A stretch of 64,000 bases of DNA. Origin: Candidatus Omnitrophota bacterium (GTDB taxonomy: Bacteria > Omnitrophota > Gorgyraeia > Zapsychrales > Zapsychraceae). The position numbers were made by a program, and so were the translations under genes. Where the stretch lies: positions 52,166 to 116,165 of the forward strand of contig JAGQKV010000022.1 of assembly GCA_020429915.1 (NCBI GenBank). The letters run 5' to 3'. This document shows, one piece after another, positions 1-64,000 of the stretch. Numbering within the stretch: position 1 is the first letter of the stretch; every line of letters begins with the position of its first letter. Below the pieces are notes generated by a model. It was not told where the DNA came from, ran no database searches, and worked only from the letters and a program-made list of their open reading frames with translations.

Positions 1-1
1 C

Positions 2-1108
2 GCCAAGACCAAGGCCGGCAAGGGATGCGGATCGTGCCGCGGATTGATCGCGCAGCTGATCGAGTCTGCCGTCGGTGAAGTTCAGTACGATGCTTCCGAA
101 CACTATTATGTTCCGGGCGTGCCGTTGGAAAAATCCCAACTGATCCGCGAGATCCGCGACCGAAAAATCAAATCGGTCAGCGAGGTATTTGCGCAACTGT
201 GCGGCGGCCGGGAACATGTCGACAGCAAGGTCGGTCTGGCCTCCCTGTTGAAGACCGTGTGGCCGAAAGAATATGAGGATGAGCGCGACGCGCGCTTTAT
301 CAATGACCGGGTCCACGCCAATATTCAGAAGGACGGCACGTTCTCGGTGGTGCCGCGGATCTACGGTGGCGTCACCTCGGCTGAAGATTTGCTGCGCATC
401 GCCAACGCCGCGGTCAAATACAATGTCAAGATGGTGAAGTTTACCGGCGGACAGCGCATCGATCTGCTCGGCGTAAAGAAGGAAGACCTGCCGGGTATAT
501 GGAAGGATATCGGTATCCCCAGCGGACATGCCTACACCAAGGCCTTCCGAACATGCAAGAGTTGCGTCGGTACGGATTTCTGCCGTTTCGGCCTGGGCGA
601 CTCGATATCCTTGTCGCAAAAGATCGAAATTCGCTATCAGGGGATGGAATGCCCGCACAAGGTCAAGATGGCCGTGACCGGCTGTCCGCGCAACTGCGCC
701 GAGGCGTACGTCAAAGACGTCGGGGTGGTCGCGATCGAGGGGGACCGGTGGGAACTCTACATCGGCGGCGCCGCCGGCAGTATCATCCGCAAGGGCGATC
801 TGATGTGTACCGTCGACGACGAAGTGGCCGTCATCAAGTACGTGGACCGCTTCTTGCAATACTACCGGGAACACGCGAAATATTTGGAACGGACGTACGG
901 TTTTGTCGAGCGTATCGGCGTTGATGTTTTAAAAGGGATTTTGATCGAAGATTCACTCGGCATCTGTGCGCAATTGGAAGAACGGATGCAGGAGGCGGTC
1001 GAGGCGTACCGTGACCCGTGGGCGGAAGCCGACGTTCCGGCGTACATTAATCAATTTCAGGGCCCGCAACTGGTGGAAGTGGTTCGCGAGGTCAACAATA
1101 ACGGCTAG
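2..1108 (+). CDS. nirB: Nitrite reductase large subunit, C-terminal part (cut by window edge)
   Basis: Catalytic subunit of cytoplasmic siroheme nitrite reductase, which makes the six-electron reduction of nitrite to ammonium. The frame is open from base 2, so the N-terminal FAD/NAD(P)H half lies outside the window. The visible 368 residues begin inside a BFD-like [2Fe-2S] domain (CGSC pair at the very start), then the ferredoxin-like half-domain, then the siroheme/[4Fe-4S] domain with the diagnostic C-x5-C (CVGTDFC) and C-x3-C (CPRNC) cysteines. It ends with TAG, and the NirD gene follows 55 bases later behind a good ribosome site. The pairing with nirD and the nitrate importer indicates assimilatory NirBD. 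Sulfite reductase is the only sensible alternative and is disfavoured by the context. Confidence 0.93.
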
Positions 1109-1163
1109 CGCCGGCTGATGACCGGCGAAGATCTTGCCGGCGGACGGGCGAAAGGAGAACACT

Positions 1164-1523
1164 ATGGACCGGGCGTACATCATCAATCTTGGACCGCTGG
1201 AAGACATCGCGATCGGGCAGGGACGCTGTTTCATTGTCAAGGATACAGAAGTGGCGGTCTTCCGGCTGCGCGACGGCAGCGTCGCCGCGATCGAAAACCA
1301 GTGTCCGCACCGTAAAGGACCGCTGGCGGAAGGCATCATCGATCAGCAGTTCGTCGTCTGTCCGTTGCACGGGCACAAGTTCGATCTGGAGACAGGGCAA
1401 GGCGAAGGCGGGGAATGTGTGCGCGTCTTCAACACCTGGATCGAGCACGGAAATATTTACATGCAGTTTTCCCCCTACGTGTTTATCGACGGGAAGATCA
1501 CTGCCGGAACAAACAACAATTAA
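1164..1523 (+). CDS. nirD: Nitrite reductase small subunit, Rieske-type
   Basis: A 119-residue Rieske-fold protein, the usual partner of NirB. Both ligand pairs are intact: CPH near residue 45 and CPLH near residue 66, giving the 2Cys/2His [2Fe-2S] site. The ATG at 1164 is preferred because AAAGGAG lies at 1151-1157; an in-frame start further upstream has no such signal. NirD-family proteins act with NirB in NAD(P)H-dependent nitrite reduction, although many NirD proteins lack the cluster ligands; this one keeps them. The stop codon is embedded in the ribosome site of the next gene (TAAGGAG), as expected for a tightly coupled operon. Confidence 0.92.
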
Positions 1524-1536
1524 GGAGACCGGAACT

Positions 1537-2883
1537 ATGATTAGAAAGACCCTCGCATTCACCCGGATATTGCTGATCGTTACCGGCGTCGTGCTGTTGT
1601 GCGGCGTTCCTGCGCGCGCGGAGATGCTGGATCTCGAAAAAGACGAACTCAAGCTCGGTTTCATCAAACTGACGGATATGGCTCCCCTGGCGATCGCCAA
1701 GGAGAAGTTCTTTTTTGAAGATGAAGGGCTTTACGTGACGCTGGAGGCTCAGGCCAACTGGAAGGTCCTGCTGGACCGTGTCATCGACGGAGAGCTTGAC
1801 GGCGCGCACATGCTTTCCGGACAGCCGATCGGGGCCACCATCGGTTTCGGGACCCAGGCGCATATCGTGACCGCATTCAGCATGGACCTTAACGGTAACG
1901 GCATCACCGTATCGAACGATATTTGGAAGCAGATGCGTCCGAACGTCCCGATGAAGGACGGCAAACCGATGCATCCGATTAAAGCCGACGCGCTCAAACC
2001 GATCGTTGAAGAATACCGGGCCAAAGGCGAGGAATTCAAGATGGGGATGGTGTTCCCGGTCTCCACACATAACTATGAAATCCGCTACTGGCTGGCCGCG
2101 GCCGGCATCAGCCCCGGATTCTACACCGCGACGGACATTACCGGTACCACCAATGCCGACGTGCTGCTGTCTGTGACGCCGCCGCCGCAGATGCCGGCGA
2201 CGCTTGAGGCCGGTACCATCTACGGCTACTGTGTAGGGGAACCGTGGAATCAGCAGGCCGTTTTTAAGGGGATCGGCGTCCCGGTTACGACCAATTACGA
2301 CATCTGGAAAAACAATCCCGAAAAGGTCTTCGGAGTCACGAAGGAATGGGCGGAGCAGAATCCCAATACGCATATCGCGCTGGTCAAGGCGCTTATCCGC
2401 GCCGCCAAATGGCTCGACGAAGATAACGGAAAGAACCGCGCCGAAGCCGCACGCATTCTGTCGAAGCCCGAGTACGTCGGAGCGGACTACGAAGTCATCG
2501 CCAACAGCATGACCGGGTTCTTCGAATTCGAAAAAGGCGACAAGCGTGAAATGCCGGACTTCAACGTCTTTTACCGCTACAATGCCACCTATCCGTTTTA
2601 CAGCGATGCTATCTGGTTTCTGACGCAAATGCGGCGCTGGGGACAGATCGGCGAGGCCAAAACAGACGAGTGGTATATCGGCACGGCCAAGAATATTTAT
2701 ATGCCGGAAGTATGGAAGATGGCGGCCCAGTCGCTGATCGATGACGGCTACATGTCGGAAGACGAGTTGCCCGATACGGACGGCTTCAAGGCGCCGACCG
2801 GCGATTTCATCGACGGGATCGTTTATGACGGCAAAGCCCCCAACGAGTATTTGCGTAAATTCGCAATCGGTAATAAGGACTAA
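1537..2883 (+). CDS. nrtA: Nitrate/nitrite ABC transporter, substrate-binding protein
   Basis: Periplasmic nitrate-binding protein of 448 residues. The N-terminus is a Sec signal peptide with a cleavage site after ARA (about residue 28); no lipobox cysteine follows, so it is probably soluble. The mature start ([13 protein letters not shown]) and the segment around [17 protein letters not shown] are characteristic of the NrtA/CmpA family, and the length fits. ATG 1537 sits behind AAGGAG at 1522-1527; a longer in-frame extension upstream overlaps nirD in another frame and is ignored. Neighbouring permease and two ATPases complete the transporter. CmpA-type bicarbonate binding is the main alternative, but the nitrate reduction genes on both sides argue for nitrate. 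Confidence 0.92.
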
Positions 2884-2897
2884 TTCAAGGAGAACTT

Positions 2898-3920
2898 ATG
2901 GCAACCAAGGTAATCAATTTTCTTTCTTTATGCGGGCTGACGTGGTTTGTCCCGTTCGTAAAACTGGCGTCCGGCGAATGCCCGAAGGAGCAGCTGCGTG
3001 AAATCCTTTCGGTCATCGGCATTCCGGTGGTGTCCGTGTTGATCTTCTTTGCATTTTGGTCATTTACCGCAGCGCAGATCAAAACCAGTTTGGGGAACCT
3101 GCCCGGCCCGGTCGCGGTCTGGGAGGCCAGCAAGACCTTGATCGCCGAACATAGGGATGAACGGGCGAAGGAAAAGGCCTTTTACCAACGCCAGGAAGAA
3201 CGCAATGCCAAGCGGCTGGCAAAAGATCCGCAGGCGGAGGTCAGGATCCGCAAATATACGGGCAAACCGACCTACTTTGATCAAATCGGCACCAGTTTGA
3301 TTACCGTCTTTGCCGGCTTTTTGATCGCGACGCTGCTCGCGTTGCCCATCGGCATTTTGTGCGGGTTGAACAAGTACGTCATGACGGCGTTCAGTCCGCT
3401 GATCCAGATCTTTAAGCCTGTTTCGCCGCTGGCCTGGTTACCGATCGTCACGATGGTGGTCAGTGCGCTTTATACCACAAACGACGGACTGTTTGAAAAG
3501 TCGTTCATCAACTCCGCGATTACGGTGGCGCTGTGTTCCTTGTGGGCAACTTTGATCAACACGGCGCTGGGCGTGGCGTCGATCGACAAGGACTACATTA
3601 ATGTCGCGCGGGTACTGAGGCTGGGCAATATCGAGAAGATTGTCAAGGTGGTCATCCCGGCATCTCTTCCGTACATTTTTGCCGGGCTACGGATATCTCT
3701 GGGCGTGGGCTGGATGGTCCTGATCGCGGCCGAAATGCTCGCGCAAAACCCGGGGTTGGGAAAATTTGTGTGGGATGAATTTCAAAACGGCAGCAGTCAC
3801 TCTTTGGCCCGCATTCTGGTCGCCGTGTTCACCATCGGGATCATCGGCTTTATGCTCGACCGGATCATGGTGGTGTTTCAAAAGCTGGTCAGTTTCGGAC
3901 AGGATGTAGCAACCGCATAG
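2898..3920 (+). CDS. nrtB: Nitrate ABC transporter permease
   Basis: Inner-membrane permease of 340 residues, binding-protein-dependent transport family (BPD_transp_1). One hydrophobic segment near residues 37-57 is followed by a charged, lysine/arginine-rich linker (about 75-115), then about five membrane spans. The EAA-type coupling loop lies around residues 220-260, with the family-typical stretch [26 protein letters not shown] split across it. The gene starts 14 bases after the nrtA stop and ends 9 bases before the first ATPase. It should form the channel of the nitrate importer with the two ATPases downstream. Confidence 0.92.
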
Positions 3921-3929
3921 GGGAGAAGC

Positions 3930-4820
3930 ATGGCATTTCTGGAACTCAGAAACGTAAGCAAGTCATACGGGGAAGGCGCGGAGCGGACCGAAGTCCTGAA
4001 GGACGTCAACATGACGATCTGCGAAGGCGAGTTCGTTGCGGTAATCGGATTTTCCGGCAGCGGCAAGACCACGCTGATCTCGCTTATCTGCGGGCTCATC
4101 CAGCCGGATGAAGGGGAGGTCCTCCTGCGCGGCAAAAAGATCACCGGTCCGGGACCGGACCGCGGTATCGTGTTTCAAAATTATTCGCTGCTGCCGTGGC
4201 TGACCGTGGAGGGGAACGTGGCCGTGGCGGTGAATCAGGTCTTTAAGGATTGGGACCCGCAGCGCCGGCATGACCAGGTCCGCAAGTACATTGAGATGGT
4301 CAATTTGACGCCGGCTTTGCACAAGCGTCCCAGTGAACTCTCCGGCGGGATGAGACAACGGGTGTCTGTGGCGCGCGCGTTGGCGATGAATCCCGAAATC
4401 CTGTTGCTGGACGAACCGTTAAGCGCTCTCGACGCCCTGACCCGGGGCACATTGCAGTATGAAATCGAGAAAATTTGGCGGGAAGACCGTAAAACGGCGG
4501 TCATGATTACCAATGACGTCGACGAAGGGATAATACTCGCCGACCGGATCATCCCGTTGAAACCCGGACCACGGGCCACGCTGGGACCGGAGTTCCGCGT
4601 GAACCTGCCGCGGCCGCGCGACAAGAACGAACTCAACGACAACGACATATACAAACATCTGCGCAACGATATCGTCCGGTACATGCTGGATATCGGAAAA
4701 GAGACCGGCGCCGGCAAGTCCGCGTTGGAACTCGCACTCCCGGATTTGCAGCCCAAGGACCTGCGTCCATCGCAAAGAGAGGCTGTCCTGTCCAGGGAAG
4801 TCCGGGCGGCTATCGAATAA
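3930..4820 (+). CDS. nrtC: Nitrate ABC transporter ATP-binding protein (NrtC-type, ATPase domain only)
   Basis: ABC ATPase of 296 residues. Walker A is GFSGSGKTT (about residues 39-47), the signature is LSGGMRQR and Walker B is LLLDEP. The H-loop position reads TND instead of THD, so the switch histidine is replaced by asparagine; the partner ATPase NrtD keeps THD. Cyanobacterial NrtC carries an extra NrtA-like regulatory domain at the C-terminus. That domain is absent here, so direct nitrate/ammonium gating through it is not expected. The two ATPases probably form a heterodimer with one canonical and one altered catalytic site. Confidence 0.88.
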
Positions 4821-4848
4821 ACCGGTCATCATATCAAGGAGACACTCT

Positions 4849-5727
4849 ATGAAACCTCCCATGCTCGAGATCGTCAATCTGAAGAAGGTGTACCCGACCA
4901 AGAACGGACCCTTTACGGTGCTGGAGGAATTCAATCTGCGCGTCGACGAGGGTGAATTTGTGGCTGTCATCGGACATTCCGGTTGTGGTAAATCCACGGC
5001 GCTGATGATGATTGCCGGTTTGAATGATATCAGCGACGGAGATATTACCGTTGAAGGCCGGGTCATCCAGGGAGCGGGGCCCGACCGCGCGGTCGTCTTT
5101 CAGTCCCCCAGCCTGTTCCCGTGGATGACGACGCTGGAAAACGTCATGCTCGGCGTCCGCCGTGTTTATCCGCACGGAACCAGGAAGCAACAGGAGGATA
5201 TTTGCAAATACTATCTGAACCGTGTGGGATTGATCAATGCGCTGGACAAGAAGGCTTCCGATCTTTCCAACGGGATGAAACAACGGGTCGGCATCGCGCG
5301 CGCCTTCGCCCTGAAGCCGCGGGTTCTTCTCCTGGACGAACCCTTTGGAATGCTCGATTCCCTGACACGCGCCGAATTGCAGGACGTGCTTCTGGAAGTT
5401 TGGAACAAAGAGAAAATTACCGCCATCATGGTGACGCATGACGTCGATGAGGCTCTTTACTTATCCGACCGGGTGGTGATGATGACCTCCGGGCCTTACG
5501 CGAAGGTGGGGGATGTCCTGGAAATACCGTTCCACCGTCCCCGTGAACGGTCCGCGGTCATGGAAGATCCCCGCTATTACGATTGCCGTGGACATTTGCT
5601 TGACTTTTTGAACGGTCACGATAAAGATAAGTTGAGGGATAATCCATCGCCGTCCGCGACAAGCCAAATCACCGTGTCTCCTCAGTCGGACACAAACAGC
5701 ACAGAGATGGCTTTGGGAAAAATTTAA
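4849..5727 (+). CDS. nrtD: Nitrate ABC transporter ATP-binding protein (NrtD-type)
   Basis: Second ABC ATPase of the importer, 292 residues. Walker A is GHSGCGKST, the signature reads LSNGMKQRVGIARA, Walker B is LLLDEP, and the intact H-loop is THDVDEA. The LSNGM signature and the YLSDRVVMM segment are typical of NrtD/CmpD. About 35 residues after the ATPase core are Ser/Thr/Gln-rich and look disordered. The ATG lies behind AAGGAG, 28 bases after nrtC. The porin gene follows after a 35-base gap with its own ribosome site (AAGGAG at 5748-5753). Confidence 0.92.
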   Translation: MKPPMLEIVNLKKVYPTKNGPFTVLEEFNLRVDEGEFVAVIGHSGCGKSTALMMIAGLNDISDGDITVEGRVIQGAGPDRAVVFQSPSLFPWMTTLENVMLGVRRVYPHGTRKQQEDICKYYLNRVGLINALDKKASDLSNGMKQRVGIARAFALKPRVLLLDEPFGMLDSLTRAELQDVLLEVWNKEKITAIMVTHDVDEALYLSDRVVMMTSGPYAKVGDVLEIPFHRPRERSAVMEDPRYYDCRGHLLDFLNGHDKDKLRDNPSPSATSQITVSPQSDTNSTEMALGKI

Positions 5728-5762
5728 TCCGGTACGACATCATGTAAGAAGGAGCAGACAAA

Positions 5763-7001
5763 ATGAAGTTACGCATTTCCGGGAGTGTATTTGCAGTCAC
5801 AATGATCCTATTGAGTGGAACCGCCTACGCCGCGGATTCGTTGAAGGAGGCCCTTTTGGAGGGGACTCCCTACATCGATGCCCGCTACCGCTTTGAGTAT
5901 GTGGAACAGGACGGCCTGGCCAATGATGCCGAGGCGTCGACGTTGAGAACTCGCTTCGGTTATAAGACGGGAACTTATGAAAACTTTTCGGCCGTTCTGG
6001 AATTTGAGAATATTACCCAAGTCGGTGACGACGACTATAACGATACGCTCAACGGGCGCACCACGTATCCGGTGGTGGCAGACGTGGAGAACACCGAAGT
6101 CAATCAATCCTTCCTGCAGTACACCGGCATCCCGGAAACGACTGTAAAACTCGGGCGTCAGGTGATCACGCTTGATGGACACCGGTTTGTCGGGCACGTC
6201 GGCTGGCGGCAGAACAATCAGACGTTCGACGCGATTACCATTTCCAACAAAAGCCTGCCAGACACGGAAATTCGGTACGGATACATCAACGGTGTTAACC
6301 GTATTTTCGGAGACGATTCTCCGGCGGGGGATTGGGATTCGGACAGCCATCTGTTCAACATCTCCAACACCAGTACGCCGTTGGGCAAGATCGTGGTGTA
6401 TTCCTACTTGCTGGATTTTGAAATGGACGCCCCGGCCGCCTCGAACCAGAGTTTCGGGATCAGTTTGGACGGTAAGCAAAAGCTGACGGAACATCTCACT
6501 GGAAATTATTACGGGGAGTACGCCTTTCAGCAGGACTACGGTTCCAACACCACCGACTATGACGCCGATTACTATCACGTCTCCGGCGGGTTGAGCTGCC
6601 ATGGCTTAACAACGACCGTCGGTTACGAAGTGCTGGGCAGCGACAACGGGATGGCGGCCTTTTCCACACCGTTGGCAACATTGCATAAGTGGAACGGCTG
6701 GGCCGATGTGTTTCTGGCAACGCCGGCAACCGGTCTGGAAGACTTTTACGTCGACGTAACTTATAAAGTTAGCGGTATTGAAGGCGATATGAAATTCCTC
6801 AACGGCCTGTTGGCCAAGGTCCAGTATCATGATTTCTCAGCGGAGGAAGGGAGTATGGATTACGGGACCGAATGGGGAGTTTACGTCAAACAGCCGATAA
6901 CCAAAAACGTCTACGCCGAAGTCAAGTATGCCGACTATGACACCGACGGCTTTGCCACCGATCGCAAGAAGGTCGTCTTCGGCCTGGGGGTCACCTATTA
7001 G
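5763..7001 (+). CDS. Outer-membrane porin, probable nitrate channel
   Basis: A 412-residue predicted beta-barrel protein. It has a clear Sec signal peptide ending in AYA-AD (about residue 24). The rest is rich in alternating aromatic/polar strands and ends in a strand with hydrophobic alternation (FGLGVTY), the usual outer-membrane insertion signal. The start of the mature part (IDARYRFEYVEQDG) resembles alginate-export/OprD-like porins that carry anionic solutes. It is co-transcribed with the nitrate importer and reductase, so passage of nitrate or nitrite over the outer membrane is the natural inference; substrate specificity cannot be read from sequence. It also shows that the host is diderm. 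Confidence 0.8.
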   Translation: MKLRISGSVFAVTMILLSGTAYAADSLKEALLEGTPYIDARYRFEYVEQDGLANDAEASTLRTRFGYKTGTYENFSAVLEFENITQVGDDDYNDTLNGRTTYPVVADVENTEVNQSFLQYTGIPETTVKLGRQVITLDGHRFVGHVGWRQNNQTFDAITISNKSLPDTEIRYGYINGVNRIFGDDSPAGDWDSDSHLFNISNTSTPLGKIVVYSYLLDFEMDAPAASNQSFGISLDGKQKLTEHLTGNYYGEYAFQQDYGSNTTDYDADYYHVSGGLSCHGLTTTVGYEVLGSDNGMAAFSTPLATLHKWNGWADVFLATPATGLEDFYVDVTYKVSGIEGDMKFLNGLLAKVQYHDFSAEEGSMDYGTEWGVYVKQPITKNVYAEVKYADYDTDGFATDRKKVVFGLGVTY

Positions 7002-7023
7002 TTCCCATCATGAGCAATCGGAT

Positions 7024-8649
7024 ATGACTCAGCATGTGATGAACAGTCCTACCGACCGGCGTGCATTGACCGCGGCCATCGAACGGTTTTCGCGGAAGCA
7101 CGATAAGGGGGTGTTCGGACCCAATCAAAAGAAGTACGAAGAACTCATCCCCAAGACCGCCCCGGGTCCGGGGAAACAATACGCCTTTGAGGTGGATCTG
7201 GATAAATGCACCGGGTGCAAGGCGTGCGTGACGGCTTGTCACAGCGAGAACGGTCTCGACGAGGATGAAACATGGCGGGGGGTAGGGTTGATTCAAGGCG
7301 GCACGGATGACAACGCCGTGCTGCAACACGTTACCACCGCTTGTCATCACTGCGCGGATCCGGCTTGTCTGAGCGGTTGTCCGACGTTGGCGTACACCAA
7401 GGACGAAGAAACCGGCGTGGTCAAGCACCTGGATGACCAGTGCTTCGGTTGTCAGTACTGCATTCTGAAATGCCCGTACGATGTGCCGAAGTATAACGAG
7501 AAACGCGGCATTGTGCACAAATGTGACATGTGCGTCGGCCGGTTGAAGGCAGGGCAGGCTCCGGCCTGTGTGCGCGCCTGTCCGAACGGGGCGATCCGCA
7601 TTACGGTGGTGGATACCGCGGAGGTTCGACAGAACAGCCGAGAATTTGTCGATGTTCCGGGGGCACCGATGTCGGACTACACGTACCCTACGACCAAATT
7701 CAAGACCGCGCGTCGGATGCCGGCAGATGCGCGACCGGCCGACGACGCCGCGGTTAAGCCGGAACATTCGCATCTGCCGCTGGTCGTGATGCTCACTCTG
7801 ACGCAATTGTCCGTCGGGACTTTCCTTTATGAATGGATCGCGACGACCTTTTTCGGCGCGGCGGTAATCAGACCGGTCCTGGTGACGACCGCGCTTGCGG
7901 TCGGACTTGCGGCCTTGGGAGCCAGTATACTGCATTTGGGACGGCCGCAGTTGTTTTACCGGGCCGTGCTGGGATTTCGCCAATCCTGGTTGAGCCGTGA
8001 GATTATCGCCTTCGCGGCCTTCGCGCATGTGGCATTGTTGTACGCGGCGTGCGTGCATCTGCCCGCGCTGAACCAGTGGCTCTCCGGAATGATTCCGGGT
8101 AACGATGTCCTGCCGGTGCTGTCCGTGGCCGTGGTTTTACTCGGGATGACCGGAATTCTTGCCTCGGTGATGGTTTATCGCGACACACGCCGGCCGTTCT
8201 GGGATCACCCGTTGACGAACATCAAATTCTTTGCCACCATGGGGATGCTGGGCTCGGCGACGGGTTTGCTAGTCGCGGTCGCCGGCGGTCACGCCGTCCC
8301 GGGCGCTGTGCGCGGGCTCGCGGTGTTGATAAGTGCAGTGACTGTCATTAAGGTTGTTTCCGAAGCCGCTGTTTTTTGGCTAAAGGATTACGCCAACCGG
8401 CCCATGATCGCCAAGACAGCGGTCCTGCTGCGGGGGCCGCTGCACAAATACTGGCGGGCCAGATGGGTATGTGGATTGACCGGCGGTATCGTCCTGCCGT
8501 TGGGATTGGCGTCGGCGGCCGGATCATCGCCGATGGCGACGGGTATGTTGGCGGCTGCAATATTGTTGTTTTGCGTGGCGGGGGAGCTGGCGTCACGTTA
8601 TCTGTTTTTCAGGGCGGTCGTAGCCTACCGGATGCCGGGAGGATCATGA
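7024..8649 (+). CDS. Fused DmsB-DmsC-like iron-sulfur / membrane anchor subunit
   Basis: A 541-residue fusion. The N-terminal half (about residues 50-245) is a DmsB/NarH-type ferredoxin domain with sixteen cysteines in four groups ([39 protein letters not shown]...CVRAC), enough for four [4Fe-4S] clusters. The C-terminal half has about eight hydrophobic spans like DmsC/YnfH quinol-oxidising anchors. It sits directly before the nitrate reductase gene, so it probably passes electrons from membrane quinol to that enzyme. The ATG at 7024 has only a weak ribosome site; the ATG at 7039 is an alternative. No twin-arginine signal is visible, so the iron-sulfur half should face the cytoplasm. Confidence 0.85.
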
Positions 8650-8650
8650 A

Positions 8651-10861
8651 TTGCTGGAACGGTTAAAAAAACTGATTTACCAGACTGACGGAAAGTTCAC
8701 CGAGGAGCTCCGGCTGGAAGAGTCGGGCTTCGGGCTCGGGCATTTACCGCGGCGGCTCAGGCCGGATGGCGTCACCCGGGCGGTGTGCGGGTATTGCTCG
8801 ACGGGCTGCAGTCTCGATGTGCATATCAAGGACGGCAAGGCCTGCAATCTGACCCCCACGCACGCGTATCCGGTCAATGTGGGTGAAGCTTGTCCCAAGG
8901 GGTGGGAGGCGTTAAGTGTGTTGAACGCCACCGACCGCGCCACGACACCCTTACTGCGCGGCAGCGACGGTACGCTTAAGCCGGTGGACTGGCCGGTGGC
9001 ATTGAAAACATTTGCCGAACGGTTCAAGGCCGTTCAACAACGACACGGTGCCGACAGTGTTGCCTATTTGAGTACGGGGCAGATCACCAACGAGGAAATG
9101 ACGCTGTTGGGCATTCTTGCCAAGTTCGGGATGGGGATCGTTCACGGTGACGGCAACACCCGCCAGTGCATGGCGACGGCCGCGACCGCGTACAAGCAGT
9201 CGTTCGGATTTGATGCGCCGCCGTTCACGTATGCCGACTTCGAAGAGTCGGATTGTCTGGTGTTTGTCGGCGCCAATCCATGCATCGCTCATCCGATTAT
9301 GTGGCAGCGGGTCCTGATGAATCAAAACAATCCGGAAATCATCGTCCTCGATCCCCGCAAGACAGAAACAGCTATTGCGGCCACACAGCATTATGCGGTG
9401 CGGCCTAAGAGCGATTTGTCCCTGCTGTACGGCGTGGCCAATTTTCTTATCAAGAATGAGTGGATTGATGAGGATTACATCGAACGTCATACAAATTCAT
9501 TTGAGGCGTTCAGCCGACACGTCGAGGAATTCACCCTGGACCGTGTCAGTGCCGTGTGCGGCATATCGGAAACACAGATCGCGGAACTGGCGGCGCTTAT
9601 TCACCGCAGTCAACGCGTGTCTTTTTGGTGGATGGTGGGTGTCAATCAGGGATATGAGGCCACGCGGACCGCGCAGGCCATCATCAATCTCGCGTTAATG
9701 ACCGGCAACATCGGGCGCCCGGGGACCGGCGCGAATTCGATCACCGGCCAGTGCAATGCGATGGGTTCGCGCCTGTACAGTAACACCACCAACCTGCTCG
9801 GCGGACGGATGTTCACCGATGCGGAACACCGCGGCGAGATCGCCGAGATCCTCGGGATCGGTGCCGAGCGGATCCCGGCGGAAGACAGCTGGGCCTATGA
9901 TCAAATCATTGAAGGCGTGCACGAAGGTAAGATCAAGGGGTTGTGGATCGTCGCCACGAATCCCGGTCATTCCTGGATCAACCGGACCTTTTTTGAGGAA
10001 TGCATGCGCAAGCTTGAGTTTCTTGTGGTTCAGGACATGTACCATTCCACCGAAACCGCACAGCTGGCCGACCTGGTTTTACCCGCGGCGGGCTGGGGGG
10101 AAAAGGAAGGGACCTTTATCAATTCCGAGCGCCGTTTCGGTCTGATCCGGGCCGTCGCCGAACCGCCCGGCGAAGCGAAGACGGATTTTGAGATCTTCAA
10201 GCTGATCGGCCGGGCGTGGGGTTGTCAGGATATCACCGACCGCTGGTCGGCGCCGGAGGATATGTTTCAAACAATAAAGGAAGTCTCGCGGGGCCGGCCG
10301 TGCGATATTACCGGCATTGCGGATTATGCCATGCTGGAACGGTGCGGGGGCATCCAGTGGCCGTTTCGCCCGGAAGACGATGAAACCGCGACCGAACGCC
10401 GGCTGTTTGAGGATGGGGAATACTACCACAGCGACGGACGCGCCCAGTTCATGTTCGAGGCCGTCGCCCCCAATCCCGAGCCGACGTGCCGGCAATACCC
10501 ATTGGTGCTGCTCACCGGGCGGGGGACGTCCTCGCAGTGGCACACGCAAACGCGGACGGGAAAGTCCAAAATTTTGCAGAAAATGTGCCCTCAAGAAGTG
10601 TATGTTGAGATAAATCCACGGGACGCGCGGGACTTGAGCATTCGACCCGGACAACAGGTCCGAGTGGTGACGCGGCGCGGCTCGGTGAAGGCGAACGCCG
10701 TAATCAAACCGTCGGTATTCAGCGGCCAGATCTTTATGCCGATGCATTATCCCGAGACCAATCTTTTGACATTGAAATGTTTCGATCCCTATTCACGGCA
10801 ACCGTCGTATAAATCGTGCGCGGCGAAGTTAATGACGGTCCAAACGGAGAAAGCGACATGA
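8651..10861 (+). CDS. nasA: Assimilatory nitrate reductase, molybdopterin catalytic subunit
   Basis: Cytoplasmic molybdopterin oxidoreductase of 736 residues, reducing nitrate to nitrite. The N-terminus holds the [4Fe-4S] motif C-x2-C-x3-C (CGYCSTGC) with the fourth cysteine in GEACPKGW. The central segment [18 protein letters not shown] and the NAMGSR motif are typical of NasA/NarB/NapA-type enzymes. The C-terminal molydopterin dinucleotide-binding domain is present (about residues 620-730). There is no C-terminal BFD domain and no signal peptide. The start is TTG at 8651, supported by GGGAGG at 8638-8643; the nearby ATG at 8646 opens only a seven-codon frame. It overlaps the MOSC gene by four bases (ATGA). 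Confidence 0.92.
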
Positions 10862-11349
10862 TCCGGATCAATACGTCGTCCAGAGTGGCCTCGATCAATA
10901 TCTCGGGAGGAGGGATCCCGAAACGGCCCATCCCCGCTGTGCTGATACGAGAAGGCGGACTGGAGGGGGACGGGCATAATCACGCCAAACACTATCGGCC
11001 CGCCCAGGCGGTGTCGTTGCAGGATATCGAGATGCTGGAGGAATTGACCCGGGAAGGTTTTCCGTTGACGGCCGGGATGACGGGAGAGAATATTGATCTT
11101 AACAACGTGAATGTTAACCGACTTCCCATCGGGGCGCGCCTGATTTTTGAAGGCGGCGTTGAAATCGAGATCACCCGCAAGCGTCCGCCTTGCTACGTGC
11201 TGGATGTGATCGACCCGCGCTTGAAAAAGACGATCGTCGGGCGGTGCGGGGTATACGCCAAGGTCATACGCCCGGGGGCGTTGGAAAACGGCGCGGGCGT
11301 CACGGTGGAATTACCGGTCAGCCATGAATGTCTTGTCGAAAAAGTTTAA
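10858..11349 (+). CDS. MOSC-domain protein
   Basis: A 163-residue single-domain MOSC protein (molybdenum cofactor sulfurase C-terminal fold). The conserved cysteine is in RKRPPCYV (about residue 117). The ATG overlaps the nasA stop codon in an ATGA, so translation is probably coupled. Stand-alone MOSC proteins are thought to deliver sulfur or handle the cofactor for molybdoenzymes. Here, between the reductase and mobA, it likely helps mature the nitrate reductase cofactor. The end overlaps the start of mobA by 26 bases. Confidence 0.85.
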
Positions 11350-11935
11350 CTCGCTCCGCACGGGGGCGATCCTGTGCGGCGGCGAGAGTTCCCGGATGGG
11401 ATCTCCCAAGACCGCGATTCGGTTGGTCAGCGGTCTGACGATGATCGAGCATGTTTATTTGGCCCTCAGCCAGGTTTGCCAACGTGTCGTCTTTGTCGGT
11501 CACGCGCAGGGAATCGCGCCGGCGCTGCTCAATCGCGGACTGCATATCACCGACGAAATTCCTGGCATCGGTCCGCTGGGCGCCTTGGACGCGCTGCTCA
11601 GCTCCGGAATCGACCGCGAATATTTGGTTACACCGTGTGATCTGTTCCGCGCGACCCCGACCTTGTACCGGTTGCTAACGACCGAAGTTGAAGGGTCGCC
11701 GGTGCTGCTGCGCCGGGACGGCCGCATTGAGCCTTTGATCGGTAGGTATCAGGCGGATTTGTTGCCGATGGTCCGCGGACAGCTGGCCCGGCGGGAATTG
11801 TCGGTCCGCCGGCTGGTCGAATTTTGCAAGTCCGGTTTTATCGATGTCCCCGATTATTTGGCGGAGACGCTCGGCAATGCCAATTCTCCGCAAGACCTGC
11901 CCCGCTATCCGGAATTGACAGGCGGATCGGCTTGA
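11324..11935 (+). CDS. mobA: Molybdenum cofactor guanylyltransferase MobA
   Basis: A 203-residue nucleotidyltransferase that joins GMP to molybdopterin, giving the MGD cofactor used by NasA/NarB-type enzymes. The family motif LCGGESSRMGSPK is at about residues 18-30 (consensus LAGGxSxRMGxxK; the usual alanine is cysteine). An aspartate-containing segment, TPCDLFRATP (about residue 105), matches the metal/GTP site region. It is the last gene of the nitrate operon and is followed at 11994 by a strong terminator. Confidence 0.87.
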   Translation: MNVLSKKFNSLRTGAILCGGESSRMGSPKTAIRLVSGLTMIEHVYLALSQVCQRVVFVGHAQGIAPALLNRGLHITDEIPGIGPLGALDALLSSGIDREYLVTPCDLFRATPTLYRLLTTEVEGSPVLLRRDGRIEPLIGRYQADLLPMVRGQLARRELSVRRLVEFCKSGFIDVPDYLAETLGNANSPQDLPRYPELTGGSA

Positions 11936-11993
11936 CTTAAAATAAGTTTCTACGCAACAGGCGGCAATGTCGTCGCCATTCTATAGCAATGAT

Positions 11994-12033
11994 GCCCGAA
12001 CCGCCGGACCGACCGGCTGCTCGGGCTTTTTTT
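11994..12033 (+). terminator. Rho-independent terminator of the nitrate operon
   Basis: Stem arms GCCCGA (11994-11999) and TCGGGC (12021-12026), with an extra inner CCGG/CCGG pairing, are followed by seven T residues (12027-12033). It lies 58 bases after the mobA stop and so closes the nitrate assimilation transcript, leaving the second NirD-like gene to another promoter or to read-through. Confidence 0.85.
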
Positions 12034-12092
12034 ATGCGCCGATCGGATCAGGCACCCCTTCCGGTGAGCAAAATTGGGACAAGGAGGCATTC

Positions 12093-12449
12093 ATGCACAG
12101 GGCGTTTATTATCAATCTGGGGTCCGTGGACCATGTCCCGGTGGGGAAAGGGAGGAGTTACCAAATCAAAGACATGCGCGTCGCGGTATTCCGTCCCCGG
12201 GAGGACGAGGTGGCGGCGTTGGAGGACGAGTGTCCGCATTGCCGCTGCGGACTGGCGGACGGAAATCTGGAAGCGGAGGTCGTGGTTTGTCCCGAAGAAG
12301 GGCATCGTTACGACCTGTCATCCGGCGAAGAGGAAGGAGATCCGGATCGCGGGGTGCGCGTTTTCTTTAGCTGGATCGAGCACGGCAACATCTACCTGCA
12401 GTACTCTCCGTATATCGTTATCGACGGAATTGTGACGGCGTTGCAATGA
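12093..12449 (+). CDS. NirD-like Rieske paralogue with a missing histidine ligand
   Basis: A 118-residue paralogue of the NirD protein at 1164-1523; both begin M-x-RA-x-IINLG and end in WIEHGNIY...IDG. The first ligand pair is kept (CPH), but the second reads CPEEGH where the true NirD has CPLHGH, so the CxxH histidine is a glutamate. A normal 2Cys/2His [2Fe-2S] centre is therefore unlikely unless the histidine two residues further on substitutes. ATG 12093 follows AAGGAGG at 12081-12087. The gene lies after the operon terminator and converges with the AsmA-like gene, with a nine-base gap. It may be a cluster-free structural subunit like many NirD proteins. Confidence 0.78.
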   Translation: MHRAFIINLGSVDHVPVGKGRSYQIKDMRVAVFRPREDEVAALEDECPHCRCGLADGNLEAEVVVCPEEGHRYDLSSGEEEGDPDRGVRVFFSWIEHGNIYLQYSPYIVIDGIVTALQ

Positions 12450-12458
12450 TGCCGCCAC

Positions 12459-15400
12459 TTACGGATTGATAATAGTTTCGAACAAGGACTCGCCAACACC
12501 ACGGATAGTATCCAGGGTGCCTTTGAGAATATTGGTTGGGATTTGCGTGGCCACGATGCTGTGCTTCGGTTCCTGGATCGTCCCGCCAAGTTTAATGATA
12601 TTCAGGGTTTTTGACAGCAGTACCGTTGTAAATTTTTTCAGGATTTCGTCATCCGACTGTATTCGTGCGATCTCACTGAGTGCGGGGTAAACGTCGAAGG
12701 ATAGTTTTTGGTCGAAATCCACGTAGCCTTTGGCGAGTAGACTGATGGTGTCGCTTTTCAGCGTGAGATTTTCTGTGCCGATTTTGCGGTTGGCGATGCG
12801 AAAATTAGCAGAGCTGTCAGTGTAAACGGTACGAACGAACTCCCGGATCAGCAATTTGTTGAGCACCTTGATAATTTTAAAGTCCCAAATATAGCCGTTT
12901 TCTATTTTATAATCACCCTGTCCCGTCCAGGATTGCTGATCGGTTAGTTCGCCCTCCAGACCCAAATTTAATGAGAAAGTACCCGCCAGCTTGTTTTCCT
13001 TGTCTGGAGTCTGGTTCACGATAAATTTCGCCAGGTCCGTGTCGTATATTCCGAGTGCCATGACAAAGGGGAAGTTTGTGTTTTCCAGATTCGCCGATGA
13101 ATCGAACTTGAGTTTGCCGCCGTACACATCGGCATTCATGTTGAGCTTGCTGATGTTCTTGTCGCGCTGCAGATAGGCGATCTTGACGTCGGTCAGCGGG
13201 TGGTTCTTGATGACCGCCCGGTCGGACTTAGCATCGACGTCGATGCTCCAGTCCAGATGCTCTCCCGGTTTACCTTTAAAGAAAAGTTTGGTATCGAAGA
13301 TGCCTTCCAGCGCGAGAGGCTCGATTTTGTCCCGGAATGAAGGGGCAAAGGCGGCCAGGTCGCTGGCATAGACCGTGCCGCGTCCGTTGATCTGAATCTC
13401 GGGCGGTTGCCCGGTAATAAAATAAATATCCGCGGAGCCGTCAAAGTCCGATTGGTGATACTGTGCCGTCACCGAGGGGATACGAATCGTCTTGTTGAGC
13501 AGGTTGATCCGGGCGCGGACCTTCAGATCATCGGCCGTCATCGTCGTGTTGATGACCGGTCGCGAAAAGTTTTCGATTTGACCGCTGAGCTGAAAGGGAA
13601 AGTCTTTGAAAACCGCTTTCAACTCCGACCAGGTGACCCGGTCGCTGGAATAGCCGATTTGTCCGCCGATTTGGGTGATATCCCCGGGGAGTTTGGGGCA
13701 ACTGAGCGTACTGTCCATCAGTTCCGCCGCGAGTTGTATGTCGCCGTCCTTCCAGTGGCGCGCGCTGCCGGTGAAATCGACGCGCAGAGCCGAACGTCCG
13801 TCGAGGGTGATTTCGTACTTTTCGAATATTTCCGGCATCAACGCGGTCACCCGCGAGAGTTCGATGCTGGGGGTATAGGCGCTGGCTTCCAGAGCGAGTT
13901 CGGACCAGCTTTGCAGTTTACCGGTAACGTCGACATGAGTGTTTTCGACCGTAAAGCTGATCTGTTCGGTCTCGGCACCGTCTTTGGTCAACCGCAATCC
14001 GCCTTGCAGGTTGCTGAGGCTCTCCACGCGGGGCAGGCCGAAGATAAGGCCGTTTTGCAGGGCGAGGTTTCCGGTGAAGGTCGATGACTCCGGATCGGCG
14101 CGCGGCCGATGGTATTGAATCTTCAGGTCCGGACTGCCCTGAAACTTGACCGTATCGCCGAAAGCGAATACCGCTTCGGAGAAGGCCAGGCTGCCGTCGA
14201 GGGTTATGGTCTCCGGTGTCGACTCGAAGAGGAACTGATCGGAGCTGACGGTGCTGTTGACCAATTCCGCCGGGCCGAATGTCAGCCGGGTATTCTCGCT
14301 GCGCAGAGCGCTCTTAAGCTTCCAGGTTCCATTATCTCGGCTGAGAGAAAGATTTTTAGCAAACACCTGTCCGTTGAAGGCGCGGTCTTTGCCGAAAGAA
14401 TAATGAGCGTCCTCTAGGTCGAAGTCACCGAAGAGGGTGAGTTTGCCGTCACGGTAGGTCAGGTTGCTGTCGCGCGCGGTCAAATGGGTTTGAACCGACT
14501 GTTCTCCCGAAAAGGTGAGATTGACGTTACGGGCCTTGATGTTGCCCGACACGAACAAACCGTCGTCTTTGCGGGTGAGGGATTCGACGAACAATTGCAG
14601 GTCGCCTTCGTATTTTTCTCCGGGCCGCATACTCAGCTCCATGGCCGGCAGGCGCAATTCCCCTTTGGCGGTCAGGGAACCGTGGTCGAATAACAGGGTG
14701 CTGGTCAAGAGCCGCAGGTCTCCCCGAAAACGGTGTTCGCCGGCGGAAAAGGAGGTCCCGGCAAAATACGCGTCCCCGCTGATTTTCAGTTTACTGTCGA
14801 AATAATCCACGCGCAGATCACACGTGGCCAATTCTCCCGACTCGATCGCAAAATCCTTCAGCGGATAAAATTGGCGCTGATATTTCATGACGTTCCATTG
14901 GCTGGCCTTGATTTCGACGTAAAAGTCCTTGCTCCCCAGAGTGTAGCGCCCGCTGGCCTCAATGGAAGTCGAGTCGAACGGCATTACGGTCGTCAGTCGG
15001 AAATCGATTTGACGGTCCATTGAGAGCGAAAGATCAATGCCGATGTCGCGGAAGTTCTCCGAGAAATCACCGTCCGCGGTATTCTTAACGAAGTCGACGG
15101 CCGCCTGCACCACTTTGATATGGGTAATGAATACTTGGGTCCCGGGATCGGAGGGAGGTTTTTTCTTCCGCTTGAGCATATCGGAAAAATTGAATGACCC
15201 GTCCGTATGCTGGACTATTCGGGTGATGGGTTTACGGATAGTAATGGAGGGAATGACCACGGTCCGGTTTTTGAGGAAGGGCGCAAGCAAGAAGGCACAG
15301 TCGATCTCATCGATCTGGACAAAAGTCTGCTGCGATCCGGGCTCGCGGATAATCACATTCTGCAGCCGGAAGCCTTCTGCGGGTTCGAGCCGGATGCGGC

Positions 15401-15548
15401 CGATGGAAACGGGACGGCCGATCTGCTCGGCGATGCGGGATTCGATCAGCGTGTGAACTTTCGGCAGCAGGAAGCGGTTGACATAAAAGTAGGCAATTGC
15501 GCCTAACATTATGAGAGCCAACAAGATAAAGACAATTTTCTTTCTCAT
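12459..15548 (-). CDS. Large AsmA-like envelope protein
   Basis: A 1029-residue protein with one N-terminal membrane anchor (MRKKIVFILLALIMLGAI, residues 1-18 and a few beyond). A long periplasmic part of repetitive beta-strand character follows, typical of the AsmA/TamB-like superfamily thought to move lipids between inner and outer membranes. The segment just after the anchor (IGRPVSIGRIRLEP) and the C-terminal quarter resemble the AsmA N- and C-terminal domains. The ATG at 15548 (minus strand) is preferred since GGGG precedes it; a start three codons earlier (15557) is also possible. It is transcribed away from tRNA-Pro and converges with the NirD paralogue. Confidence 0.75.
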   Translation of the reverse strand: MRKKIVFILLALIMLGAIAYFYVNRFLLPKVHTLIESRIAEQIGRPVSIGRIRLEPAEGFRLQNVIIREPGSQQTFVQIDEIDCAFLLAPFLKNRTVVIPSITIRKPITRIVQHTDGSFNFSDMLKRKKKPPSDPGTQVFITHIKVVQAAVDFVKNTADGDFSENFRDIGIDLSLSMDRQIDFRLTTVMPFDSTSIEASGRYTLGSKDFYVEIKASQWNVMKYQRQFYPLKDFAIESGELATCDLRVDYFDSKLKISGDAYFAGTSFSAGEHRFRGDLRLLTSTLLFDHGSLTAKGELRLPAMELSMRPGEKYEGDLQLFVESLTRKDDGLFVSGNIKARNVNLTFSGEQSVQTHLTARDSNLTYRDGKLTLFGDFDLEDAHYSFGKDRAFNGQVFAKNLSLSRDNGTWKLKSALRSENTRLTFGPAELVNSTVSSDQFLFESTPETITLDGSLAFSEAVFAFGDTVKFQGSPDLKIQYHRPRADPESSTFTGNLALQNGLIFGLPRVESLSNLQGGLRLTKDGAETEQISFTVENTHVDVTGKLQSWSELALEASAYTPSIELSRVTALMPEIFEKYEITLDGRSALRVDFTGSARHWKDGDIQLAAELMDSTLSCPKLPGDITQIGGQIGYSSDRVTWSELKAVFKDFPFQLSGQIENFSRPVINTTMTADDLKVRARINLLNKTIRIPSVTAQYHQSDFDGSADIYFITGQPPEIQINGRGTVYASDLAAFAPSFRDKIEPLALEGIFDTKLFFKGKPGEHLDWSIDVDAKSDRAVIKNHPLTDVKIAYLQRDKNISKLNMNADVYGGKLKFDSSANLENTNFPFVMALGIYDTDLAKFIVNQTPDKENKLAGTFSLNLGLEGELTDQQSWTGQGDYKIENGYIWDFKIIKVLNKLLIREFVRTVYTDSSANFRIANRKIGTENLTLKSDTISLLAKGYVDFDQKLSFDVYPALSEIARIQSDDEILKKFTTVLLSKTLNIIKLGGTIQEPKHSIVATQIPTNILKGTLDTIRGVGESLFETIINP

Positions 15549-15602
15549 CGGCCCCATTATATCAACAATCGCCGCCGGGCACCAACAATTTGCCAATAAA
15601 AT

Positions 15603-15644
15603 AGGCAAGTCCGGGGGGCCGCCGCGGGGACCCCAAACTTGCCT
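15603..15644 (-). terminator. Hairpin after tRNA-Pro
   Basis: Perfect 8-bp arms AGGCAAGT (15603-15610) and ACTTGCCT (15637-15644) enclose a G/C-rich inner region that can pair further (GGGG/CCCC). Read on the minus strand the hairpin follows tRNA-Pro and is trailed by ATTTTATT, so it is probably the tRNA terminator, just before the AsmA-like gene. Confidence 0.6.
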
Positions 15645-15658
15645 CAGAGATGGTGAAA

Positions 15659-15732
15659 TCGGGGAGGCGGGATTCGAACCCGCGACCCCATGCTCCCAAA
15701 GCACGTACGCTAGCCAGCTGCGCCACTCCCCG
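15659..15732 (-). tRNA. tRNA-Pro (UGG)
   Basis: On the minus strand the sequence folds as a cloverleaf. The acceptor stem is CGGGGAG/CTCCCCG, the D arm closes GCGC/GCGT and the anticodon loop TTTGGGA carries TGG. The T arm contains GGTTCGAATCC. The discriminator base is A and CCA is not encoded (TTTC follows). Confidence 0.95.
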
Positions 15733-15942
15733 AAAAATACCGTTGCGGACCGCCGATCGGCCGCCCGGCCGGTTCCGCAGTGTCACACGCATGTCATTTC
15801 TCGACGAGAAATAGTGACAAACTAACGAATCCGGCTGAAAATCGCTGTAGTATATCACGCGTCCTGGGGGATTGCAATCGAAACCGCTTTCCCGGTGCCC
15901 GAAACCGCTTTCTTTGCCCGAATCGGGCCGGCAAAATATTTT

Positions 15943-15971
15943 TTGACATCATCCGGGGTTCACGCTATATT
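15943..15971 (+). promoter_or_regulatory. Sigma70-type promoter of GP1
   Basis: A perfect -35 TTGACA (15943-15948), a 17-base spacer, and -10 TATATT (15966-15971). The element is followed by a roughly 185-base leader before the GP1 ATG. The bases around the -10 (CGCTATA) are the same as in the GP2 promoter. Confidence 0.8.
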
Positions 15972-15977
15972 TAGTTA

Positions 15978-16161
15978 TACTCTGCAATAGTAGAGAAGTA
16001 ATCCCGCTATTTCCCCAATCACTCCCAGGATATTCTATCCTAAAACTTTAGTTCCCCGAGTCTATCATCCGTCTGTCCGGGCTCAATATGAGTCATGGAT
16101 AAGCCGGTTTTTTGTGCCGTAAAGGCCCATATATTGCGTTCTTTAACCAAGGGGGGATAAC
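15978..16161 (+). promoter_or_regulatory. Structured 5' leader of GP1
   Basis: A leader of about 184 bases with no credible gene. It shares ordered blocks with the GP2 leader: TTCCCCAATC (16011-16020), a small hairpin (AGGATA...TATCCT, 16028-16041), CTTTAGT, CATATATTG (16128-16136) and GGGGATAA just before the ATG. A second hairpin (CCGGGCT 16077-16083 with AGCCGG 16102-16107) is followed by six T residues and looks like an intrinsic terminator or attenuator. Function unknown. Confidence 0.5.
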
Positions 16162-19100
16162 ATGTTCCAGAAATCACGCCAGGGAAACTCAGTCATCCGC
16201 AGGTTTACGTCTGCACTCACCGTCGTTTTTTTCATCACCACATCCATTTTGCCGCCCAGTGTGGCCGCTCAGTCGCTACCGGAGCTTTTGAATATGCCGG
16301 CGCCCGGGGTCATGGTCAAACCGACCGTCGGGTACACGCCCGCGCTGATCAAAGGGATCGCGGTCAATCCGGACGATCCGCTTAATTTCACATTTTATGT
16401 CAGCCCGGGAGACGAACAGCTGAACCCGGCCGAGCTGCGCGAGACCTCGGACAAGCTGATCAAGTACTTTTTGGCAACCCTGACCACTCCGTCGGAAGAT
16501 CTGTGGGTCAACTTATCCCCCCATGAGAAAGACCGCATTATTTCCGACAAATTCGGTATGACCGAAATGGGCCGCGACCTGTTGGCCCAGGACTACATTT
16601 TGAAGCAGATGACGGCTTCCCTGATGTACCCCGAGGACGAACTCGGACGTGATTTTTGGCAAAAGGTTCACTCCATGGCGGCGGAGAAGTACGGGACCGC
16701 CGAAATCCCCACCAATACATTTAACAAGGTCTGGATCGTTCCGGAAAGTGCCGCCGTTTATGAAAACGCCAGCGGCGCATTTGTCGTGAGCAGCCGGTTG
16801 AAAGTCCTGTTAGCGCAAGATTACCTGGCTATGCAAAAGGCGGCCGGCCGCGAAGAATTCGCCCGCGCGCAATTAGGCGACATAGACGTCACCGAACAAA
16901 GCGGAGCGGTATCCGATATGATCCGCGAGATCCTGGTGCCTGAAATCGAAAGGGAAGTCAACACCGGCAAGACGTTTGCCAATCTCCGGCAGGTCTATAA
17001 CTCGATGATTTTGGCGTCCTGGTTCAAGAACAATCTGAAGCAAACTCTGCTCGGCCAAGTCTATGTCGACCGTGATAAAACCGCCGGCGTCGACGTGGAT
17101 GATCCCGCGGTTAAGGAAAAGATTTACCAGCAATATCTTAAGGCCTTCAAGCTGGGTGTTTATAACTATATTAAGGAAGAGTACGACCCGGTCAGCCACA
17201 AGACCGTTCCCCGTCAATACTTCTCGGGCGGGACGGGCTTTCAGCGCTTGGCGGCGCTGGTCGGCGACACCACTTATACAACGGATTCTATCCGTTTCGC
17301 TCCGCCGCAAACGTTGGCCGGCGCTCAGGCCTTGGCCGAGGAAACCTCGCTGGTGGCCGTTGACGTCGACCTGTGGGAAGCGGACGGTGAAGGGGTCAAC
17401 GAGGGAATTATTGGTGATGCTGTTCAGGCCCGCGTGGCCGAAATCATCAGCCTTGACCGCGAACGCCAGCGGCGGCTGGAAGTCGGTTCGGAGGCTGTGG
17501 AGGTATTGTCCGACGCGGCGACTTTGGCCGAGTTGATCGTTAAAGTTGATAAGGTGGAGACGTTCAAGTGGGGCGGTAGTTTCGAGGACGCCGGGACCAC
17601 GATCGAGAACCGTCTGACGCTGGATCCCAAGGCCCGCACCGTCACGCTGGAACGTCACGACGAGGAGCCGATCGTCATCCAGTTAGAAAGTGATTTTGTC
17701 GGAGTGGCCACCCAGGAGGGGGTCCCCCTTCTCATTCCGGAGGCCGAGGATAATGGTCGATGGCTGCGGACCCGTGAAGATGTCCCCGGACATCCTCGCT
17801 TTGAACGGGTGCATACTATTGTGGTGGATGACAAGGATTACGACCGTATAGAAGCGGTTCTTCGTCAGCGTGGCGTCTTTCCGAATATGTCGATGGTATC
17901 CCGCAGTGGCGATGCTGAAGGGAAAATTACTATTACCGACCTGACGACCAAGGTTCGATGGCTTAGTCATGACGATGTCGACGAAGCGCAGTTGAGCGAC
18001 GAAGTTGAAGCGGTCCAAGTCACGACGGCCGAGGTTAACGATACGGTCACTTTCAATTGGGGTGGCTACAAAGGCGGTGACATCGGACAGGTCAGCCATC
18101 GCCTCATGCTGGATCCGGTGGAGAAGACCATTACGGTGGAGCGTTTTCTCAAGGAGCCGATTGTGATCCGTTTGACAGACGGATTTGTAGGAATTCAAAC
18201 ACTGCAGGGCGCCGCTCTCGAGGAAGAATCGGATGTATTCGGAAGCGGCCAATGGATCCGCCGGCATGAGTACGTTGACGGTTCCGAACGCTATGAGATC
18301 GTCCATAAAGTGTTGTTAAGCGCGCGTGACTTGGCTTCGGCCAGGGAACAAGGCTTGCGCGAGGCGATTGATATTACGGGTATCGACAGCAACAGTTCCG
18401 GCTCGTTCCGTTACAACACACCGACCACGGCCATCGCGTTTGTCGACGCTACGTCGGTAGATGGAGCCCAGCTGGGTGAAGTCGACATGGCAAAATTTGA
18501 AGTCAACTCCCGGTGGTCGGGAGATCTGGCCGAGTACACCGGTGAAGAAAAGGTCATTAACGCGCGGACGAATGAGTTGATCGCCCAGCTGACGCAAAAA
18601 TGGGCCGGCACGATCGCCGGACTATTACGCCAGCGTGAGCGGGTTCAGGATCAGGTCGACCGCGGTGAACTCAAGCACGGCTTTATGCCGGCGGATGCCG
18701 TCGTCGAAGACGCTTACGGCAACGCGCTCACAGCGCGTGAGATCCGTGAGGGAGACTGGAAGGTGGATGAGGTCCCGGAACCGTTGACCCGTCCGGGAGC
18801 GATTCTCACCGGACCGTGGAGCGATCCCAAGTGGGCCATCAATTCGTTGACCGGAGGCGCCGTGCGTGTCTTCAATGACTACGAGGATGCCGGCTGGGAC
18901 AAGGGTGTGGCCGCGATCAAGGCCAAGCAGACCCAAATGGATATCCTGAGCGGCGCGATCACCGAATATGAAGGACCGAAAAGAACTTACTTCGTTCCCG
19001 ACCGGAGCGAATGGCCGGTGCTCACTACGCGTGTGCGCGGGCTTCACTATAATTCCAAGTTCTTCGGCTACGACGGCATTACCGCACCGGCTATCGTCGA

Positions 19101-22100
19101 AGACTTGGTGCACCTCATCGTAAATAATTATCAACAGTTGCAGGAGCAGGGTTCCGGCGTGAACGTCGTCATTCCGAAATTGCAAACACCGGAAGAGTTG
19201 AAGACGGTGGCGCAGATCATCGCTGATATCGAACAGGCGCTCGGTCTGCCCGTCGGGACAGTGCGTATCATTTTGATGAATGAACGCATTGAGTTGACAC
19301 TACAATTGGAAGAAGCAATTTGGGCGGCCCGCAAGCACGTGGCCGTGACGAATGTCGGGCGCTGGGACAAAATGGCCTCGGACATTCTGGCCCGCCGTGA
19401 ACGCGGCGACGAGATCGAACCGAACCCGACGGCGGTCGGCATGGACCAGCCGCATCTGGCCGCGTATGTTCAGCGCAACGTGGATGTCAGTCTTAAACGC
19501 GGAGCCGAGCCGGAAGGCGGCATGGTGGTTCAGATGATGAGCCGCGGCGGCAGCCATCCGGAAACGGACGCGTGGGTCGTCGAGAAGATCCGTCAGGACA
19601 AGATCGGCGAACGGAACGCCAAGATGAAATTTGCCTGGGTGGCCACACCGCAGGTCGTCGGCGTCGTCAATGAAGTCTTCCAGAGCGGGGATTACTCCGA
19701 CCGGCAGGCGGACCCTTACGGGTATTCTGCCGCGGAAGAAGCGAAGCTGGTGGAACTTCCCACGGGGGCCTTAAATAAGGAAGGGGTCCGCAAGGCCGTC
19801 TATGATTCTTTGGCCTACGCGATCGGTTTCCGCACTGCGGGCGGCGCCGTGGCGATTGTCGACGAGACGCAACCGGGTCTGCGGCTGATGCAGGACTTGG
19901 CCGTTCTGAAAATTAACTACTACTGGTTATGGAAGCTTGTCCATCACCGCGCCGTCCTGGACGATTTATCCGAGGGCGTCACACCGGAATATGTTACGCG
20001 TGTGATCGATGAGCAGGTGGAGTATATCAAGTCCATGTCCCGGGAAACGCCGCCGCGCGCGGACACCTTTCCGGATGAAGACTGGGACGCCGTTGCCACA
20101 ACCCTGAAGGCACTGGTTACCGCCGACAAGATGGTGACTTGGGAATCGGTGGTTATGAACAACATCATCGATGAAGACGATCCGGAAATGATTCAGGCCC
20201 GGCTGCGCGGGATCTTTACGCCGCGTGAAGAGCTGGTTGCCGAGTTGAACACGGCCATCGCGCAAAAGCAGGAACGCCGCACCATCCGTGCCGCGCTGGC
20301 CGCCCATGATGAAGTTCATTACAGCCCGCCGACGGTGGCATTGACACACAGCCAACAGGCCGTTCTGAGCGAAACCGCCAAGCGTATGGTCCCGCCGACC
20401 GGAGGGATTCTCGCTGCCGACGAAAGCATCGGGTCCGCCAAAAAGCGTTTGGACATGGTCGGACTGGATAATACCTATGAATACCGGCAATTGATGCGCC
20501 GGCTGATGTTGACGGCGCCGGGTCTGAAAGAGTCCGGCATCGATTCGGTCATCCTCTTCGCCGAAACATTCGACAATGAAGATGAGGCCGGCAACAACCT
20601 GGTGCAAACCTATCTGGTCGACCGCGACATTGCTCCGGGGATCAAGACCGACAAGGGACTGGAAGATGATCCGGAAAGTCCGGGCGAACAAGTTCCCAAT
20701 CCGAAGGGCCTGGCCGAACTTCCCGGTATGCTTGCGGAATTCCGTGACAAGGGCGCCGTCTTCACCAAGTGGCGGACGGTCCAGCATATCAATCCCGACA
20801 CCGGATTGCCGACGGACGCCAACATTCTGAAGAACGCCGTTGTTCAGGCGCGCGCGGCCAAGCTGACGCAAGAAGCCGGTTTGGTCCCGATTGTTGAGCC
20901 GGAAGTGATGTATGAAAAGTCCGCGCACAGCCTGGCGGACAGCTACGGCGCAACGGTCCGTACCTTACAATTGACCTTCGACGAACTCGTCCGCCAGGGC
21001 GTATTCCTCGGCGGTATGATCCTTAAATCCAGTATGATCCTGGCCGGTCAGCGGGCCGACGAACAGACCGATGCCGACACCGTCGGTATGGAAACGCTCA
21101 AGGCGTTGCTTAAGTCCGTTCCGGCCGCGGTCCCGGCGATTGTGTTCCTGTCGGGCGGACAGAACGATGATCAGGTCATTGCCAACCTGGACGCGGTTAT
21201 CCGCGCCAGCCAGAATCAATTTGTGGCGGCTCGAGACGCGGTCGTTGCTGAATTGGAGGCGGAAGGCAATCAGGCCCGGGCCGATGAGGTAAGATCGTGG
21301 ACACAAACCCCCTGGGAAATATCCTATTCGTTCGGACGCGGACTGCAGCGGCCGGCTTTGCTCACATGGGGCGGCGCGGCCGAAGGCTTTGAGCCCGGAC
21401 AGCGCGTCATGGCCGAGACGGCATTAACGGTCAAGACCGCGCGCCAAGGTAAGTTGGGTACGGATGAGGCCCTGCTCGCGCAGGTCACCTCGGCCGATTT
21501 TCGGCATCCCGACTTTACACCGGCGGACAAAGAACTGATCTTTGACGCCTTGGTCACCCGCGGGCTCGTTGATGTGGACGGGCAGCTTCTCGTACCGACA
21601 TTGATGGACCAACGTGAGGAAGACCGGGTGGTCGCCCGTTACCTGGGGCTGCCGGATTCTGTCACGCCGTACGCTAAATATGTGCTGGCGGTGTTAACCA
21701 AGACGCAATTGGTCGCGATTCCGTTCTTGCAGCGGACGCGTCCGCTGGCGCAGCTTGTCCGGGATACCGAACCCGAAGCGCTGTTAGTCGAAGCCGCCAA
21801 GATCCGGGCGGAGTTGGCCGTCGAGGTCGCCTCAGGATTGAAGTGGGACCAAAGTATGTCGCAACGCGACGAAGATTATTATCGTACCGAGGAAAAACGC
21901 AAATCACCGACGGAATGGCAGGCGGACTTGTCAGTCATCGACACCGAGCTGGCCCGCCGTGCGGACATGGCGCTCAACGCCGAAGAGACCATCAACCGGT
22001 TGATCAATGACATCGATTGGCTCCGCGTCAAACTCGGTAAACTGATTGAAGCCGGCGTCTATTTCGATCCGGAATGGGGAAGTCAAGGCTCTTTAAGGGA

Positions 22101-25100
22101 AGACCTGAGCGTCAAGGAGCGCCTGCTGGAACTGGCACGCGCCGATTACGCCGTGTTCGGTGATGACGCCCGCCGCGGTATGGGGCCGGAGCACATCGCC
22201 GGTATTCTTCCGTCTGTTATGGCCGGCATGGAAAATACCCAGTTGCGCCGCCGGAAAATCACCCTGCGGGACACCATCAAGGTTGCCCTCGACGAAGCCG
22301 TTGAAGCTCTGGCAGTCCTTGATGAGGCCCAGCGCAAGGCGCTGCAGGCTAAAGTTTTTGACTGGCTGAAGCTGATGGTCGGCATCAGTGATATTGAACG
22401 GCCGGCCTTGGTCGGGGAGATCAATGCCGCTGTCGGCTCTGATGTTGCCGGACCGGCCTTGATGAACCTGGCCCGTGTCATCGACGACGATACCAACCGG
22501 ATGAAGGATGAAAACCGCGGCTGGGTCATCACCCTGATGGCCGGACGTGTTTACAACGGTTATCCGTACAATGTCTCCAAAGACGGCGCTATGTTGGCCC
22601 GGGACGAACTCCGTGAGCGGAGCAAAGGCATTCAGGAATGGATGGACTCGGACCGCTTCCGTCTCGTGCGCGACCGCAACTGGTCCGGCGAGGAGATCGC
22701 CAAGTCCCGTTCGCAATCCGAACCGCTCCCGCAAGTCGATAACCGCATGCCGCGCGCATTGATTCAACTGATGCGCCGCAATCAGGCCGAAGGCACCTAT
22801 ACGGCCACCGGCGGTGTTATGGACGGTCCGTCGGCAGGCGCGCTGGCCGAGGCCGGCATGCCGGCCCTGTACTTCAGCGGCTGGCAAGGCTCGCATCATG
22901 GGGCCGAACCGGATCTGGCCAAGTACGATTACAATGAAGTGCCGCGGGTGATGGAACGCATTAACAAATACCTGCGTAACAAAGACGCGGACAAGTGGCA
23001 GCGTTTCGACGCCATCCGGGATGAGCTGGAGCTGGTCTTTGACGATCTGTTTACAGCCCTGCGCACCGACGGGGAAGTGGATGTCGCGGCATATACCAAG
23101 TGGTTCGTGGATACGGTCCTGAAGGAAGAGCCGACCACGGAGATATTCATCAATCAGTTCCGGGAAGATCCGCAGACACTGTTGGGTGACATCTTCGGCG
23201 CCGCGGTCCGCGAAGCGGTCGCGCAAAAAGATGCTACCTCCGCGGAGACACGCAACGCGATCCGCGATTCGGCTTATGCCGCCCTGGCGGACTACCTTAT
23301 CGAATACCTGATTCCATTCTACGCCGACGGGGATACCGGCCACCAATCCGTTAAGGAAATGGTACGCTCTTTTGTCCGCGCCGGAGCAGGCGGGATTCAC
23401 ATCGAAGATCAGGCGCACGGTTGCAAGAAGTGCGGGCATATGGCGGGTAAAGTACTGGTTTCCACGGCGGAGCAACACCGACGCCTGTTGGAGGCCCGTA
23501 AAGAAGCGGACCTGCTTGGATCGGAATTGTTGATCATCGCCCGGACGGATGCCGAGGCCGCCAAATTGCTGCAAAGCCTTGAGGATCCCTCGGATCATTA
23601 CATGGTGAAAGGCGTCACCCGGCGGAACATGCCGTCGCTCGCGTCGCTCATCCGTCTGGTCCGCCGCGAACTGCGCATTGTCAGCGGCACTCCGGAGGAA
23701 GCGGTGGAATCTATCCGCAAGGATTTCCCGACGTTGGCTGAAGGCGTGGAGAGGATATGGAGTCTCCGCGGAGAAGTCGCGGGACGCAGTCTGATCGGCG
23801 AAAACTGGGAAGTCGCCGGCACCGGCCAGGACGTGGGCAGTTCGCAGGACATCTGGGACTCACGTGAGGCCATTGAGTATGGGGAAGGCGTTCTCACCCC
23901 CGACACCGTGGTCCGCAGTCTCGACGGTGACCTGGAGATGACCGTCCAGGAACTGCTGGACCGTAAACCGGCCCGGTTGAAGGAAGAGATGGCCGCCGTA
24001 TCCTCTTTGACGTCAGAGTGGGGACGGCTCGCTGAGATGAAGACCTTTACTCAACTGGTAGAGGATACGCTGACCAAAGAGAACAAAACGCATCTCATTC
24101 AGGTGTGGCGCGACTGGGTGAATCCGTTGGAGCACACCCGCAGTATTCCTCAGATGCAGGAAAAAGCGGATGAACTCGTCGGACATGAAGTTTTCTTTGA
24201 TGAAGAAGGCGCACGGACCTTTGAAGGACACTTCCAGATCGAGGCCAAGGCCAAAGACACGGTAACCGGTGTTCAATACGGTGTCCTCAACGCCGCCAAG
24301 CGCTCGATCAAAATGGCCGGTATCGCCGACGTGATCTGGATGGAACAAGGGACCCCGAACGTCAAGCAGGCCGAGACGTTCGTCAACCTCGTCCGGTCTG
24401 ATCCGCGCGGCGAAGACATCCTGTTTGCCATCAACCTGTCGCCGTCGTTCAACTGGAGCAATCCGTCGGCTTGGGCGGACCAGTTAACGCAGGCTGAGAT
24501 CGATCATGTCAACGATGCCATGGCCCGTACCGAATTCAACTGGGGTGATCCGAACACATGGGGAGCCAATGCCGATCAATTAAAGGCGGTCGAGAAGATG
24601 TTTGCCGCACAATCGGCGTTCAGTGACGAAATCGGAAAGCTGGGATTCGTCTTCCAGTTTGTGACGATCTTCCAGGACCACGTCAGCACGCACGCGATGT
24701 GGAACAAGGCCAAGAAGCTGCATGAACTCGGCGCAGGCGGGTTTGTTCACTACGTGCAACAAAAAGAGCAACGTGACAAATCCCGTTTCGTCAAGCACCA
24801 GACCGCGGCCGGGACTAAGCGCGTGGGACGTGAAGATGATCCGTGGACACGCGGGTTCTCAACGACCGGCGCGACCGGAAAAGAATCCACGGAAAATCAG
24901 TTCGGCCGGCAGAAAAAAGACAATGCCTTGGTGGCCATCGAAAAGCCGGAGACCACCGGGGGTATCGATCTGAACCCGGAAATCATGAATCTTCAGATTA
25001 TGCGCGATGGAAACGGCGTGGCCCTGCCGCTGCCGCAACAACCGGTGGAGACGCTGCAGAATATCGAAGGGTTTATTCCGGTCATCATGCAGATGACGCC

Positions 25101-25242
25101 GATTACCAATATGCCGTTGATTCTTGGCCTTGGAATCGACTTCAATCCGACCGAATTCGGCTATGACGCCAAGAATTCAGACGACGAACCGCGGGCCCGC
25201 CGGGAGAATGCGGAGGCCGATCGGTTGAGCTACCTTAAGTAA
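16162..25242 (+). CDS. GP1: giant exported protein with malate synthase, class I FBP aldolase and isocitrate lyase domains
   Basis: A 3026-residue protein. In order: a signal peptide (to about residue 37, VAAQ); the shared N-terminal module (to about 360); two copies of an unrecognised repeat (about 455-615 and 617-750, each with F-x-WGG and EPIVI). Next comes a malate synthase A-like domain (about 790-1360; TRVRGLHY, NERIE, GRWD). A class I fructose-bisphosphate aldolase follows (about 1395-1765; GILAADES, TKWR, Schiff-base lysine K1622 in ILKSSM). After a linker there is isocitrate lyase (about 2120-2890; SGWQGS, DGDTGH, KKCGH at 2422-2426 with catalytic C2424). The shared C-terminal module with GGID starts near 2928. 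In the malate synthase the DGTWVAHP-type catalytic segment reads MKFAWVATP, so the catalytic aspartate seems lost. ATG 16162 follows GGGGGGA. Domain calls are by motif recognition; export is inferred from the signal peptide. Confidence 0.85.
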   Translation: MFQKSRQGNSVIRRFTSALTVVFFITTSILPPSVAAQSLPELLNMPAPGVMVKPTVGYTPALIKGIAVNPDDPLNFTFYVSPGDEQLNPAELRETSDKLIKYFLATLTTPSEDLWVNLSPHEKDRIISDKFGMTEMGRDLLAQDYILKQMTASLMYPEDELGRDFWQKVHSMAAEKYGTAEIPTNTFNKVWIVPESAAVYENASGAFVVSSRLKVLLAQDYLAMQKAAGREEFARAQLGDIDVTEQSGAVSDMIREILVPEIEREVNTGKTFANLRQVYNSMILASWFKNNLKQTLLGQVYVDRDKTAGVDVDDPAVKEKIYQQYLKAFKLGVYNYIKEEYDPVSHKTVPRQYFSGGTGFQRLAALVGDTTYTTDSIRFAPPQTLAGAQALAEETSLVAVDVDLWEADGEGVNEGIIGDAVQARVAEIISLDRERQRRLEVGSEAVEVLSDAATLAELIVKVDKVETFKWGGSFEDAGTTIENRLTLDPKARTVTLERHDEEPIVIQLESDFVGVATQEGVPLLIPEAEDNGRWLRTREDVPGHPRFERVHTIVVDDKDYDRIEAVLRQRGVFPNMSMVSRSGDAEGKITITDLTTKVRWLSHDDVDEAQLSDEVEAVQVTTAEVNDTVTFNWGGYKGGDIGQVSHRLMLDPVEKTITVERFLKEPIVIRLTDGFVGIQTLQGAALEEESDVFGSGQWIRRHEYVDGSERYEIVHKVLLSARDLASAREQGLREAIDITGIDSNSSGSFRYNTPTTAIAFVDATSVDGAQLGEVDMAKFEVNSRWSGDLAEYTGEEKVINARTNELIAQLTQKWAGTIAGLLRQRERVQDQVDRGELKHGFMPADAVVEDAYGNALTAREIREGDWKVDEVPEPLTRPGAILTGPWSDPKWAINSLTGGAVRVFNDYEDAGWDKGVAAIKAKQTQMDILSGAITEYEGPKRTYFVPDRSEWPVLTTRVRGLHYNSKFFGYDGITAPAIVEDLVHLIVNNYQQLQEQGSGVNVVIPKLQTPEELKTVAQIIADIEQALGLPVGTVRIILMNERIELTLQLEEAIWAARKHVAVTNVGRWDKMASDILARRERGDEIEPNPTAVGMDQPHLAAYVQRNVDVSLKRGAEPEGGMVVQMMSRGGSHPETDAWVVEKIRQDKIGERNAKMKFAWVATPQVVGVVNEVFQSGDYSDRQADPYGYSAAEEAKLVELPTGALNKEGVRKAVYDSLAYAIGFRTAGGAVAIVDETQPGLRLMQDLAVLKINYYWLWKLVHHRAVLDDLSEGVTPEYVTRVIDEQVEYIKSMSRETPPRADTFPDEDWDAVATTLKALVTADKMVTWESVVMNNIIDEDDPEMIQARLRGIFTPREELVAELNTAIAQKQERRTIRAALAAHDEVHYSPPTVALTHSQQAVLSETAKRMVPPTGGILAADESIGSAKKRLDMVGLDNTYEYRQLMRRLMLTAPGLKESGIDSVILFAETFDNEDEAGNNLVQTYLVDRDIAPGIKTDKGLEDDPESPGEQVPNPKGLAELPGMLAEFRDKGAVFTKWRTVQHINPDTGLPTDANILKNAVVQARAAKLTQEAGLVPIVEPEVMYEKSAHSLADSYGATVRTLQLTFDELVRQGVFLGGMILKSSMILAGQRADEQTDADTVGMETLKALLKSVPAAVPAIVFLSGGQNDDQVIANLDAVIRASQNQFVAARDAVVAELEAEGNQARADEVRSWTQTPWEISYSFGRGLQRPALLTWGGAAEGFEPGQRVMAETALTVKTARQGKLGTDEALLAQVTSADFRHPDFTPADKELIFDALVTRGLVDVDGQLLVPTLMDQREEDRVVARYLGLPDSVTPYAKYVLAVLTKTQLVAIPFLQRTRPLAQLVRDTEPEALLVEAAKIRAELAVEVASGLKWDQSMSQRDEDYYRTEEKRKSPTEWQADLSVIDTELARRADMALNAEETINRLINDIDWLRVKLGKLIEAGVYFDPEWGSQGSLREDLSVKERLLELARADYAVFGDDARRGMGPEHIAGILPSVMAGMENTQLRRRKITLRDTIKVALDEAVEALAVLDEAQRKALQAKVFDWLKLMVGISDIERPALVGEINAAVGSDVAGPALMNLARVIDDDTNRMKDENRGWVITLMAGRVYNGYPYNVSKDGAMLARDELRERSKGIQEWMDSDRFRLVRDRNWSGEEIAKSRSQSEPLPQVDNRMPRALIQLMRRNQAEGTYTATGGVMDGPSAGALAEAGMPALYFSGWQGSHHGAEPDLAKYDYNEVPRVMERINKYLRNKDADKWQRFDAIRDELELVFDDLFTALRTDGEVDVAAYTKWFVDTVLKEEPTTEIFINQFREDPQTLLGDIFGAAVREAVAQKDATSAETRNAIRDSAYAALADYLIEYLIPFYADGDTGHQSVKEMVRSFVRAGAGGIHIEDQAHGCKKCGHMAGKVLVSTAEQHRRLLEARKEADLLGSELLIIARTDAEAAKLLQSLEDPSDHYMVKGVTRRNMPSLASLIRLVRRELRIVSGTPEEAVESIRKDFPTLAEGVERIWSLRGEVAGRSLIGENWEVAGTGQDVGSSQDIWDSREAIEYGEGVLTPDTVVRSLDGDLEMTVQELLDRKPARLKEEMAAVSSLTSEWGRLAEMKTFTQLVEDTLTKENKTHLIQVWRDWVNPLEHTRSIPQMQEKADELVGHEVFFDEEGARTFEGHFQIEAKAKDTVTGVQYGVLNAAKRSIKMAGIADVIWMEQGTPNVKQAETFVNLVRSDPRGEDILFAINLSPSFNWSNPSAWADQLTQAEIDHVNDAMARTEFNWGDPNTWGANADQLKAVEKMFAAQSAFSDEIGKLGFVFQFVTIFQDHVSTHAMWNKAKKLHELGAGGFVHYVQQKEQRDKSRFVKHQTAAGTKRVGREDDPWTRGFSTTGATGKESTENQFGRQKKDNALVAIEKPETTGGIDLNPEIMNLQIMRDGNGVALPLPQQPVETLQNIEGFIPVIMQMTPITNMPLILGLGIDFNPTEFGYDAKNSDDEPRARRENAEADRLSYLK

Positions 25243-25261
25243 TTGAAAACAAATGTTTTGC

Positions 25262-25294
25262 GAGCCGTCTCCGGAGTCCGGGGGCGGCTCTTTT
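25262..25294 (+). terminator. Rho-independent terminator after GP1
   Basis: Arms GAGCCG (25262-25267) and CGGCTC (25285-25290), with an inner CTCCGG/CCGG region, are followed by TTTT. It begins 19 bases after the GP1 stop and separates GP1 from the GP2 promoter. Confidence 0.75.
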
Positions 25295-25333
25295 CCAGGC
25301 CGGATTAGGGGACAGATGGGTCAAAACTAAATT

Positions 25334-25362
25334 TTGACAACAATCTTGGTGTGCGCTATAAT
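25334..25362 (+). promoter_or_regulatory. Consensus sigma70 promoter of GP2
   Basis: Perfect TTGACA (25334-25339), a 17-base spacer and perfect TATAAT (25357-25362), suggesting strong basal transcription. The leader that follows (about 25369-25522) repeats the GP1 leader blocks: TTCCCCAATC at 25389-25398, a GACAG...CTGTC hairpin, CTTTAGT, CATATATTG at 25480-25488 and GGGGATAA before the ATG. Confidence 0.85.
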
Positions 25363-25522
25363 TTATATGCATACCAGTGGTAACACTATTCCCCAATCCC
25401 TAAGACAGATTCCCTGTCGCTTTAGTCCACATTTTTTATTTGACCGTCCGATGACTTGTTTCATCCGGAGGGGATTTTGCATATATTGGCGCTAGTCAAG
25501 ACATTCACATGGGGATAAAAAC

Positions 25523-28500
25523 ATGAAAGACTTCGGGATTAACAAAACACCATTTTGCACACGCGGCATATCCGCCCTGGCGATCCTGGCCTTTATGGCC
25601 ACCACGATCTTACCGCCGGACGTTGCCGCGCTCACCGTTTCCAAATCACTCGAACTACCACCTGTCGGGAGCATGATTACGACAACCAAAGATTATCACC
25701 CGGCCGTGGTCCAGGGGATGAGTATCGATCCGGAGAATCCGTTGAACTTCACGTTCTATGTCAGCCCCGGTGACAGTCAGCTTGACGAAGCCGCCTTGCG
25801 CGAAACATCCGATAAACTCATTAAGTATTTTTTGGCGGCGTTAACCACCCCGTCGAACGACCTGTGGGTCAACCTTTCTCCCCATGAAAAGGACCAGATC
25901 ATCACAGACAAGTTTGGCGCGACTGAAATGGGCCGCGACCTGCTGGCGCAGGACTACATCCTCAAGCAGTTGACCGCCTCGCTCATGTATCCCGAAGATG
26001 AGCTCGGCCAAGAGTTCTGGAAGAGGGTGCACGCCAAGGCTGCCGAGAAATTCGGCACCACGCAAATCCCTATGAATGCGTATCACAAGATCTGGATCGT
26101 GCCCGACCGCGCCGCCGTTTACGAAAATGCCAGCGGAGCCTTTGTTGTGAACAGCCGTTTGAAAGTTATGCTGGCAGAAGACTACGTGGCCATGCAACAG
26201 GCGGCCGGCCGCGGCAACTATGCCGGGGCCCGGATCGACAGCGGCGAGCACAACGCTGTCGTCTCCCAAATCATCCGCGAGGTCCTTGTTCCCGAAATCG
26301 AAAAGGAAGTCAATGAAGGACGGACCTTCGCCAACCTGCGCCAGGTGTACAACTCCATGATCCTGGCATCCTGGTTCAAGAACACTCTGAAGGAATCGCT
26401 GCTCGGTCAGGTTTATGTCGACCGGGAAAAGGTCTCCGGCGTGGACGTGGATGATCCACAGATTAAGGAAAAGATTTACGAGCAATACCTGCACGCCTTC
26501 AAGAAGGGGGTGTACAACTATATCAAGGAAGAATATGATCCGGTGACCCAGGAAGTGCTGCCCCGGCAATACTTTTCCGGTGGGGCCGGATTCCAGGGGA
26601 TCGACCGCGCCGTGTTGGCTGAAACATATTCGCCGGCCACATTGCGCCGCGCTCCGGCGGATATCATCGCCGCCGTGCAGGATGTCGCAGAAGACGCAGC
26701 CGTGATCGCCGTGGATGTGGCTTTGTATGAGGCCGATCCCGCGGGTAAGAACGCGGGGATCATCGCCGACGCCTTTGCCCGTGTTCAGCGGGACGCCGCG
26801 GTATTGGCGGACGCAGATTTCGAACGGCTCACCGCGTCACTGGCGCCGTTCGACAGGTCCTATATCGCCGGTTTGTACCAAAAATATGTCGCGTTGCGCC
26901 AGGCGGAAGATCAAGGTGCCGAGAAACAGGGATTGGTCATCGGCGGAAACTTCAAACCGTCCGCGCAGTTGAGCGAGCTCGAACGCAGGGAATTGCTCGG
27001 CGCCCGTGACTTTGCCGAGGATATTTTCGGCAAGCAGCGTTACATCGATGCCGCCAAGGACGTCATTTTGATCGCCAATCCGATGAACGGCGGGCTGGGT
27101 TCAAGTGTGTCCCGCCAGTCGTACTTGCAGCGCATGACCGGCCGCACTGAACTCGGAGCGAAGGGGACCGATCTGTTTTTCCGGGTCGAGGTTGACGGCT
27201 TTGACGCCGACGGCAAGAAGAGAACGGTCATCGAACAAGTCAGCGTTACCGAATTGAAATATATCCAGGCCATCCGCTACGCCAGCAACCTGGGCAATAT
27301 CGTGATCCAGGAACTGGTGAACGAAGACAGTATCGGGCCGATGAACCGCTTTCTGGATGAGACGATCTTTCTGCCGGACCGGGTCGATCAGCGTCCTGAC
27401 GCGCCGCGCCGCACTTACCGTCAGGTGATCGAAGAGACGGAAGGTATCGATTTAGCCGAGACGATGATCGAACAGGGTTCGTTGCCGGTCATCGATGTAG
27501 CCACCAACAAACTCACCGACGACTATACCGCGCCCGGCGGGCACGGGCAATTGGGTTCGATGGTCCTGCAGGAGGCGCTCACCGCCGATTTGCCGGAAGG
27601 CAAGACCGTGATCCGCGCCGTGTACAACGGCGACGGTCCCAACAACAGCGTCAGCAAGAGCATCGTCGGTTTCATGGCCGCCGAAGGCGTGCCGATTGTG
27701 ATGATTTCAACCACCAAGACCGCGCTCGACAAAAAGGGCGGTCTGATCGGTCTGGAAACTATGCCCAACGGCAGTGTCCGCGCGCAGATGCTGGAACTGG
27801 CCCAGGCCAAGGCCAACGGCCAGGAAAAAATCTTCACCGCGATGGGATTGACCGAAGGGCAGGCAGGAGCCCAGTTCTTCAACACGAACGTGGCCGCGGT
27901 CAACTACACCGCCCTGCAGCCGTTCCTGCGCGAACTGCGTGATATCATCGGGGAAGAACAATTTAATGAGATCGTGACTCCCGACTTGATCCCCAACGAA
28001 AAGACCAAGACCGGCGGCCGCAAGGTCATTCAGTTGGAGGGCGCCATGGGATCGGCCCTGCTGAACCTCAACGGTTTTGTGACCACCACCGATAACGAAG
28101 ATGTCCAGCGTTTGATGGCGAAGTACGGCTTCAAGCGCCTGCTGACCATCGTCAACGTAGACGAAGAAAACCGGACCCGTTTCTTTACGCCGATCAAATT
28201 CGCCTATGACCACGTCCTGTATTCCGAGACCGATCACTTCGGTGTCTCGGCGGCATCCGGACTGCTGGTCAACCAGGGCGGATCGCATCTGCCGGGATTC
28301 GCTACGATGGACGACTATTATAAAGATGTACAGAACAGTATCGATGCGTTCCATGGCACCAGTATGTTGGCGCTTGATGAACTGCACCTGCTTGGAAAAG
28401 TCAATATGCCCCGCGCTGTTCTGGTGGGACATGTCGCCGTGAACAACAAGTCCGGTCAGCTGGTCGATCTGAACAAATTCGTCGATGAGATCGGCAAGAC

Positions 28501-30886
28501 ACCGCAGGGACGGCTGTTGCTGGATAACGTTTATGTGGAAGTGGACGAGTCCGGAGCCTTGGCCCTGGTCCGCCCGATCAATGAAATCGATCTGCAGGCC
28601 CGTCTGTCGGGTGATTCCGCGGTGTTGGCCGAGACGGTATCGGACCCGACGATCCTTGAATGGACCACGGGACGTTTCCGTCAACCCACGGACAAAGCGC
28701 CGACACAGACCCTCGAACAGGTGCTCGGACAGATTATTAAGGAATACGACATACGCGGATACGACGGTTTCGGCGACCCGAATACCAATCCGCAGCAGTA
28801 TGATGAAGTGTTGTTGAAGTGGATCGGCCGCACGTTGGCCACGGTGGAATTTGAATCACAGGTTCACCGCGGCAAGCGGGTCAAACTGGAACCGGGCGAC
28901 ACCTTCGTTATCGCCGGTGACAACGGCCCGTCCACCCAGTGGGTGAAGGAGAATCTAATTGAAGGTTTAATGGAAGCCGGGATCAATGTCGTCGACCTCG
29001 GCGGTTCGCAGCAAGGCGAGCAGACGGTCATCTCCGGTCAGCTGTACAAGAGTATTCGCACGCTCGGCGCGCAGGGAGGACTTTACGTCACCCGCAGCCA
29101 CGTCGAGATCGGGACCAACGGGATGAAGCCGAATATCGGCGGCATCACGCTTTACGGGGACATGCTGACGGCCATCAAAGAGCAGATCCTGAAAGGCGAG
29201 TACCTGCAGGCCGAGAAACCGGGAACGCTGGATACATCCGCCGAAACACGCGCACGTTCGCGTGAAGCCTACTATACATCCCTGCGCGATGAATACCAGG
29301 GATTGCGGCAAGCCATTTCGGCGGCCGGATTGAAGGTCGCGCTGAACTTCAACGGCGGTTCGTCCGTCGATTATCGCGACATCGGTGAAGAACTTATCGG
29401 TCACCAGAACATCACGCGCATCATCCGCGCCGAAAGCGATCCGTACAACAAGAACGGCGGTTTGGCCGATCCGTCCCGCGACGACGATACGGCCCTCTCG
29501 CACCCCAAAGAAAACGTGATCGCCTATTCGAAGGCGCATCCGGATGAGATCATTATCAGTTTCGACCTCGACACCGACCGGGTCAGTATCGTCGTGGACG
29601 GCGAACTTTACCTGGGCGACCGGATGTTCTATCCGATCGTCGAGCATCTGTTGACACTGGATGAATACAGTGAAATTCACAAGACGCAACCCATCTGGGT
29701 GGATTCGCGCATGCGCAAAGAAGTCGGCCTGTTGACGAGATTCTTCGGCGGGATCGCCAAGAAGCACCCGAAGGGCCATTCCAAGGTCAAAGCAACGATG
29801 GATATGCAACTGCTCGAGTTGGCCGAATCCAAGGGATTCACCACGGTCCAGGAGTTTCTGGCCGCCAATCCGGGATATAAGGACGTGCAGGCCGAATACT
29901 CGCTGCACATGTTTAAGACCGATCAAAAGGGACAGGCCTTTGACGATGCGCTCGACTTCGGATTGTACTGGCTGCAGGTCTACACGGATCTGATCGCGGC
30001 GCACCGCGAACAGGGGAATGAGTGGGCGCAGACCGGACGGTTCGACGCCTACATCGACCACCTGGTTTCGATCGGCGCGTTTCAGATTTCCGAGCAGCTG
30101 AAAGAACAGAGAACGCCGAGCACCGACAACGCCAAGACCACGGTGATGATCGCCATGAAAGACGCGATTGTCGCCGCGCTCAGCGGCCGCGAAGACTTCG
30201 CGTATGAAGACCAGTGGCGCACCGCCGACAGCAACGCGGCGATCAAGCTGGTCAACATCGATGGTGTGTTCGATCTGACCACGCCGCAAGGCAATGTCTT
30301 CTGGGGCTGGTCCAATACATCACCGAAGGTCGCCTTCGGTGTGCAAAGCGATACGAATGCCGATACCGTGGCCCTCACCGAAGCGGTGACGGCCCTGTAC
30401 ATCCATAGCCGCAATCAGATCGACGCGACCCTGGCGGCGATCGATGATAAAGAAACCAAGGCGCTGCGCGACCTGCTCGGGGAAGAATCCTCGGCCGCGG
30501 TCGAGGCCCGCGTCCTGGCGAAGTTCCCGACGATCCAGTCGGCGGTCGCCGCTCTGACGGGGACCGATCAGGCGCAACTGGCCACACAAAAGCCGGAGAC
30601 CACCGGGGGTATCGATTTGAATCCGGAATTGCTCGATCTTAAGATCAAGCGTGACGGCAACGGCGTTCCGTTGCCGGCCGTAATGCAACCGGTCGAATCC
30701 CTGCAAAACATCAACGGCTTTATCCCCGTCATCATTCAGATGACACCGGTCAATATGCCGTTGCTGCTGGGGGTTATCGACGACCAGGCGCCGCAGCAAG
30801 TCGGTTATGACGCCGACAGTGACGACTATGAACCGCAGGCTCGGCTCGACGATTCCGTCCAACCGGCCGCGGATAACGTATCGTAA
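25523..30886 (+). CDS. GP2: exported protein with UDP-sugar pyrophosphorylase-like and phosphohexomutase domains
   Basis: A 1787-residue protein. It starts with a signal peptide (cleavage near residue 35) and the shared N-terminal module (to about 360). A UDPGP-family nucleotidyltransferase-like domain follows (about 468-1033; NGGLGSS with K in LGAKGTD, YNGDGPNN, SETDHFG). Then comes a phosphomannomutase/phosphoglucomutase domain (about 1056-1673) opening with EYDIRGYDG. Its phosphoserine loop is VTRSHVEIG (S1192), the Mg loop is DLDTDR (1348-1353), the sugar loop is E-Y-S-L-H and the phosphate loop is SNTSP. The shared C-terminal module (GGID, from about 1689) closes the protein. The mutase motifs look complete, the pyrophosphorylase more divergent. 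Together they would turn glucose-6-phosphate into UDP-glucose. GP3 follows 52 bases later with no terminator between, so the two are probably co-transcribed. Confidence 0.82.
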   Translation: MKDFGINKTPFCTRGISALAILAFMATTILPPDVAALTVSKSLELPPVGSMITTTKDYHPAVVQGMSIDPENPLNFTFYVSPGDSQLDEAALRETSDKLIKYFLAALTTPSNDLWVNLSPHEKDQIITDKFGATEMGRDLLAQDYILKQLTASLMYPEDELGQEFWKRVHAKAAEKFGTTQIPMNAYHKIWIVPDRAAVYENASGAFVVNSRLKVMLAEDYVAMQQAAGRGNYAGARIDSGEHNAVVSQIIREVLVPEIEKEVNEGRTFANLRQVYNSMILASWFKNTLKESLLGQVYVDREKVSGVDVDDPQIKEKIYEQYLHAFKKGVYNYIKEEYDPVTQEVLPRQYFSGGAGFQGIDRAVLAETYSPATLRRAPADIIAAVQDVAEDAAVIAVDVALYEADPAGKNAGIIADAFARVQRDAAVLADADFERLTASLAPFDRSYIAGLYQKYVALRQAEDQGAEKQGLVIGGNFKPSAQLSELERRELLGARDFAEDIFGKQRYIDAAKDVILIANPMNGGLGSSVSRQSYLQRMTGRTELGAKGTDLFFRVEVDGFDADGKKRTVIEQVSVTELKYIQAIRYASNLGNIVIQELVNEDSIGPMNRFLDETIFLPDRVDQRPDAPRRTYRQVIEETEGIDLAETMIEQGSLPVIDVATNKLTDDYTAPGGHGQLGSMVLQEALTADLPEGKTVIRAVYNGDGPNNSVSKSIVGFMAAEGVPIVMISTTKTALDKKGGLIGLETMPNGSVRAQMLELAQAKANGQEKIFTAMGLTEGQAGAQFFNTNVAAVNYTALQPFLRELRDIIGEEQFNEIVTPDLIPNEKTKTGGRKVIQLEGAMGSALLNLNGFVTTTDNEDVQRLMAKYGFKRLLTIVNVDEENRTRFFTPIKFAYDHVLYSETDHFGVSAASGLLVNQGGSHLPGFATMDDYYKDVQNSIDAFHGTSMLALDELHLLGKVNMPRAVLVGHVAVNNKSGQLVDLNKFVDEIGKTPQGRLLLDNVYVEVDESGALALVRPINEIDLQARLSGDSAVLAETVSDPTILEWTTGRFRQPTDKAPTQTLEQVLGQIIKEYDIRGYDGFGDPNTNPQQYDEVLLKWIGRTLATVEFESQVHRGKRVKLEPGDTFVIAGDNGPSTQWVKENLIEGLMEAGINVVDLGGSQQGEQTVISGQLYKSIRTLGAQGGLYVTRSHVEIGTNGMKPNIGGITLYGDMLTAIKEQILKGEYLQAEKPGTLDTSAETRARSREAYYTSLRDEYQGLRQAISAAGLKVALNFNGGSSVDYRDIGEELIGHQNITRIIRAESDPYNKNGGLADPSRDDDTALSHPKENVIAYSKAHPDEIIISFDLDTDRVSIVVDGELYLGDRMFYPIVEHLLTLDEYSEIHKTQPIWVDSRMRKEVGLLTRFFGGIAKKHPKGHSKVKATMDMQLLELAESKGFTTVQEFLAANPGYKDVQAEYSLHMFKTDQKGQAFDDALDFGLYWLQVYTDLIAAHREQGNEWAQTGRFDAYIDHLVSIGAFQISEQLKEQRTPSTDNAKTTVMIAMKDAIVAALSGREDFAYEDQWRTADSNAAIKLVNIDGVFDLTTPQGNVFWGWSNTSPKVAFGVQSDTNADTVALTEAVTALYIHSRNQIDATLAAIDDKETKALRDLLGEESSAAVEARVLAKFPTIQSAVAALTGTDQAQLATQKPETTGGIDLNPELLDLKIKRDGNGVPLPAVMQPVESLQNINGFIPVIIQMTPVNMPLLLGVIDDQAPQQVGYDADSDDYEPQARLDDSVQPAADNVS

Positions 30887-30938
30887 TAGAAGAGACCGAA
30901 GCCGGTCATGTGACGTTAACCAAACGGGGATGACAAAT

Positions 30939-33900
30939 ATGTTTACATACGGGATGATAAAGAGGAACGGATTTTACCAACGCGGTATCGCGGCCCTGTC
31001 TGTGCTGGCCTTTATGCTGACATCGATTGTGCCGCCGAATGCCTACGCGCAAGCTCTGCCCGAATCGCTCAACTTGCCGAAACTGGGGACCATGATCGCC
31101 GCCACGGAGGGGTACGCCCCGGCGCTGATCCAGGGCGTGTCGGTGAATCCCAAGAATCCTTTGAACTTCACTTTTTATGTCAATCCCGGTGACTCACATA
31201 TGAATGAAAAGCAGCTACTCCGCGAATCCGATCAGCTGATCAAATACTTCCTGACCACCATCACGACGCCGTCGGAAGATCTGTGGGTCAACCTGTCCCC
31301 GCTGGAAAAAGACAACATCGTGACCGATTCGTTCGGCGCGACCGATATGGGCCGCGACCTGCTCGCGCAGGACTATGTGCTCAAACAACTGATGTCGTCT
31401 TTGATGTACCCGGAAGACGAGCTCGGCCAGCAATTCTGGCAACGCGTGCGCGACAAGGCGTACCAAAAGTTCGGCACCCGCGACATCCCCGTCGATACTT
31501 ATAACAAAATCTGGATCGTTCCCGAACGGGCGGCTGTCTATGAAAAGGACGGAACGGCCTTTGTGGTGAAAAGCAAAATGAAGGTCATGCTCGCCCGCGA
31601 TTACCTGGCCCTGCAGGATTCCGTCGGCCGCTACAACCACGGTCTGCGCCAGGTCGGCGATCAACAGTTGAACGAGCAAAGCGAGCTGGTGACGGCGATT
31701 ATCGAAGAGGTCCTGATCCCGGAAATCGAGAAGGAAGTCAATGAAGGCCGCACTTTCGCGCGGCTGCGCCAGGTCTATAACTCCATGGTTCTGGCCGCCT
31801 GGTACAAAAACAACCTGAAAGAGTCGCTGCTCGGACAGGTATATATGGACCAGAACAAGATCGCCGGGGTGGACACCGACGATCCCAAGGTTAAGGAAAA
31901 GATTTATCAGCAGTACCTCAAGGCCTTCGGTCGCGGGGTCTACAACTATATCCGTGAGGAATACGATGAAACCACCCAGCAGATGATCCCGCGCCAGTAT
32001 TATTCCGGCGGGGCCGGTTTTGAGACCATCGGCGAGGTCGTCGCCATTGAGACCTATCGCGAACGGGACCTGGATCGTCTGCCGCGCGACATGGTCGCCG
32101 GTATCGGTGAAATTCTGCAGGACGCCGCGCTGATCGCCGTGGATACGGATTTGGTCGAGGCCACGGCCAACAACGAGGCCGTAATCAGCCAGGCCTTCGA
32201 TACCCCGCCGGCCAAGGCCGACGCCGCGGTATTCGCCGGCCTCAAGCTGGACGATTATCCCACGGTCAGACAATTCGTGGAGGATGAAGTCGGCCTGTTG
32301 CAGCCCGACACCAGCAAGGTCGTGGTGGTCGACGCCAAGATGTTCGACCGTTTGCTGGAGCAAACCATTGAACAGGGACTGGTTTACGCCGGCGACGACG
32401 GCAATTATTACTACTATTCACATCCCAAGGACACCGCGCGCGCGATCAAACCGACGCGGGTTGCCTCGGACCGCCCGAGCGAGTCCGCGGACCCGTTTAT
32501 GAATCAGATTAACAGCGAGGAAGCGATCCGGACGATTCTGGAGAAAATGACCGGTGCCCATGAAGGCGAAATCACCTATGTCGTGCCGTTCATCAACGGC
32601 AAGGCCGGCACGGCCACCGCGTTTCCGGGTGTCCAGGTTACGGACAACGTGCACGTCGTGCTGCAGTACTTCTTCCTTTATAACGACCGCCGCACCGGGA
32701 TCGGCCAAAAGGCCCTGGATCTTATTGAAGAACGGGGAGGGGACTTCCTGAGAATTTCTCATGCGACGCACCCGAAGGGACGGACGCTTGATGAAATCGA
32801 CCGCACGCCGGAGAACGACGAGCGGATGTTTGTCTATTTTAAGGATTTGACCCACCCGGAAAGGGCCTCGGAAGTGCTGCGCGAACGCGGCGACGGTGTG
32901 GTCCGCTTATTCGGTTCAGGCTACGGCGGCAACGCGCTGGGGGCCAAGAAATTTTCGCTGCGCTATTTCAACCAGCGCGGTGTGGACAGCGACGACGAGA
33001 GCATGGCGCACCAGTTCATGGCGTTGTACTACAACAAAAAGACCGGCAAGGCCTACGGGGTAACCGGGGCTTATCCGAGTATGGGCGGGAAGACAAATAA
33101 CGGGACGATCTATATCGACGAGTCCCTGGAAGACGACTGGGCCGTGTATCTGGTCAGTGAGGATTTGGTGCGTTCGTATTTCCGTGAAAATCCGGACGGC
33201 TCCGTCAGCGAGATGGCACACAATATCGAGCACGGAACGTTTCTGGTTGCCGAAGGGATCAACCGCGTCGAGTTGCAGCGCGCGGTCAACGCCATCAAGA
33301 AAGGCGGGGTCTTCGGCGTCAATCTGGCCTACAAATTCCGCTATGACAGCGAAACCGGACGCCGGGTGGTGGTGGAATCCTGGTGGGAACGCCATGACAA
33401 AGCGCGTCCGGTGCAGGAAGTCCTGCGCGAATATATCGACGAGCGTCTGGGCAATCTGTCCGACGCCGACAAGGGTGTGGGCTGGCACGACTGGAAAGGC
33501 GAGCCAATCCGCCGCCGTCTGGGACGGCTGTTGATGGGCCGCCGGTTGACGCTTAACGATCTCGAAGTCCTGGAATACGCGCTGCGCGATCCGGCCAAGG
33601 CCGCGATCCTTACCGATAAAAAGCAGCAGAGTGAAGACCTCGACGATGAGCAACGCATTTATGATATTGTGATGGAAGTCCTGGACAAGGGCTGGAACGA
33701 ACCCAACGCGCGGATCAGCGTGCCGATGGAAAACTACGACAACTGGGTGGGCAATATCGGAAATATCCCCGCCGCCGACCGTCCGAACATCGATCCGGAC
33801 AGCGAACTGGGCTATGAAGTCAACATCCGGAAATTCGGCGGACGTCAGCCGAGCACCGAACCCTTGGTACGCATCCTTCCGACGCCGCAGATGGCATTGT

Positions 33901-34913
33901 ATGACGCGATGATGGCTCGCTCATTGAAGACCGCCGCTGAGGAAAAGGTCGTCGACACCACGCTCGACCGCGGGGAAGATCCGATCGCTCAAAAGCCGTT
34001 CTTCGCCACGACCATCGGCCGCTACTTCGATCACCTGTTACAGCGCGCCAAGCGCGTCGACATCACCTACGCGCATAACAATTTCTTCCGCCAGCATCGC
34101 GGACCGGACGGCAGAATCGTCAAGGGCTTTGTGTGGCCGGGCTTCAGCGCGAATTCGCGCATCGATGTATGGCTTATCAAGTACCGTCTCGGTCAACTGC
34201 GTGACGACGAGTACGTGGAAACGCCGATCGGTCTGATCCCGACGCCGGAGGCCTCTTTGTTCGACGGTCTGCGTGAGGAAGAAGGCGGGCCGTTAACCAA
34301 GGAAAACATCGCGGACCTGACCCGCTTCGACAAAGACGAATGGCGCTGGGAAATTCAGGTGCGTACCAATTTCATCATCAACAAGCTGAAGATGGATATT
34401 CCCGACGAGCTGCGCGCCGAACACGAGAAACTCGCCAAGGCGCTCGACTATACATTGCCGGATGAATGGTATCGGGCCAAATCATGGGTGGCCATGGAGA
34501 CCGAAAAGGCCGAAGCCGACTCGGCCCTGATCGCCGAGGCCGCCGACCGGCGCGGAGAAGTGACCAAGACGGTCGATGAAGACCAGGCCCTGCAGGTCAC
34601 CGAACGCGAACGGCCGGATACGACAGGGGGTATCGATTTCAACCCGGCGCTGCTGGATCTGCAAATCGAGCGGGACGGCGAAGGTGTGCCGTTGCCGGTC
34701 TTCGATCAGGCCCCGGCCGTACTGGAGAATGTCCCGGGATTCGTCCCGGTCATCATCGATATGACGCCGGTCCCGAGCCTGCCGTTATTGCTCGGGCTTT
34801 CCGAAATGGAAAAGAAGCTCTTTGCCGCCGGTGAAGACGGTAATCAGGAGGCCCACCGCCGCGGTGATCGCCCCGAAATCAGGGGCGAACGGCTCAGCCG
34901 GTTATACGAGTAA
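30939..34913 (+). CDS. GP3: exported protein with GTP-type PEP carboxykinase domain
   Basis: A 1324-residue protein. ATG 30939 is chosen because GGGGA at 30926-30930 is well spaced and matches the other family starts; an in-frame ATG at 30930 sits inside that signal. A signal peptide (to about residue 40, AYAQ) and the shared N-terminal module lead into a PEP carboxykinase (GTP) domain at about 521-1198. Visible family features are FGSGYGGNALGAKKF (about 658-672), a metal-ligand-like H in MAHQF, the P-loop YPSMGGKT (712-719) and the C-terminal WPGFSANSR. The hyper-reactive cysteine of the usual PSACGKT loop is glycine (G716), and the kinase-2 VGDD reads VSED. The shared C-terminal module (GGID) starts near 1228. 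Known members convert oxaloacetate to PEP; activity here is uncertain. Confidence 0.82.
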   Translation: MFTYGMIKRNGFYQRGIAALSVLAFMLTSIVPPNAYAQALPESLNLPKLGTMIAATEGYAPALIQGVSVNPKNPLNFTFYVNPGDSHMNEKQLLRESDQLIKYFLTTITTPSEDLWVNLSPLEKDNIVTDSFGATDMGRDLLAQDYVLKQLMSSLMYPEDELGQQFWQRVRDKAYQKFGTRDIPVDTYNKIWIVPERAAVYEKDGTAFVVKSKMKVMLARDYLALQDSVGRYNHGLRQVGDQQLNEQSELVTAIIEEVLIPEIEKEVNEGRTFARLRQVYNSMVLAAWYKNNLKESLLGQVYMDQNKIAGVDTDDPKVKEKIYQQYLKAFGRGVYNYIREEYDETTQQMIPRQYYSGGAGFETIGEVVAIETYRERDLDRLPRDMVAGIGEILQDAALIAVDTDLVEATANNEAVISQAFDTPPAKADAAVFAGLKLDDYPTVRQFVEDEVGLLQPDTSKVVVVDAKMFDRLLEQTIEQGLVYAGDDGNYYYYSHPKDTARAIKPTRVASDRPSESADPFMNQINSEEAIRTILEKMTGAHEGEITYVVPFINGKAGTATAFPGVQVTDNVHVVLQYFFLYNDRRTGIGQKALDLIEERGGDFLRISHATHPKGRTLDEIDRTPENDERMFVYFKDLTHPERASEVLRERGDGVVRLFGSGYGGNALGAKKFSLRYFNQRGVDSDDESMAHQFMALYYNKKTGKAYGVTGAYPSMGGKTNNGTIYIDESLEDDWAVYLVSEDLVRSYFRENPDGSVSEMAHNIEHGTFLVAEGINRVELQRAVNAIKKGGVFGVNLAYKFRYDSETGRRVVVESWWERHDKARPVQEVLREYIDERLGNLSDADKGVGWHDWKGEPIRRRLGRLLMGRRLTLNDLEVLEYALRDPAKAAILTDKKQQSEDLDDEQRIYDIVMEVLDKGWNEPNARISVPMENYDNWVGNIGNIPAADRPNIDPDSELGYEVNIRKFGGRQPSTEPLVRILPTPQMALYDAMMARSLKTAAEEKVVDTTLDRGEDPIAQKPFFATTIGRYFDHLLQRAKRVDITYAHNNFFRQHRGPDGRIVKGFVWPGFSANSRIDVWLIKYRLGQLRDDEYVETPIGLIPTPEASLFDGLREEEGGPLTKENIADLTRFDKDEWRWEIQVRTNFIINKLKMDIPDELRAEHEKLAKALDYTLPDEWYRAKSWVAMETEKAEADSALIAEAADRRGEVTKTVDEDQALQVTERERPDTTGGIDFNPALLDLQIERDGEGVPLPVFDQAPAVLENVPGFVPVIIDMTPVPSLPLLLGLSEMEKKLFAAGEDGNQEAHRRGDRPEIRGERLSRLYE

Positions 34914-34935
34914 TCACCGATCTTAAAGCCTCACC

Positions 34936-34970
34936 ATCCCGCCGGGAAACCCTCCCGGCGGGATTTTTTT
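34936..34970 (+). terminator. Strong rho-independent terminator after GP2-GP3
   Basis: Perfect 12-bp arms (34936-34947 and 34953-34964) with a five-base loop, running directly into seven T residues. It lies 22 bases after the GP3 stop. Confidence 0.93.
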
Positions 34971-35061
34971 GGCCCCATAAAGTGTTTGCATATCAGAGAT
35001 CTTATATTATCATAGTGACATTCAATTGAACCATCGGAAACACCCGATAGATACCCATTTA

Positions 35062-35135
35062 GCGCCCATAGCTCAGCTGGATAGAGCATCGGCCTTCTAA
35101 GCCGAGGGTCCCACGTTCGAGTCGTGGTGGGCGCG
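35062..35135 (+). tRNA. tRNA-Arg (UCU)
   Basis: Cloverleaf with acceptor arms GCGCCCA/TGGGCGC and D arm GCTC...GAGC. Anticodon stem TCGGC/GCCGA holds loop CTTCTAA with anticodon TCT. The T arm has GTTCGAGTC. CCA is not encoded; the discriminator is followed by C and six T residues (35137-35142), which may serve as a terminator. Confidence 0.94.
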
Positions 35136-35190
35136 CTTTTTTAACGCCTCAGAATAATTATGGTGCCTACGGACACGCACACGGCGACGG

Positions 35191-36180
35191 ATGAAGACAA
35201 TTACGCGTACATTTTACGGTCTGCTGATCCTGCTGGTCGTGCTCGCGGCAGCCGGCCTGTTGGCCATACCGTTCTTCGGCCGCGACCTCCTGCAGGACAA
35301 GCTCAGCGCCGCCTTCCGCCGGCCGGTGGCTGTGTCCGGGATTTCCTATCACTTTCCGTTCGGACTTAAGCTGCGCCAACTTACCGTCGGGGATTTCGTC
35401 AATATCGACCGGATCTATCTGCAGGTCAATCCGTCCACCTTGTTCGGCGACACGGTTCGGCTGACCCAGCTTGATTTAATCGATCCGGTGGTGGTCCTGG
35501 AGGACCGCGCGCTGTCCTGGAAACCCGATCCGGACGGGCACCCGTCCGCGGAACAGGCGGAAGAGGAAGAGGCGCAGACCGTTGCCGGGACCGGTCCGCG
35601 GCGTCTGCTCGACATCGGACGGGTCAACGTGATCAACGGCCGGCTGGACATCGTTCAGAGCCAGGGCCAGCCGGCGCTCAAGGTGGAATTGACCAATGTC
35701 CGCGGCCGTTTCGACGCGGTTGCGGTGCCTTGGCGCGCGCGGCGGATGCCGTTTCGTTTCGAAGCGAACGCCGGGATGAATTTCCTGCGTTCGGAACTGA
35801 CCCAGCGCCCGGCCATCGGCAAGGGTTGGGTGGATCCGCGCCGCCAGTTGCTGGAAGGCGAGCTTGTCTTACAGGACCCCAACGGCGCCGACCAGATGAA
35901 TATGATCCTGCACATCGGTGACAATACGTTGACGGTGGAAGGCAATGTCCATACCGATCTGGCCGCGGCCCCGCAGGCGCGGACGGAAGGGGAGGTATGG
36001 GACCAGGTCGCGCGGCCCGTCGTGAAACAGCTGACCGACGACCGCGGTGTCCGTTTTGACACGCAGTTTTTCGTGCGGGACAAGCTGGACGAGTTCCGGC
36101 TGGATACGATGGAGATCGAGTTCAAAGGCATCGCCTTTCAGCCCGATCCCCCCGAAAAGAAAGTATTGCCCGCAGAATAA
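35191..36180 (+). CDS. Small AsmA-like membrane-anchored protein
   Basis: A 329-residue protein with one N-terminal membrane span (about residues 8-28) and a periplasmic part of beta-strand character. The segment after the anchor (FRRPVAVSGISYHFPFGLKL) resembles the AsmA/DUF748 N-terminal region, as in the much larger AsmA-like protein at 12459-15548. A Glu/Gln-rich spacer lies near residues 110-125. These proteins are thought to take part in lipid or outer-membrane homeostasis. It sits alone between tRNA-Arg and the tRNA-His locus. Confidence 0.6.
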   Translation: MKTITRTFYGLLILLVVLAAAGLLAIPFFGRDLLQDKLSAAFRRPVAVSGISYHFPFGLKLRQLTVGDFVNIDRIYLQVNPSTLFGDTVRLTQLDLIDPVVVLEDRALSWKPDPDGHPSAEQAEEEEAQTVAGTGPRRLLDIGRVNVINGRLDIVQSQGQPALKVELTNVRGRFDAVAVPWRARRMPFRFEANAGMNFLRSELTQRPAIGKGWVDPRRQLLEGELVLQDPNGADQMNMILHIGDNTLTVEGNVHTDLAAAPQARTEGEVWDQVARPVVKQLTDDRGVRFDTQFFVRDKLDEFRLDTMEIEFKGIAFQPDPPEKKVLPAE

Positions 36181-36249
36181 AATATGCTAAAATGGAGCGC
36201 TAATCAGCCGAAAAGCGCCCCAACCGGCCTTAAGCGCCGGGGATATACA

Positions 36250-36291
36250 GATTTGTGGTGCCTATAGTTCAGTTGGTAGAACACCTGATTG
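36250..36291 (+). pseudogene. 5' half copy of tRNA-His
   Basis: 42 bases that match the intact tRNA-His region 36361-36402 at 41 positions: the same eight upstream bases, then the acceptor 5' strand, D arm and anticodon stem. The match stops inside the anticodon loop. The only change (C for G at the fifth-to-last base of the acceptor strand area) would break an acceptor pair. No 3' half follows, so it cannot be a functional tRNA. Confidence 0.85.
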
Positions 36292-36367
36292 CTCCGATTC
36301 CTTTGTTGAGACGCGGATGCTTCAGGATTGCTTAGCGATCATCAGTATATCCACGATATAGATTTGT

Positions 36368-36444
36368 GGTGGCTATAGTTCAGTTGGTAGAACACCTGAT
36401 TGTGGTTCAGGACGTCGCCGGTTCAAGTCCGGTTAGCCACCCCA
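36368..36444 (+). tRNA. tRNA-His (GUG)
   Basis: Acceptor arms GTGGCTA/TAGCCAC, with the extra G-1 (36368) opposite C73 that marks tRNA-His. Anticodon loop TTGTGGT has GTG. The T arm contains GGTTCAAGTCC. CCA is encoded at 36442-36444, unlike the other two tRNA genes here. It borders the AT-rich island and is preceded by a half copy of itself. Confidence 0.95.
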
Positions 36445-36548
36445 TATGTACCCGTTTTGCGAACCAACGCTCTTTTGAGCCACAAAAGAGTATCGCTGAG
36501 CGGAATTCGTTGTCCGAGGGGGAACATATTAATGTTCCCCCTTCGGAT

Positions 36549-37034
36549 ATGCTTGATTATCTTCAACAGCTCCAGCGGCAGTACTCATTTTTACCTCGAA
36601 CATTCTGGGTTGAATTTCCTTTCTATAAATCAATACGAAATAGTAAACAATCCTTCCTTTTGGGATATCGTCCCGAAAACCTGTCTGGTACAGCAACGCT
36701 CAATCAGAGATCTTGGAAAAAGCATAAGGCCCATCTTAATCGTCTAGACCGATTTTCCCTTGAAAAAGCTGATTATTATTTGAGGCTGAAAGAGGTCTAT
36801 AACATAAATACGGTGAGAGGGCTTTCAAATCTGACAGGGGAGAGTTGGTCTTATATAGCCAAAATCCTTAAGATTTCGACACTACCGGAACTCATCAAAG
36901 AATTTCTAAGAAGCCATAAGAAAGATCCGAAAATAATGAAATTATTTACTTTTCGAAGGTTGCTTGCCATTGTTCGGAAAGGGTCAAAAAAGCTTCAATT
37001 AGAGTATTTTAGGGCGCTTATAGAGGTAGATTAG
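36549..37034 (+). CDS. Small protein with ParB-like helix-turn-helix
   Basis: A 161-residue protein, first gene of the AT-rich island after tRNA-His. Residues about 75-120 (KEVYNINTVRGLSNLTGES and the following WSYIAKILKIS) look like the HTH of ParB/KorB-type proteins, where a ligand-searching helix follows LxxLTGxS. No ParB nuclease domain precedes it. The rest has no recognisable family. The frame continues upstream through the tRNA; ATG 36549 is the first plausible start after the tRNA, though its ribosome site is poor. DNA binding in a mobile-element context is inferred. Confidence 0.5.
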   Translation: MLDYLQQLQRQYSFLPRTFWVEFPFYKSIRNSKQSFLLGYRPENLSGTATLNQRSWKKHKAHLNRLDRFSLEKADYYLRLKEVYNINTVRGLSNLTGESWSYIAKILKISTLPELIKEFLRSHKKDPKIMKLFTFRRLLAIVRKGSKKLQLEYFRALIEVD

Positions 37035-37161
37035 GAGTAATTAATTGGGCAACAAGCTGTTGTATAAAGGCTGTACGACCCTTACTTTAATAATTTTCAA
37101 GTTGTTTAATATCAATAGTTTATATATTATTAATGAATTATTTAACGATCTATTGTTTTTG

Positions 37162-37273
37162 TGAAAAGTAATAGATTTTATGGAATGTCGCTATAAATGT
37201 ATTAATTTATAAAAAATTAATAGATACTGAGAGTTTTTATGATATCCTATTAACAAATGAAAAACTAATAGAT
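37162..37273 (+). repeat. Regularly spaced TAATAGAT direct repeats before the Fic gene
   Basis: Three copies of A(4-5)-x(1-2)-TAATAGAT occur at 37162-37176, 37211-37225 and 37258-37273. The TAATAGAT cores start at 37169, 37218 and 37266, i.e. 49 and 48 bases apart. The last copy ends 12 bases before the ATG. A related inverted site (ATCTATTG) is at 37148-37155. They look like operator sites. Confidence 0.55.
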
Positions 37274-37284
37274 CGGAGATTTAT

Positions 37285-38664
37285 ATGAAGATACCCTATT
37301 TTCCTAATGTCAGAGAATATTTAGAGGAAAAACAAGGAGATACAAAGTTTAAAGATTTAATGAAGATTCATGACGAAGTCCATAGCGAATCCGAGCTTGG
37401 CTTATTTTTAAAGAAGGCATATGAACACTATTTTCCTTGGGATAAATTTAACAGCCTCCCTCTGCCAAATACGAATTATACTCGGGAGGCATTATGGTTC
37501 TATATCAAAATGTTTATGCGTTCCTCCGGTAAACAGGTAAAGAATGTTGTTGATATTTCTGGAAGGCCATTCATTTTTTCTCTTACTGACAAAATTTTAA
37601 AGAATTTGCATTTTATAGATATGCATCTTTCGGATAATCTTGTTTTTCAACATATGGGTATTGATGAAGACCAAAAACAAGAATGGCTGAAGAAAAGAAT
37701 AATTTCGTCATTAATAGATGAGGCGATCACGTCTTCTCAAATTGAAGGTGCGGCAACCACACGGAAACAAGCTAAGGCAATGATCAAAAGCGGTAAAAAG
37801 CCAAAGACAAATGATGAGAAAATGATACTAAATAATTATCGAGCCATTCGCTTGATCACCGAAGATCTGAAGGAAGAAGCATTATCCCCGGACTTGATTA
37901 AAAAGATTCATGGTGTCTTGGCACAAGATTTACTAGATGATTCTGATGAAGTGGGTCAATTCCGCAGTGATGATAAGGAAGAGGAAAGGGTGAGGGTATG
38001 GGATGATGATACGCTTTTATTTGAACCCCCTCATCATAGCGAAGTTGAGAAAAGGATTTCAGCTTTATGTGATTTTGCCAATGATGATAATGAATTTTAT
38101 CACCCTGTAATAAAAGCCATTATATTACATTTCATGATAGGTTACATTCATCCGTTTGTAGATGGTAATGGACGAACAGCGAGGGGGCTGTTTTATTGGT
38201 ATTTAGTCCGTAAGGGATATCGTCTTTTTGAGTATGTTTCAATATCAGAAGTTATTAAAAAAAGTATTGGGCAATACAAAAGAGCATATCTTTATACTGA
38301 AAAAGATGATGGAGACTTAACATATTTTATCTATTATCACCTTGATGTTATTTTAAAGTGTATTAAAACGCTTGAGGAGTATATTGCAAAAAAGATTGTT
38401 GAATATGATAAATTAATAAAACGTATACGCCAACAAGAGGGTATCAACCTAAGACAGATAGATTTGCTGAATCATGCGATTCGTCATAAAGATGCCGTCT
38501 ATACCATAAAAGGACATCTTAATTCTAACAAGATTTCTTGGGCTACAGCAAGGTCTGATTTGCTTAACCTTGTTGATAAGAGATTTCTAAGTCAGCACAA
38601 AAGTGGAAAAGAACTTTATTTCTTGGTTACCGATCACATAGAAGACCTACTCATGAGTCCTTAA
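37285..38664 (+). CDS. Fic-family AMPylase-like protein with C-terminal winged helix
   Basis: A 459-residue Fic protein. The catalytic motif is complete: HPFVDGNGRTAR (about residues 289-300), matching HxFx(D/E)GNGRxxR. The inhibitory-helix motif SSQIEG (about residues 151-156, pattern S/T-xxx-E-G/N) precedes it, so the enzyme is probably self-inhibited (class II). The C-terminal 90 residues look like a winged helix. Fic proteins transfer AMP from ATP to target proteins. Such Fic-wHTH proteins are often solitary regulators or parts of toxin-antitoxin-like islands. Low G+C codon use differs sharply from the flanking genome, pointing to transfer. GGAG precedes the ATG. Confidence 0.88.
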   Translation: MKIPYFPNVREYLEEKQGDTKFKDLMKIHDEVHSESELGLFLKKAYEHYFPWDKFNSLPLPNTNYTREALWFYIKMFMRSSGKQVKNVVDISGRPFIFSLTDKILKNLHFIDMHLSDNLVFQHMGIDEDQKQEWLKKRIISSLIDEAITSSQIEGAATTRKQAKAMIKSGKKPKTNDEKMILNNYRAIRLITEDLKEEALSPDLIKKIHGVLAQDLLDDSDEVGQFRSDDKEEERVRVWDDDTLLFEPPHHSEVEKRISALCDFANDDNEFYHPVIKAIILHFMIGYIHPFVDGNGRTARGLFYWYLVRKGYRLFEYVSISEVIKKSIGQYKRAYLYTEKDDGDLTYFIYYHLDVILKCIKTLEEYIAKKIVEYDKLIKRIRQQEGINLRQIDLLNHAIRHKDAVYTIKGHLNSNKISWATARSDLLNLVDKRFLSQHKSGKELYFLVTDHIEDLLMSP

Positions 38665-38737
38665 TTAATAGGGGGATGGATAATTCAGGTTTGTCGAAAT
38701 ATTTATACTTAGTATTTTTATTGTAAATAGTTACAAA

Positions 38738-39040
38738 ATGAAAATTGTAATGACCCAAGTTAAGCAAGCAAAATATTGTGTAGATCGTTTTACGCTCACA
38801 AAAACAGGTGTAGAAGAAATGAGTATGACAAAGTATGATTTGTATGTGAAGGCTTTGCAGATTAAGGCGTCGTATTCTTGCAAGGACGGAGAATGTGGCT
38901 TTGACCCAATAAAATACAAGAAACTTTCATTGGATGATTTATCAGTGTCGTTTTCAACAACATTTCCGGTAACCCAAGATGGAGCCCTGCACCTTCATCA
39001 AAGAATTAAGCTAAATACTAAAGAGTTATGGCCACGCTAA
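38738..39040 (+). CDS. Hypothetical protein in AT-rich island
   Basis: A 100-residue reading frame with no recognisable domain. It has two cysteines in a SCKDGEC segment and no membrane span. The start is uncertain: ATG 38738 has no ribosome site, and a second ATG at about 38819 (MSMTKYDLY) follows GAAGAA and may be the true start. It ends 10 bases before the next small gene. Confidence 0.4.
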   Translation: MKIVMTQVKQAKYCVDRFTLTKTGVEEMSMTKYDLYVKALQIKASYSCKDGECGFDPIKYKKLSLDDLSVSFSTTFPVTQDGALHLHQRIKLNTKELWPR

Positions 39041-39050
39041 GGTTATAAGA

Positions 39051-39362
39051 ATGCGGAATAAAATATTGTTGCGAATAATTGTTTTTTTTAACTGTGCATT
39101 TACAATATGCACGTTATTTATTGGAGGTGAAAGTTTAGTTGCCTACATTAATAGTAGCTACATGTTGTTGCTGCTAACATCCAGTTTTATGCTTTTTGGT
39201 ACTTTTTATTTATGGGGATGTATGCTGCTACACTGGGGAAAACAAAATTTTTTGGAACAATTTAAGACGATATGGTTTTTTATATTGTTGTTTATACCGT
39301 TTTTGGGTATTTATATTTATTACTTTATGGTTTTTGAAAAACAAAGGACGCTAAAGAAATAA
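39051..39362 (+). CDS. Small integral membrane protein
   Basis: A 103-residue protein with three hydrophobic segments (about residues 6-27, 33-58 and 72-94) and a lysine-rich C-terminus. No family recognised. It may pair with the small gene just upstream (10-base gap). Composition is AT-rich like the rest of the island. Confidence 0.5.
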   Translation: MRNKILLRIIVFFNCAFTICTLFIGGESLVAYINSSYMLLLLTSSFMLFGTFYLWGCMLLHWGKQNFLEQFKTIWFFILLFIPFLGIYIYYFMVFEKQRTLKK

Positions 39363-39468
39363 ATAATAGGGGTCCAAATAAAAGGAGTTGGTGGATAGTG
39401 GGGGGAGTTTATAGGTTTTCTGGGCAGGGGGTTATAGGGTAGCCATAAAACTAAGGAAGAAATTTGCT

Positions 39469-39987
39469 ATGGATGATCGCATACGTAAAGCTTGGAAAGT
39501 CAGTTTGAATTGGCTTAGTGAAGAGGATGGTTGCGCTTCAGAGGTGTTTTTTTCTAAAGTTCAGTTAAAGCATGTCGCGGAAGTAATTCCGGCAAATTTA
39601 GAACATGTTAAGGGGCTTAGGGGGGCCTCCAGTGATGGGCAAGGCAATTTTCTTGTCATTGAAGATATTGAGCAGATTGGTCGTGCCTTGTATCATGATA
39701 ATGTAGTCTCAATAGAATTGGAATTTACGAATAGTTTAAAAACCAAAGATATAAGATTGCTTACACTAATAGATAAACATCACGATAGTTACTGTGATCT
39801 GAATTATCTTTGGTATCCAGAGAAAGTTTTTGATAGATTATCCGAGAATGAACGAAGGAAGGTTTTTGAAGAGATTATGGAATATTTTATGTCGTTACAA
39901 GAGAAATTGCGAGTCGACGATCTATACATTGGCCCGGAACAAGGGCCTTCTCCTAACAAGGGGGGCGTTAACTGGACAAAATTATAG
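39469..39987 (+). CDS. Hypothetical acidic protein, island end
   Basis: A 172-residue soluble protein with no recognised family and no signal peptide. It is acidic overall and ends in a glycine/lysine-rich tail. Size, solitary position in an island and lack of motifs resemble immunity-type proteins, but nothing proves that. The ATG follows an AAGGAAG-like ribosome site. Confidence 0.5.
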   Translation: MDDRIRKAWKVSLNWLSEEDGCASEVFFSKVQLKHVAEVIPANLEHVKGLRGASSDGQGNFLVIEDIEQIGRALYHDNVVSIELEFTNSLKTKDIRLLTLIDKHHDSYCDLNYLWYPEKVFDRLSENERRKVFEEIMEYFMSLQEKLRVDDLYIGPEQGPSPNKGGVNWTKL

Positions 39988-40362
39988 ACTTATGATCTGC
40001 GAGGCTTGGGGCTCGTACATATATCATAACTTGAATTGAAGTAGTTGACGAAGGATAAGAAAATCGTAGCACTCTGAGATTCTGCTGTTTGCCTTCCCCA
40101 AAAGTTTGAACCCGCTTTCCGGGTTCGAATGTTTTGTCGTAGCGTAAGTGTTTCTATGACATGCATTTACGGACTAATCGACGTCAAGCCGCCCGTTTTA
40201 GAGGTGTACAAATCCCCCCCCACGTATTAAACTAAAACTAGTTCTCAAAAGCCCATAAGGCATTCCCGCCAAGCATGTTCGGCGTTCCCCAATCGTAAGG
40301 TCCAATTCGAGATTTGTCCCGCACGGGCAGCGGTCTGTGTCCGGTCCGGGAGATGGGGAAGC
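39988..40362 (+). other. Gene-free stretch before GP4
   Basis: 375 bases with no credible gene; composition returns from AT-rich to the genome average here. It holds a hairpin GAACCCG/CGGGTTC (40108-40126, loop CTTTC), an eight-C tract near 40213, and TTCCCCAATC at 40285-40294, the same ten bases found in the GP1 and GP2 leaders. GGGGA precedes the GP4 start. No clear promoter seen. Confidence 0.5.
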
Positions 40363-42828
40363 ATGACAAGATTACCGCCAGTATATCGATCCATCCTGAT
40401 AGCCGTCGGCTGCGCTGTGTCTGCGCTGACGGTTTCATCTGTCTGCGCGGCGGAACCGGACGGCACCACCATCGAGAGACTGTTGCCGCCGCCGGGTGTG
40501 ATGCTGCACACGACACCCGCCTACCGTCCTGCGGTTATCGCCGGGATGACGGTGCATCCGGACGATCCGCTCCAATTCGATTTTCTGATCGACACCGGCG
40601 ACCGGCGTCTCGATTCGGCACAGCTGCAGGATGAGGCGCTGACTCAGATCCGCTACTTCCTCACCGCGTTGACCATTCCCGAGAAAGACCTGTGGGTCAA
40701 TCTGTCTCCCTACGAAGGCGATCGGATTATCCCGGACGGATTCGGCGGTACGCGCATGGGCCGCGACCTGCTGGCGCAGGATTATCTGCTCAAACAACTC
40801 ACCGCGTCGATGATGTATCCGGAAGACGCTCTGGGCGAAGAATTCTGGGAACGGGTCTATCGCCGTGTCCGGGAGCAATACGGCATCACCGACTTTCCCG
40901 CGAAGACATTTAACAAGGTATGGATCGTCCCCGAGCGGGCCGACGTCCATGTGAGCGGTCAAACCGTGTGGGTCGTGGACAGCCGTCTGCGCGTGATGCT
41001 GGAAGAAGATTACCTTGCCTTAACGCGGCACGGCGGGATAACGTCGGACAACGCGCCGGATGTGAACGGGATCACTGAACAGGCTGTGCGCGAGGTCCTG
41101 ATCCCGGCCATCGAACAGGAAGTGAACGCGGGACGCACGTTTGCCCCGCTGCGGCAGATTTTTCAGGCGGTGGTCCTGGCTACCTGGTACAAACAGAACC
41201 TGAGGAGCGGTTTGCTCGGCGAGATTTACGTCGACCGTTCCCGCACGCGCGGCGTGGGCGCGGTCGCCCGCGAGGAAATCCGCACCATCTATGACCGGTA
41301 CGTCCGGGCCTTTGAAAGAGGCGTTTACGACTTTATCCGGGAAGACGACGTGCCCGGTTCGCAGCGCACGGTCCCGCGTCGCTACTATTCCGGCGGAGCT
41401 TATTTGGCGACGGGCATAACTGAAACCTCCGGAGCGCTCGCCGCGGAGCGCCTGCCCGGTGTTGTGGCCCGGTTGGTCACGGACCTGCGCGCGATTCCCG
41501 CCGCCGGCCAGGCGGATGCGGCGATACTGGCGGATCCCGGCCGAACGGAAGCGGATGACACCGTCAACTTTTTGAATGTCCCGGGTCTCACTGCGGCCCT
41601 CGCGGATTTCCGTCGCGACATGCTCGACCCGTCCACGGAGTTCGGGCGCTGGCTGACGGAATGGAAGAGCGCGGGGGCGAAGGGATTTGTGCCGTACACT
41701 GAATTTCTCAAGGACATCGGCCGTCGGGCGCAGCTCAGCGGACCGGTCGTCTACAATCCCTTCGGCGGGATGGACGCGCTCACCGGGTTTGTCATGACGG
41801 ACTATGATAAAGCCGTCGATCCGGCCACCGACGTCGTATCGTTCGGTCTGAATCATTTCGGCACTCCCGAAAAACTGACGGCCTATCTCACCGAGTTCCG
41901 GGAACGCGTCACGCGCGATACCGCAGGCCGCGCCGAACATCCGTTCCTGAAATACGCCGGGTTCGATGACTACTACAAGTTTTATCTGTCCGACCGGGAC
42001 AAAGGTCTGGGCCTGGCGGCGTTGCTGCGGATCATGATGTTCCTCGACGGAGAAGTGGAGGGGCTTTATTATTTCGACATGCAGCCGGGTGACGGTTCCC
42101 TGCGGTTTTTGACCCCGGAGAAACTGGCCGCGCGCGGGGAGACCGAATACGGTCCCTCGGCGATGATCGCCTTCCGCGACCCTGCGGACGGTCGCCGCAA
42201 ACGGTTCTGGTATTTGCAGACGAATATCAGCCTGTACGATCAGGCCTTCGACGCCTTTATCGACCGCTTCCGGGCGGACGGTCTGGTCCTGAAGGCGACA
42301 TTCGAAAACAATCTGGGTGAGCGCAGTTTTTTTGTGTACCGCAAGGTCCTCGCCCCGGTGGTGCGCGGACAAGGCCGGGTGGTCGCCGACGTACTCAAGA
42401 ACAATGCCAACGCGGTGATCTGGCGCGCCGATGAACCGCCGCACCTCATCCCGAACGGGTCCGGTTTTGATTTCGGGTATTCCTATCCCGGCAATCCCAT
42501 TGCCTACGGGGATGCGACCGAGCTTTACACTTGGGAACTGGATGAGCCGGACCGCGACCGACTGGTATATGCCGCGACGGTCAACGGCCGGGCGATCACC
42601 CGCGACGATGAGCAGGACGATAATGCCGCCCTGTCGGAGAAAGGCGCGGATCCCCTGGGCGGGATCGATCTCGATTCCATGAATTGGGATTTACGCGTGT
42701 CACAGGACACGGACGGTTTTCGGATACCGGACCGCGCCGGGGAATATCCCCGGGTCCCCGTGGCGGGTTTTATGCCGGTCATCCTCAATATCGAACCGGC
42801 CGTGGACGTCTCCGCTATGCAGGAGTAG
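40363..42828 (+). CDS. GP4: exported family member with an unrecognised central domain
   Basis: An 821-residue protein. It has a signal peptide (cleavage near residue 30, VCAAEP), the shared N-terminal module (MGRDLLAQDYLLKQLTASM and KVWIVPE are clear) to about residue 345, and a central region of about 330 residues I cannot assign. The centre contains YNPFGGMDALTGFVMTDYD and a FDDYYKFYLSDRDKGLGL segment. The shared C-terminal module (GGIDLD) starts near residue 766. It is the shortest member and the most divergent at the C-terminus. It lies beside the AT-rich island, away from GP1-GP3. ATG 40363 follows GGGGA. Confidence 0.75.
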   Translation: MTRLPPVYRSILIAVGCAVSALTVSSVCAAEPDGTTIERLLPPPGVMLHTTPAYRPAVIAGMTVHPDDPLQFDFLIDTGDRRLDSAQLQDEALTQIRYFLTALTIPEKDLWVNLSPYEGDRIIPDGFGGTRMGRDLLAQDYLLKQLTASMMYPEDALGEEFWERVYRRVREQYGITDFPAKTFNKVWIVPERADVHVSGQTVWVVDSRLRVMLEEDYLALTRHGGITSDNAPDVNGITEQAVREVLIPAIEQEVNAGRTFAPLRQIFQAVVLATWYKQNLRSGLLGEIYVDRSRTRGVGAVAREEIRTIYDRYVRAFERGVYDFIREDDVPGSQRTVPRRYYSGGAYLATGITETSGALAAERLPGVVARLVTDLRAIPAAGQADAAILADPGRTEADDTVNFLNVPGLTAALADFRRDMLDPSTEFGRWLTEWKSAGAKGFVPYTEFLKDIGRRAQLSGPVVYNPFGGMDALTGFVMTDYDKAVDPATDVVSFGLNHFGTPEKLTAYLTEFRERVTRDTAGRAEHPFLKYAGFDDYYKFYLSDRDKGLGLAALLRIMMFLDGEVEGLYYFDMQPGDGSLRFLTPEKLAARGETEYGPSAMIAFRDPADGRRKRFWYLQTNISLYDQAFDAFIDRFRADGLVLKATFENNLGERSFFVYRKVLAPVVRGQGRVVADVLKNNANAVIWRADEPPHLIPNGSGFDFGYSYPGNPIAYGDATELYTWELDEPDRDRLVYAATVNGRAITRDDEQDDNAALSEKGADPLGGIDLDSMNWDLRVSQDTDGFRIPDRAGEYPRVPVAGFMPVILNIEPAVDVSAMQE

Positions 42829-42859
42829 CAGCGCGGCCCCGTCGAACATCCGGTTCGGT

Positions 42860-42887
42860 TTGACAAAACCCTTTCCTCCCATAAAAA
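42860..42887 (+). promoter_or_regulatory. Possible promoter of the 42962 gene
   Basis: A perfect -35 TTGACA (42860-42865), a 16-base spacer and a weak -10 TAAAAA (42882-42887), about 75 bases before the ATG at 42962. Confidence 0.4.
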
Positions 42888-42961
42888 CATTTTTCCCCAA
42901 GCGTCCGGTCTGATAGGATAGGGGGGAATCGAAACCGGTATTTTTCAAATCGAGGAGCATT

Positions 42962-45046
42962 ATGAAGTCCGTAGACATCCGAAAGCATATCATTTTGACG
43001 CTGTCCTTATTGCTTACCATGCCGGCCGTACAGTCGGAAATCGCCCGTGCTGCAGAAACATCACGGGTAGGTATCGCCCGCGGCGGACGCTTTGGTCCGC
43101 TGATCGCCGAGACACCCACTTACACCGTCTACTCCCCGGACCTGGAGGAACGGAACGGCCAATATTATTGTCCGGATCGTTATTCCGCACAACCCGTCCT
43201 GACACCCGACGAACGCGCCAACAGCCAGCAGGCCAACTTGGACTATCAAAAAGAACATAAATCTCCCATTTATGCGGAATGGAAGACCCTGCATGAGGTC
43301 AATCAGCAGCATATGCGCACGTTGCCGTCGATCATGCGCAACATTTCCCGGGAGGAATACCAGCGGATCTATGATGAATTGATCCAGGAACAAAAGGACC
43401 TGCGGGCCTGGCAGGACGCGGAATACAAGCGCATCGAACGGGAGGCCGATGCGCGTATGCAAGGAACGAATCCGCCGCTGCGTATCTTCGTCATGCACAG
43501 GCCGGCCGACCCTTTGGCGACGATCATCCCGCTCAATGGAAAACTTCCCGCCGACAGCTATCAGGATGAACTCAACACCGTGTTGGAGCCGGCGCTCGCC
43601 AACTGCCCGGACCTGGAGATGGTCGTGGTCAATCATTCTTATGACGCGGCCGTGCCGCCCGAAACGACACCAGACAATATGGGCCGGGCCATCATTCATC
43701 ATACATATATGTTGCAGGACGGGCATTTGGCATTACGCGCCGGAGACAAGGATGGCGTTCCGATGCTATGGTTCGATCCGCAGCAAAATTCCGATCTGAC
43801 TTGGGCTACTTACTCCGCCAAAAAGGAAGACGTGTCTCGCGTCAAGGGAGAGTACCGCAAAGATCAGTACGACGCCGCCAAACGCCAGCCGGGCGTGGTT
43901 TATAAACTGGACGACTATTGGTCCCGGTACAAGAATTTTGAGATCGGCAGGCGGATCTTCGACGGGGATTTTAAAAACTTTACCGACACCATAGACTTCC
44001 GGGTAACGTTTTTTACGTTCGCCGAATTGTATTCCACGCGCTGCAAGGACCTGGTCGAGGAATTCGAACACTATCAGATGCCGTCCCGCGATATCAAAAG
44101 CACGACCTACTACATGGACGGACGGGTTGATCGTGAGTATGAAACCACGTACATGGATTTCTACATCGATAAACGCTTTACACCGCAATGGAAGAACTAT
44201 GTCCCGGACGTCCAGCAATACCTTATGTATCAATCGATGAAGGCTTATGAAGATATGGGCGGGTTGAAAAACCTGACGACGAAGAATCTTAAAGAGAAGA
44301 TCGCCGCGGGGATTCAGTCATATCAGCAAACGGAAGTCATAAAATTCTTTGAAAATCACACCTGCGAAAGCGCGACGATGCAGCAGCTCGGCGAAAACTA
44401 TGCCCGCGCCGCCGCGGGACGGCCGTCGGTGCAGAACGAAGGTATTCAACTGGCGGGGGCTGACAAAGAAAGTGATCCGCCCGGACCGGTCCCGGCGAAG
44501 TATGACAATAGTGGATTGGTGGAACGCCGTCGGGCCACGGCCCTCGAACGGGCCCGCGAAGAGGCAGCCAGGGTCGAGGAGGAACGACGGCTGCGCGAAC
44601 AGCCCATCCCGCCGAAAAACACGGCCGCGTATGAAGAATTCCGTCGTATTCAACAAGAGCGAACGGAATACATGGCCAGTAAGAAACCGGCCAACATGCC
44701 GTACACGATCAATACCCGGCCGCAGGACAGTGCCGCCCCGGCCGATCGTTATGGGCAGACCCGCCCTCAACCGGCCGCCGCCCCCGACCGTTCATACGGA
44801 CGACGCGTAACCAGGCCCGGCAACGAGGATGTCGCCCGGCAACGGGAGATCCAGCAGCAGATCCAAGACCTTTCCCGGCAGCACGCGCAGAACAAGATGA
44901 ACGAAGCGCAGGAATTTCAGAAGCGAATCATGGCGGTCCGCACGCCCGATGAGCGTCGACGGATTCAGCAGGAATTCCGCCAACGGCAACTGGAATCCCA
45001 GCAGGAATTCCAGCAGGAGATCCAGCGGCTGCGGGCAGAGCTGTAG
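42962..45046 (+). CDS. Exported protein of unknown function with C-terminal coiled coil
   Basis: A 694-residue protein. The signal peptide ends near residue 31 (IARAAE). The central part (about 35-460) has no family I recognise; it includes a compact alpha/beta-looking segment RIFVMHRPADPLATIIPLNG and several tyrosine-rich strands. Residues about 480-610 are charged and proline-rich. The last 70 residues are Gln/Arg/Glu-rich heptad-like and likely a coiled coil. AGGAG precedes the ATG. It lacks the GP N- and C-terminal modules although it follows GP4 directly. Confidence 0.6.
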   Translation: MKSVDIRKHIILTLSLLLTMPAVQSEIARAAETSRVGIARGGRFGPLIAETPTYTVYSPDLEERNGQYYCPDRYSAQPVLTPDERANSQQANLDYQKEHKSPIYAEWKTLHEVNQQHMRTLPSIMRNISREEYQRIYDELIQEQKDLRAWQDAEYKRIEREADARMQGTNPPLRIFVMHRPADPLATIIPLNGKLPADSYQDELNTVLEPALANCPDLEMVVVNHSYDAAVPPETTPDNMGRAIIHHTYMLQDGHLALRAGDKDGVPMLWFDPQQNSDLTWATYSAKKEDVSRVKGEYRKDQYDAAKRQPGVVYKLDDYWSRYKNFEIGRRIFDGDFKNFTDTIDFRVTFFTFAELYSTRCKDLVEEFEHYQMPSRDIKSTTYYMDGRVDREYETTYMDFYIDKRFTPQWKNYVPDVQQYLMYQSMKAYEDMGGLKNLTTKNLKEKIAAGIQSYQQTEVIKFFENHTCESATMQQLGENYARAAAGRPSVQNEGIQLAGADKESDPPGPVPAKYDNSGLVERRRATALERAREEAARVEEERRLREQPIPPKNTAAYEEFRRIQQERTEYMASKKPANMPYTINTRPQDSAAPADRYGQTRPQPAAAPDRSYGRRVTRPGNEDVARQREIQQQIQDLSRQHAQNKMNEAQEFQKRIMAVRTPDERRRIQQEFRQRQLESQQEFQQEIQRLRAEL

Positions 45047-45173
45047 CAAGACGTATCAATATCAAGGGGCAACCTATTGTTACTGGTGTACATGACATGA
45101 TAACCCGGGGATAACGGCCTCTCATCAAAAGGGCAGATCTCCTCAAAATCTTTAGTACTTCATTTTTCTTTCC

Positions 45174-45893
45174 ATGTCCACAAATTCTCTGATACCCATT
45201 GTGCTGTCCTCCTTTTTCGCCGGTTTCGCTGTTTTTGTCGGCGGGTGGCTGGCGAGTGTAGCGGAGAGACGCCTGAAAAAGAGTATCGAATCGTATATTT
45301 TGCACTGGACGGTTGCCTTCGGGGGAGGGATCCTGGTGGCGGCAGTGGCGTTTGTTTTGGTCCCCAAGGGGATCGAGCTGTTTTCGGTGCCGTGGCTGAT
45401 CACGCTCTTCCTGGCCGGGGCGTTGTGCTTCTACTTTATCGATCAGTGGATCGCCAAGAAGGGCGGACTGCTGGCGCAGACCATGGCCATGCTGATGGAC
45501 TTCATCCCCGAAGCGCTGGCGCTCGGCGCCGTCTTTGCCCATCACCATCAGTTGGGGATCCTGCTGGCCTTCTTCATCGGTTTTCAGAATTTGCCCGAGT
45601 CTTTCAACGCCTACTTCGACCTGCGCAAGAGTCAGCAGCCTGCCGGACGCATCCTGACCATATTTTTCTGTCTCAGTTTCCTCGGACCGCTGCTGGCCGT
45701 GACGGGCAATTGCTTTCTGGCGGACGTTCCCAGGCTCACCGGCGGGATCATGCTGTTTTCCGCCGGGGGGATCCTGTACCTTATCTTCCAGGACATCGCC
45801 CCGGCGTCGAAGATCAACAACCACTGGGAAGCGGCGCTGGGCGCGAACCTGGGATTCATGATCGGGATGGTGGGGGCGAAAATATTCGGTTAG
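45174..45893 (+). CDS. ZIP-family-like metal transporter with altered ligands
   Basis: A 239-residue membrane protein with about seven or eight spans. The paired PE motifs of ZIP transporters are visible: DFIPEALALGAVF (TM4) and FQNLPESFNAYF (TM5). In typical ZIPs these read HNxPEG and HExPE; here the histidines are Asp and Gln/Asn, so the binuclear metal site is altered. A HHH loop lies between them. Transport of zinc, iron or manganese is the family role, but specificity is unclear. No clear ribosome site precedes ATG 45174. Confidence 0.65.
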   Translation: MSTNSLIPIVLSSFFAGFAVFVGGWLASVAERRLKKSIESYILHWTVAFGGGILVAAVAFVLVPKGIELFSVPWLITLFLAGALCFYFIDQWIAKKGGLLAQTMAMLMDFIPEALALGAVFAHHHQLGILLAFFIGFQNLPESFNAYFDLRKSQQPAGRILTIFFCLSFLGPLLAVTGNCFLADVPRLTGGIMLFSAGGILYLIFQDIAPASKINNHWEAALGANLGFMIGMVGAKIFG

Positions 45894-45982
45894 GCACGAC
45901 CGAATCTTGATCGCAATATCTCGTTGCCATACACGATTCAAATGATAATTAGTATCAAAACTCCGCAATACAATAAAAGACA

Positions 45983-46855
45983 ATGAGTTACGACCTGTAT
46001 TTCACAACCCCGAAGATCTCCCGGGATCAGTTTGAAGGCTATTTCGCGGACAACGGTCTCTACATGGTGAAAGACGATGAGGCTTGGTATGAGAATGAAG
46101 ATACGGGCGTGTATTTTCATTTTGCGTACAACGATCAGCCGCCGGCGGATGACGATGACATCGACCACAGTGTCATGTTCAATCTAAACTTCTGTCGGCC
46201 GCATTATTTTGCGCTGGAGGCGGAGCCGGAGGTCAGCCGGTTTATAGAGCATTTTTCGTGCAGTATTTATGACTATCAAAGCTCCGGCATGGAAACCGGT
46301 CCCTATACCCGGGACGGATTTTTGGAGGGATGGAACACCGGGAACAGCTCCGGGTATAAGGCCATCTTGAATCTGGAGGATCCCCCGGAACGCATCTGGA
46401 GCAGATCGGGACAGGAACTTGAGGCGATTTGGAGTTGGAATTTTCTCAAGCGATCACGGCAGGAGAATATGGGAGAGGATATTTTTATTCCGGGGATCTT
46501 TTTTATGACCAAAGACGAGGAATTGGTCACCACATGCGTGTGGCCGGATGCGATTTCGACCTTGATTCCCCGTGTGGACTACTTGTATATCGTACGAAAG
46601 GAGCTAGCTCCCAGGAAATGGTTCAAGAAAACGGAAGATAAATGTCTGGTCCGTCCGTCTGAGGTCGAAGGGATTCTGGGAGAGTACCGTATAGCGGGGT
46701 ATGAAATGGAGGCCTTTAAGCTGCCGGCCTCCGGAACACTCGCTGCGGTACGTGATTTCGTGAGGAGTTTGGACGCACTCACAGGCAATTTAGAAGGGGT
46801 GCCGGCGGATCAGGTGCTGAACCGGGAATTGTTGGAGGACGTTAAGGCAGCGTAA
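45983..46855 (+). CDS. Hypothetical protein (MSYDLYF-type)
   Basis: A 290-residue soluble acidic protein, no signal peptide. It begins MSYDLYFTTPKISRDQF and has WYENEDTGVYFHF near residue 35. This opening is one I have seen in scattered bacterial proteins without known function. No catalytic motif is apparent. It may belong with the next two genes in an accessory cluster. Confidence 0.6.
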   Translation: MSYDLYFTTPKISRDQFEGYFADNGLYMVKDDEAWYENEDTGVYFHFAYNDQPPADDDDIDHSVMFNLNFCRPHYFALEAEPEVSRFIEHFSCSIYDYQSSGMETGPYTRDGFLEGWNTGNSSGYKAILNLEDPPERIWSRSGQELEAIWSWNFLKRSRQENMGEDIFIPGIFFMTKDEELVTTCVWPDAISTLIPRVDYLYIVRKELAPRKWFKKTEDKCLVRPSEVEGILGEYRIAGYEMEAFKLPASGTLAAVRDFVRSLDALTGNLEGVPADQVLNRELLEDVKAA

Positions 46856-46881
46856 GCAGAGTGGGATATTGTGAGAGCAAC

Positions 46882-46905
46882 GTCCTAACTATGTCGTATT
46901 AGGAC
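46882..46905. promoter_or_regulatory. Inverted repeat before the 46934 gene
   Basis: Perfect 7-bp arms GTCCTAA (46882-46888) and TTAGGAC (46899-46905) with a ten-base centre, 28 bases before the ATG at 46934. It could be an operator or a small RNA hairpin; no T-tract follows. Confidence 0.35.
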
Positions 46906-46933
46906 ATTGATTTCGGTAATTAGGAGGTTGGGT

Positions 46934-47209
46934 ATGAGGTGGTACAAGATCAGTACCAATGACGGTACAGCGGACGGGTATACATATGTCGGGGCCTCGG
47001 AATTCTCGTTGGAGGAACTCGTTCAACAGGTTCAGGACAATGTCATGATCAAGTTGGATGACCTGTTGTACAAAGACGAGGGGAAGGTTTATAAATGGGA
47101 ACGCTGGGACGCCTCCTTAATCCCCACCGTCTACATCCACTCGCGGACCGTGTGTTCGATCATGCAATTCAAAGATGATCCGTTGGTGATTGCTAATAAT
47201 TCGGATTAA
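46934..47209 (+). CDS. Small hypothetical protein
   Basis: A 91-residue soluble protein with no recognised family (MRWYKISTNDGTADGY start). ATG 46934 is chosen over in-frame upstream codons because TAGGAGG lies at 46921-46927. It has several tryptophans and a hydrophobic C-terminal half. Confidence 0.55.
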   Translation: MRWYKISTNDGTADGYTYVGASEFSLEELVQQVQDNVMIKLDDLLYKDEGKVYKWERWDASLIPTVYIHSRTVCSIMQFKDDPLVIANNSD

Positions 47210-47358
47210 TTAGTTTCAAAATGCCGCAAAATATTTATGGAACAATATTATTGGATACATCCTTCGATGTAGATGAGGCGTGACGCTGAGGATCAAATGT
47301 TACCCAAGCTAGACAAATTAAAAGATGTGGAGAGTGCTGATACCATCACTTTTTAAAC

Positions 47359-49065
47359 ATGTCAGTAATACTACATCAATATATTAAGTCCGGAGATTTG
47401 GACGGAGTAATTGTGGCGCTCAATGCCGGTGCCGATATTGAAGGCCGCAGCAGAGGGCAGAACTATACGCCACTTATGACGGCCGTCTCATGTTCTGCCA
47501 CGGGTGAGGATATCGTCCGATTGTTGATCGAGCGGGGGGCGAATGTCAATGCGGGGTGTGCTGTACACGGTGCTAATGTGCTCAGATTGGCTGTTAGGTT
47601 CGGGGACGTAGAAAAAACCCGCTTGTTGCTGGACCATGGTGCCGATATTGGCTATACGTTGAAGGAGGGATATACAGTCCTGATCGACGTTATGCATGGG
47701 CGCGATATTACCAAGGATCCGGATTTGGTCCGTTTGGTGACTCTCCTGATGGAACGCGGGGCGGACCTAAATGGAGAGAGTAGCTTTGGCGAATCAGCCT
47801 TAAGCGTCGCGTCCGACAATGGGCGCTTCGATGTTGTCAAGGTTCTCCTGGATGCCGGGGCGAATCCCGCCCCATTGCGATGGACCCATTTGATGCATGC
47901 GGTCGCCTTCGGATCGTGTGAGGATATTGAAACACTTATAGAGGCCGGTGCCGACTTGCATGCGCGCGATTTCTGGAGCCGGTCTCCATGGTTGTTAAGC
48001 CTGCAAGTAGGCAACGTGGACAAGGCCAAACTTCTACTGGCGGCAGGCGCTGATCGCAATGACCGTGGTCGTTGTGACAAGGTACCGTTAATGTATCCGG
48101 TGACGAACGAACATATTTCTATGATTGAATGGTTGGTCTCTGAGGGCTTTGAAATTGATGCTTGTGACCAATTTCAACAAACCGCGCTGATGCTAGCTGC
48201 AGAAATGAATTCCATATCATGCGTAAAACTTTTGCTCGAGCTGGGAGCGGACTGGAATCGAATCGATAATTGTGATGGTCAGGCCATAAGTCTGGCGGAT
48301 GATCCGGAAGTAATCCGTGTACTGGTTGAGGCCGGTGCCGACATCAATGACATTAATGATGACGCCCGTGCCAAGATCACAGGCGCGAATAATTATGGAG
48401 ATCTCATAACGAATGCTGAGGCTTTCTCGCGAGGTTGGCGACAACGTTTTGGTAAAGATAATCCAGAACGCATTTATGAGGAATTTTGGCTAGCGATGAT
48501 ACATGGTGGTGTGGACGCGTATGAGGCCAAGCGCCAGTTTCCGGATGTTTCCACCAATGGGCCGGTATGGTGTTTTAGGCGGTTCGGGCAGTCTATAAAT
48601 ATTTTGCCGGACGGACGCATTGTTCAGGTCGCGGGAGAACACGAAGATTGGTATGATCCGGATTTTTGCATTTACAATGATGTCGTGGTCAGAGAAACGG
48701 ACGGGACAATGACAATATATGGTTATCCAAGAGAGATATTTCCACCGAGGGACTTTCATACGGCAACTTTGGTTGGAGAATTTATCTATATTATTGGAAG
48801 TCTAGGATATCCCGATGAACGACAATACGGGACAACTCCTGTCTACAAGCTGAATTGCAACAGCTTTATAATAGAGCAGGTTACCACATCCGGGTCATGT
48901 CCGGGATGGATCAGCCGACACAAAGCTGTGACGAAGGATAACGACATTATTGTTTCCGGAGGAATGATCGGGTACGTAGATGATGATGGCAAAGATCAAT
49001 ATGAGGGCCATAAAAAAAGCTTTGCCTTGGATCTCGAGACTCTGGAGTGGCGGGAGCTCAAATAA
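47359..49065 (+). CDS. Ankyrin-repeat protein with C-terminal Kelch-like region
   Basis: A 568-residue cytoplasmic protein. Residues about 1-330 are some nine ankyrin repeats (ALNAGADIEG, LLIERGANVN, LLDHGADI, LLMERGADLN, VLLDAGANP, LIEAGADLHA, LLAAGADRND, LLELGADWN, LVEAGADIND). After a linker, residues about 385-568 look like a partial Kelch/beta-propeller (INILPDGRIVQVAGEHED, FHTATLVGEFIYIIGSLGY, DIIVSGGMIGY). Both parts are protein-interaction folds. No ribosome site is obvious. The cupin gene follows 41 bases later. Confidence 0.8.
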   Translation: MSVILHQYIKSGDLDGVIVALNAGADIEGRSRGQNYTPLMTAVSCSATGEDIVRLLIERGANVNAGCAVHGANVLRLAVRFGDVEKTRLLLDHGADIGYTLKEGYTVLIDVMHGRDITKDPDLVRLVTLLMERGADLNGESSFGESALSVASDNGRFDVVKVLLDAGANPAPLRWTHLMHAVAFGSCEDIETLIEAGADLHARDFWSRSPWLLSLQVGNVDKAKLLLAAGADRNDRGRCDKVPLMYPVTNEHISMIEWLVSEGFEIDACDQFQQTALMLAAEMNSISCVKLLLELGADWNRIDNCDGQAISLADDPEVIRVLVEAGADINDINDDARAKITGANNYGDLITNAEAFSRGWRQRFGKDNPERIYEEFWLAMIHGGVDAYEAKRQFPDVSTNGPVWCFRRFGQSINILPDGRIVQVAGEHEDWYDPDFCIYNDVVVRETDGTMTIYGYPREIFPPRDFHTATLVGEFIYIIGSLGYPDERQYGTTPVYKLNCNSFIIEQVTTSGSCPGWISRHKAVTKDNDIIVSGGMIGYVDDDGKDQYEGHKKSFALDLETLEWRELK

Positions 49066-49106
49066 ATGAAAGAAGCTTAAATTTCTTAGAACGCCCAATT
49101 CAAATT

Positions 49107-49556
49107 ATGTCACAGTATCCACAAATCCTCACCCCCAACCGCGACAACTTCCGTCCCTACGGGAAGATCATTGAGTACCCGAACATGGAGACAAAGGGGA
49201 GGGTGCGGAATTTGTGGCGGATTGTGCATACGGAAAACGGACGCACGGGGTGGCGGGTGGCGTACTTAGTGCTGCGCGATCGGACCATCGGCCGGCTGGA
49301 ATGCCATCCGCATTCCGATGAGACCTTCGAACCGGTGCGCGGCAAAGCGCTGATCTTCACCGCCCTGCACAAAGACCCCGGCGCGGTCCGCTGTTTTGTC
49401 CTCGATAAACCGCTCATCCTCCGCAAGGGCGTCTGGCACGGGCTGGTCACCTGTTCCCCCGAGACTGAGATCAAGATCACCGAGAACAGCAAGATCACCT
49501 GCCGTTACTGGAAGCTCGACCGGCGCATCTCCCGCCCGGGAGAGCTGTCGGCCTAA
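49107..49556 (+). CDS. Cupin protein, ureidoglycolate lyase-like
   Basis: A 149-residue protein opening with a FRPYGKIIEYP segment and holding LECHPHSDETFEPVRGKALIF (split here as ECHPHSDETF and PVRGKALIF), the pattern of the ureidoglycolate lyase (AllA) cupin. The H-x-H and E could bind metal. The true substrate is unknown, as no allantoin genes are nearby. It ends in the frame TCRYWKLDRRISRPGELSA; a 20-codon remnant with nearly the same ending is at 50444-50503. The stop overlaps the convergent PEP-CTERM gene by four bases. Confidence 0.65.
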   Translation: MSQYPQILTPNRDNFRPYGKIIEYPNMETKGRVRNLWRIVHTENGRTGWRVAYLVLRDRTIGRLECHPHSDETFEPVRGKALIFTALHKDPGAVRCFVLDKPLILRKGVWHGLVTCSPETEIKITENSKITCRYWKLDRRISRPGELSA

Positions 49557-50167
49557 CGGGTCCGCTTCTTAAGGCGCAGGCCGGCCCCGGCTAGGCCGCT
49601 TCCGAACAACAAGAGCGTCGCCGGTTCCGGGACGACGCCCCCCGGGACCTCGCCGTTAACCACGAATCGCGCGCCGTATTCAAATTCGGTCCAATTGCCG
49701 TCATTGTTCGGGTCCGACCCGGGTGACTCGTGCCTCAATGTGTCGATCACCAGGTCCAATGAGGTAATCGTCTGCCCCGCGAAGTCGATGCCGTTGAGAG
49801 AGAAGAGGCTTCCGCCGAAGTAGGACGATTCAGGGCCCTCGGCATCGCCGCCACCTGTCCCGGACGTGACCTCCATCCGCAATGTTTCGTCGATCCCGTT
49901 CGTTAAAGGGGCAATGGCGGTACTGAAAAAGGAATCGGCCGGGGTGATCGAGACCACAGACCCGGCATCTCCGACGGAAAATGACTCATGAAAGATTTCG
50001 ACACCGCCCACATAAAAGACCCGGAACTCGAACGGCGAGGGGGGCGTAATGCCTTGCCCGCCGCCGCTGCCAGCCAAGGTGATGTCTCCGAAGATGACGG
50101 CGTGGGCCGGGGCTGTGAATACCAAGCTCGCGAGGAGCCCTGCCAAAAGGAATCCGTATTTTTTCAT
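49553..50167 (-). CDS. PEP-CTERM sorting-domain protein
   Basis: A 204-residue exported protein. The signal peptide ends in AHA (about residue 23). The C-terminus has the complete PEP-CTERM signature: VPEPATLLLFGSGLAG, a hydrophobic span and a basic tail (LKKRTR). Such proteins are processed by exosortase and usually go to the cell surface or exopolysaccharide. The central part is glycine/serine-rich with no recognised domain. AGGAGA precedes the ATG on the minus strand. Confidence 0.88.
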   Translation of the reverse strand: MKKYGFLLAGLLASLVFTAPAHAVIFGDITLAGSGGGQGITPPSPFEFRVFYVGGVEIFHESFSVGDAGSVVSITPADSFFSTAIAPLTNGIDETLRMEVTSGTGGGDAEGPESSYFGGSLFSLNGIDFAGQTITSLDLVIDTLRHESPGSDPNNDGNWTEFEYGARFVVNGEVPGGVVPEPATLLLFGSGLAGAGLRLKKRTR

Positions 50168-50443
50168 TTCTTTCTCCTAGGTATGGATGATCCGTTTTCC
50201 CCGGGATAAACAGTTGTCCGGTGAGCGGGAGCGCGTCCCGCGGGATGCACGGATCCAATTTAAAATTATGTTCAAAAAGAGAACAACGTTGGTCGGGGTG
50301 GCTCAGGTATGCTTTCCGCAGAGGGTTCCCACGGGACAGCACCCTGGAGCGTATTTTATGAATATAGCACCGTTTTTTCAGTGACGTCAATACGACAGGC
50401 TAGGACACACTAAGACATGTGATTATGCGATTATGGCGGGGTG

Positions 50444-50503
50444 ACCTGCCGCTACTGGGAATTAGGCCGCCATGTCAGTCGTCCGGAAGACTTCCGACGG
50501 TAG
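50444..50503 (+). pseudogene. 3' remnant of a ureidoglycolate lyase-like gene
   Basis: Twenty codons reading TCRYWELGRHVSRPEDFRR and a TAG stop. They line up with the last 18-19 residues of the cupin at 49107-49556 (TCRYWKLDRRISRPGELSA). No start or upstream domain is left. Confidence 0.6.
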
Positions 50504-50541
50504 ACGGACCGTCCCCCCATCCAGTCAAAGTTCAGGCACCG

Positions 50542-50575
50542 GCAACCCCGAGTTTGCAAGAGGGTTGCTTTTTTT
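50542..50575 (+). terminator. Rho-independent terminator upstream of fur
   Basis: Arms GCAACCC (50542-50548) and GGGTTGC (50562-50568) followed by seven T residues. It fits the end of the lost cupin paralogue just upstream and overlaps the likely -35 of the next gene. Confidence 0.75.
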
Positions 50576-50611
50576 GTGATCCGTGTTAAGATGGTAATGA
50601 CAATCATTACC
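50565..50611 (+). promoter_or_regulatory. Promoter and perfect Fur box of the first fur gene
   Basis: A perfect 19-bp palindrome (arms GGTAATGA 50593-50600 and TCATTACC 50604-50611, centre CAA) matches the classical Fur box closely. It directly follows a candidate promoter, TTGCTT (50565-50570), 16 bases, TAAGAT (50587-50592), and so covers the start of transcription. Autoregulation by the Fur protein encoded 19 bases downstream is likely. Confidence 0.75.
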
Positions 50612-50629
50612 AATAAGGAGGTTGCCGCG

Positions 50630-51109
50630 ATGCCGAAGATCCGGGTGAAAGCAGAATCATGGGAAGACAGTGTCCGCGTCGCCGGGTTCCGGATGACCCA
50701 GCCGCGCCGGGAGATCATGAAGGTTTTAGAGAGTACCGAAGGTCATTTAACCGCTGAAGATATCTATCTGCAGGTCCACGAGATTTATCCCAACATCGGA
50801 CTAACGACCGTTTACCGGAATTTGGAATTTCTCAATGAACACGGCATCGTCGCCAAGATTTGTTTTCAACACGGCAAGGCCAAGTATGAATTGGCCGAAC
50901 AGTATTCTCCGGTGGGTCATCATCACCACTTGGTCTGCGATGAATGCACGAAAATTATCAACTACAACGATTTCATGCAGGAAGAAGTGGAATTCCTTGA
51001 GACCGTTGAGCGCGGGCTGTCACGGCGGTACAAATTCCGCATCACCCATCATGAGATTCAGTTCAACGGTCTTTGTCAGGATTGTCAGGATAAGGAGGAT
51101 CAGTCATGA
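50630..51109 (+). CDS. Fur-family regulator (Fur or PerR type)
   Basis: A 159-residue metal-dependent repressor. An N-terminal winged helix (RMTQPRREIMKVL, TTVYRNLEFL) is followed by the dimerisation domain with HHHHLVCDEC and a C-terminal CQDC, so both cysteine pairs for the structural zinc are present. ATG 50630 follows AAGGAGG (50615-50621). A perfect Fur box lies just upstream. It overlaps the next gene by four bases (ATGA), with a ferritin-like gene following, which suits PerR or Fur control of iron storage and peroxide defence. Which metal it senses cannot be told. Confidence 0.88.
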   Translation: MPKIRVKAESWEDSVRVAGFRMTQPRREIMKVLESTEGHLTAEDIYLQVHEIYPNIGLTTVYRNLEFLNEHGIVAKICFQHGKAKYELAEQYSPVGHHHHLVCDECTKIINYNDFMQEEVEFLETVERGLSRRYKFRITHHEIQFNGLCQDCQDKEDQS

Positions 51110-51435
51110 AGATCGCTATCAGCATGCGCCACAAAAAAGTGTCGTCCCATCTCGGATCATCGACCGGGTTTGTGATATTGGCGTTGGACGAAGCCGGGAC
51201 GATCTGTGAAATGAAGAGTATCAAGAGTCCACGGTTTCACCGGAATATCCCGGTCTTTCTCGATCTCGAGCATGTGGACGTTGTCGTGACCAAAGACATG
51301 TGTCCGCGCGCCCACGAGTTGTTGAAGGAGTTGGGGATCGGGAGGGTTATTTGCGACAAATCTTCCTTGGAGGAAACCGTGAATTTTGTACAGCAACAAT
51401 TCCCGTTATTACAGCGTTCCATGTCGGCGGCATAA
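51106..51435 (+). CDS. NifX/NifB-type (Nitro_FeMo-Co) domain protein
   Basis: A 109-residue single-domain protein of the dinitrogenase iron-molybdenum cofactor-binding family (MKIAISMRHKKVSSHLGSS opening, DVVVTKDMCPRAHELLKELG middle). No nitrogenase genes are near, so it is probably one of the widespread stand-alone members linked to iron-sulfur or metal handling. It is translationally coupled to fur (ATGA). Confidence 0.82.
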   Translation: MKIAISMRHKKVSSHLGSSTGFVILALDEAGTICEMKSIKSPRFHRNIPVFLDLEHVDVVVTKDMCPRAHELLKELGIGRVICDKSSLEETVNFVQQQFPLLQRSMSAA

Positions 51436-51526
51436 CTCAAAGATGGTATCCGGGGTACACGGATACGGATACGAGACGGCACCGATGTCTGCACCCGTAG
51501 TTTCATATAACAAAGGAGATAACATT

Positions 51527-51946
51527 ATGTCAAAAGAAACACTCATCAAAGGATTAAATGACGATCTCGCCGCGGAATTGGGCACGATCATCCGTTACAC
51601 TTATCAGGCCGGAAAATCCTTCGGTTTGGCCGGGGCCGGGTTGCGGGAGATCCTGCAGCGCGAGGTCCAGGATGAACTCGGTCATGCGGCGTTTCTGACC
51701 GATGTCATTATCGATCTGGGAGGCGAACCGGTAACCGTTCCGAAGAAATTTGAGAAGCCGGACGACCTGAAAGGTATGCTCGAACTGGATTTGAAAATGG
51801 AGATGGACGACATCGCCCAGTACGAGAAACGGGCAAAACAGGCCGAAGAGCTCGGCGAGGTGGAATTGAAGGTCAAACTCGAAGAGATGGCTGCCGACGA
51901 GGCCGGGCATGCCCGCGAGATCAGGCGTCTTCTTAAGGGTTTGTAA
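51527..51946 (+). CDS. Ferritin-like di-iron protein
   Basis: A 139-residue four-helix protein. Di-iron ligands are visible: E in LAAELGTIIRY, ExxH in VQDELGHA, E in the third helix and ExxH in ADEAGHAREI. This is the bacterioferritin/rubrerythrin-like superfamily, without a rubredoxin tail. It likely stores iron or detoxifies peroxide. AAAGGAG (51512-51518) precedes ATG 51527. It is grouped with fur, consistent with iron/oxidative stress control. Confidence 0.82.
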   Translation: MSKETLIKGLNDDLAAELGTIIRYTYQAGKSFGLAGAGLREILQREVQDELGHAAFLTDVIIDLGGEPVTVPKKFEKPDDLKGMLELDLKMEMDDIAQYEKRAKQAEELGEVELKVKLEEMAADEAGHAREIRRLLKGL

Positions 51947-52192
51947 AACGAGGAGCAGGAGCAACACATCCCGCAGCCGGATGATAACTGGCCGGCGGAG
52001 GCCCCTGCAGTCGCCTCAGTCGCCGTGGCGTGTCACGCGGCCGTGGAAGGGGAAATCGAAAACATCCGTCTGTACGATCGGTTGATATTAACCACGACAA
52101 AGGAGGCTATCCTGCAGGTGTTCAATCATCTGCAGGATGGTTCCACCCGTCATCTCAACGCGTTTCAGCGCCGCGTGAACCGGTACGACTGA
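51947..52192 (+). pseudogene. Remnant of a DUF2202-like ferritin-family gene
   Basis: An open frame without a usable start codon right after the ferritin-like gene. It reads HAAVEGEIENIRLYDRLI, VFNHLQDGSTRHLNAFQR and ends RVNRYD, like the C-terminal half of DUF2202 ferritin-like proteins. An ATG at 51980 is in another frame, so the start was lost by truncation or frameshift. Confidence 0.5.
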
Positions 52193-52238
52193 CAGGCCCG
52201 CGGACTTTCTTTCGTAAACAGATACATGGAGGTGGATC

Positions 52239-52688
52239 ATGAAAAATCGTAGAGTCTTAAAAGTCTTGTTGACGACCGCGCTCATGGTGGCCGGATTGGT
52301 CGCAACAGCTGTACACCCCGCCGTCGTGTACGCGCGGGACGGGGTGTTCATCCATATCTCTTCGGGTACGGACAACCCGCACCGGGTATTGATGGCGCTG
52401 CGCATGGCCGGGATCATGGCGGAGGACAAAGATGTCCTGGTGTACTTCGATATTAAGGGCGTGGATGTCGTTCTCAAGGAGGCCGTGGAGTTGAAGCACG
52501 CGGCCTTTCCGTCCTCAAAGGAGGCCATTGCTGCGCTTATAGAACAAAATGTGCCGTTGTACGCTTGTCCCGGGTGTCTGAAGGCCGCCGGTAAATCGGC
52601 TGCGGACCTCATGGCCGGTGTGCAGGTCGCCGACAAAGACGCCTTCTTTGACTTTACAGAAGGCAGGATCCTTACGCTGGACTACTAA
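52239..52688 (+). CDS. Exported DsrE-family protein
   Basis: A 149-residue protein. The signal peptide ends near residue 32 (VVYARD). The mature part is a DsrE/DsrF-like fold (GVFIHISSGTDNPHRVLMAL start, with a cysteine pair in LYACPGCLKAAG). Cytoplasmic DsrE proteins relay sulfur; exported versions are poorly understood. GGAGGTGG precedes the ATG. It closes the iron/redox cluster. Confidence 0.75.
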   Translation: MKNRRVLKVLLTTALMVAGLVATAVHPAVVYARDGVFIHISSGTDNPHRVLMALRMAGIMAEDKDVLVYFDIKGVDVVLKEAVELKHAAFPSSKEAIAALIEQNVPLYACPGCLKAAGKSAADLMAGVQVADKDAFFDFTEGRILTLDY

Positions 52689-52718
52689 TCGCATTTTTTG
52701 TAAGGTGTCGTAGATGCC

Positions 52719-52745
52719 GCGCCTTCACGGAATCCGTGAAGGCGC
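52719..52745. repeat. Perfect 12-bp inverted repeat
   Basis: Arms GCGCCTTCACGG (52719-52730) and CCGTGAAGGCGC (52734-52745) with a three-base loop, 31 bases after the DsrE-like gene. No T-tract follows on either strand, so it may be a transcript-stabilising hairpin or a factor-dependent terminator. Confidence 0.6.
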
Positions 52746-52822
52746 AGGATCTGCCGGATTGCGCGTAAGATTGCGCTCCCGGCGTTTACCGACACAAATT
52801 AAACTGAAAGATAATCGTGCTG

Positions 52823-52850
52823 TTGTATAGTTTACCCGGAACAATATAAT
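52823..52850 (+). promoter_or_regulatory. Likely promoter of the truncated SulP copy
   Basis: TTGTAT (52823-52828), 16 bases, perfect TATAAT (52845-52850). A small hairpin CTCG/CGAG (52879-52891) with seven T residues (52897-52903) lies between it and the ATG at 52959, resembling the layout before the full-length SulP gene. Confidence 0.45.
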
Positions 52851-52958
52851 AATTTATATCGCGACTCTACTAAAATTCCTCGCCCCACGAGAAGTCTTTT
52901 TTTGTGGCACAGCTGACTACAGGCGGACTTTGACGCCACCCCTACGGAGCCGTATCGT

Positions 52959-53129
52959 ATGCTGAGACCGAAAAGCATCGATACTCTGAAGACCTATTAC
53001 TGGAAGCAGTTTAAGAACGCCATCATCTCCGGGATCATTGTCGGTATTGCGGCCCTGCTGCTGGCCTGTCTTCTGCTCCTCAAGCCGCCGTTCTGCCGCA
53101 GATCAGCCGTCGACTCGCCTTCGATGTGA
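52959..53129 (+). pseudogene. Truncated 5' copy of the SulP transporter gene
   Basis: A 56-codon frame whose first 33 or so residues (MLRPKSIDTLKTYYWKQF and GIIVGIAAL) match the start of the SulP protein at 56577-58262 (MLRPKIIDTLKTYSWSQF, GIIVGIVAL). Similarity then fades and a stop follows. The DNA match is about 80% by eye over 100 bases. The two copies flank GP5 in the same orientation. Confidence 0.75.
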
Positions 53130-53424
53130 TATCGGCCCGGGTGGGTTTTTGTGAGGAGGGGGGATGGGAGGGGTTTCCCTCGAGGAGGAGGTGTGTGATA
53201 CTCAATCCCGGTGTTGGAAATAGGCGGGATATCTCCCGCACGGGAGGGCTGGAGAGCACACCACGGCTATTGATTTTCTTGCTGATCCGACGTATAATTG
53301 GCGTTCAACAACAACGGCCCCGCGCGGGTATCCTATGGAGGGTACCCGTTTTTATTTCGGCCGCAAGCTTGTCTCAGCCCGGCGATCGGAGCGGATCGCT
53401 TACAGATAGAATGAGAGGTCAACG
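53130..53424 (+). promoter_or_regulatory. GP5 upstream region: promoter and attenuator-like hairpin
   Basis: A G-rich stretch (53140-53240) precedes a promoter: TTGATT (53270-53275), 17 bases, perfect TATAAT (53293-53298). About 20 bases after the expected start of transcription, CGGGTA (53325-53330) and TACCCG (53343-53348) form a hairpin followed by five T residues, 72 bases before the GP5 ATG. An intrinsic terminator inside a leader suggests attenuation or a short RNA. Confidence 0.5.
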
Positions 53425-56169
53425 ATGATGTTACGCACACAAGAATCCATTTTCCGTTCGCTACACCGGGCCGGTGTTGTCGTACTTGTTTTGTTCAGCG
53501 TTCATTTTTCCGTTCCGGCCGGCGCCCAGGCGGGCGCGGGGACGGTTCTGAATCTCCCGCGTCCCGGGGCCATGGTCCATCCCACGCCGCAGTTCCGACC
53601 CGCGATCATTCGCGGGGTGACGATCCATCCCAACAATCCACTGCTGATGGATTTTATCGTGGACCAGGGAGACTCGGCCCTCGACGGAGCAGTCATGAAA
53701 GATACGAGTGCCACGTTGGTCAAATATTTTCTGGCCGCACTGACCACACCCGAAGACCAAATGTGGGTCAATTTGTCCCCCTATGAACGGGACCGGATTG
53801 TGCCACCATTGTTCGGAGAGACCGAGATGGGACGGGACCTGTTGGCTCAGGATTATCTTCTTAAGCAACTCACTTCCTCGTTGATGTATCCGGGCACGGC
53901 ACTCGGCGGGCAATTCTGGGAGGAAGTCTTTGCCAGCGCCCGGCAGGAGTACGGCACCACCGAGATTCCGCTGGACACTTTTCACAAGGTGTGGATCGTT
54001 CCGCAACGGGCGGTGGTCTTTGAGTACGGGCAAAGCGCCTACATTGTCGAGAGTCGGTTGAAGGTGATGGTGGAGGACGATTATTTGGCTCTCATGAAGG
54101 CGACTTCCCGGTTGGCAGGTGGGCCCTCTGATGAGGCCCAGACTCAGATCCTGCGCGAGCTGATCATCCCGGCAATCGAAACAGAGGTCAATGAGGGGCA
54201 GACCTTTGCGCCGCTGCGGCAGATTTATCATTCCATGATCCTGGCCACTTGGTATAAGACCCACCTGAAAGAGAGTCTCCTCGGGCAGGCCTATGCCGAT
54301 CAGGGCTTGGTTAAGGGCATCGATATTGACGATAAGCAGGTGAACCGCAAGATTTACGCGCAGTATATCGAGGCCTTTCGCAAGGGGGTCTACAACTATA
54401 TTCAGGAGGACTATGATCCCCAGGCCCGGCGGGTGATTCCCCGCAAGTATTTCTCGGGCGGGGTGCAGATGAAGGTCGACCAAGCGGTGATGGTAGAACC
54501 GACGGAACTGGAAAAACTCAGCTTGGAACAATTCGCAACGTTTCTAAAGGCGCTGGACCCCGCGGCCCTCGATGAAGAATTGTTACAGGGTATCCGCAAC
54601 CGGATCGAGCAGATTCCGGCTGCGGACCGTTATGAATTTGCCTTTCTCTCCGAAGGGGTTACGGGTCAGGTGCAGCGGGTCGTTGTGCAGTTGATCGAGA
54701 ACATTCAGGACGAAAAACTCCTGGAGGACGGGGCGGACAATAAGCGATCCGGTCGCGCCGTGATCCTCAAGGCGGGGAATCACCGTATTCCGGTTCTGCT
54801 GGGAGTCGGTCACGCCGAACGCTTCGGGTCTTCCCTGGAGTTGATCAACCTGATTAAAAAGGTCGACGCCTATCGGCTGCAGAATGATCTACCGCCGCTG
54901 TTCGCTCCGGTCTTCGATGAATTCTTGGCGCTCCGGCAAGAGAAGGGAAAGATTGGAAAATTCAAAGGACGATTCTTGGGTTGGGTTGTCGACAATAAAC
55001 AGCAGTATCCGGAGGCGGCCCAGGTTATTCAGGATATCCTCGCTTTTCAAGCGGATGTTTTTGCCCGGGAGGTAAAGTTGATCCGTAACGGAAAGATCAG
55101 GAGTGTGGAAGGTGAGGAGCGAAAACCGATAGCCGAAAAGTGGCAGCAAGTGGATGTCATTCAGCTGGGCGGCGGGATCATCGGCAACAAAGCCTTTCGA
55201 AAGTTTCTTGGCAAGAAACTGAGGCAGAAGATCCCCGATGTCGATGTGATTTCTATCACGGCGTCGGAGGAAGCCGCGGTGATCGGGGCGACATTGCTGT
55301 TGGAGGCTCAGCAGCGACGCGGGGTGAATGTGATCGGCGTGGATGTGGGCGGTCAGAGTGTCAAGATCGGTCTGGTGGTATATGACGATCAGGGTGTGGC
55401 GCAGGGCGTCGAATTGATGCGACAGATAGTTCCCGATATGAAGGCGGGCGTCGACGGCTATTATGGTGAGATTAGGGCCGAAATTCAAAAGATCAAGGCC
55501 GAAGCACAGGCACAAGGATATACCGTCTCCGACCATATCGCATTAAGCCATCCCGGGAAAAAAGGGGAAGACGGCACCATCGCCAAGGGAAGCGATCCGA
55601 ATCTGCGGCTCGGCGCCGATGAAATTCCCTTTGACGGTAAAAATCCGTTGAACTGGATCTTGACGGACGGAGAGTCCGGGACATGGGGGAACGATGCCCT
55701 GGCCCAGGCACTGGGCGGATACTATATCCAGAACTGGTGGCCCGGAGATCCGATTAAGGATAAAACGATTTTTTATTTAGGGCTCGGGACGGGATTGGGG
55801 GTCGCGTTCTTACGAACGGACGCTCAAGGGGCCGTGATTGACATGTCGGATGATCACTTTCAGAAGGATCCAGTCATCGGAAAGAAGATCGTGAAATCCA
55901 AGAAACAGCAAAAGCTTCGTAAGGCCGCGGGAGTGGATGATACGTACGGGGGGATCGACCTCAATGCGTCGATCATGGACCTGCAGATTCAAGGGGCCGG
56001 TCGCGGCGTCGCGCTACCGATCGCGGATCCTTCTTTCGACCCCGTTCATGTCGAAGGCTTTTCGCCTTACATCCTGCATATGCGGCCGGTACAACCGGTC
56101 GTCTCGGTGCTGCCGCTTCTGGGAGTGGCCGACCTTCCGGCAGAGTCGTCTGCGGACACCTCCGGATAG
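53425..56169 (+). CDS. GP5: exported protein with ROK/hexokinase-like domain in permuted order
   Basis: A 914-residue protein. It has a signal peptide (to about residue 34, AGAQAG) and the shared N-terminal module to about residue 350. A sugar-kinase (ASKHA/ROK-like) region at about 440-830 follows. Its motif order is unusual: a C-lobe-like segment with IQLGGGIIG (579-587) comes first, then the phosphate-1 loop DVGGQSVK (640-647), a GNDALAQALGG segment (755-765, as NDANAAALGE in ROK proteins), then the phosphate-2 loop LGLGTGLG (785-792). In normal ROK kinases the LGGG segment is near the end. The shared C-terminal module (GGIDLN) starts near 843. Glucokinase-type activity is possible but unproven. 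ATG 53425 or 53428 could be the start. Confidence 0.75.
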   Translation: MMLRTQESIFRSLHRAGVVVLVLFSVHFSVPAGAQAGAGTVLNLPRPGAMVHPTPQFRPAIIRGVTIHPNNPLLMDFIVDQGDSALDGAVMKDTSATLVKYFLAALTTPEDQMWVNLSPYERDRIVPPLFGETEMGRDLLAQDYLLKQLTSSLMYPGTALGGQFWEEVFASARQEYGTTEIPLDTFHKVWIVPQRAVVFEYGQSAYIVESRLKVMVEDDYLALMKATSRLAGGPSDEAQTQILRELIIPAIETEVNEGQTFAPLRQIYHSMILATWYKTHLKESLLGQAYADQGLVKGIDIDDKQVNRKIYAQYIEAFRKGVYNYIQEDYDPQARRVIPRKYFSGGVQMKVDQAVMVEPTELEKLSLEQFATFLKALDPAALDEELLQGIRNRIEQIPAADRYEFAFLSEGVTGQVQRVVVQLIENIQDEKLLEDGADNKRSGRAVILKAGNHRIPVLLGVGHAERFGSSLELINLIKKVDAYRLQNDLPPLFAPVFDEFLALRQEKGKIGKFKGRFLGWVVDNKQQYPEAAQVIQDILAFQADVFAREVKLIRNGKIRSVEGEERKPIAEKWQQVDVIQLGGGIIGNKAFRKFLGKKLRQKIPDVDVISITASEEAAVIGATLLLEAQQRRGVNVIGVDVGGQSVKIGLVVYDDQGVAQGVELMRQIVPDMKAGVDGYYGEIRAEIQKIKAEAQAQGYTVSDHIALSHPGKKGEDGTIAKGSDPNLRLGADEIPFDGKNPLNWILTDGESGTWGNDALAQALGGYYIQNWWPGDPIKDKTIFYLGLGTGLGVAFLRTDAQGAVIDMSDDHFQKDPVIGKKIVKSKKQQKLRKAAGVDDTYGGIDLNASIMDLQIQGAGRGVALPIADPSFDPVHVEGFSPYILHMRPVQPVVSVLPLLGVADLPAESSADTSG

Positions 56170-56576
56170 GTCCGATCGTCGTATCGATCGTTACCATGTA
56201 TTTCGGAAGTTTTGAGAACCGTGCCTAGGACCAATGGTCCTGCATCAGTACGGGAATATATATTTGTAGCCCTCCGCGTATTCGCTCTGTTCCTCCCGCC
56301 ATGCTGGTGGTCTTTCGTGACTTTCCGATTTTGTCGGTGTTGTCCTGTCTGGCAGGGATGACTCTATCCTGTCTGCTTTTGCTGGAAAGGCCGGGCCGAC
56401 GGATATCCCGCCCGGAGGACTTGCCGGTTCCGCGCCGGTCGGAATAATTTCGGCTATATTGCTTATTTCCGGCGAGTAAGTATAGTAACAGAATTCAACG
56501 TACAACCTTGACTCCTCCTGACCGGAGGAGATTTTTTACCTGAAGAATAGAACGGCCGCCGGACCGTCAGAAGCGG
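56170..56576 (+). promoter_or_regulatory. Region between GP5 and SulP: promoter and hairpins
   Basis: 407 bases without a supportable gene. It holds a palindrome AGGACCA-A-TGGTCCT (56227-56241) and a candidate promoter TTGCTT (56459-56464), 16 bases, TATAGT (56481-56486), ahead of SulP. I see nothing else. Confidence 0.4.
56512..56537 (+). terminator. Terminator-like hairpin in the SulP leader
   Basis: Arms CTCCTCC (56512-56518) and GGAGGAG (56524-56530), then A and six T residues. It is downstream of the candidate SulP promoter and 40 bases before the ATG. It could therefore end the GP5 transcript or attenuate SulP. Confidence 0.7.
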
Positions 56577-58262
56577 ATGCCCATGTTAAGACCGAAAATC
56601 ATCGATACCCTGAAGACCTATTCCTGGAGTCAATTCAAGAACGACACCGTCGCCGGGATCATCGTCGGCATTGTGGCCCTGCCGTTGGCCATCGCCTTCG
56701 CCATTGCCTCAGGTGTGTCCCCGGAGAAGGGGCTGATCACCGCGGTGGTCGGCGGCGTCATCATCTCCGGCCTGGGCGGCAGCCGCGTGCAGATCGGCGG
56801 GCCGACCGGGGCGTTCGTGGTGATCGTTTACGACATCGTCCTGAAACACGGCGTGGAAGGATTGGCCGTTGCCACGGTGCTCGGCGGGATCATGCTATGC
56901 ATCCTGGGGATGTCGCGGATGGGTTCGGCGATCAAGTTCGTGCCGTACCCGGTCATCGTCGGGTTCACCTCGGGTATTGCGGTGATCATCTTTCTGTCGC
57001 AGATTAAAGACCTGCTCGGGCTGGGAATCACGTCTATGCCCGCCGAATTTTTCGGCAAGTGCGGTGAGATCGTCCGTCACCTGCACACGATCAATCCGTA
57101 TGCCGCCGCCACGTCCGGAGCGACCATCGTGCTGGTGCTTCTGTTTTTGCGCGTTTCCAAGCGGATCCCGGGTTCGTTCGTGGCGATTATCGCGACCACC
57201 GCCGTGGTCCACTGGTTCCACCTGCCGGTGGAGACCATCGGCAGCAAGTTTGGCGAAATTCCGCACACGATCCCCTTGCCGCAGCTGCCGCGCGTCGACG
57301 CGGTTAACCTCAGTGAACTGATCCGCCCCGCCTTCACGATCGCTATGCTGGCCGGGATCGAATCACTGTTATCGGCGATCGTGGCCGACGGGATGATCGG
57401 CGGCAAACACCGTTCGAATATGGAGCTGGTCGCGCAGGGGTTGGCCAATATCGCCTCGCCGCTGTTCGGCGGCATTCCCGCCACCGGGGCGATCGCGCGC
57501 ACCGCGACCAATGTCCACAACGGCGGCCGCACGCCCGTCGCCGGGATCGTGCACGCCGTCACCCTGCTGCTGATCATGGTGGTGTTCGGGAAATGGGCGT
57601 CGATGATTCCGCTGGCGACGCTGGCCGGCATCCTGGTGATCGTGGCCTACCGGATGGGGGAGTGGCACTCCTTTGCCATGGTCCTGCGGGCGCCCAAAAG
57701 CGATACCCTGGTGCTGGTGGTGACCTTCTTGTTGACGGTCGTCTTCGACCTGACCCTGGCCATCGAGATCGGTATCGTGCTGGCCGCGTTATTATTTATC
57801 CACCGGTTGTCCCAAACGGCCAGCGTGAGCGAGGTGACCGGCGAGTTTTTCAATGAAGAAGACCGGGACGACCCGGACGCGCTCAGCCGCAAGGTCATCC
57901 CGCCGGGCGTGGAAGTGTTTGAAATCAGCGGCCCGTTCTTCTTCGGGATGGCCTCCACGTTCATGGAGACGATGAGCAACATCGAGAAGAATCCGGCGAT
58001 CCGGATACTGCGGATGCGGCATGTCTCGAGTATCGACGCGACCGCCTTGAACGCGCTGCGCCGGGTGATTGCCCAGTCCAATCATGCGGGCGTGACTATT
58101 TTGTTGTCGGGTGTTCAAAGGAACTTGCTTAAGCAGCTGAAGACGTCCGGAATCGTGCGGATGATCGGAGAGGAGAATGTCCTGGTCAATATCGATAAGG
58201 CCCTGGCGCGGGCTGCCGTCCTGACGACGGAGGCTGGCGGTGCCGGCACGGCGGACGATTGA
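56577..58262 (+). CDS. SulP-family anion transporter with STAS domain
   Basis: A 561-residue transporter. The membrane domain (about residues 20-420, with LPLAIAFAIASGVSP and GGPTGAFVVIVYDI typical of the first spans) is followed by a cytoplasmic STAS domain (about 440-545; LRMRHVSSIDATALNALRR). SulP proteins carry sulfate, bicarbonate or other anions; the substrate cannot be fixed here. Two ATGs, 56577 and 56583, are possible; the truncated copy upstream starts at the equivalent of 56583. The gene ends 51 bases before the HEAT-like gene. Confidence 0.9.
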   Translation: MPMLRPKIIDTLKTYSWSQFKNDTVAGIIVGIVALPLAIAFAIASGVSPEKGLITAVVGGVIISGLGGSRVQIGGPTGAFVVIVYDIVLKHGVEGLAVATVLGGIMLCILGMSRMGSAIKFVPYPVIVGFTSGIAVIIFLSQIKDLLGLGITSMPAEFFGKCGEIVRHLHTINPYAAATSGATIVLVLLFLRVSKRIPGSFVAIIATTAVVHWFHLPVETIGSKFGEIPHTIPLPQLPRVDAVNLSELIRPAFTIAMLAGIESLLSAIVADGMIGGKHRSNMELVAQGLANIASPLFGGIPATGAIARTATNVHNGGRTPVAGIVHAVTLLLIMVVFGKWASMIPLATLAGILVIVAYRMGEWHSFAMVLRAPKSDTLVLVVTFLLTVVFDLTLAIEIGIVLAALLFIHRLSQTASVSEVTGEFFNEEDRDDPDALSRKVIPPGVEVFEISGPFFFGMASTFMETMSNIEKNPAIRILRMRHVSSIDATALNALRRVIAQSNHAGVTILLSGVQRNLLKQLKTSGIVRMIGEENVLVNIDKALARAAVLTTEAGGAGTADD

Positions 58263-58313
58263 AAAACGGGAAGGGGTAGAGGATGTCCGCAAAAACTGTT
58301 AGAATACGAACGT

Positions 58314-58775
58314 ATGAACAAGAGTGTCGTCATCATATCCGCGTTATTATTCCTCGCCACACCGGCCGCCGCGCAGTACCCCCGGCTGGCCCCGTCCGTG
58401 AAACCGCTGCCCCAAAAGTTGGTCCCCGAGCTGTTTGAAAAGATCGAGACCAAAGAGGAGATCCCGCTGTTGCTGTTGTATCAGGCCCTGGTAGGTCCGC
58501 AGACCACGCTGCGCGCCTATGCGGCCACGGCCCTGGGCGAGCACGGCAACCGCACATCCATCGCCTATCTCATCGACGCGCTGGCCGACGATTCGGTCCA
58601 TGTCGGCGCGAACTACAGGGAAGCAGGCATGGCCACGACCCGTTACCGGGCGAATGAATCCTTGAAGAAACTGACCGGCAAGGATTTCGGGTTTGTATGG
58701 AACGATCCCGCAGAACAGCGGCAGGAGGCCATCGCGCGCTGGCGGGAGTGGTACAACAAAGGGAGATCGCGGTGA
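58314..58775 (+). CDS. Exported HEAT-repeat-like protein
   Basis: A 153-residue protein with a signal peptide (to about residue 21, AAAQYP) and a short helical repeat pair (LRAYAATALGEHGNRTSIAYLIDAL) like PBS-lyase/HEAT repeats, then a C-terminal segment LKKLTGKDFGFVWNDP often seen after such repeats. Role unknown. Its TGA overlaps the GTG start of the next gene. Confidence 0.7.
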   Translation: MNKSVVIISALLFLATPAAAQYPRLAPSVKPLPQKLVPELFEKIETKEEIPLLLLYQALVGPQTTLRAYAATALGEHGNRTSIAYLIDALADDSVHVGANYREAGMATTRYRANESLKKLTGKDFGFVWNDPAEQRQEAIARWREWYNKGRSR

Positions 58776-59623
58776 AGGAAGTACCGCTGACCGAACTCAT
58801 CGAGCGTTTTCAATTGCAGCAGTTGGCCGCGGTCCTGGAGGAGGTTCAGCAACCGTGCGTCAAGGGGTTCGTCGGCGAGGCGCCGCTCAAGATCGGCGGG
58901 TCCAAGATCGGCGGCCGGCCCGACGTGACCGATGACTTCCGCTGGCCGCAGCGCGAAGACAAACCGCTGGCCTTTATTGCCCAAATCAATCTTGCGGAAA
59001 TTAACCACAACCTGCTGCCGCCGGCGGGCATGCTGTATTTCTTTTACGATCTGGAAGTCTGGGGCTTTGATCCCGATGACGCTCCATCGGTTCGCGTCAT
59101 TTATGAGGAACCGGGAGGCGTCTACAACCCGATCCGCCTGCCCACCTTTGAGACCAAGGTCCTCTTCGGTTTGAAGACCAAACACGTCACACCCGTCACC
59201 TTCGGCGAATGCCGGATCACTTTTTATGACGGCTATTCGCTGCCGTCGGCCGAAGACAAACGGCTGGAGGAATTCCTCAAGGACGACCGGCTCAGCGATC
59301 AGTATTGCGATGCCAAGGAAGCGGGTACCCCGACGGTACAGATGTTCGGCTATTCCAATCCGATACAACAGGACATGATGCAGCTGGAATGCCAGCTCGT
59401 CACCAACGGTCTGTACTGCGGAGATACCTCCGGTTACGAGAATCCGCGGGCCCTGGAATTGGCCAAGGGAAAGGACGACTGGGTCTTGTTGTTTCAACTC
59501 GACGAACATCCACCGTCCGAGATGGTGTGGGGAGACGCCGGCATGTTGTATTTTTGGATCCGCAAACAAGACCTCGCCGAACGCCGCTTTGAGCGCACCT
59601 GGATGATTTTGCAGTGTCATTAA
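58772..59623 (+). CDS. DUF1963 (YwqG-like) protein
   Basis: A 283-residue soluble protein of the DUF1963 family. The pattern KIGGSKIGGRPDV, WP, IAQINLAEI, GMLYFFYD and the C-terminal DEHPPSEMVWGDAGMLYFWI are characteristic. Molecular function is unknown; members occur near toxin-immunity and housekeeping loci alike. The GTG at 58772 is chosen because GGGAG (58761-58765) lies seven bases upstream and it overlaps the previous stop (GTGA). A longer frame upstream overlaps the HEAT-like gene and is not credible. Confidence 0.82.
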   Translation: MKEVPLTELIERFQLQQLAAVLEEVQQPCVKGFVGEAPLKIGGSKIGGRPDVTDDFRWPQREDKPLAFIAQINLAEINHNLLPPAGMLYFFYDLEVWGFDPDDAPSVRVIYEEPGGVYNPIRLPTFETKVLFGLKTKHVTPVTFGECRITFYDGYSLPSAEDKRLEEFLKDDRLSDQYCDAKEAGTPTVQMFGYSNPIQQDMMQLECQLVTNGLYCGDTSGYENPRALELAKGKDDWVLLFQLDEHPPSEMVWGDAGMLYFWIRKQDLAERRFERTWMILQCH

Positions 59624-59727
59624 GGATGATTCCCACCGCTGCCGCGATACCCGTGAACACCAAGCCCCCGGCCTTCCCGAGCATAAAGAAGATTCATGAG
59701 ATCTGTTTTTAACCGGATGGTCACGTC

Positions 59728-60864
59728 ATGAGCAAACTTGCGGAAGTCGCTTTGCTTTTCTTGAAACTGGGATGTGTCGCCTTCGGCGGTCCGGCGGCCC
59801 ATATTGCGATGATGGAAGACGAGGTGGTCACCAAGCGCAAGTGGATGACGCGGGAACATTTTCTGGATCTGGTGGGTGCCACCAATCTGATTCCCGGACC
59901 CAACTCGACGGAAATGGCGATTCATTGCGGGTTTCACCGGGCGGGCTGGGCCGGACTGGTCGCGGCCGGGGTGTGTTTTATTCTTCCGGCGGTGATGATG
60001 ACCGGCGTATTGGCTTACGGCTATGTGACGTACGGTCATGTGCCGGCCTGGGAACCGGTCTTCTATGGAATAAGGCCGGCGGTGATCGCGATTATGCTCG
60101 GGGCGGTGATGAAGCTGGGGAAGAAGGCGTTGAAAGGGTGGGAGTTGGGTGTAATCGGCGGCGTCGTGATGATCGGCGCCCTGACCGGCTTGAGCGAGAT
60201 CTTCGCTATCCTCGGCGGCGGTGTCGCGGGGATGATTTGGTTGAATATCAAACGCGCTCTTCCGGGGCCCAAGAGCTTCGCCCCGCCGGTGTGGCCCGCG
60301 TTGGCCTTGCCGACAGCGGCAGCCGCCTCCGTCCCGGTGGTGTCGGTCTCCGCCGCGCAGGTATTTTTGTCATTCCTGAAAATCGGCAGCGTTTTGTTCG
60401 GCAGCGGATATGTTTTGATAGCTTATCTGGAAGGCGAGTTTATTGATCGCCTCGGCTGGTTGACACGGAGTCAACTGCTGGACGCGGTGGCGATCGGTCA
60501 GTTCACCCCGGGGCCCGTCCTGTCCACTTCAACGTTTATCGGTTATCAAATGCAGGGTGTGACAGGCGCGATCCTGGCTACCTTGGGCATCTTTTTGCCG
60601 TCGTTTGTCTTTGTTGCGATACTCAATCCGTATATCCCCAAATTGCGCAAGTCCCCGTGGGCGTCCTGTTTTCTGGACGCCGTCAATGTCAGCGTGGTCG
60701 GCATAATGGCTGCCGTGGTCGTCGAGTGGACGGCGGGGGCGGTGACGGACTGGAGGTCCGGTCTGATCGCCGCCTTAAGTATCGCCGTGGTTTTGATCGC
60801 ACGTCAAACGAATGTCGTGTGGATCGTATTGGGCGGTGCTTTGCTTGGATTGTTGTTGGTCTGA
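59728..60864 (+). CDS. chrA: Chromate transporter-family protein ChrA
   Basis: A 378-residue long-chain CHR protein with two homologous halves. The first half opens with LFLKLGCVAFGGPAAHIAMM and has TNLIPGPNSTEMAIHCG. The second opens with FLKIGSVLFGSGYVLIAYLE and has IGQFTPGPVLSTSTFIG. ChrA exports chromate, often with sulfate as the natural analogue, which fits its closeness to SulP. About ten membrane spans are predicted. A terminator follows. Confidence 0.9.
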   Translation: MSKLAEVALLFLKLGCVAFGGPAAHIAMMEDEVVTKRKWMTREHFLDLVGATNLIPGPNSTEMAIHCGFHRAGWAGLVAAGVCFILPAVMMTGVLAYGYVTYGHVPAWEPVFYGIRPAVIAIMLGAVMKLGKKALKGWELGVIGGVVMIGALTGLSEIFAILGGGVAGMIWLNIKRALPGPKSFAPPVWPALALPTAAAASVPVVSVSAAQVFLSFLKIGSVLFGSGYVLIAYLEGEFIDRLGWLTRSQLLDAVAIGQFTPGPVLSTSTFIGYQMQGVTGAILATLGIFLPSFVFVAILNPYIPKLRKSPWASCFLDAVNVSVVGIMAAVVVEWTAGAVTDWRSGLIAALSIAVVLIARQTNVVWIVLGGALLGLLLV

Positions 60865-60908
60865 GAAACTCCCGGCCACGGTAACAGCTGTGATCCGGGT
60901 GGAATAGA

Positions 60909-60941
60909 AGGCGCGTCCTGTTCGTCAGGGGGCGCTTTTTT
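60909..60941 (+). terminator. Terminator after chrA
   Basis: Arms GCGCGTCCTG (60911-60920) and CAGGGGGCGC (60926-60935), with one mismatch and one wobble, followed by six T residues. Confidence 0.75.
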
Positions 60942-60969
60942 ATAGTGCGGGCGGACCCGCAGAATAATT

Positions 60970-61003
60970 TTGACATCGGAAATAAAGATGATATACTGTC
61001 TCA
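60970..61003 (+). promoter_or_regulatory. Promoter and operator of the second Fur-family gene
   Basis: Perfect TTGACA (60970-60975), 16 bases, TATACT (60992-60997). The -10 is embedded in GATATACTGTCTCA (60990-61003), the reverse complement of TGAGACAGTATATC. The same 14-mer with one change lies before the metal-importer gene (61490-61503). It is probably the binding site of the regulator itself. Confidence 0.65.
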
Positions 61004-61004
61004 T

Positions 61005-61460
61005 GTGAAGAAGGTGACCCAAAAAGACTTCGAAAAAGAACGGGGGAAGTACCTGGCGTATCTCAGGCAACACGGACTGCGGCTCACGCGGGGGCGCGAG
61101 CTGGTCCTGAAACGGGTTCTGGAGACGCACGGCCACTTTTCGTGCGAGGATTTGGTCAAGCAGTTCAAAGACAGTAAAGAAAACGCCTCGCGCGCCACCA
61201 TATACCGGACCATGACGGAATTGCTGGAAGCACAGGTCATCCGTCAGACCGCGTTCGGCAAAAAGCACAATAACTACGAGCATCTGTATGATGAGAAGCC
61301 CCACCATCACGCCTTCTGCGTGCGCTCCGGCAAATATTTCGAACTGCCGGATCTCGGGGAAGAAGAGAAGTACCTGCCTATTTTGAAGAAGATGGGTTTT
61401 GAAGTTTTGGGCCATGAGGTTCATTTCTACGGCATATCCAAAGAGTGCCGGGACAGCTGA
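61005..61460 (+). CDS. Fur-family regulator lacking the full structural zinc site (Zur/Mur-like)
   Basis: A 151-residue repressor with winged helix (LRLTRGRELVLKRVL, ATIYRTMTELLEAQ) and dimerisation domain (HHHAFCVRSGKYFEL). Each cysteine pair of the usual structural zinc has lost one member (CVRS instead of CxxC; a lone C in SKECRDS). The first GTG at 61005 lies at the predicted start of transcription, so the mRNA may be leaderless; GTG 61014 is an alternative. The frame extends upstream into the promoter, so earlier starts are unlikely. Its position before a Mn/Zn importer with a shared operator suggests control of manganese or zinc uptake. Confidence 0.82.
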   Translation: MKKVTQKDFEKERGKYLAYLRQHGLRLTRGRELVLKRVLETHGHFSCEDLVKQFKDSKENASRATIYRTMTELLEAQVIRQTAFGKKHNNYEHLYDEKPHHHAFCVRSGKYFELPDLGEEEKYLPILKKMGFEVLGHEVHFYGISKECRDS

Positions 61461-61489
61461 GGGCCGGGATAATTTTTTTAACCAATTCT

Positions 61490-61503
61490 GAGACAGTGTA
61501 TCA
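61490..61503 (+). promoter_or_regulatory. Operator-like motif before the metal importer
   Basis: TGAGACAGTGTATC, matching the motif at 60990-61003 in opposite orientation with one change. It lies 20 bases before the ATG of the binding-protein gene. Confidence 0.6.
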
Positions 61504-61522
61504 ATAGAACGGAGCCGCAGGG

Positions 61523-62431
61523 ATGAAACGAGCGTTTTTAATTTTGAGTCTGGCGGGGGTACTGCTGTCCCATATGCCGGGAACAGCGTTTGCCAAGAAG
61601 ATCCAGGTCGTGTCAACCATCGGTATGATCTCCGATATCGCCGGCGAAGTCGGCGGCGACCGCGTCGAGGTACGGGGTCTGATGGGCCCGGGCGTGGACC
61701 CGCATTTGTACAAAGCGACGGAGAGTGACGTCAACAAGTTGGCCAAGGCCGATATCATTCTCTACAACGGTCTGAATCTGGAGGCGAAGATGGAACGGGT
61801 CTTCCAGCAGATGCGCCGCAGCAAGAAGACGGTGGCCGTTTGCGAGAATATTGCCGGAAGCAAGCTTTTGGACAGCATTAATTATCCGGGGCACTTCGAT
61901 CCGCACGTCTGGTTCGACGTGACGCTGTGGACCGCTGCCGTCGATGAAGTTACCCGTACGCTGATCGAGTTCGACCCGGACGGCGGGGAATACTACCGTC
62001 AACGCGCGGATATTTACCGGGAACGGCTTGCGGAACTTCATCACTATGTAACCGGTAGGGCAGGCGAAGTCCCCCCGGAGCAACGGGTCCTGATCACCGC
62101 CCATGACGCATTCCGCTATTTCGGCCGCCAGTACGGCTTTGAGGTCAAAGGCCTGCAGGGGATGAGCACCGAGGCGGAAGCCGGGACCCGGGACGTCATC
62201 GAACTCGCGAATTTTATCGTCGCGCGCAGGATCAAGGCGATCTTCGTGGAGTCCTCAGTCCCCGAGCGTAATATCCGCGCGGTCCAGGACGCCGTCCGGG
62301 CCCAGGGCTGGGATGTCGTCGTCGGCGGTGAATTGTTTTCCGACGCGATGGGAAATGCCGGAACGGTCGAAGGGACCTACATCGGTATGGTCACCCATAA
62401 CATCGATACTATTGTGGATGCGCTTAAGTAA
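61523..62431 (+). CDS. Mn/Zn ABC transporter, substrate-binding protein (TroA/ZnuA family)
   Basis: A 302-residue cluster A-I periplasmic binding protein. The signal peptide ends in AFA (about residue 24). Metal ligands: H in GVDPHLY (about 63), H in DPHVWFD (about 130), H in TAHDAF (about 194) and an acidic residue near the end (FSDAMG). There is no long His-rich loop of the ZnuA type, and GLQGMSTEAEAG with ESSVPERNI resembles manganese/iron members (TroA, MntC, SitA). Manganese is thus somewhat more likely than zinc. It starts the importer operon. Confidence 0.87.
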   Translation: MKRAFLILSLAGVLLSHMPGTAFAKKIQVVSTIGMISDIAGEVGGDRVEVRGLMGPGVDPHLYKATESDVNKLAKADIILYNGLNLEAKMERVFQQMRRSKKTVAVCENIAGSKLLDSINYPGHFDPHVWFDVTLWTAAVDEVTRTLIEFDPDGGEYYRQRADIYRERLAELHHYVTGRAGEVPPEQRVLITAHDAFRYFGRQYGFEVKGLQGMSTEAEAGTRDVIELANFIVARRIKAIFVESSVPERNIRAVQDAVRAQGWDVVVGGELFSDAMGNAGTVEGTYIGMVTHNIDTIVDALK

Positions 62432-62441
62432 AGGAATGTTT

Positions 62442-63245
62442 ATGAACGAGACACCCAAACAACCTCTGGATCGGGCGATCCCCGCGATCGACGTAACCGA
62501 CTTGACCATGGCCTACCGGGAAAAGCCGGTTTTGTGGGACGTCGACTTTCAAGCCCCGCAGCATCAACTCATGGCCATCGTCGGTCCTAACGGGGCCGGA
62601 AAGTCCACCCTGATTAAATCCATATTGGGAATCCTGAAACCGGCGGCCGGCCGTGTACTTGTGATGGGGCACCAATACCGCCCGGAGTCGCAATTGATCG
62701 GTTACGTCCCGCAGCGCGGGAGCGTGGACTGGGATTTTCCGACCAATGTCCTGGATGTCGTGATGATGGGGCGTTATGGGCATCTCGGCTGGTTCCGTCA
62801 GCCGAGTAAGGATGACCGCAAGCTGGCCGTCGAGTGTCTGGAGAAAGTGGGTATGGTCGATTTCATGCACCGCCAGATCAGCCAGCTGTCCGGCGGACAG
62901 CAGCAACGGGTTTTTATCGCACGCGCGTTTATCCAGGACGCACCGATTTATTTGATGGACGAACCTTTTGCCGGGGTTGACGCGGCTACGGAAAAAAGCA
63001 TTATCGTGTTGTTGCGTGAGTTGAAGACCAGGGGGAAGACGGTGGTGTGTGTCCATCATGACCTGCAGACGCTCAAAGAATATTTTGATTACGTGATGCT
63101 GCTCAACGCACGCGCCGTCGCCCTGGGTCCGGTAGACGAGGTTCTCACCCCGGAAAATCTTCGGCGGTGTTACGGCGGGCGGGCGGCCTTCCTGGCCGGC
63201 ATCGACGAGGCCCGCCTCGGACGGGGCGCCGACAACAAATCATAG
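62442..63245 (+). CDS. Mn/Zn ABC transporter ATP-binding protein
   Basis: A 267-residue ABC ATPase. Walker A is GPNGAGKST, followed by a VPQRGSVDWDFPTNVLDVV Q-loop region typical of the manganese (TroB/SitB/MntB) branch. The signature is LSGGQQQR, Walker B LMDEP and the H-loop HHD. ATG 62442 follows AAGGA at 62431-62435; an ATG at 62436 overlaps that signal. It is 10 bases from the binding-protein gene. Confidence 0.9.
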   Translation: MNETPKQPLDRAIPAIDVTDLTMAYREKPVLWDVDFQAPQHQLMAIVGPNGAGKSTLIKSILGILKPAAGRVLVMGHQYRPESQLIGYVPQRGSVDWDFPTNVLDVVMMGRYGHLGWFRQPSKDDRKLAVECLEKVGMVDFMHRQISQLSGGQQQRVFIARAFIQDAPIYLMDEPFAGVDAATEKSIIVLLRELKTRGKTVVCVHHDLQTLKEYFDYVMLLNARAVALGPVDEVLTPENLRRCYGGRAAFLAGIDEARLGRGADNKS

Positions 63246-63263
63246 TCAAGCGACGGACAAAGC

Positions 63264-64000
63264 ATGGAACTGAACGCCATAACAGAATTCTTCGGGAACT
63301 ATACGGTTCAGATTGTCATCCTGGGCACGCTGGTCCTGGGCTTGACTTCGGGAGCCCTCGGGTCCTTCGCGCTGCTGCGCAAACAAAGTCTGCTCGGCGA
63401 CGCGATATCCCATGCGACCCTGCCCGGGGTATGCCTGGCGTTCCTGATCACGCGGAGCAAATCACCGCTGGTCCTGCTGATCGGAGCCGGGATCGCCGGC
63501 TGGACGGGGGCGCTGTTGATCAACTGGATCACGGAAAATTCCCGTTTGAAGCAGGATTCGGCGCTGGGGATTGTCCTGTCTGTGTTTTTCGGTCTCGGGC
63601 TGGTGATATTGACCATCGTTCAGAAGCTGCCCACCGCCACCAAGGCCGGGCTCGACAAGTTCCTTTTTGGCAATGCCTCGACGCTGTTAATCAGCGACGT
63701 CAGGGTTATGGCGGTGCTCAGCCTGCTCATCGTAGGCGTGCTGATCGCGTTCTGGAAGGAATTCAAGCTGATCGTCTTCGACATTGCCTACGCCCGCAGC
63801 CTCGGGTTGAATATCCGCTTTCTCAGCACGCTGCTCAGCACGCTCATCGTCACGGCGATTGTGATCGGCCTGCAGACGGTGGGGGTTATTTTGATGAGCG
63901 CGATGCTCGTCGCGCCCGCGGCCTCGGCCCGGCAATGGACGGACCGGCTGGGCGTGATGGTGGTTCTTTCCGCGCTGATCGGCGCGGTGTGCGGCGTGGG
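63264..64000 (+). CDS. Mn/Zn ABC transporter permease (cut by window edge)
   Basis: First 245 codons of an ABC-3 family permease (ZnuB/TroC/SitC). Opening MELNAITEFFGNYTVQIVIL is followed by LGSFALLRKQSLLGDAISHATLPG, the conserved first cytoplasmic loop of the family (quoted here as QSLLGDAISHATLPG), and about six membrane spans. The frame runs past base 64000 with no stop. It starts 18 bases after the ATPase gene. Confidence 0.9.
   Translation, partial: MELNAITEFFGNYTVQIVILGTLVLGLTSGALGSFALLRKQSLLGDAISHATLPGVCLAFLITRSKSPLVLLIGAGIAGWTGALLINWITENSRLKQDSALGIVLSVFFGLGLVILTIVQKLPTATKAGLDKFLFGNASTLLISDVRVMAVLSLLIVGVLIAFWKEFKLIVFDIAYARSLGLNIRFLSTLLSTLIVTAIVIGLQTVGVILMSAMLVAPAASARQWTDRLGVMVVLSALIGAVCGV

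Follow-up and report, generated by a model that had tools for sequence, protein, structure and literature searches.

Core metabolism outside the cytoplasm has so far been known from single cases, such as the glycogen enzymes of Chlamydia, in which glycogen and sugar-phosphate enzymes (GlgA and others, and the phosphoglucomutase CT295) are type III secreted (PMC4829429, PMC9251005). The protein family described here resembles this case in that housekeeping carbohydrate enzymes of a PVC bacterium carry an export signal and would be used outside the cytoplasm, but the chlamydial signal is of type III and sits on single enzymes, and the parts of these reports considered here mention no N- and C-terminal brackets, no strings and no cysteine purge (PMC4829429, PMC9251005). 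In Omnitrophota, giant ORFs (>20 kb) have been likened to adhesins or coats in a description that gives them few annotated domains and poorly understood roles (PMC10066038). Phylum, giant proteins and a poorly understood function are common to both; in contrast, a bracketed family and a Cys purge are absent from the sections of that description considered here, and neither "signal peptide" nor "cysteine" appears there as a term (PMC10066038).

Type IX cargo proteins, themselves diverse, likewise pair a Sec signal peptide with a conserved module at the C terminus, whereas the present family also has a large conserved N-terminal module. No NCBIfam type IX CTD model matched GP1–GP5 at E 0.01, and a search for the T9SS protein SprA was negative in all 30 genomes, with the control genomes silent too. 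Cellulosomes also consist of many exported enzymes with a common tag and linkers, but the cargo here is mostly of intracellular type rather than polysaccharide hydrolases, and neither dockerin nor cohesin was among the Pfam matches listed for the centres (one list giving the best 25 of 28). No description of the modules or of the Cys purge was found in the published literature, in a search that left out bioRxiv and most subscription journals.

Within the window (the whole stretch of 64,000 nt analysed here), the first-pass annotation had proposed that five ORFs, GP1–GP5, share a signal peptide, an N-terminal module (N-module) and a C-terminal module (C-module), and all three parts were recovered in each of them (Table 1). 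The five N-modules, signal peptide included, are about 350–360 aa long, show 47–68% identity to that of GP1 and have 109 invariant columns, and the C-modules have the pattern GGID...GF-x-P-x-I...P in common. The frame of GP3 was confirmed, but its proposed start is an internal Met downstream of the frame's first ATG. The members of the proposed family of five are real, but profile searches with both modules increased its size to 35 bracketed ORFs in this draft genome of 33 contigs, spanning 865–5139 aa as open frames and together making up 6.6% of the genome DNA. The 35 N matches and 35 C matches were paired on the same ORF in every case, with the N-module at the start and the C-module at the end, supporting the idea of a modular cargo family whose terminal tags are fixed. 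N-module E-values ranged from 5e-201 to 1e-119, whereas the C-module matches were weaker (5e-49 to 0.014); given these N-module values and a C match on each of the 35 ORFs, the bracketing is not due to chance. Neither module is covered by a Pfam or NCBIfam match above cut-off, and the N-module profile had no match among PDB sequences.

Table 1. Features of GP1–GP5, in positions of the window (res, residues)
Feature	Position	Strand	Content or basis
GP1, 3026 aa	16162..25242	+	signal peptide, N-module, malate synthase, class I aldolase, unknown region, isocitrate lyase, C-module
GP1 signal peptide + N-module	16162..17244	+	N-module profile E 5e-201
Linker DGAQLGE, before GP1 malate synthase	18460..18480	+	motif PSSM
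GP1 malate synthase domain, res 801-1324	18562..20133	+	Pfam MS_TIM-barrel 2.5e-43
Linker variant QQAVLSE, between GP1 malate synthase and aldolase	20353..20373	+	PSSM, translation
GP1 class I fructose-bisphosphate aldolase, res 1402-1769	20365..21468	+	Pfam 2e-78; NCBIfam NF033379 over cut-off
Linker DEALLAQ, end of GP1 aldolase	21463..21483	+	motif PSSM
Linker DGAMLAR, before GP1 isocitrate lyase	22582..22602	+	motif PSSM
GP1 isocitrate lyase, about res 2154-2918	22621..24915	+	Pfam 2e-79; NCBIfam TIGR01346 over cut-off
Linker DNALVAI, before GP1 C-module	24919..24939	+	motif PSSM
GP1 C-module, GGIDL...PVI-x-MTP	24958..25143	+	C-module profile and alignment
GP2, 1787 aa	25523..30886	+	ORF translation
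GP2 signal peptide + N-module	25523..26596	+	N-module profile and alignment
GP2 UDP-sugar pyrophosphorylase (UDPGP) domain	27455..28420	+	Pfam 1e-15
Linker DSAVLAE, between GP2 UDPGP and phosphohexomutase	28613..28633	+	motif PSSM
GP2 phosphohexomutase domain	28871..29803	+	Pfam PF02878 (PGM_PMM_I) 1e-8
Linker DQAQLAT, before GP2 C-module	30566..30586	+	motif PSSM
GP2 C-module	30605..30790	+	C-module profile and alignment
GP3	30939..34913	+	ORF; frame's first ATG 30807
GP3 signal peptide + N-module	30942..32024	+	N-module profile and alignment
GP3 GTP-type PEP carboxykinase, divergent	32265..34433	+	Pfam 3e-40, PDB 8e-28
GP3 C-module	34626..34811	+	C-module profile and alignment
GP4, 821 aa, centre without known family	40363..42828	+	ORF; Pfam, NCBIfam
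GP4 signal peptide + N-module	40363..41409	+	N-module profile and alignment
Linker DAAILAD, after GP4 N-module	41515..41535	+	motif PSSM
Linker DNAALSE, before GP4 C-module	42619..42639	+	motif PSSM
GP4 C-module	42658..42825	+	alignment; AlphaFold model
GP5, 914 aa	53425..56169	+	ORF
GP5 signal peptide + N-module	53425..54474	+	N-module profile and alignment
Linker DQAVMVE, after GP5 N-module	54478..54498	+	motif PSSM
GP5 ROK/BadF-like segments, weak	55144..55869	+	Pfam 6e-4 below cut-off
GP5 C-module	55948..56133	+	C-module profile and alignment

The enzyme identities first suggested for the centres of GP1–GP3 (malate synthase, aldolase and isocitrate lyase (ICL); UDP-sugar pyrophosphorylase-like and phosphohexomutase; PEP carboxykinase (PEPCK)) agree with the Pfam matches and hold at the level of sequence. 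For GP1, PDB matches (5e-41 to 3cux for malate synthase, 7e-54 for aldolase, 2e-63 for ICL) point the same way, and the malate synthase also matched NCBIfam TIGR01344 at 1e-63, below that model's cut-off, as the GP2 phosphohexomutase did NF046027 (5e-10). In alignments to PDB sequences, catalytic positions were kept in the aldolase, ICL, malate synthase and PEPCK cargo. These include the Lys, Glu and Asp positions of the GP1 aldolase (alignment to 1a5c), one of them aligned with the Schiff-base Lys, and the KKCGH catalytic loop of ICL (alignment to 7ebe), the domain that also holds the sole two Cys of mature GP1. The centre of GP4 matched nothing in Pfam or NCBIfam. For GP5, the likeness to ROK kinases that had been proposed for one of the five centres persists as a weak BadF match, but no curated cut-off was passed and the best PDB match had an E-value of 0.8. 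By eye, the order of the ROK/BadF-like motifs in GP5 looks permuted.

Across the 35 centres, Pfam recognised malate synthase, aldolase, ICL, UDP-sugar pyrophosphorylase, phosphohexomutase, PEPCK, a PPDK-like protein and glycogen-type enzymes (GH77, GT5 and branching enzyme). Central-carbon cargo is thus present, as had been noted, but forms only part of the cargo genome-wide. Reading the cargo as a dedicated acetate-to-UDP-glucose pathway is too narrow: at E 0.01, Pfam left 9 of the 35 centres without a match, and many of the rest carry methyltransferase, kinase, HTH, HEAT or WD40 domains. A pure gluconeogenesis pathway was likewise rejected, most centres genome-wide being something else or unrecognised, and the cargo looks assorted rather than like a pathway. 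Class I aldolase and PEPCK were found in this genome in bracketed form only and GAPDH in standalone form only, so duplication of each enzyme does not by itself account for the cargo; GDH is present in both a bracketed and a standalone 451-aa form. What sense HTH, kinase and methyltransferase cargo would make in a periplasm is not obvious.

A short linker motif, D-x-A-[VML]-L-[AS], sits between the cargo domains. In the 25 of 35 centres with entered domain intervals (using the best stretch alone with 5 trimmed from its edges, and setting aside motifs close to the N and C ends), 2 of 82 internal motifs touched a matched domain, against 16.0 ± 3.0 at random (0 of 5000 as low). The PSSM was derived from these 35 proteins themselves, at 10% FDR. 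Relatives had 159 motifs versus 11 after shuffling, and control ORFs 12 versus 14. At the ends, linkers were rarer in relatives (31 of 94 after the N-module, 18 of 73 before the C-module). A DNA repeat as the origin of the motif was rejected, the D, A and L codons being mixed and near the family's own usage.

Export from the cytoplasm, as first proposed, is in line with predicted signal peptides: by a simple rule, 33 of 35 heads have a positive n-region and an AxA-like site. It is also in line with the distribution of Cys. The mature parts of the 35 proteins contain 13 Cys in 71,459 residues, and 28 proteins have none. In the mature parts of 147 ORFs of relatives we counted 101 in 191,891, compared with 1778 in 141,712 (1.25%) in 303 control ORFs, chosen mechanically as the longest non-overlapping ones of ≥250 aa from L118–L196; the ORFs of relatives also take in L089–L117, part of which repeats the same DNA. 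When N sequences were anchored at the predicted cleavage site (168 of 198, some present twice), Cys made up 2–4% per 5-residue bin from −35 to −16, 0.71% and then 0.24% in the two bins directly after −16, 0–0.12% per bin from there to +44, and 9 of 57,474 residues from +45 to +400. Cys is thus common in the signal peptides and near zero past the predicted cleavage region. Together, these sequence features strongly support Sec-type export, after which the signal peptides would be cleaved.

Some of the few remaining Cys are catalytic. Cys is kept in the ICL KKCGH loop of this genome, L120 and L135, and the PPDK-like protein retains it in CGQ. In L155, the two GAPDH copies read SNASCTTNA, with Ala in place of the second Cys of this motif. 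Because Cys has been purged save for a few that include active-site ones, at least some of the cargo is probably active outside the cytoplasm. As the apparently exported proteins carry intracellular enzymes and are nearly Cys-free, core enzymes probably operate there as a second set.

The N-module was found by profile search in 60 of the 62 genomes listed for the order (at most five candidates scored per genome; 227 non-matching genomes lay outside the listing), and at least 14 of 16 C-bearing ORFs in G128 also had an N-module, bearing out the expected co-occurrence. The C-module (alignment profile built from 76 of 96 listed sequences) was absent from five tested genomes without N-module (G107, G207, G007, G019 and G039), and was found neither in G102, whose N-module matches are weak, nor in the complete N-module ORFs L146 and L176 of relatives. 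Within the genus, cargo turns over while the brackets stay: among the fetched proteins of two congeners, 17 of our 35 centres had a cargo match, in some cases short or weak, and 18 had none, the counts being lower bounds because 20 of 21 N-bearing places were covered in G312 and 19 of 25 in G196. Any single cargo is patchy, given that class I aldolase occurs in only 3 of 30 genomes. GAPDH was detected in an ORF of >1000 aa in 3 of 57 genomes, with a bracket seen in one of the three (L155).

We propose that these proteins constitute a Sec-exported carrier of Omnitrophota by which divergent enzymes and regulators of intracellular type leave the cytoplasm, and give this reading, with clasp, linkers, Cys purge and partner-cell use included, a probability of about 0.6. 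A Sec-type signal peptide would take each protein over the inner membrane and then be cut off. The N-module and the ~60-residue C-module would together make up one carrier or clasp domain, split by the cargo that lies between them. That they are halves of a single clasp is probable, as suggested by structure modelling (one ten-residue block of the C-module at mean pLDDT 92 in full-length GP4; packing judged, without coordinates, by the pLDDT of two AlphaFold runs that were not matched) and by N/C co-variation (Mantel r 0.39; 0 of 2000 permutations as high). Cargo units would be strung as beads separated by the linkers, which are most likely processing or docking sites, and Cys would have been purged from the exported part with a few kept, including those of active sites. 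The enzymes may then act on or inside a partner cell, or in a shared compartment, much as the glycogen enzymes of Chlamydia do, which would fit the fast cargo turnover in fixed brackets and the host- and prey-associated traits of the phylum; this destination is the weakest step of the proposal. Weighing against the proposal are the assorted and partly unrecognised cargo, catalytic motifs missing from the FBPase-like and GDH domains, the patchiness of any single cargo and the rarer terminal linkers of relatives. If true, a carrier family that is widespread in an order, counts tens of members in each genome and holds Cys-free cargo would represent a new organisation of metabolism, and the Cys frequency before versus after the cleavage site would provide a simple genome-reading rule to spot such proteins elsewhere.

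Alternatively, the cargo could work in the cell's own periplasm or an internal membrane compartment rather than on another cell, which we consider rather unlikely. A Sec signal by itself is enough to reach the periplasm, a search for a dedicated secretion system, confined to SprA, identified none, and GH77, GT5 and branching enzyme could serve a periplasmic store. PEPCK, UDPGP, PPDK and GDH, however, need nucleotides or cofactors that the periplasm is not known to provide, and the fast cargo turnover within the genus also argues against this view.

Doubtful, in our opinion, is that the exported enzyme folds are inert blocks of a coat, an adhesin or a giant surface fibre, with catalysis incidental. 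Coats or adhesins have been proposed for the giant ORFs of the phylum (PMC10066038), and many centres here are unrecognised or HEAT/WD40 scaffolds. Moreover, searches for the DPLD/LDGS motifs in the FBPase-like bracketed centre and for GG-x-KGG in the bracketed GDH were negative. Yet the active-site Cys of ICL, the PPDK-like protein and GAPDH have been kept despite a near-total ban on Cys that extends to the presumed second Cys of the GAPDH motif, and the catalytic positions of four enzymes are conserved.

We are just as sceptical of a polymorphic effector or toxin system that would serve conflicts with hosts or rivals. Such systems also have a constant trafficking part, a fast-swapping variable part and many copies per genome, and N-module matches, counting split ones, numbered 85 in G114 and 60 in G087. 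Cargo of DNA-binding, methyltransferase and kinase type would also suit such a system, as would a GT4-conflict model overlapping the starch-synthase region of L088. In polymorphic toxins, however, the variable part is the C-terminal tip, whereas here it is central, with conserved brackets at both ends. The recognised cargo consists mostly of enzyme, regulator and repeat domains, and no toxin domains were recognised among the Pfam families listed for the centres.

It is very improbable that the hydrophobic heads are membrane anchors of a cytoplasm-facing, membrane-bound metabolon: cofactor-using enzymes do belong in the cytoplasm, but nearly all heads are net-positive with AxA-like sites, and the exclusion of Cys starts at the predicted cleavage region, for which there is no evident reason in a cytoplasmic protein. 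An assembly or gene-calling artefact of chimeric contigs or false fusions was rejected, despite the draft state of the genome and frame breaks between N and C parts in a few relatives, as one genome shows the same architecture at 35 loci and independently assembled genomes of other species show it too.

The carrier reading also yields a hypothesis on the giant Omnitrophota ORFs that can be tested. Tentatively, the split-clasp carrier might supply a Cys-free second enzyme set outside the cytoplasm, and giant ORFs like that of G107 might be the same thing in one piece, running or rewiring the metabolism of a partner, prey or shared compartment; the strings would then cover the glyoxylate shunt, gluconeogenesis, glycogen, nitrogen, methylation and signalling. 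G107, a relative that has no modules, contains a 44,856-residue ORF that resembles the bracketed proteins in its near-zero Cys content and partly overlapping cargo. It differs in having 66 TM-like segments, compared with 8 in total in the 35 bracketed centres, and the motif D-x-A-[VML]-[LIF]-[AS] was not found in it. Pfam searches covering 19,997 of its residues returned weak transglycosylase, transpeptidase and nSTAND matches and Mpv17_PMP22 over cut-off, none of which was seen in bracketed ORFs. The longest bracketed ORF of this genome, at 5139 aa (∼15.4 kb), lies below the giant-ORF size of 20 kb, and a congener has one of 6160 aa (∼18.5 kb).

Sequence comparisons established a family of bracketed proteins in which the end modules are fixed, the cargo between them is exchanged, cysteine is purged from the predicted cleavage region on and a linker motif recurs, and which spreads across the order. 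All five ORFs (GP1–GP5) that the first-pass annotation had described as exported proteins with common end modules were located where it had placed them, and they share a signal-peptide-like head, an N-terminal module (N-module; 47–68% identical to that of GP1) and a short C-terminal module (C-module). Profiles built from GP1–GP5 retrieved 35 N-modules and 35 C-modules from the same genome (GCA_020429915.1), and every one of the 35 pairs, whether in the window or in fetched loci, lay on an ORF of its own, N-module first and C-module last. The open frames span 865–5139 residues and sum to 73,594 residues or 220.8 kb (6.6% of the genome). In GP1–GP5, neither module was covered by a Pfam family over its cut-off (a CR4_N match in GP4, under the cut-off at E 0.059, falls inside the N-module), NCBIfam held no family for either, and the N-module profile matched none of the PDB sequences.

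The N-module was detected at E 1e-5 in 138 of 385 genomes of the phylum and in 60 of the 62 listed genomes of the same order (the two without it being G107 and G207), the latter count coming from a listing without 227 non-matching genomes and apparently ordered by kinship. A fuller search, counting split matches, gave 85, 60, 27 and 18 N-module matches in G114, G087, G176 and G128, alongside 53, 36, 4 and 16 C-modules, and the C-module was not found in any of the five tested genomes without the N-module. Scanning 84,980 species (one genome each) yielded at least 475 relatives, with 74 of the 79 retained loci titled Omnitrophota or Omnitrophica. The proposed co-occurrence of the modules was also borne out elsewhere, as both stood on 64 ORFs in loci from the phylum search and the species scan. 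A further 63 ORFs carried only the N-module, nearly all cut by a locus or contig end; complete ones in L148, L184, L185 and L188 each precede an overlapping ORF that carries the C-module, and those in L146 and L176 had no C-module in sight. Genome G102 (family f14) has distant N-module relatives with weak matches starting near position 90 (in two listed matches), and no C-module was found there; these are possibly an ancestral single-module form.

Pfam (E 0.01; 57,377 residues scanned) identified families in 26 of the 35 centres, some under curated cut-offs, and none at this threshold in the other nine. Beyond the enzymes of the window, the cargo includes PPDK-like and other PEP-utilising enzymes, glutamate dehydrogenase (GDH), ROK, branching enzyme, starch synthase, 4-alpha-glucanotransferase, a weak FBPase, a PLP enzyme, Nudix, methyltransferases, M48 peptidase, ABC1 kinase, GHKL ATPase, response regulator, HTH_3, HEAT and WD40. 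Among relatives, one protein (L120) combines aldolase, TIM and isocitrate lyase (ICL), and another (L155, Ca. Aceula lacicola) two GAPDH copies and acyl-CoA dehydrogenase. Bracketed enzymes are additional to standalone ones in some cases, not generally: the own genome encodes a standalone GDH of 451 aa plus divergent bracketed matches, and class I aldolase and PEPCK were found there only in bracketed form. GAPDH, present in 53 of 57 genomes of the order, is nearly always standalone, and three of the 57 also have copies in ORFs of 1347–2991 aa. Alignments to solved structures revealed that positions which we take to be catalytic are kept in the aldolase, ICL, malate synthase and PEPCK cargo. 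Motifs of GlgB, M48 and PPDK were present, and a motif search did not find the FBPase motif or one GDH motif in the corresponding cargo.

Compared with the proteins fetched from two congeners, 17 of the 35 centres had a cargo match (blastp 1e-8) and 18 had none; N-modules were 52–74% identical to their nearest neighbour across the three genomes. For several members, the closest cargo and the closest N-module were on different proteins. Distances between N-modules correlated with those between C-modules in the own genome (r 0.39, 0/2000 permutations) and in the congeners (r 0.61, 0/2000; r 0.35, 5/2000). Together with the cargo turnover, this indicates that the brackets tend to travel together while the centre is exchanged.

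The mature parts of the 35 proteins contain 13 Cys in 71,459 residues (28 being Cys-free), and family proteins of the two congeners 12 in 50,444 and 8 in 45,639. Family ORFs of relatives had 101 Cys in 191,891 residues (92 of 147 Cys-free), compared with 1778 in 141,712 (8 of 303) for the other ORFs of these loci, our control. The nine cytoplasmic-type ORFs of the window had 1.77% Cys, and its other exported-looking proteins were likewise Cys-poor (for example 4/695, 1/413 and 0/205). Along a profile anchored on the conserved LPxPG (five-residue bins), Cys made up 2–4% in the head core, 0.71% and 0.24% in the following two bins, 0–0.12% from there to +44, and 9 of 57,474 residues from +45 to +400. 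Cys was retained in the ICL loop KKCGH (own genome, L120 and L135), in the CGQ motif of the PPDK-like protein and as SNASCTTNA in both L155 GAPDH copies, positions to which we ascribe catalytic roles; what we recall as a second Cys of the GAPDH motif is Ala in both copies. L155 has one Cys more, and for other retained Cys no role was recognised. We take this pattern, read from sequence, as the best evidence for export and for kept catalysis alike. Sec export of the bracketed proteins is strongly supported, and we infer their enzyme activity, a clasp, processing and their destination. Exported proteins of obligate anaerobes tend to exclude cysteine, according to excerpts of one study (PMC12453122).

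A second Cys three residues upstream of the active-site Cys occurs in the GP1 ICL (CKKC; the aligned 7ebe has Thr at the upstream position) and in the PPDK-like protein of L062 (CGLC), perhaps forming a protected pair. Directly after GP4, the window encodes a 694-aa protein with a signal-peptide-like head that lies outside the family; a small exported-looking protein is Cys-free, with a tail (VPEPATLLLFGSGLAGAGLRLKKRTR) that we take to be PEP-CTERM-like.

Coordinates of individual features
Feature	Location	Strand	Remark
Small exported-looking protein	window 49553-50167	-	
694-aa protein	window 42962-45046	+	
CKKC of GP1 ICL	window 23422-23433		
Giant ORF, 44,856 residues	L241-L253, G107 contig C3, bases 2-134569		5' end cut by contig

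The centres contain repeated copies of the linker motif D-x-A-[VML]-L-[AS], a wider form of which occurred 88 times vs 15.6 ± 3.5 in shuffles. By PSSM, the motif lies within 60 residues after the N-module in 28 of the 35 proteins and within 30 residues before GGI(D) in 32. Of 82 internal copies in the 25 centres whose domain intervals were used, only 2 touched a matched domain (random 16.0 ± 3.0; as low in 0/5000). The PSSM trained on the own genome gave 159 hits vs 11 shuffled in relatives and 12 vs 14 in control ORFs; relatives also have D-x-A-M (135 vs 12.9). The motif is a peptide feature, since its codons are mixed, and could be a protease site (of a polyprotein) or a docking peptide.

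In the AlphaFold model of full-length GP4, the N-module was mostly confident and the C-module block reached pLDDT 92, with a poor centre and a mean of 58.2 for the whole. The GP1 N-module modelled alone was weaker (67.8 vs 77.8 for GP4 over 313 aligned residues), which suggests that the C-module may complete the N-module fold, though only as a hint, because targets and alignments differ and the comparison was made without coordinates. Comparison of these partly low-confidence models with solved folds gave no clear match.

The closest functional precedent for exported bracketed enzymes comes from Chlamydia, whose secreted proteins include glycogen enzymes as well as a phosphoglucomutase with an acquired secretion signal (PMC4829429, PMC9251005). 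Genome G107, of the same family, yielded neither module in genome searches and bears a giant ORF whose 20 Cys all fall in ten close pairs (CxxC, CxC, CC or CxxxC); the 54 other ORFs of the contig have 1.27% Cys. Pfam, covering ∼45% of its length, found glutamate dehydrogenase, GHKL ATPase, methyltransferase, HEAT, glycosyltransferase and histidine phosphatase, types of domain shared with the bracketed cargo, as well as Mpv17_PMP22 and weak matches of types not seen in that cargo. Unlike the bracketed proteins, it has 66 TM-like segments. Judging from this one ORF, the two may be different packaging of related contents. Excerpts of published work describe Omnitrophota giant ORFs as possible coats or adhesins whose role is poorly understood (PMC10066038, PMC12057145). 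A second linker element of relatives, SSP[VIA] (58 vs 4.0 in shuffles of L118-L196 family ORFs), is rare in the own genome (2) and has 26 copies in the giant ORF. The Cys-bearing GVCTACERD is identical in L083 and the giant ORF, giant proteins that otherwise differ.
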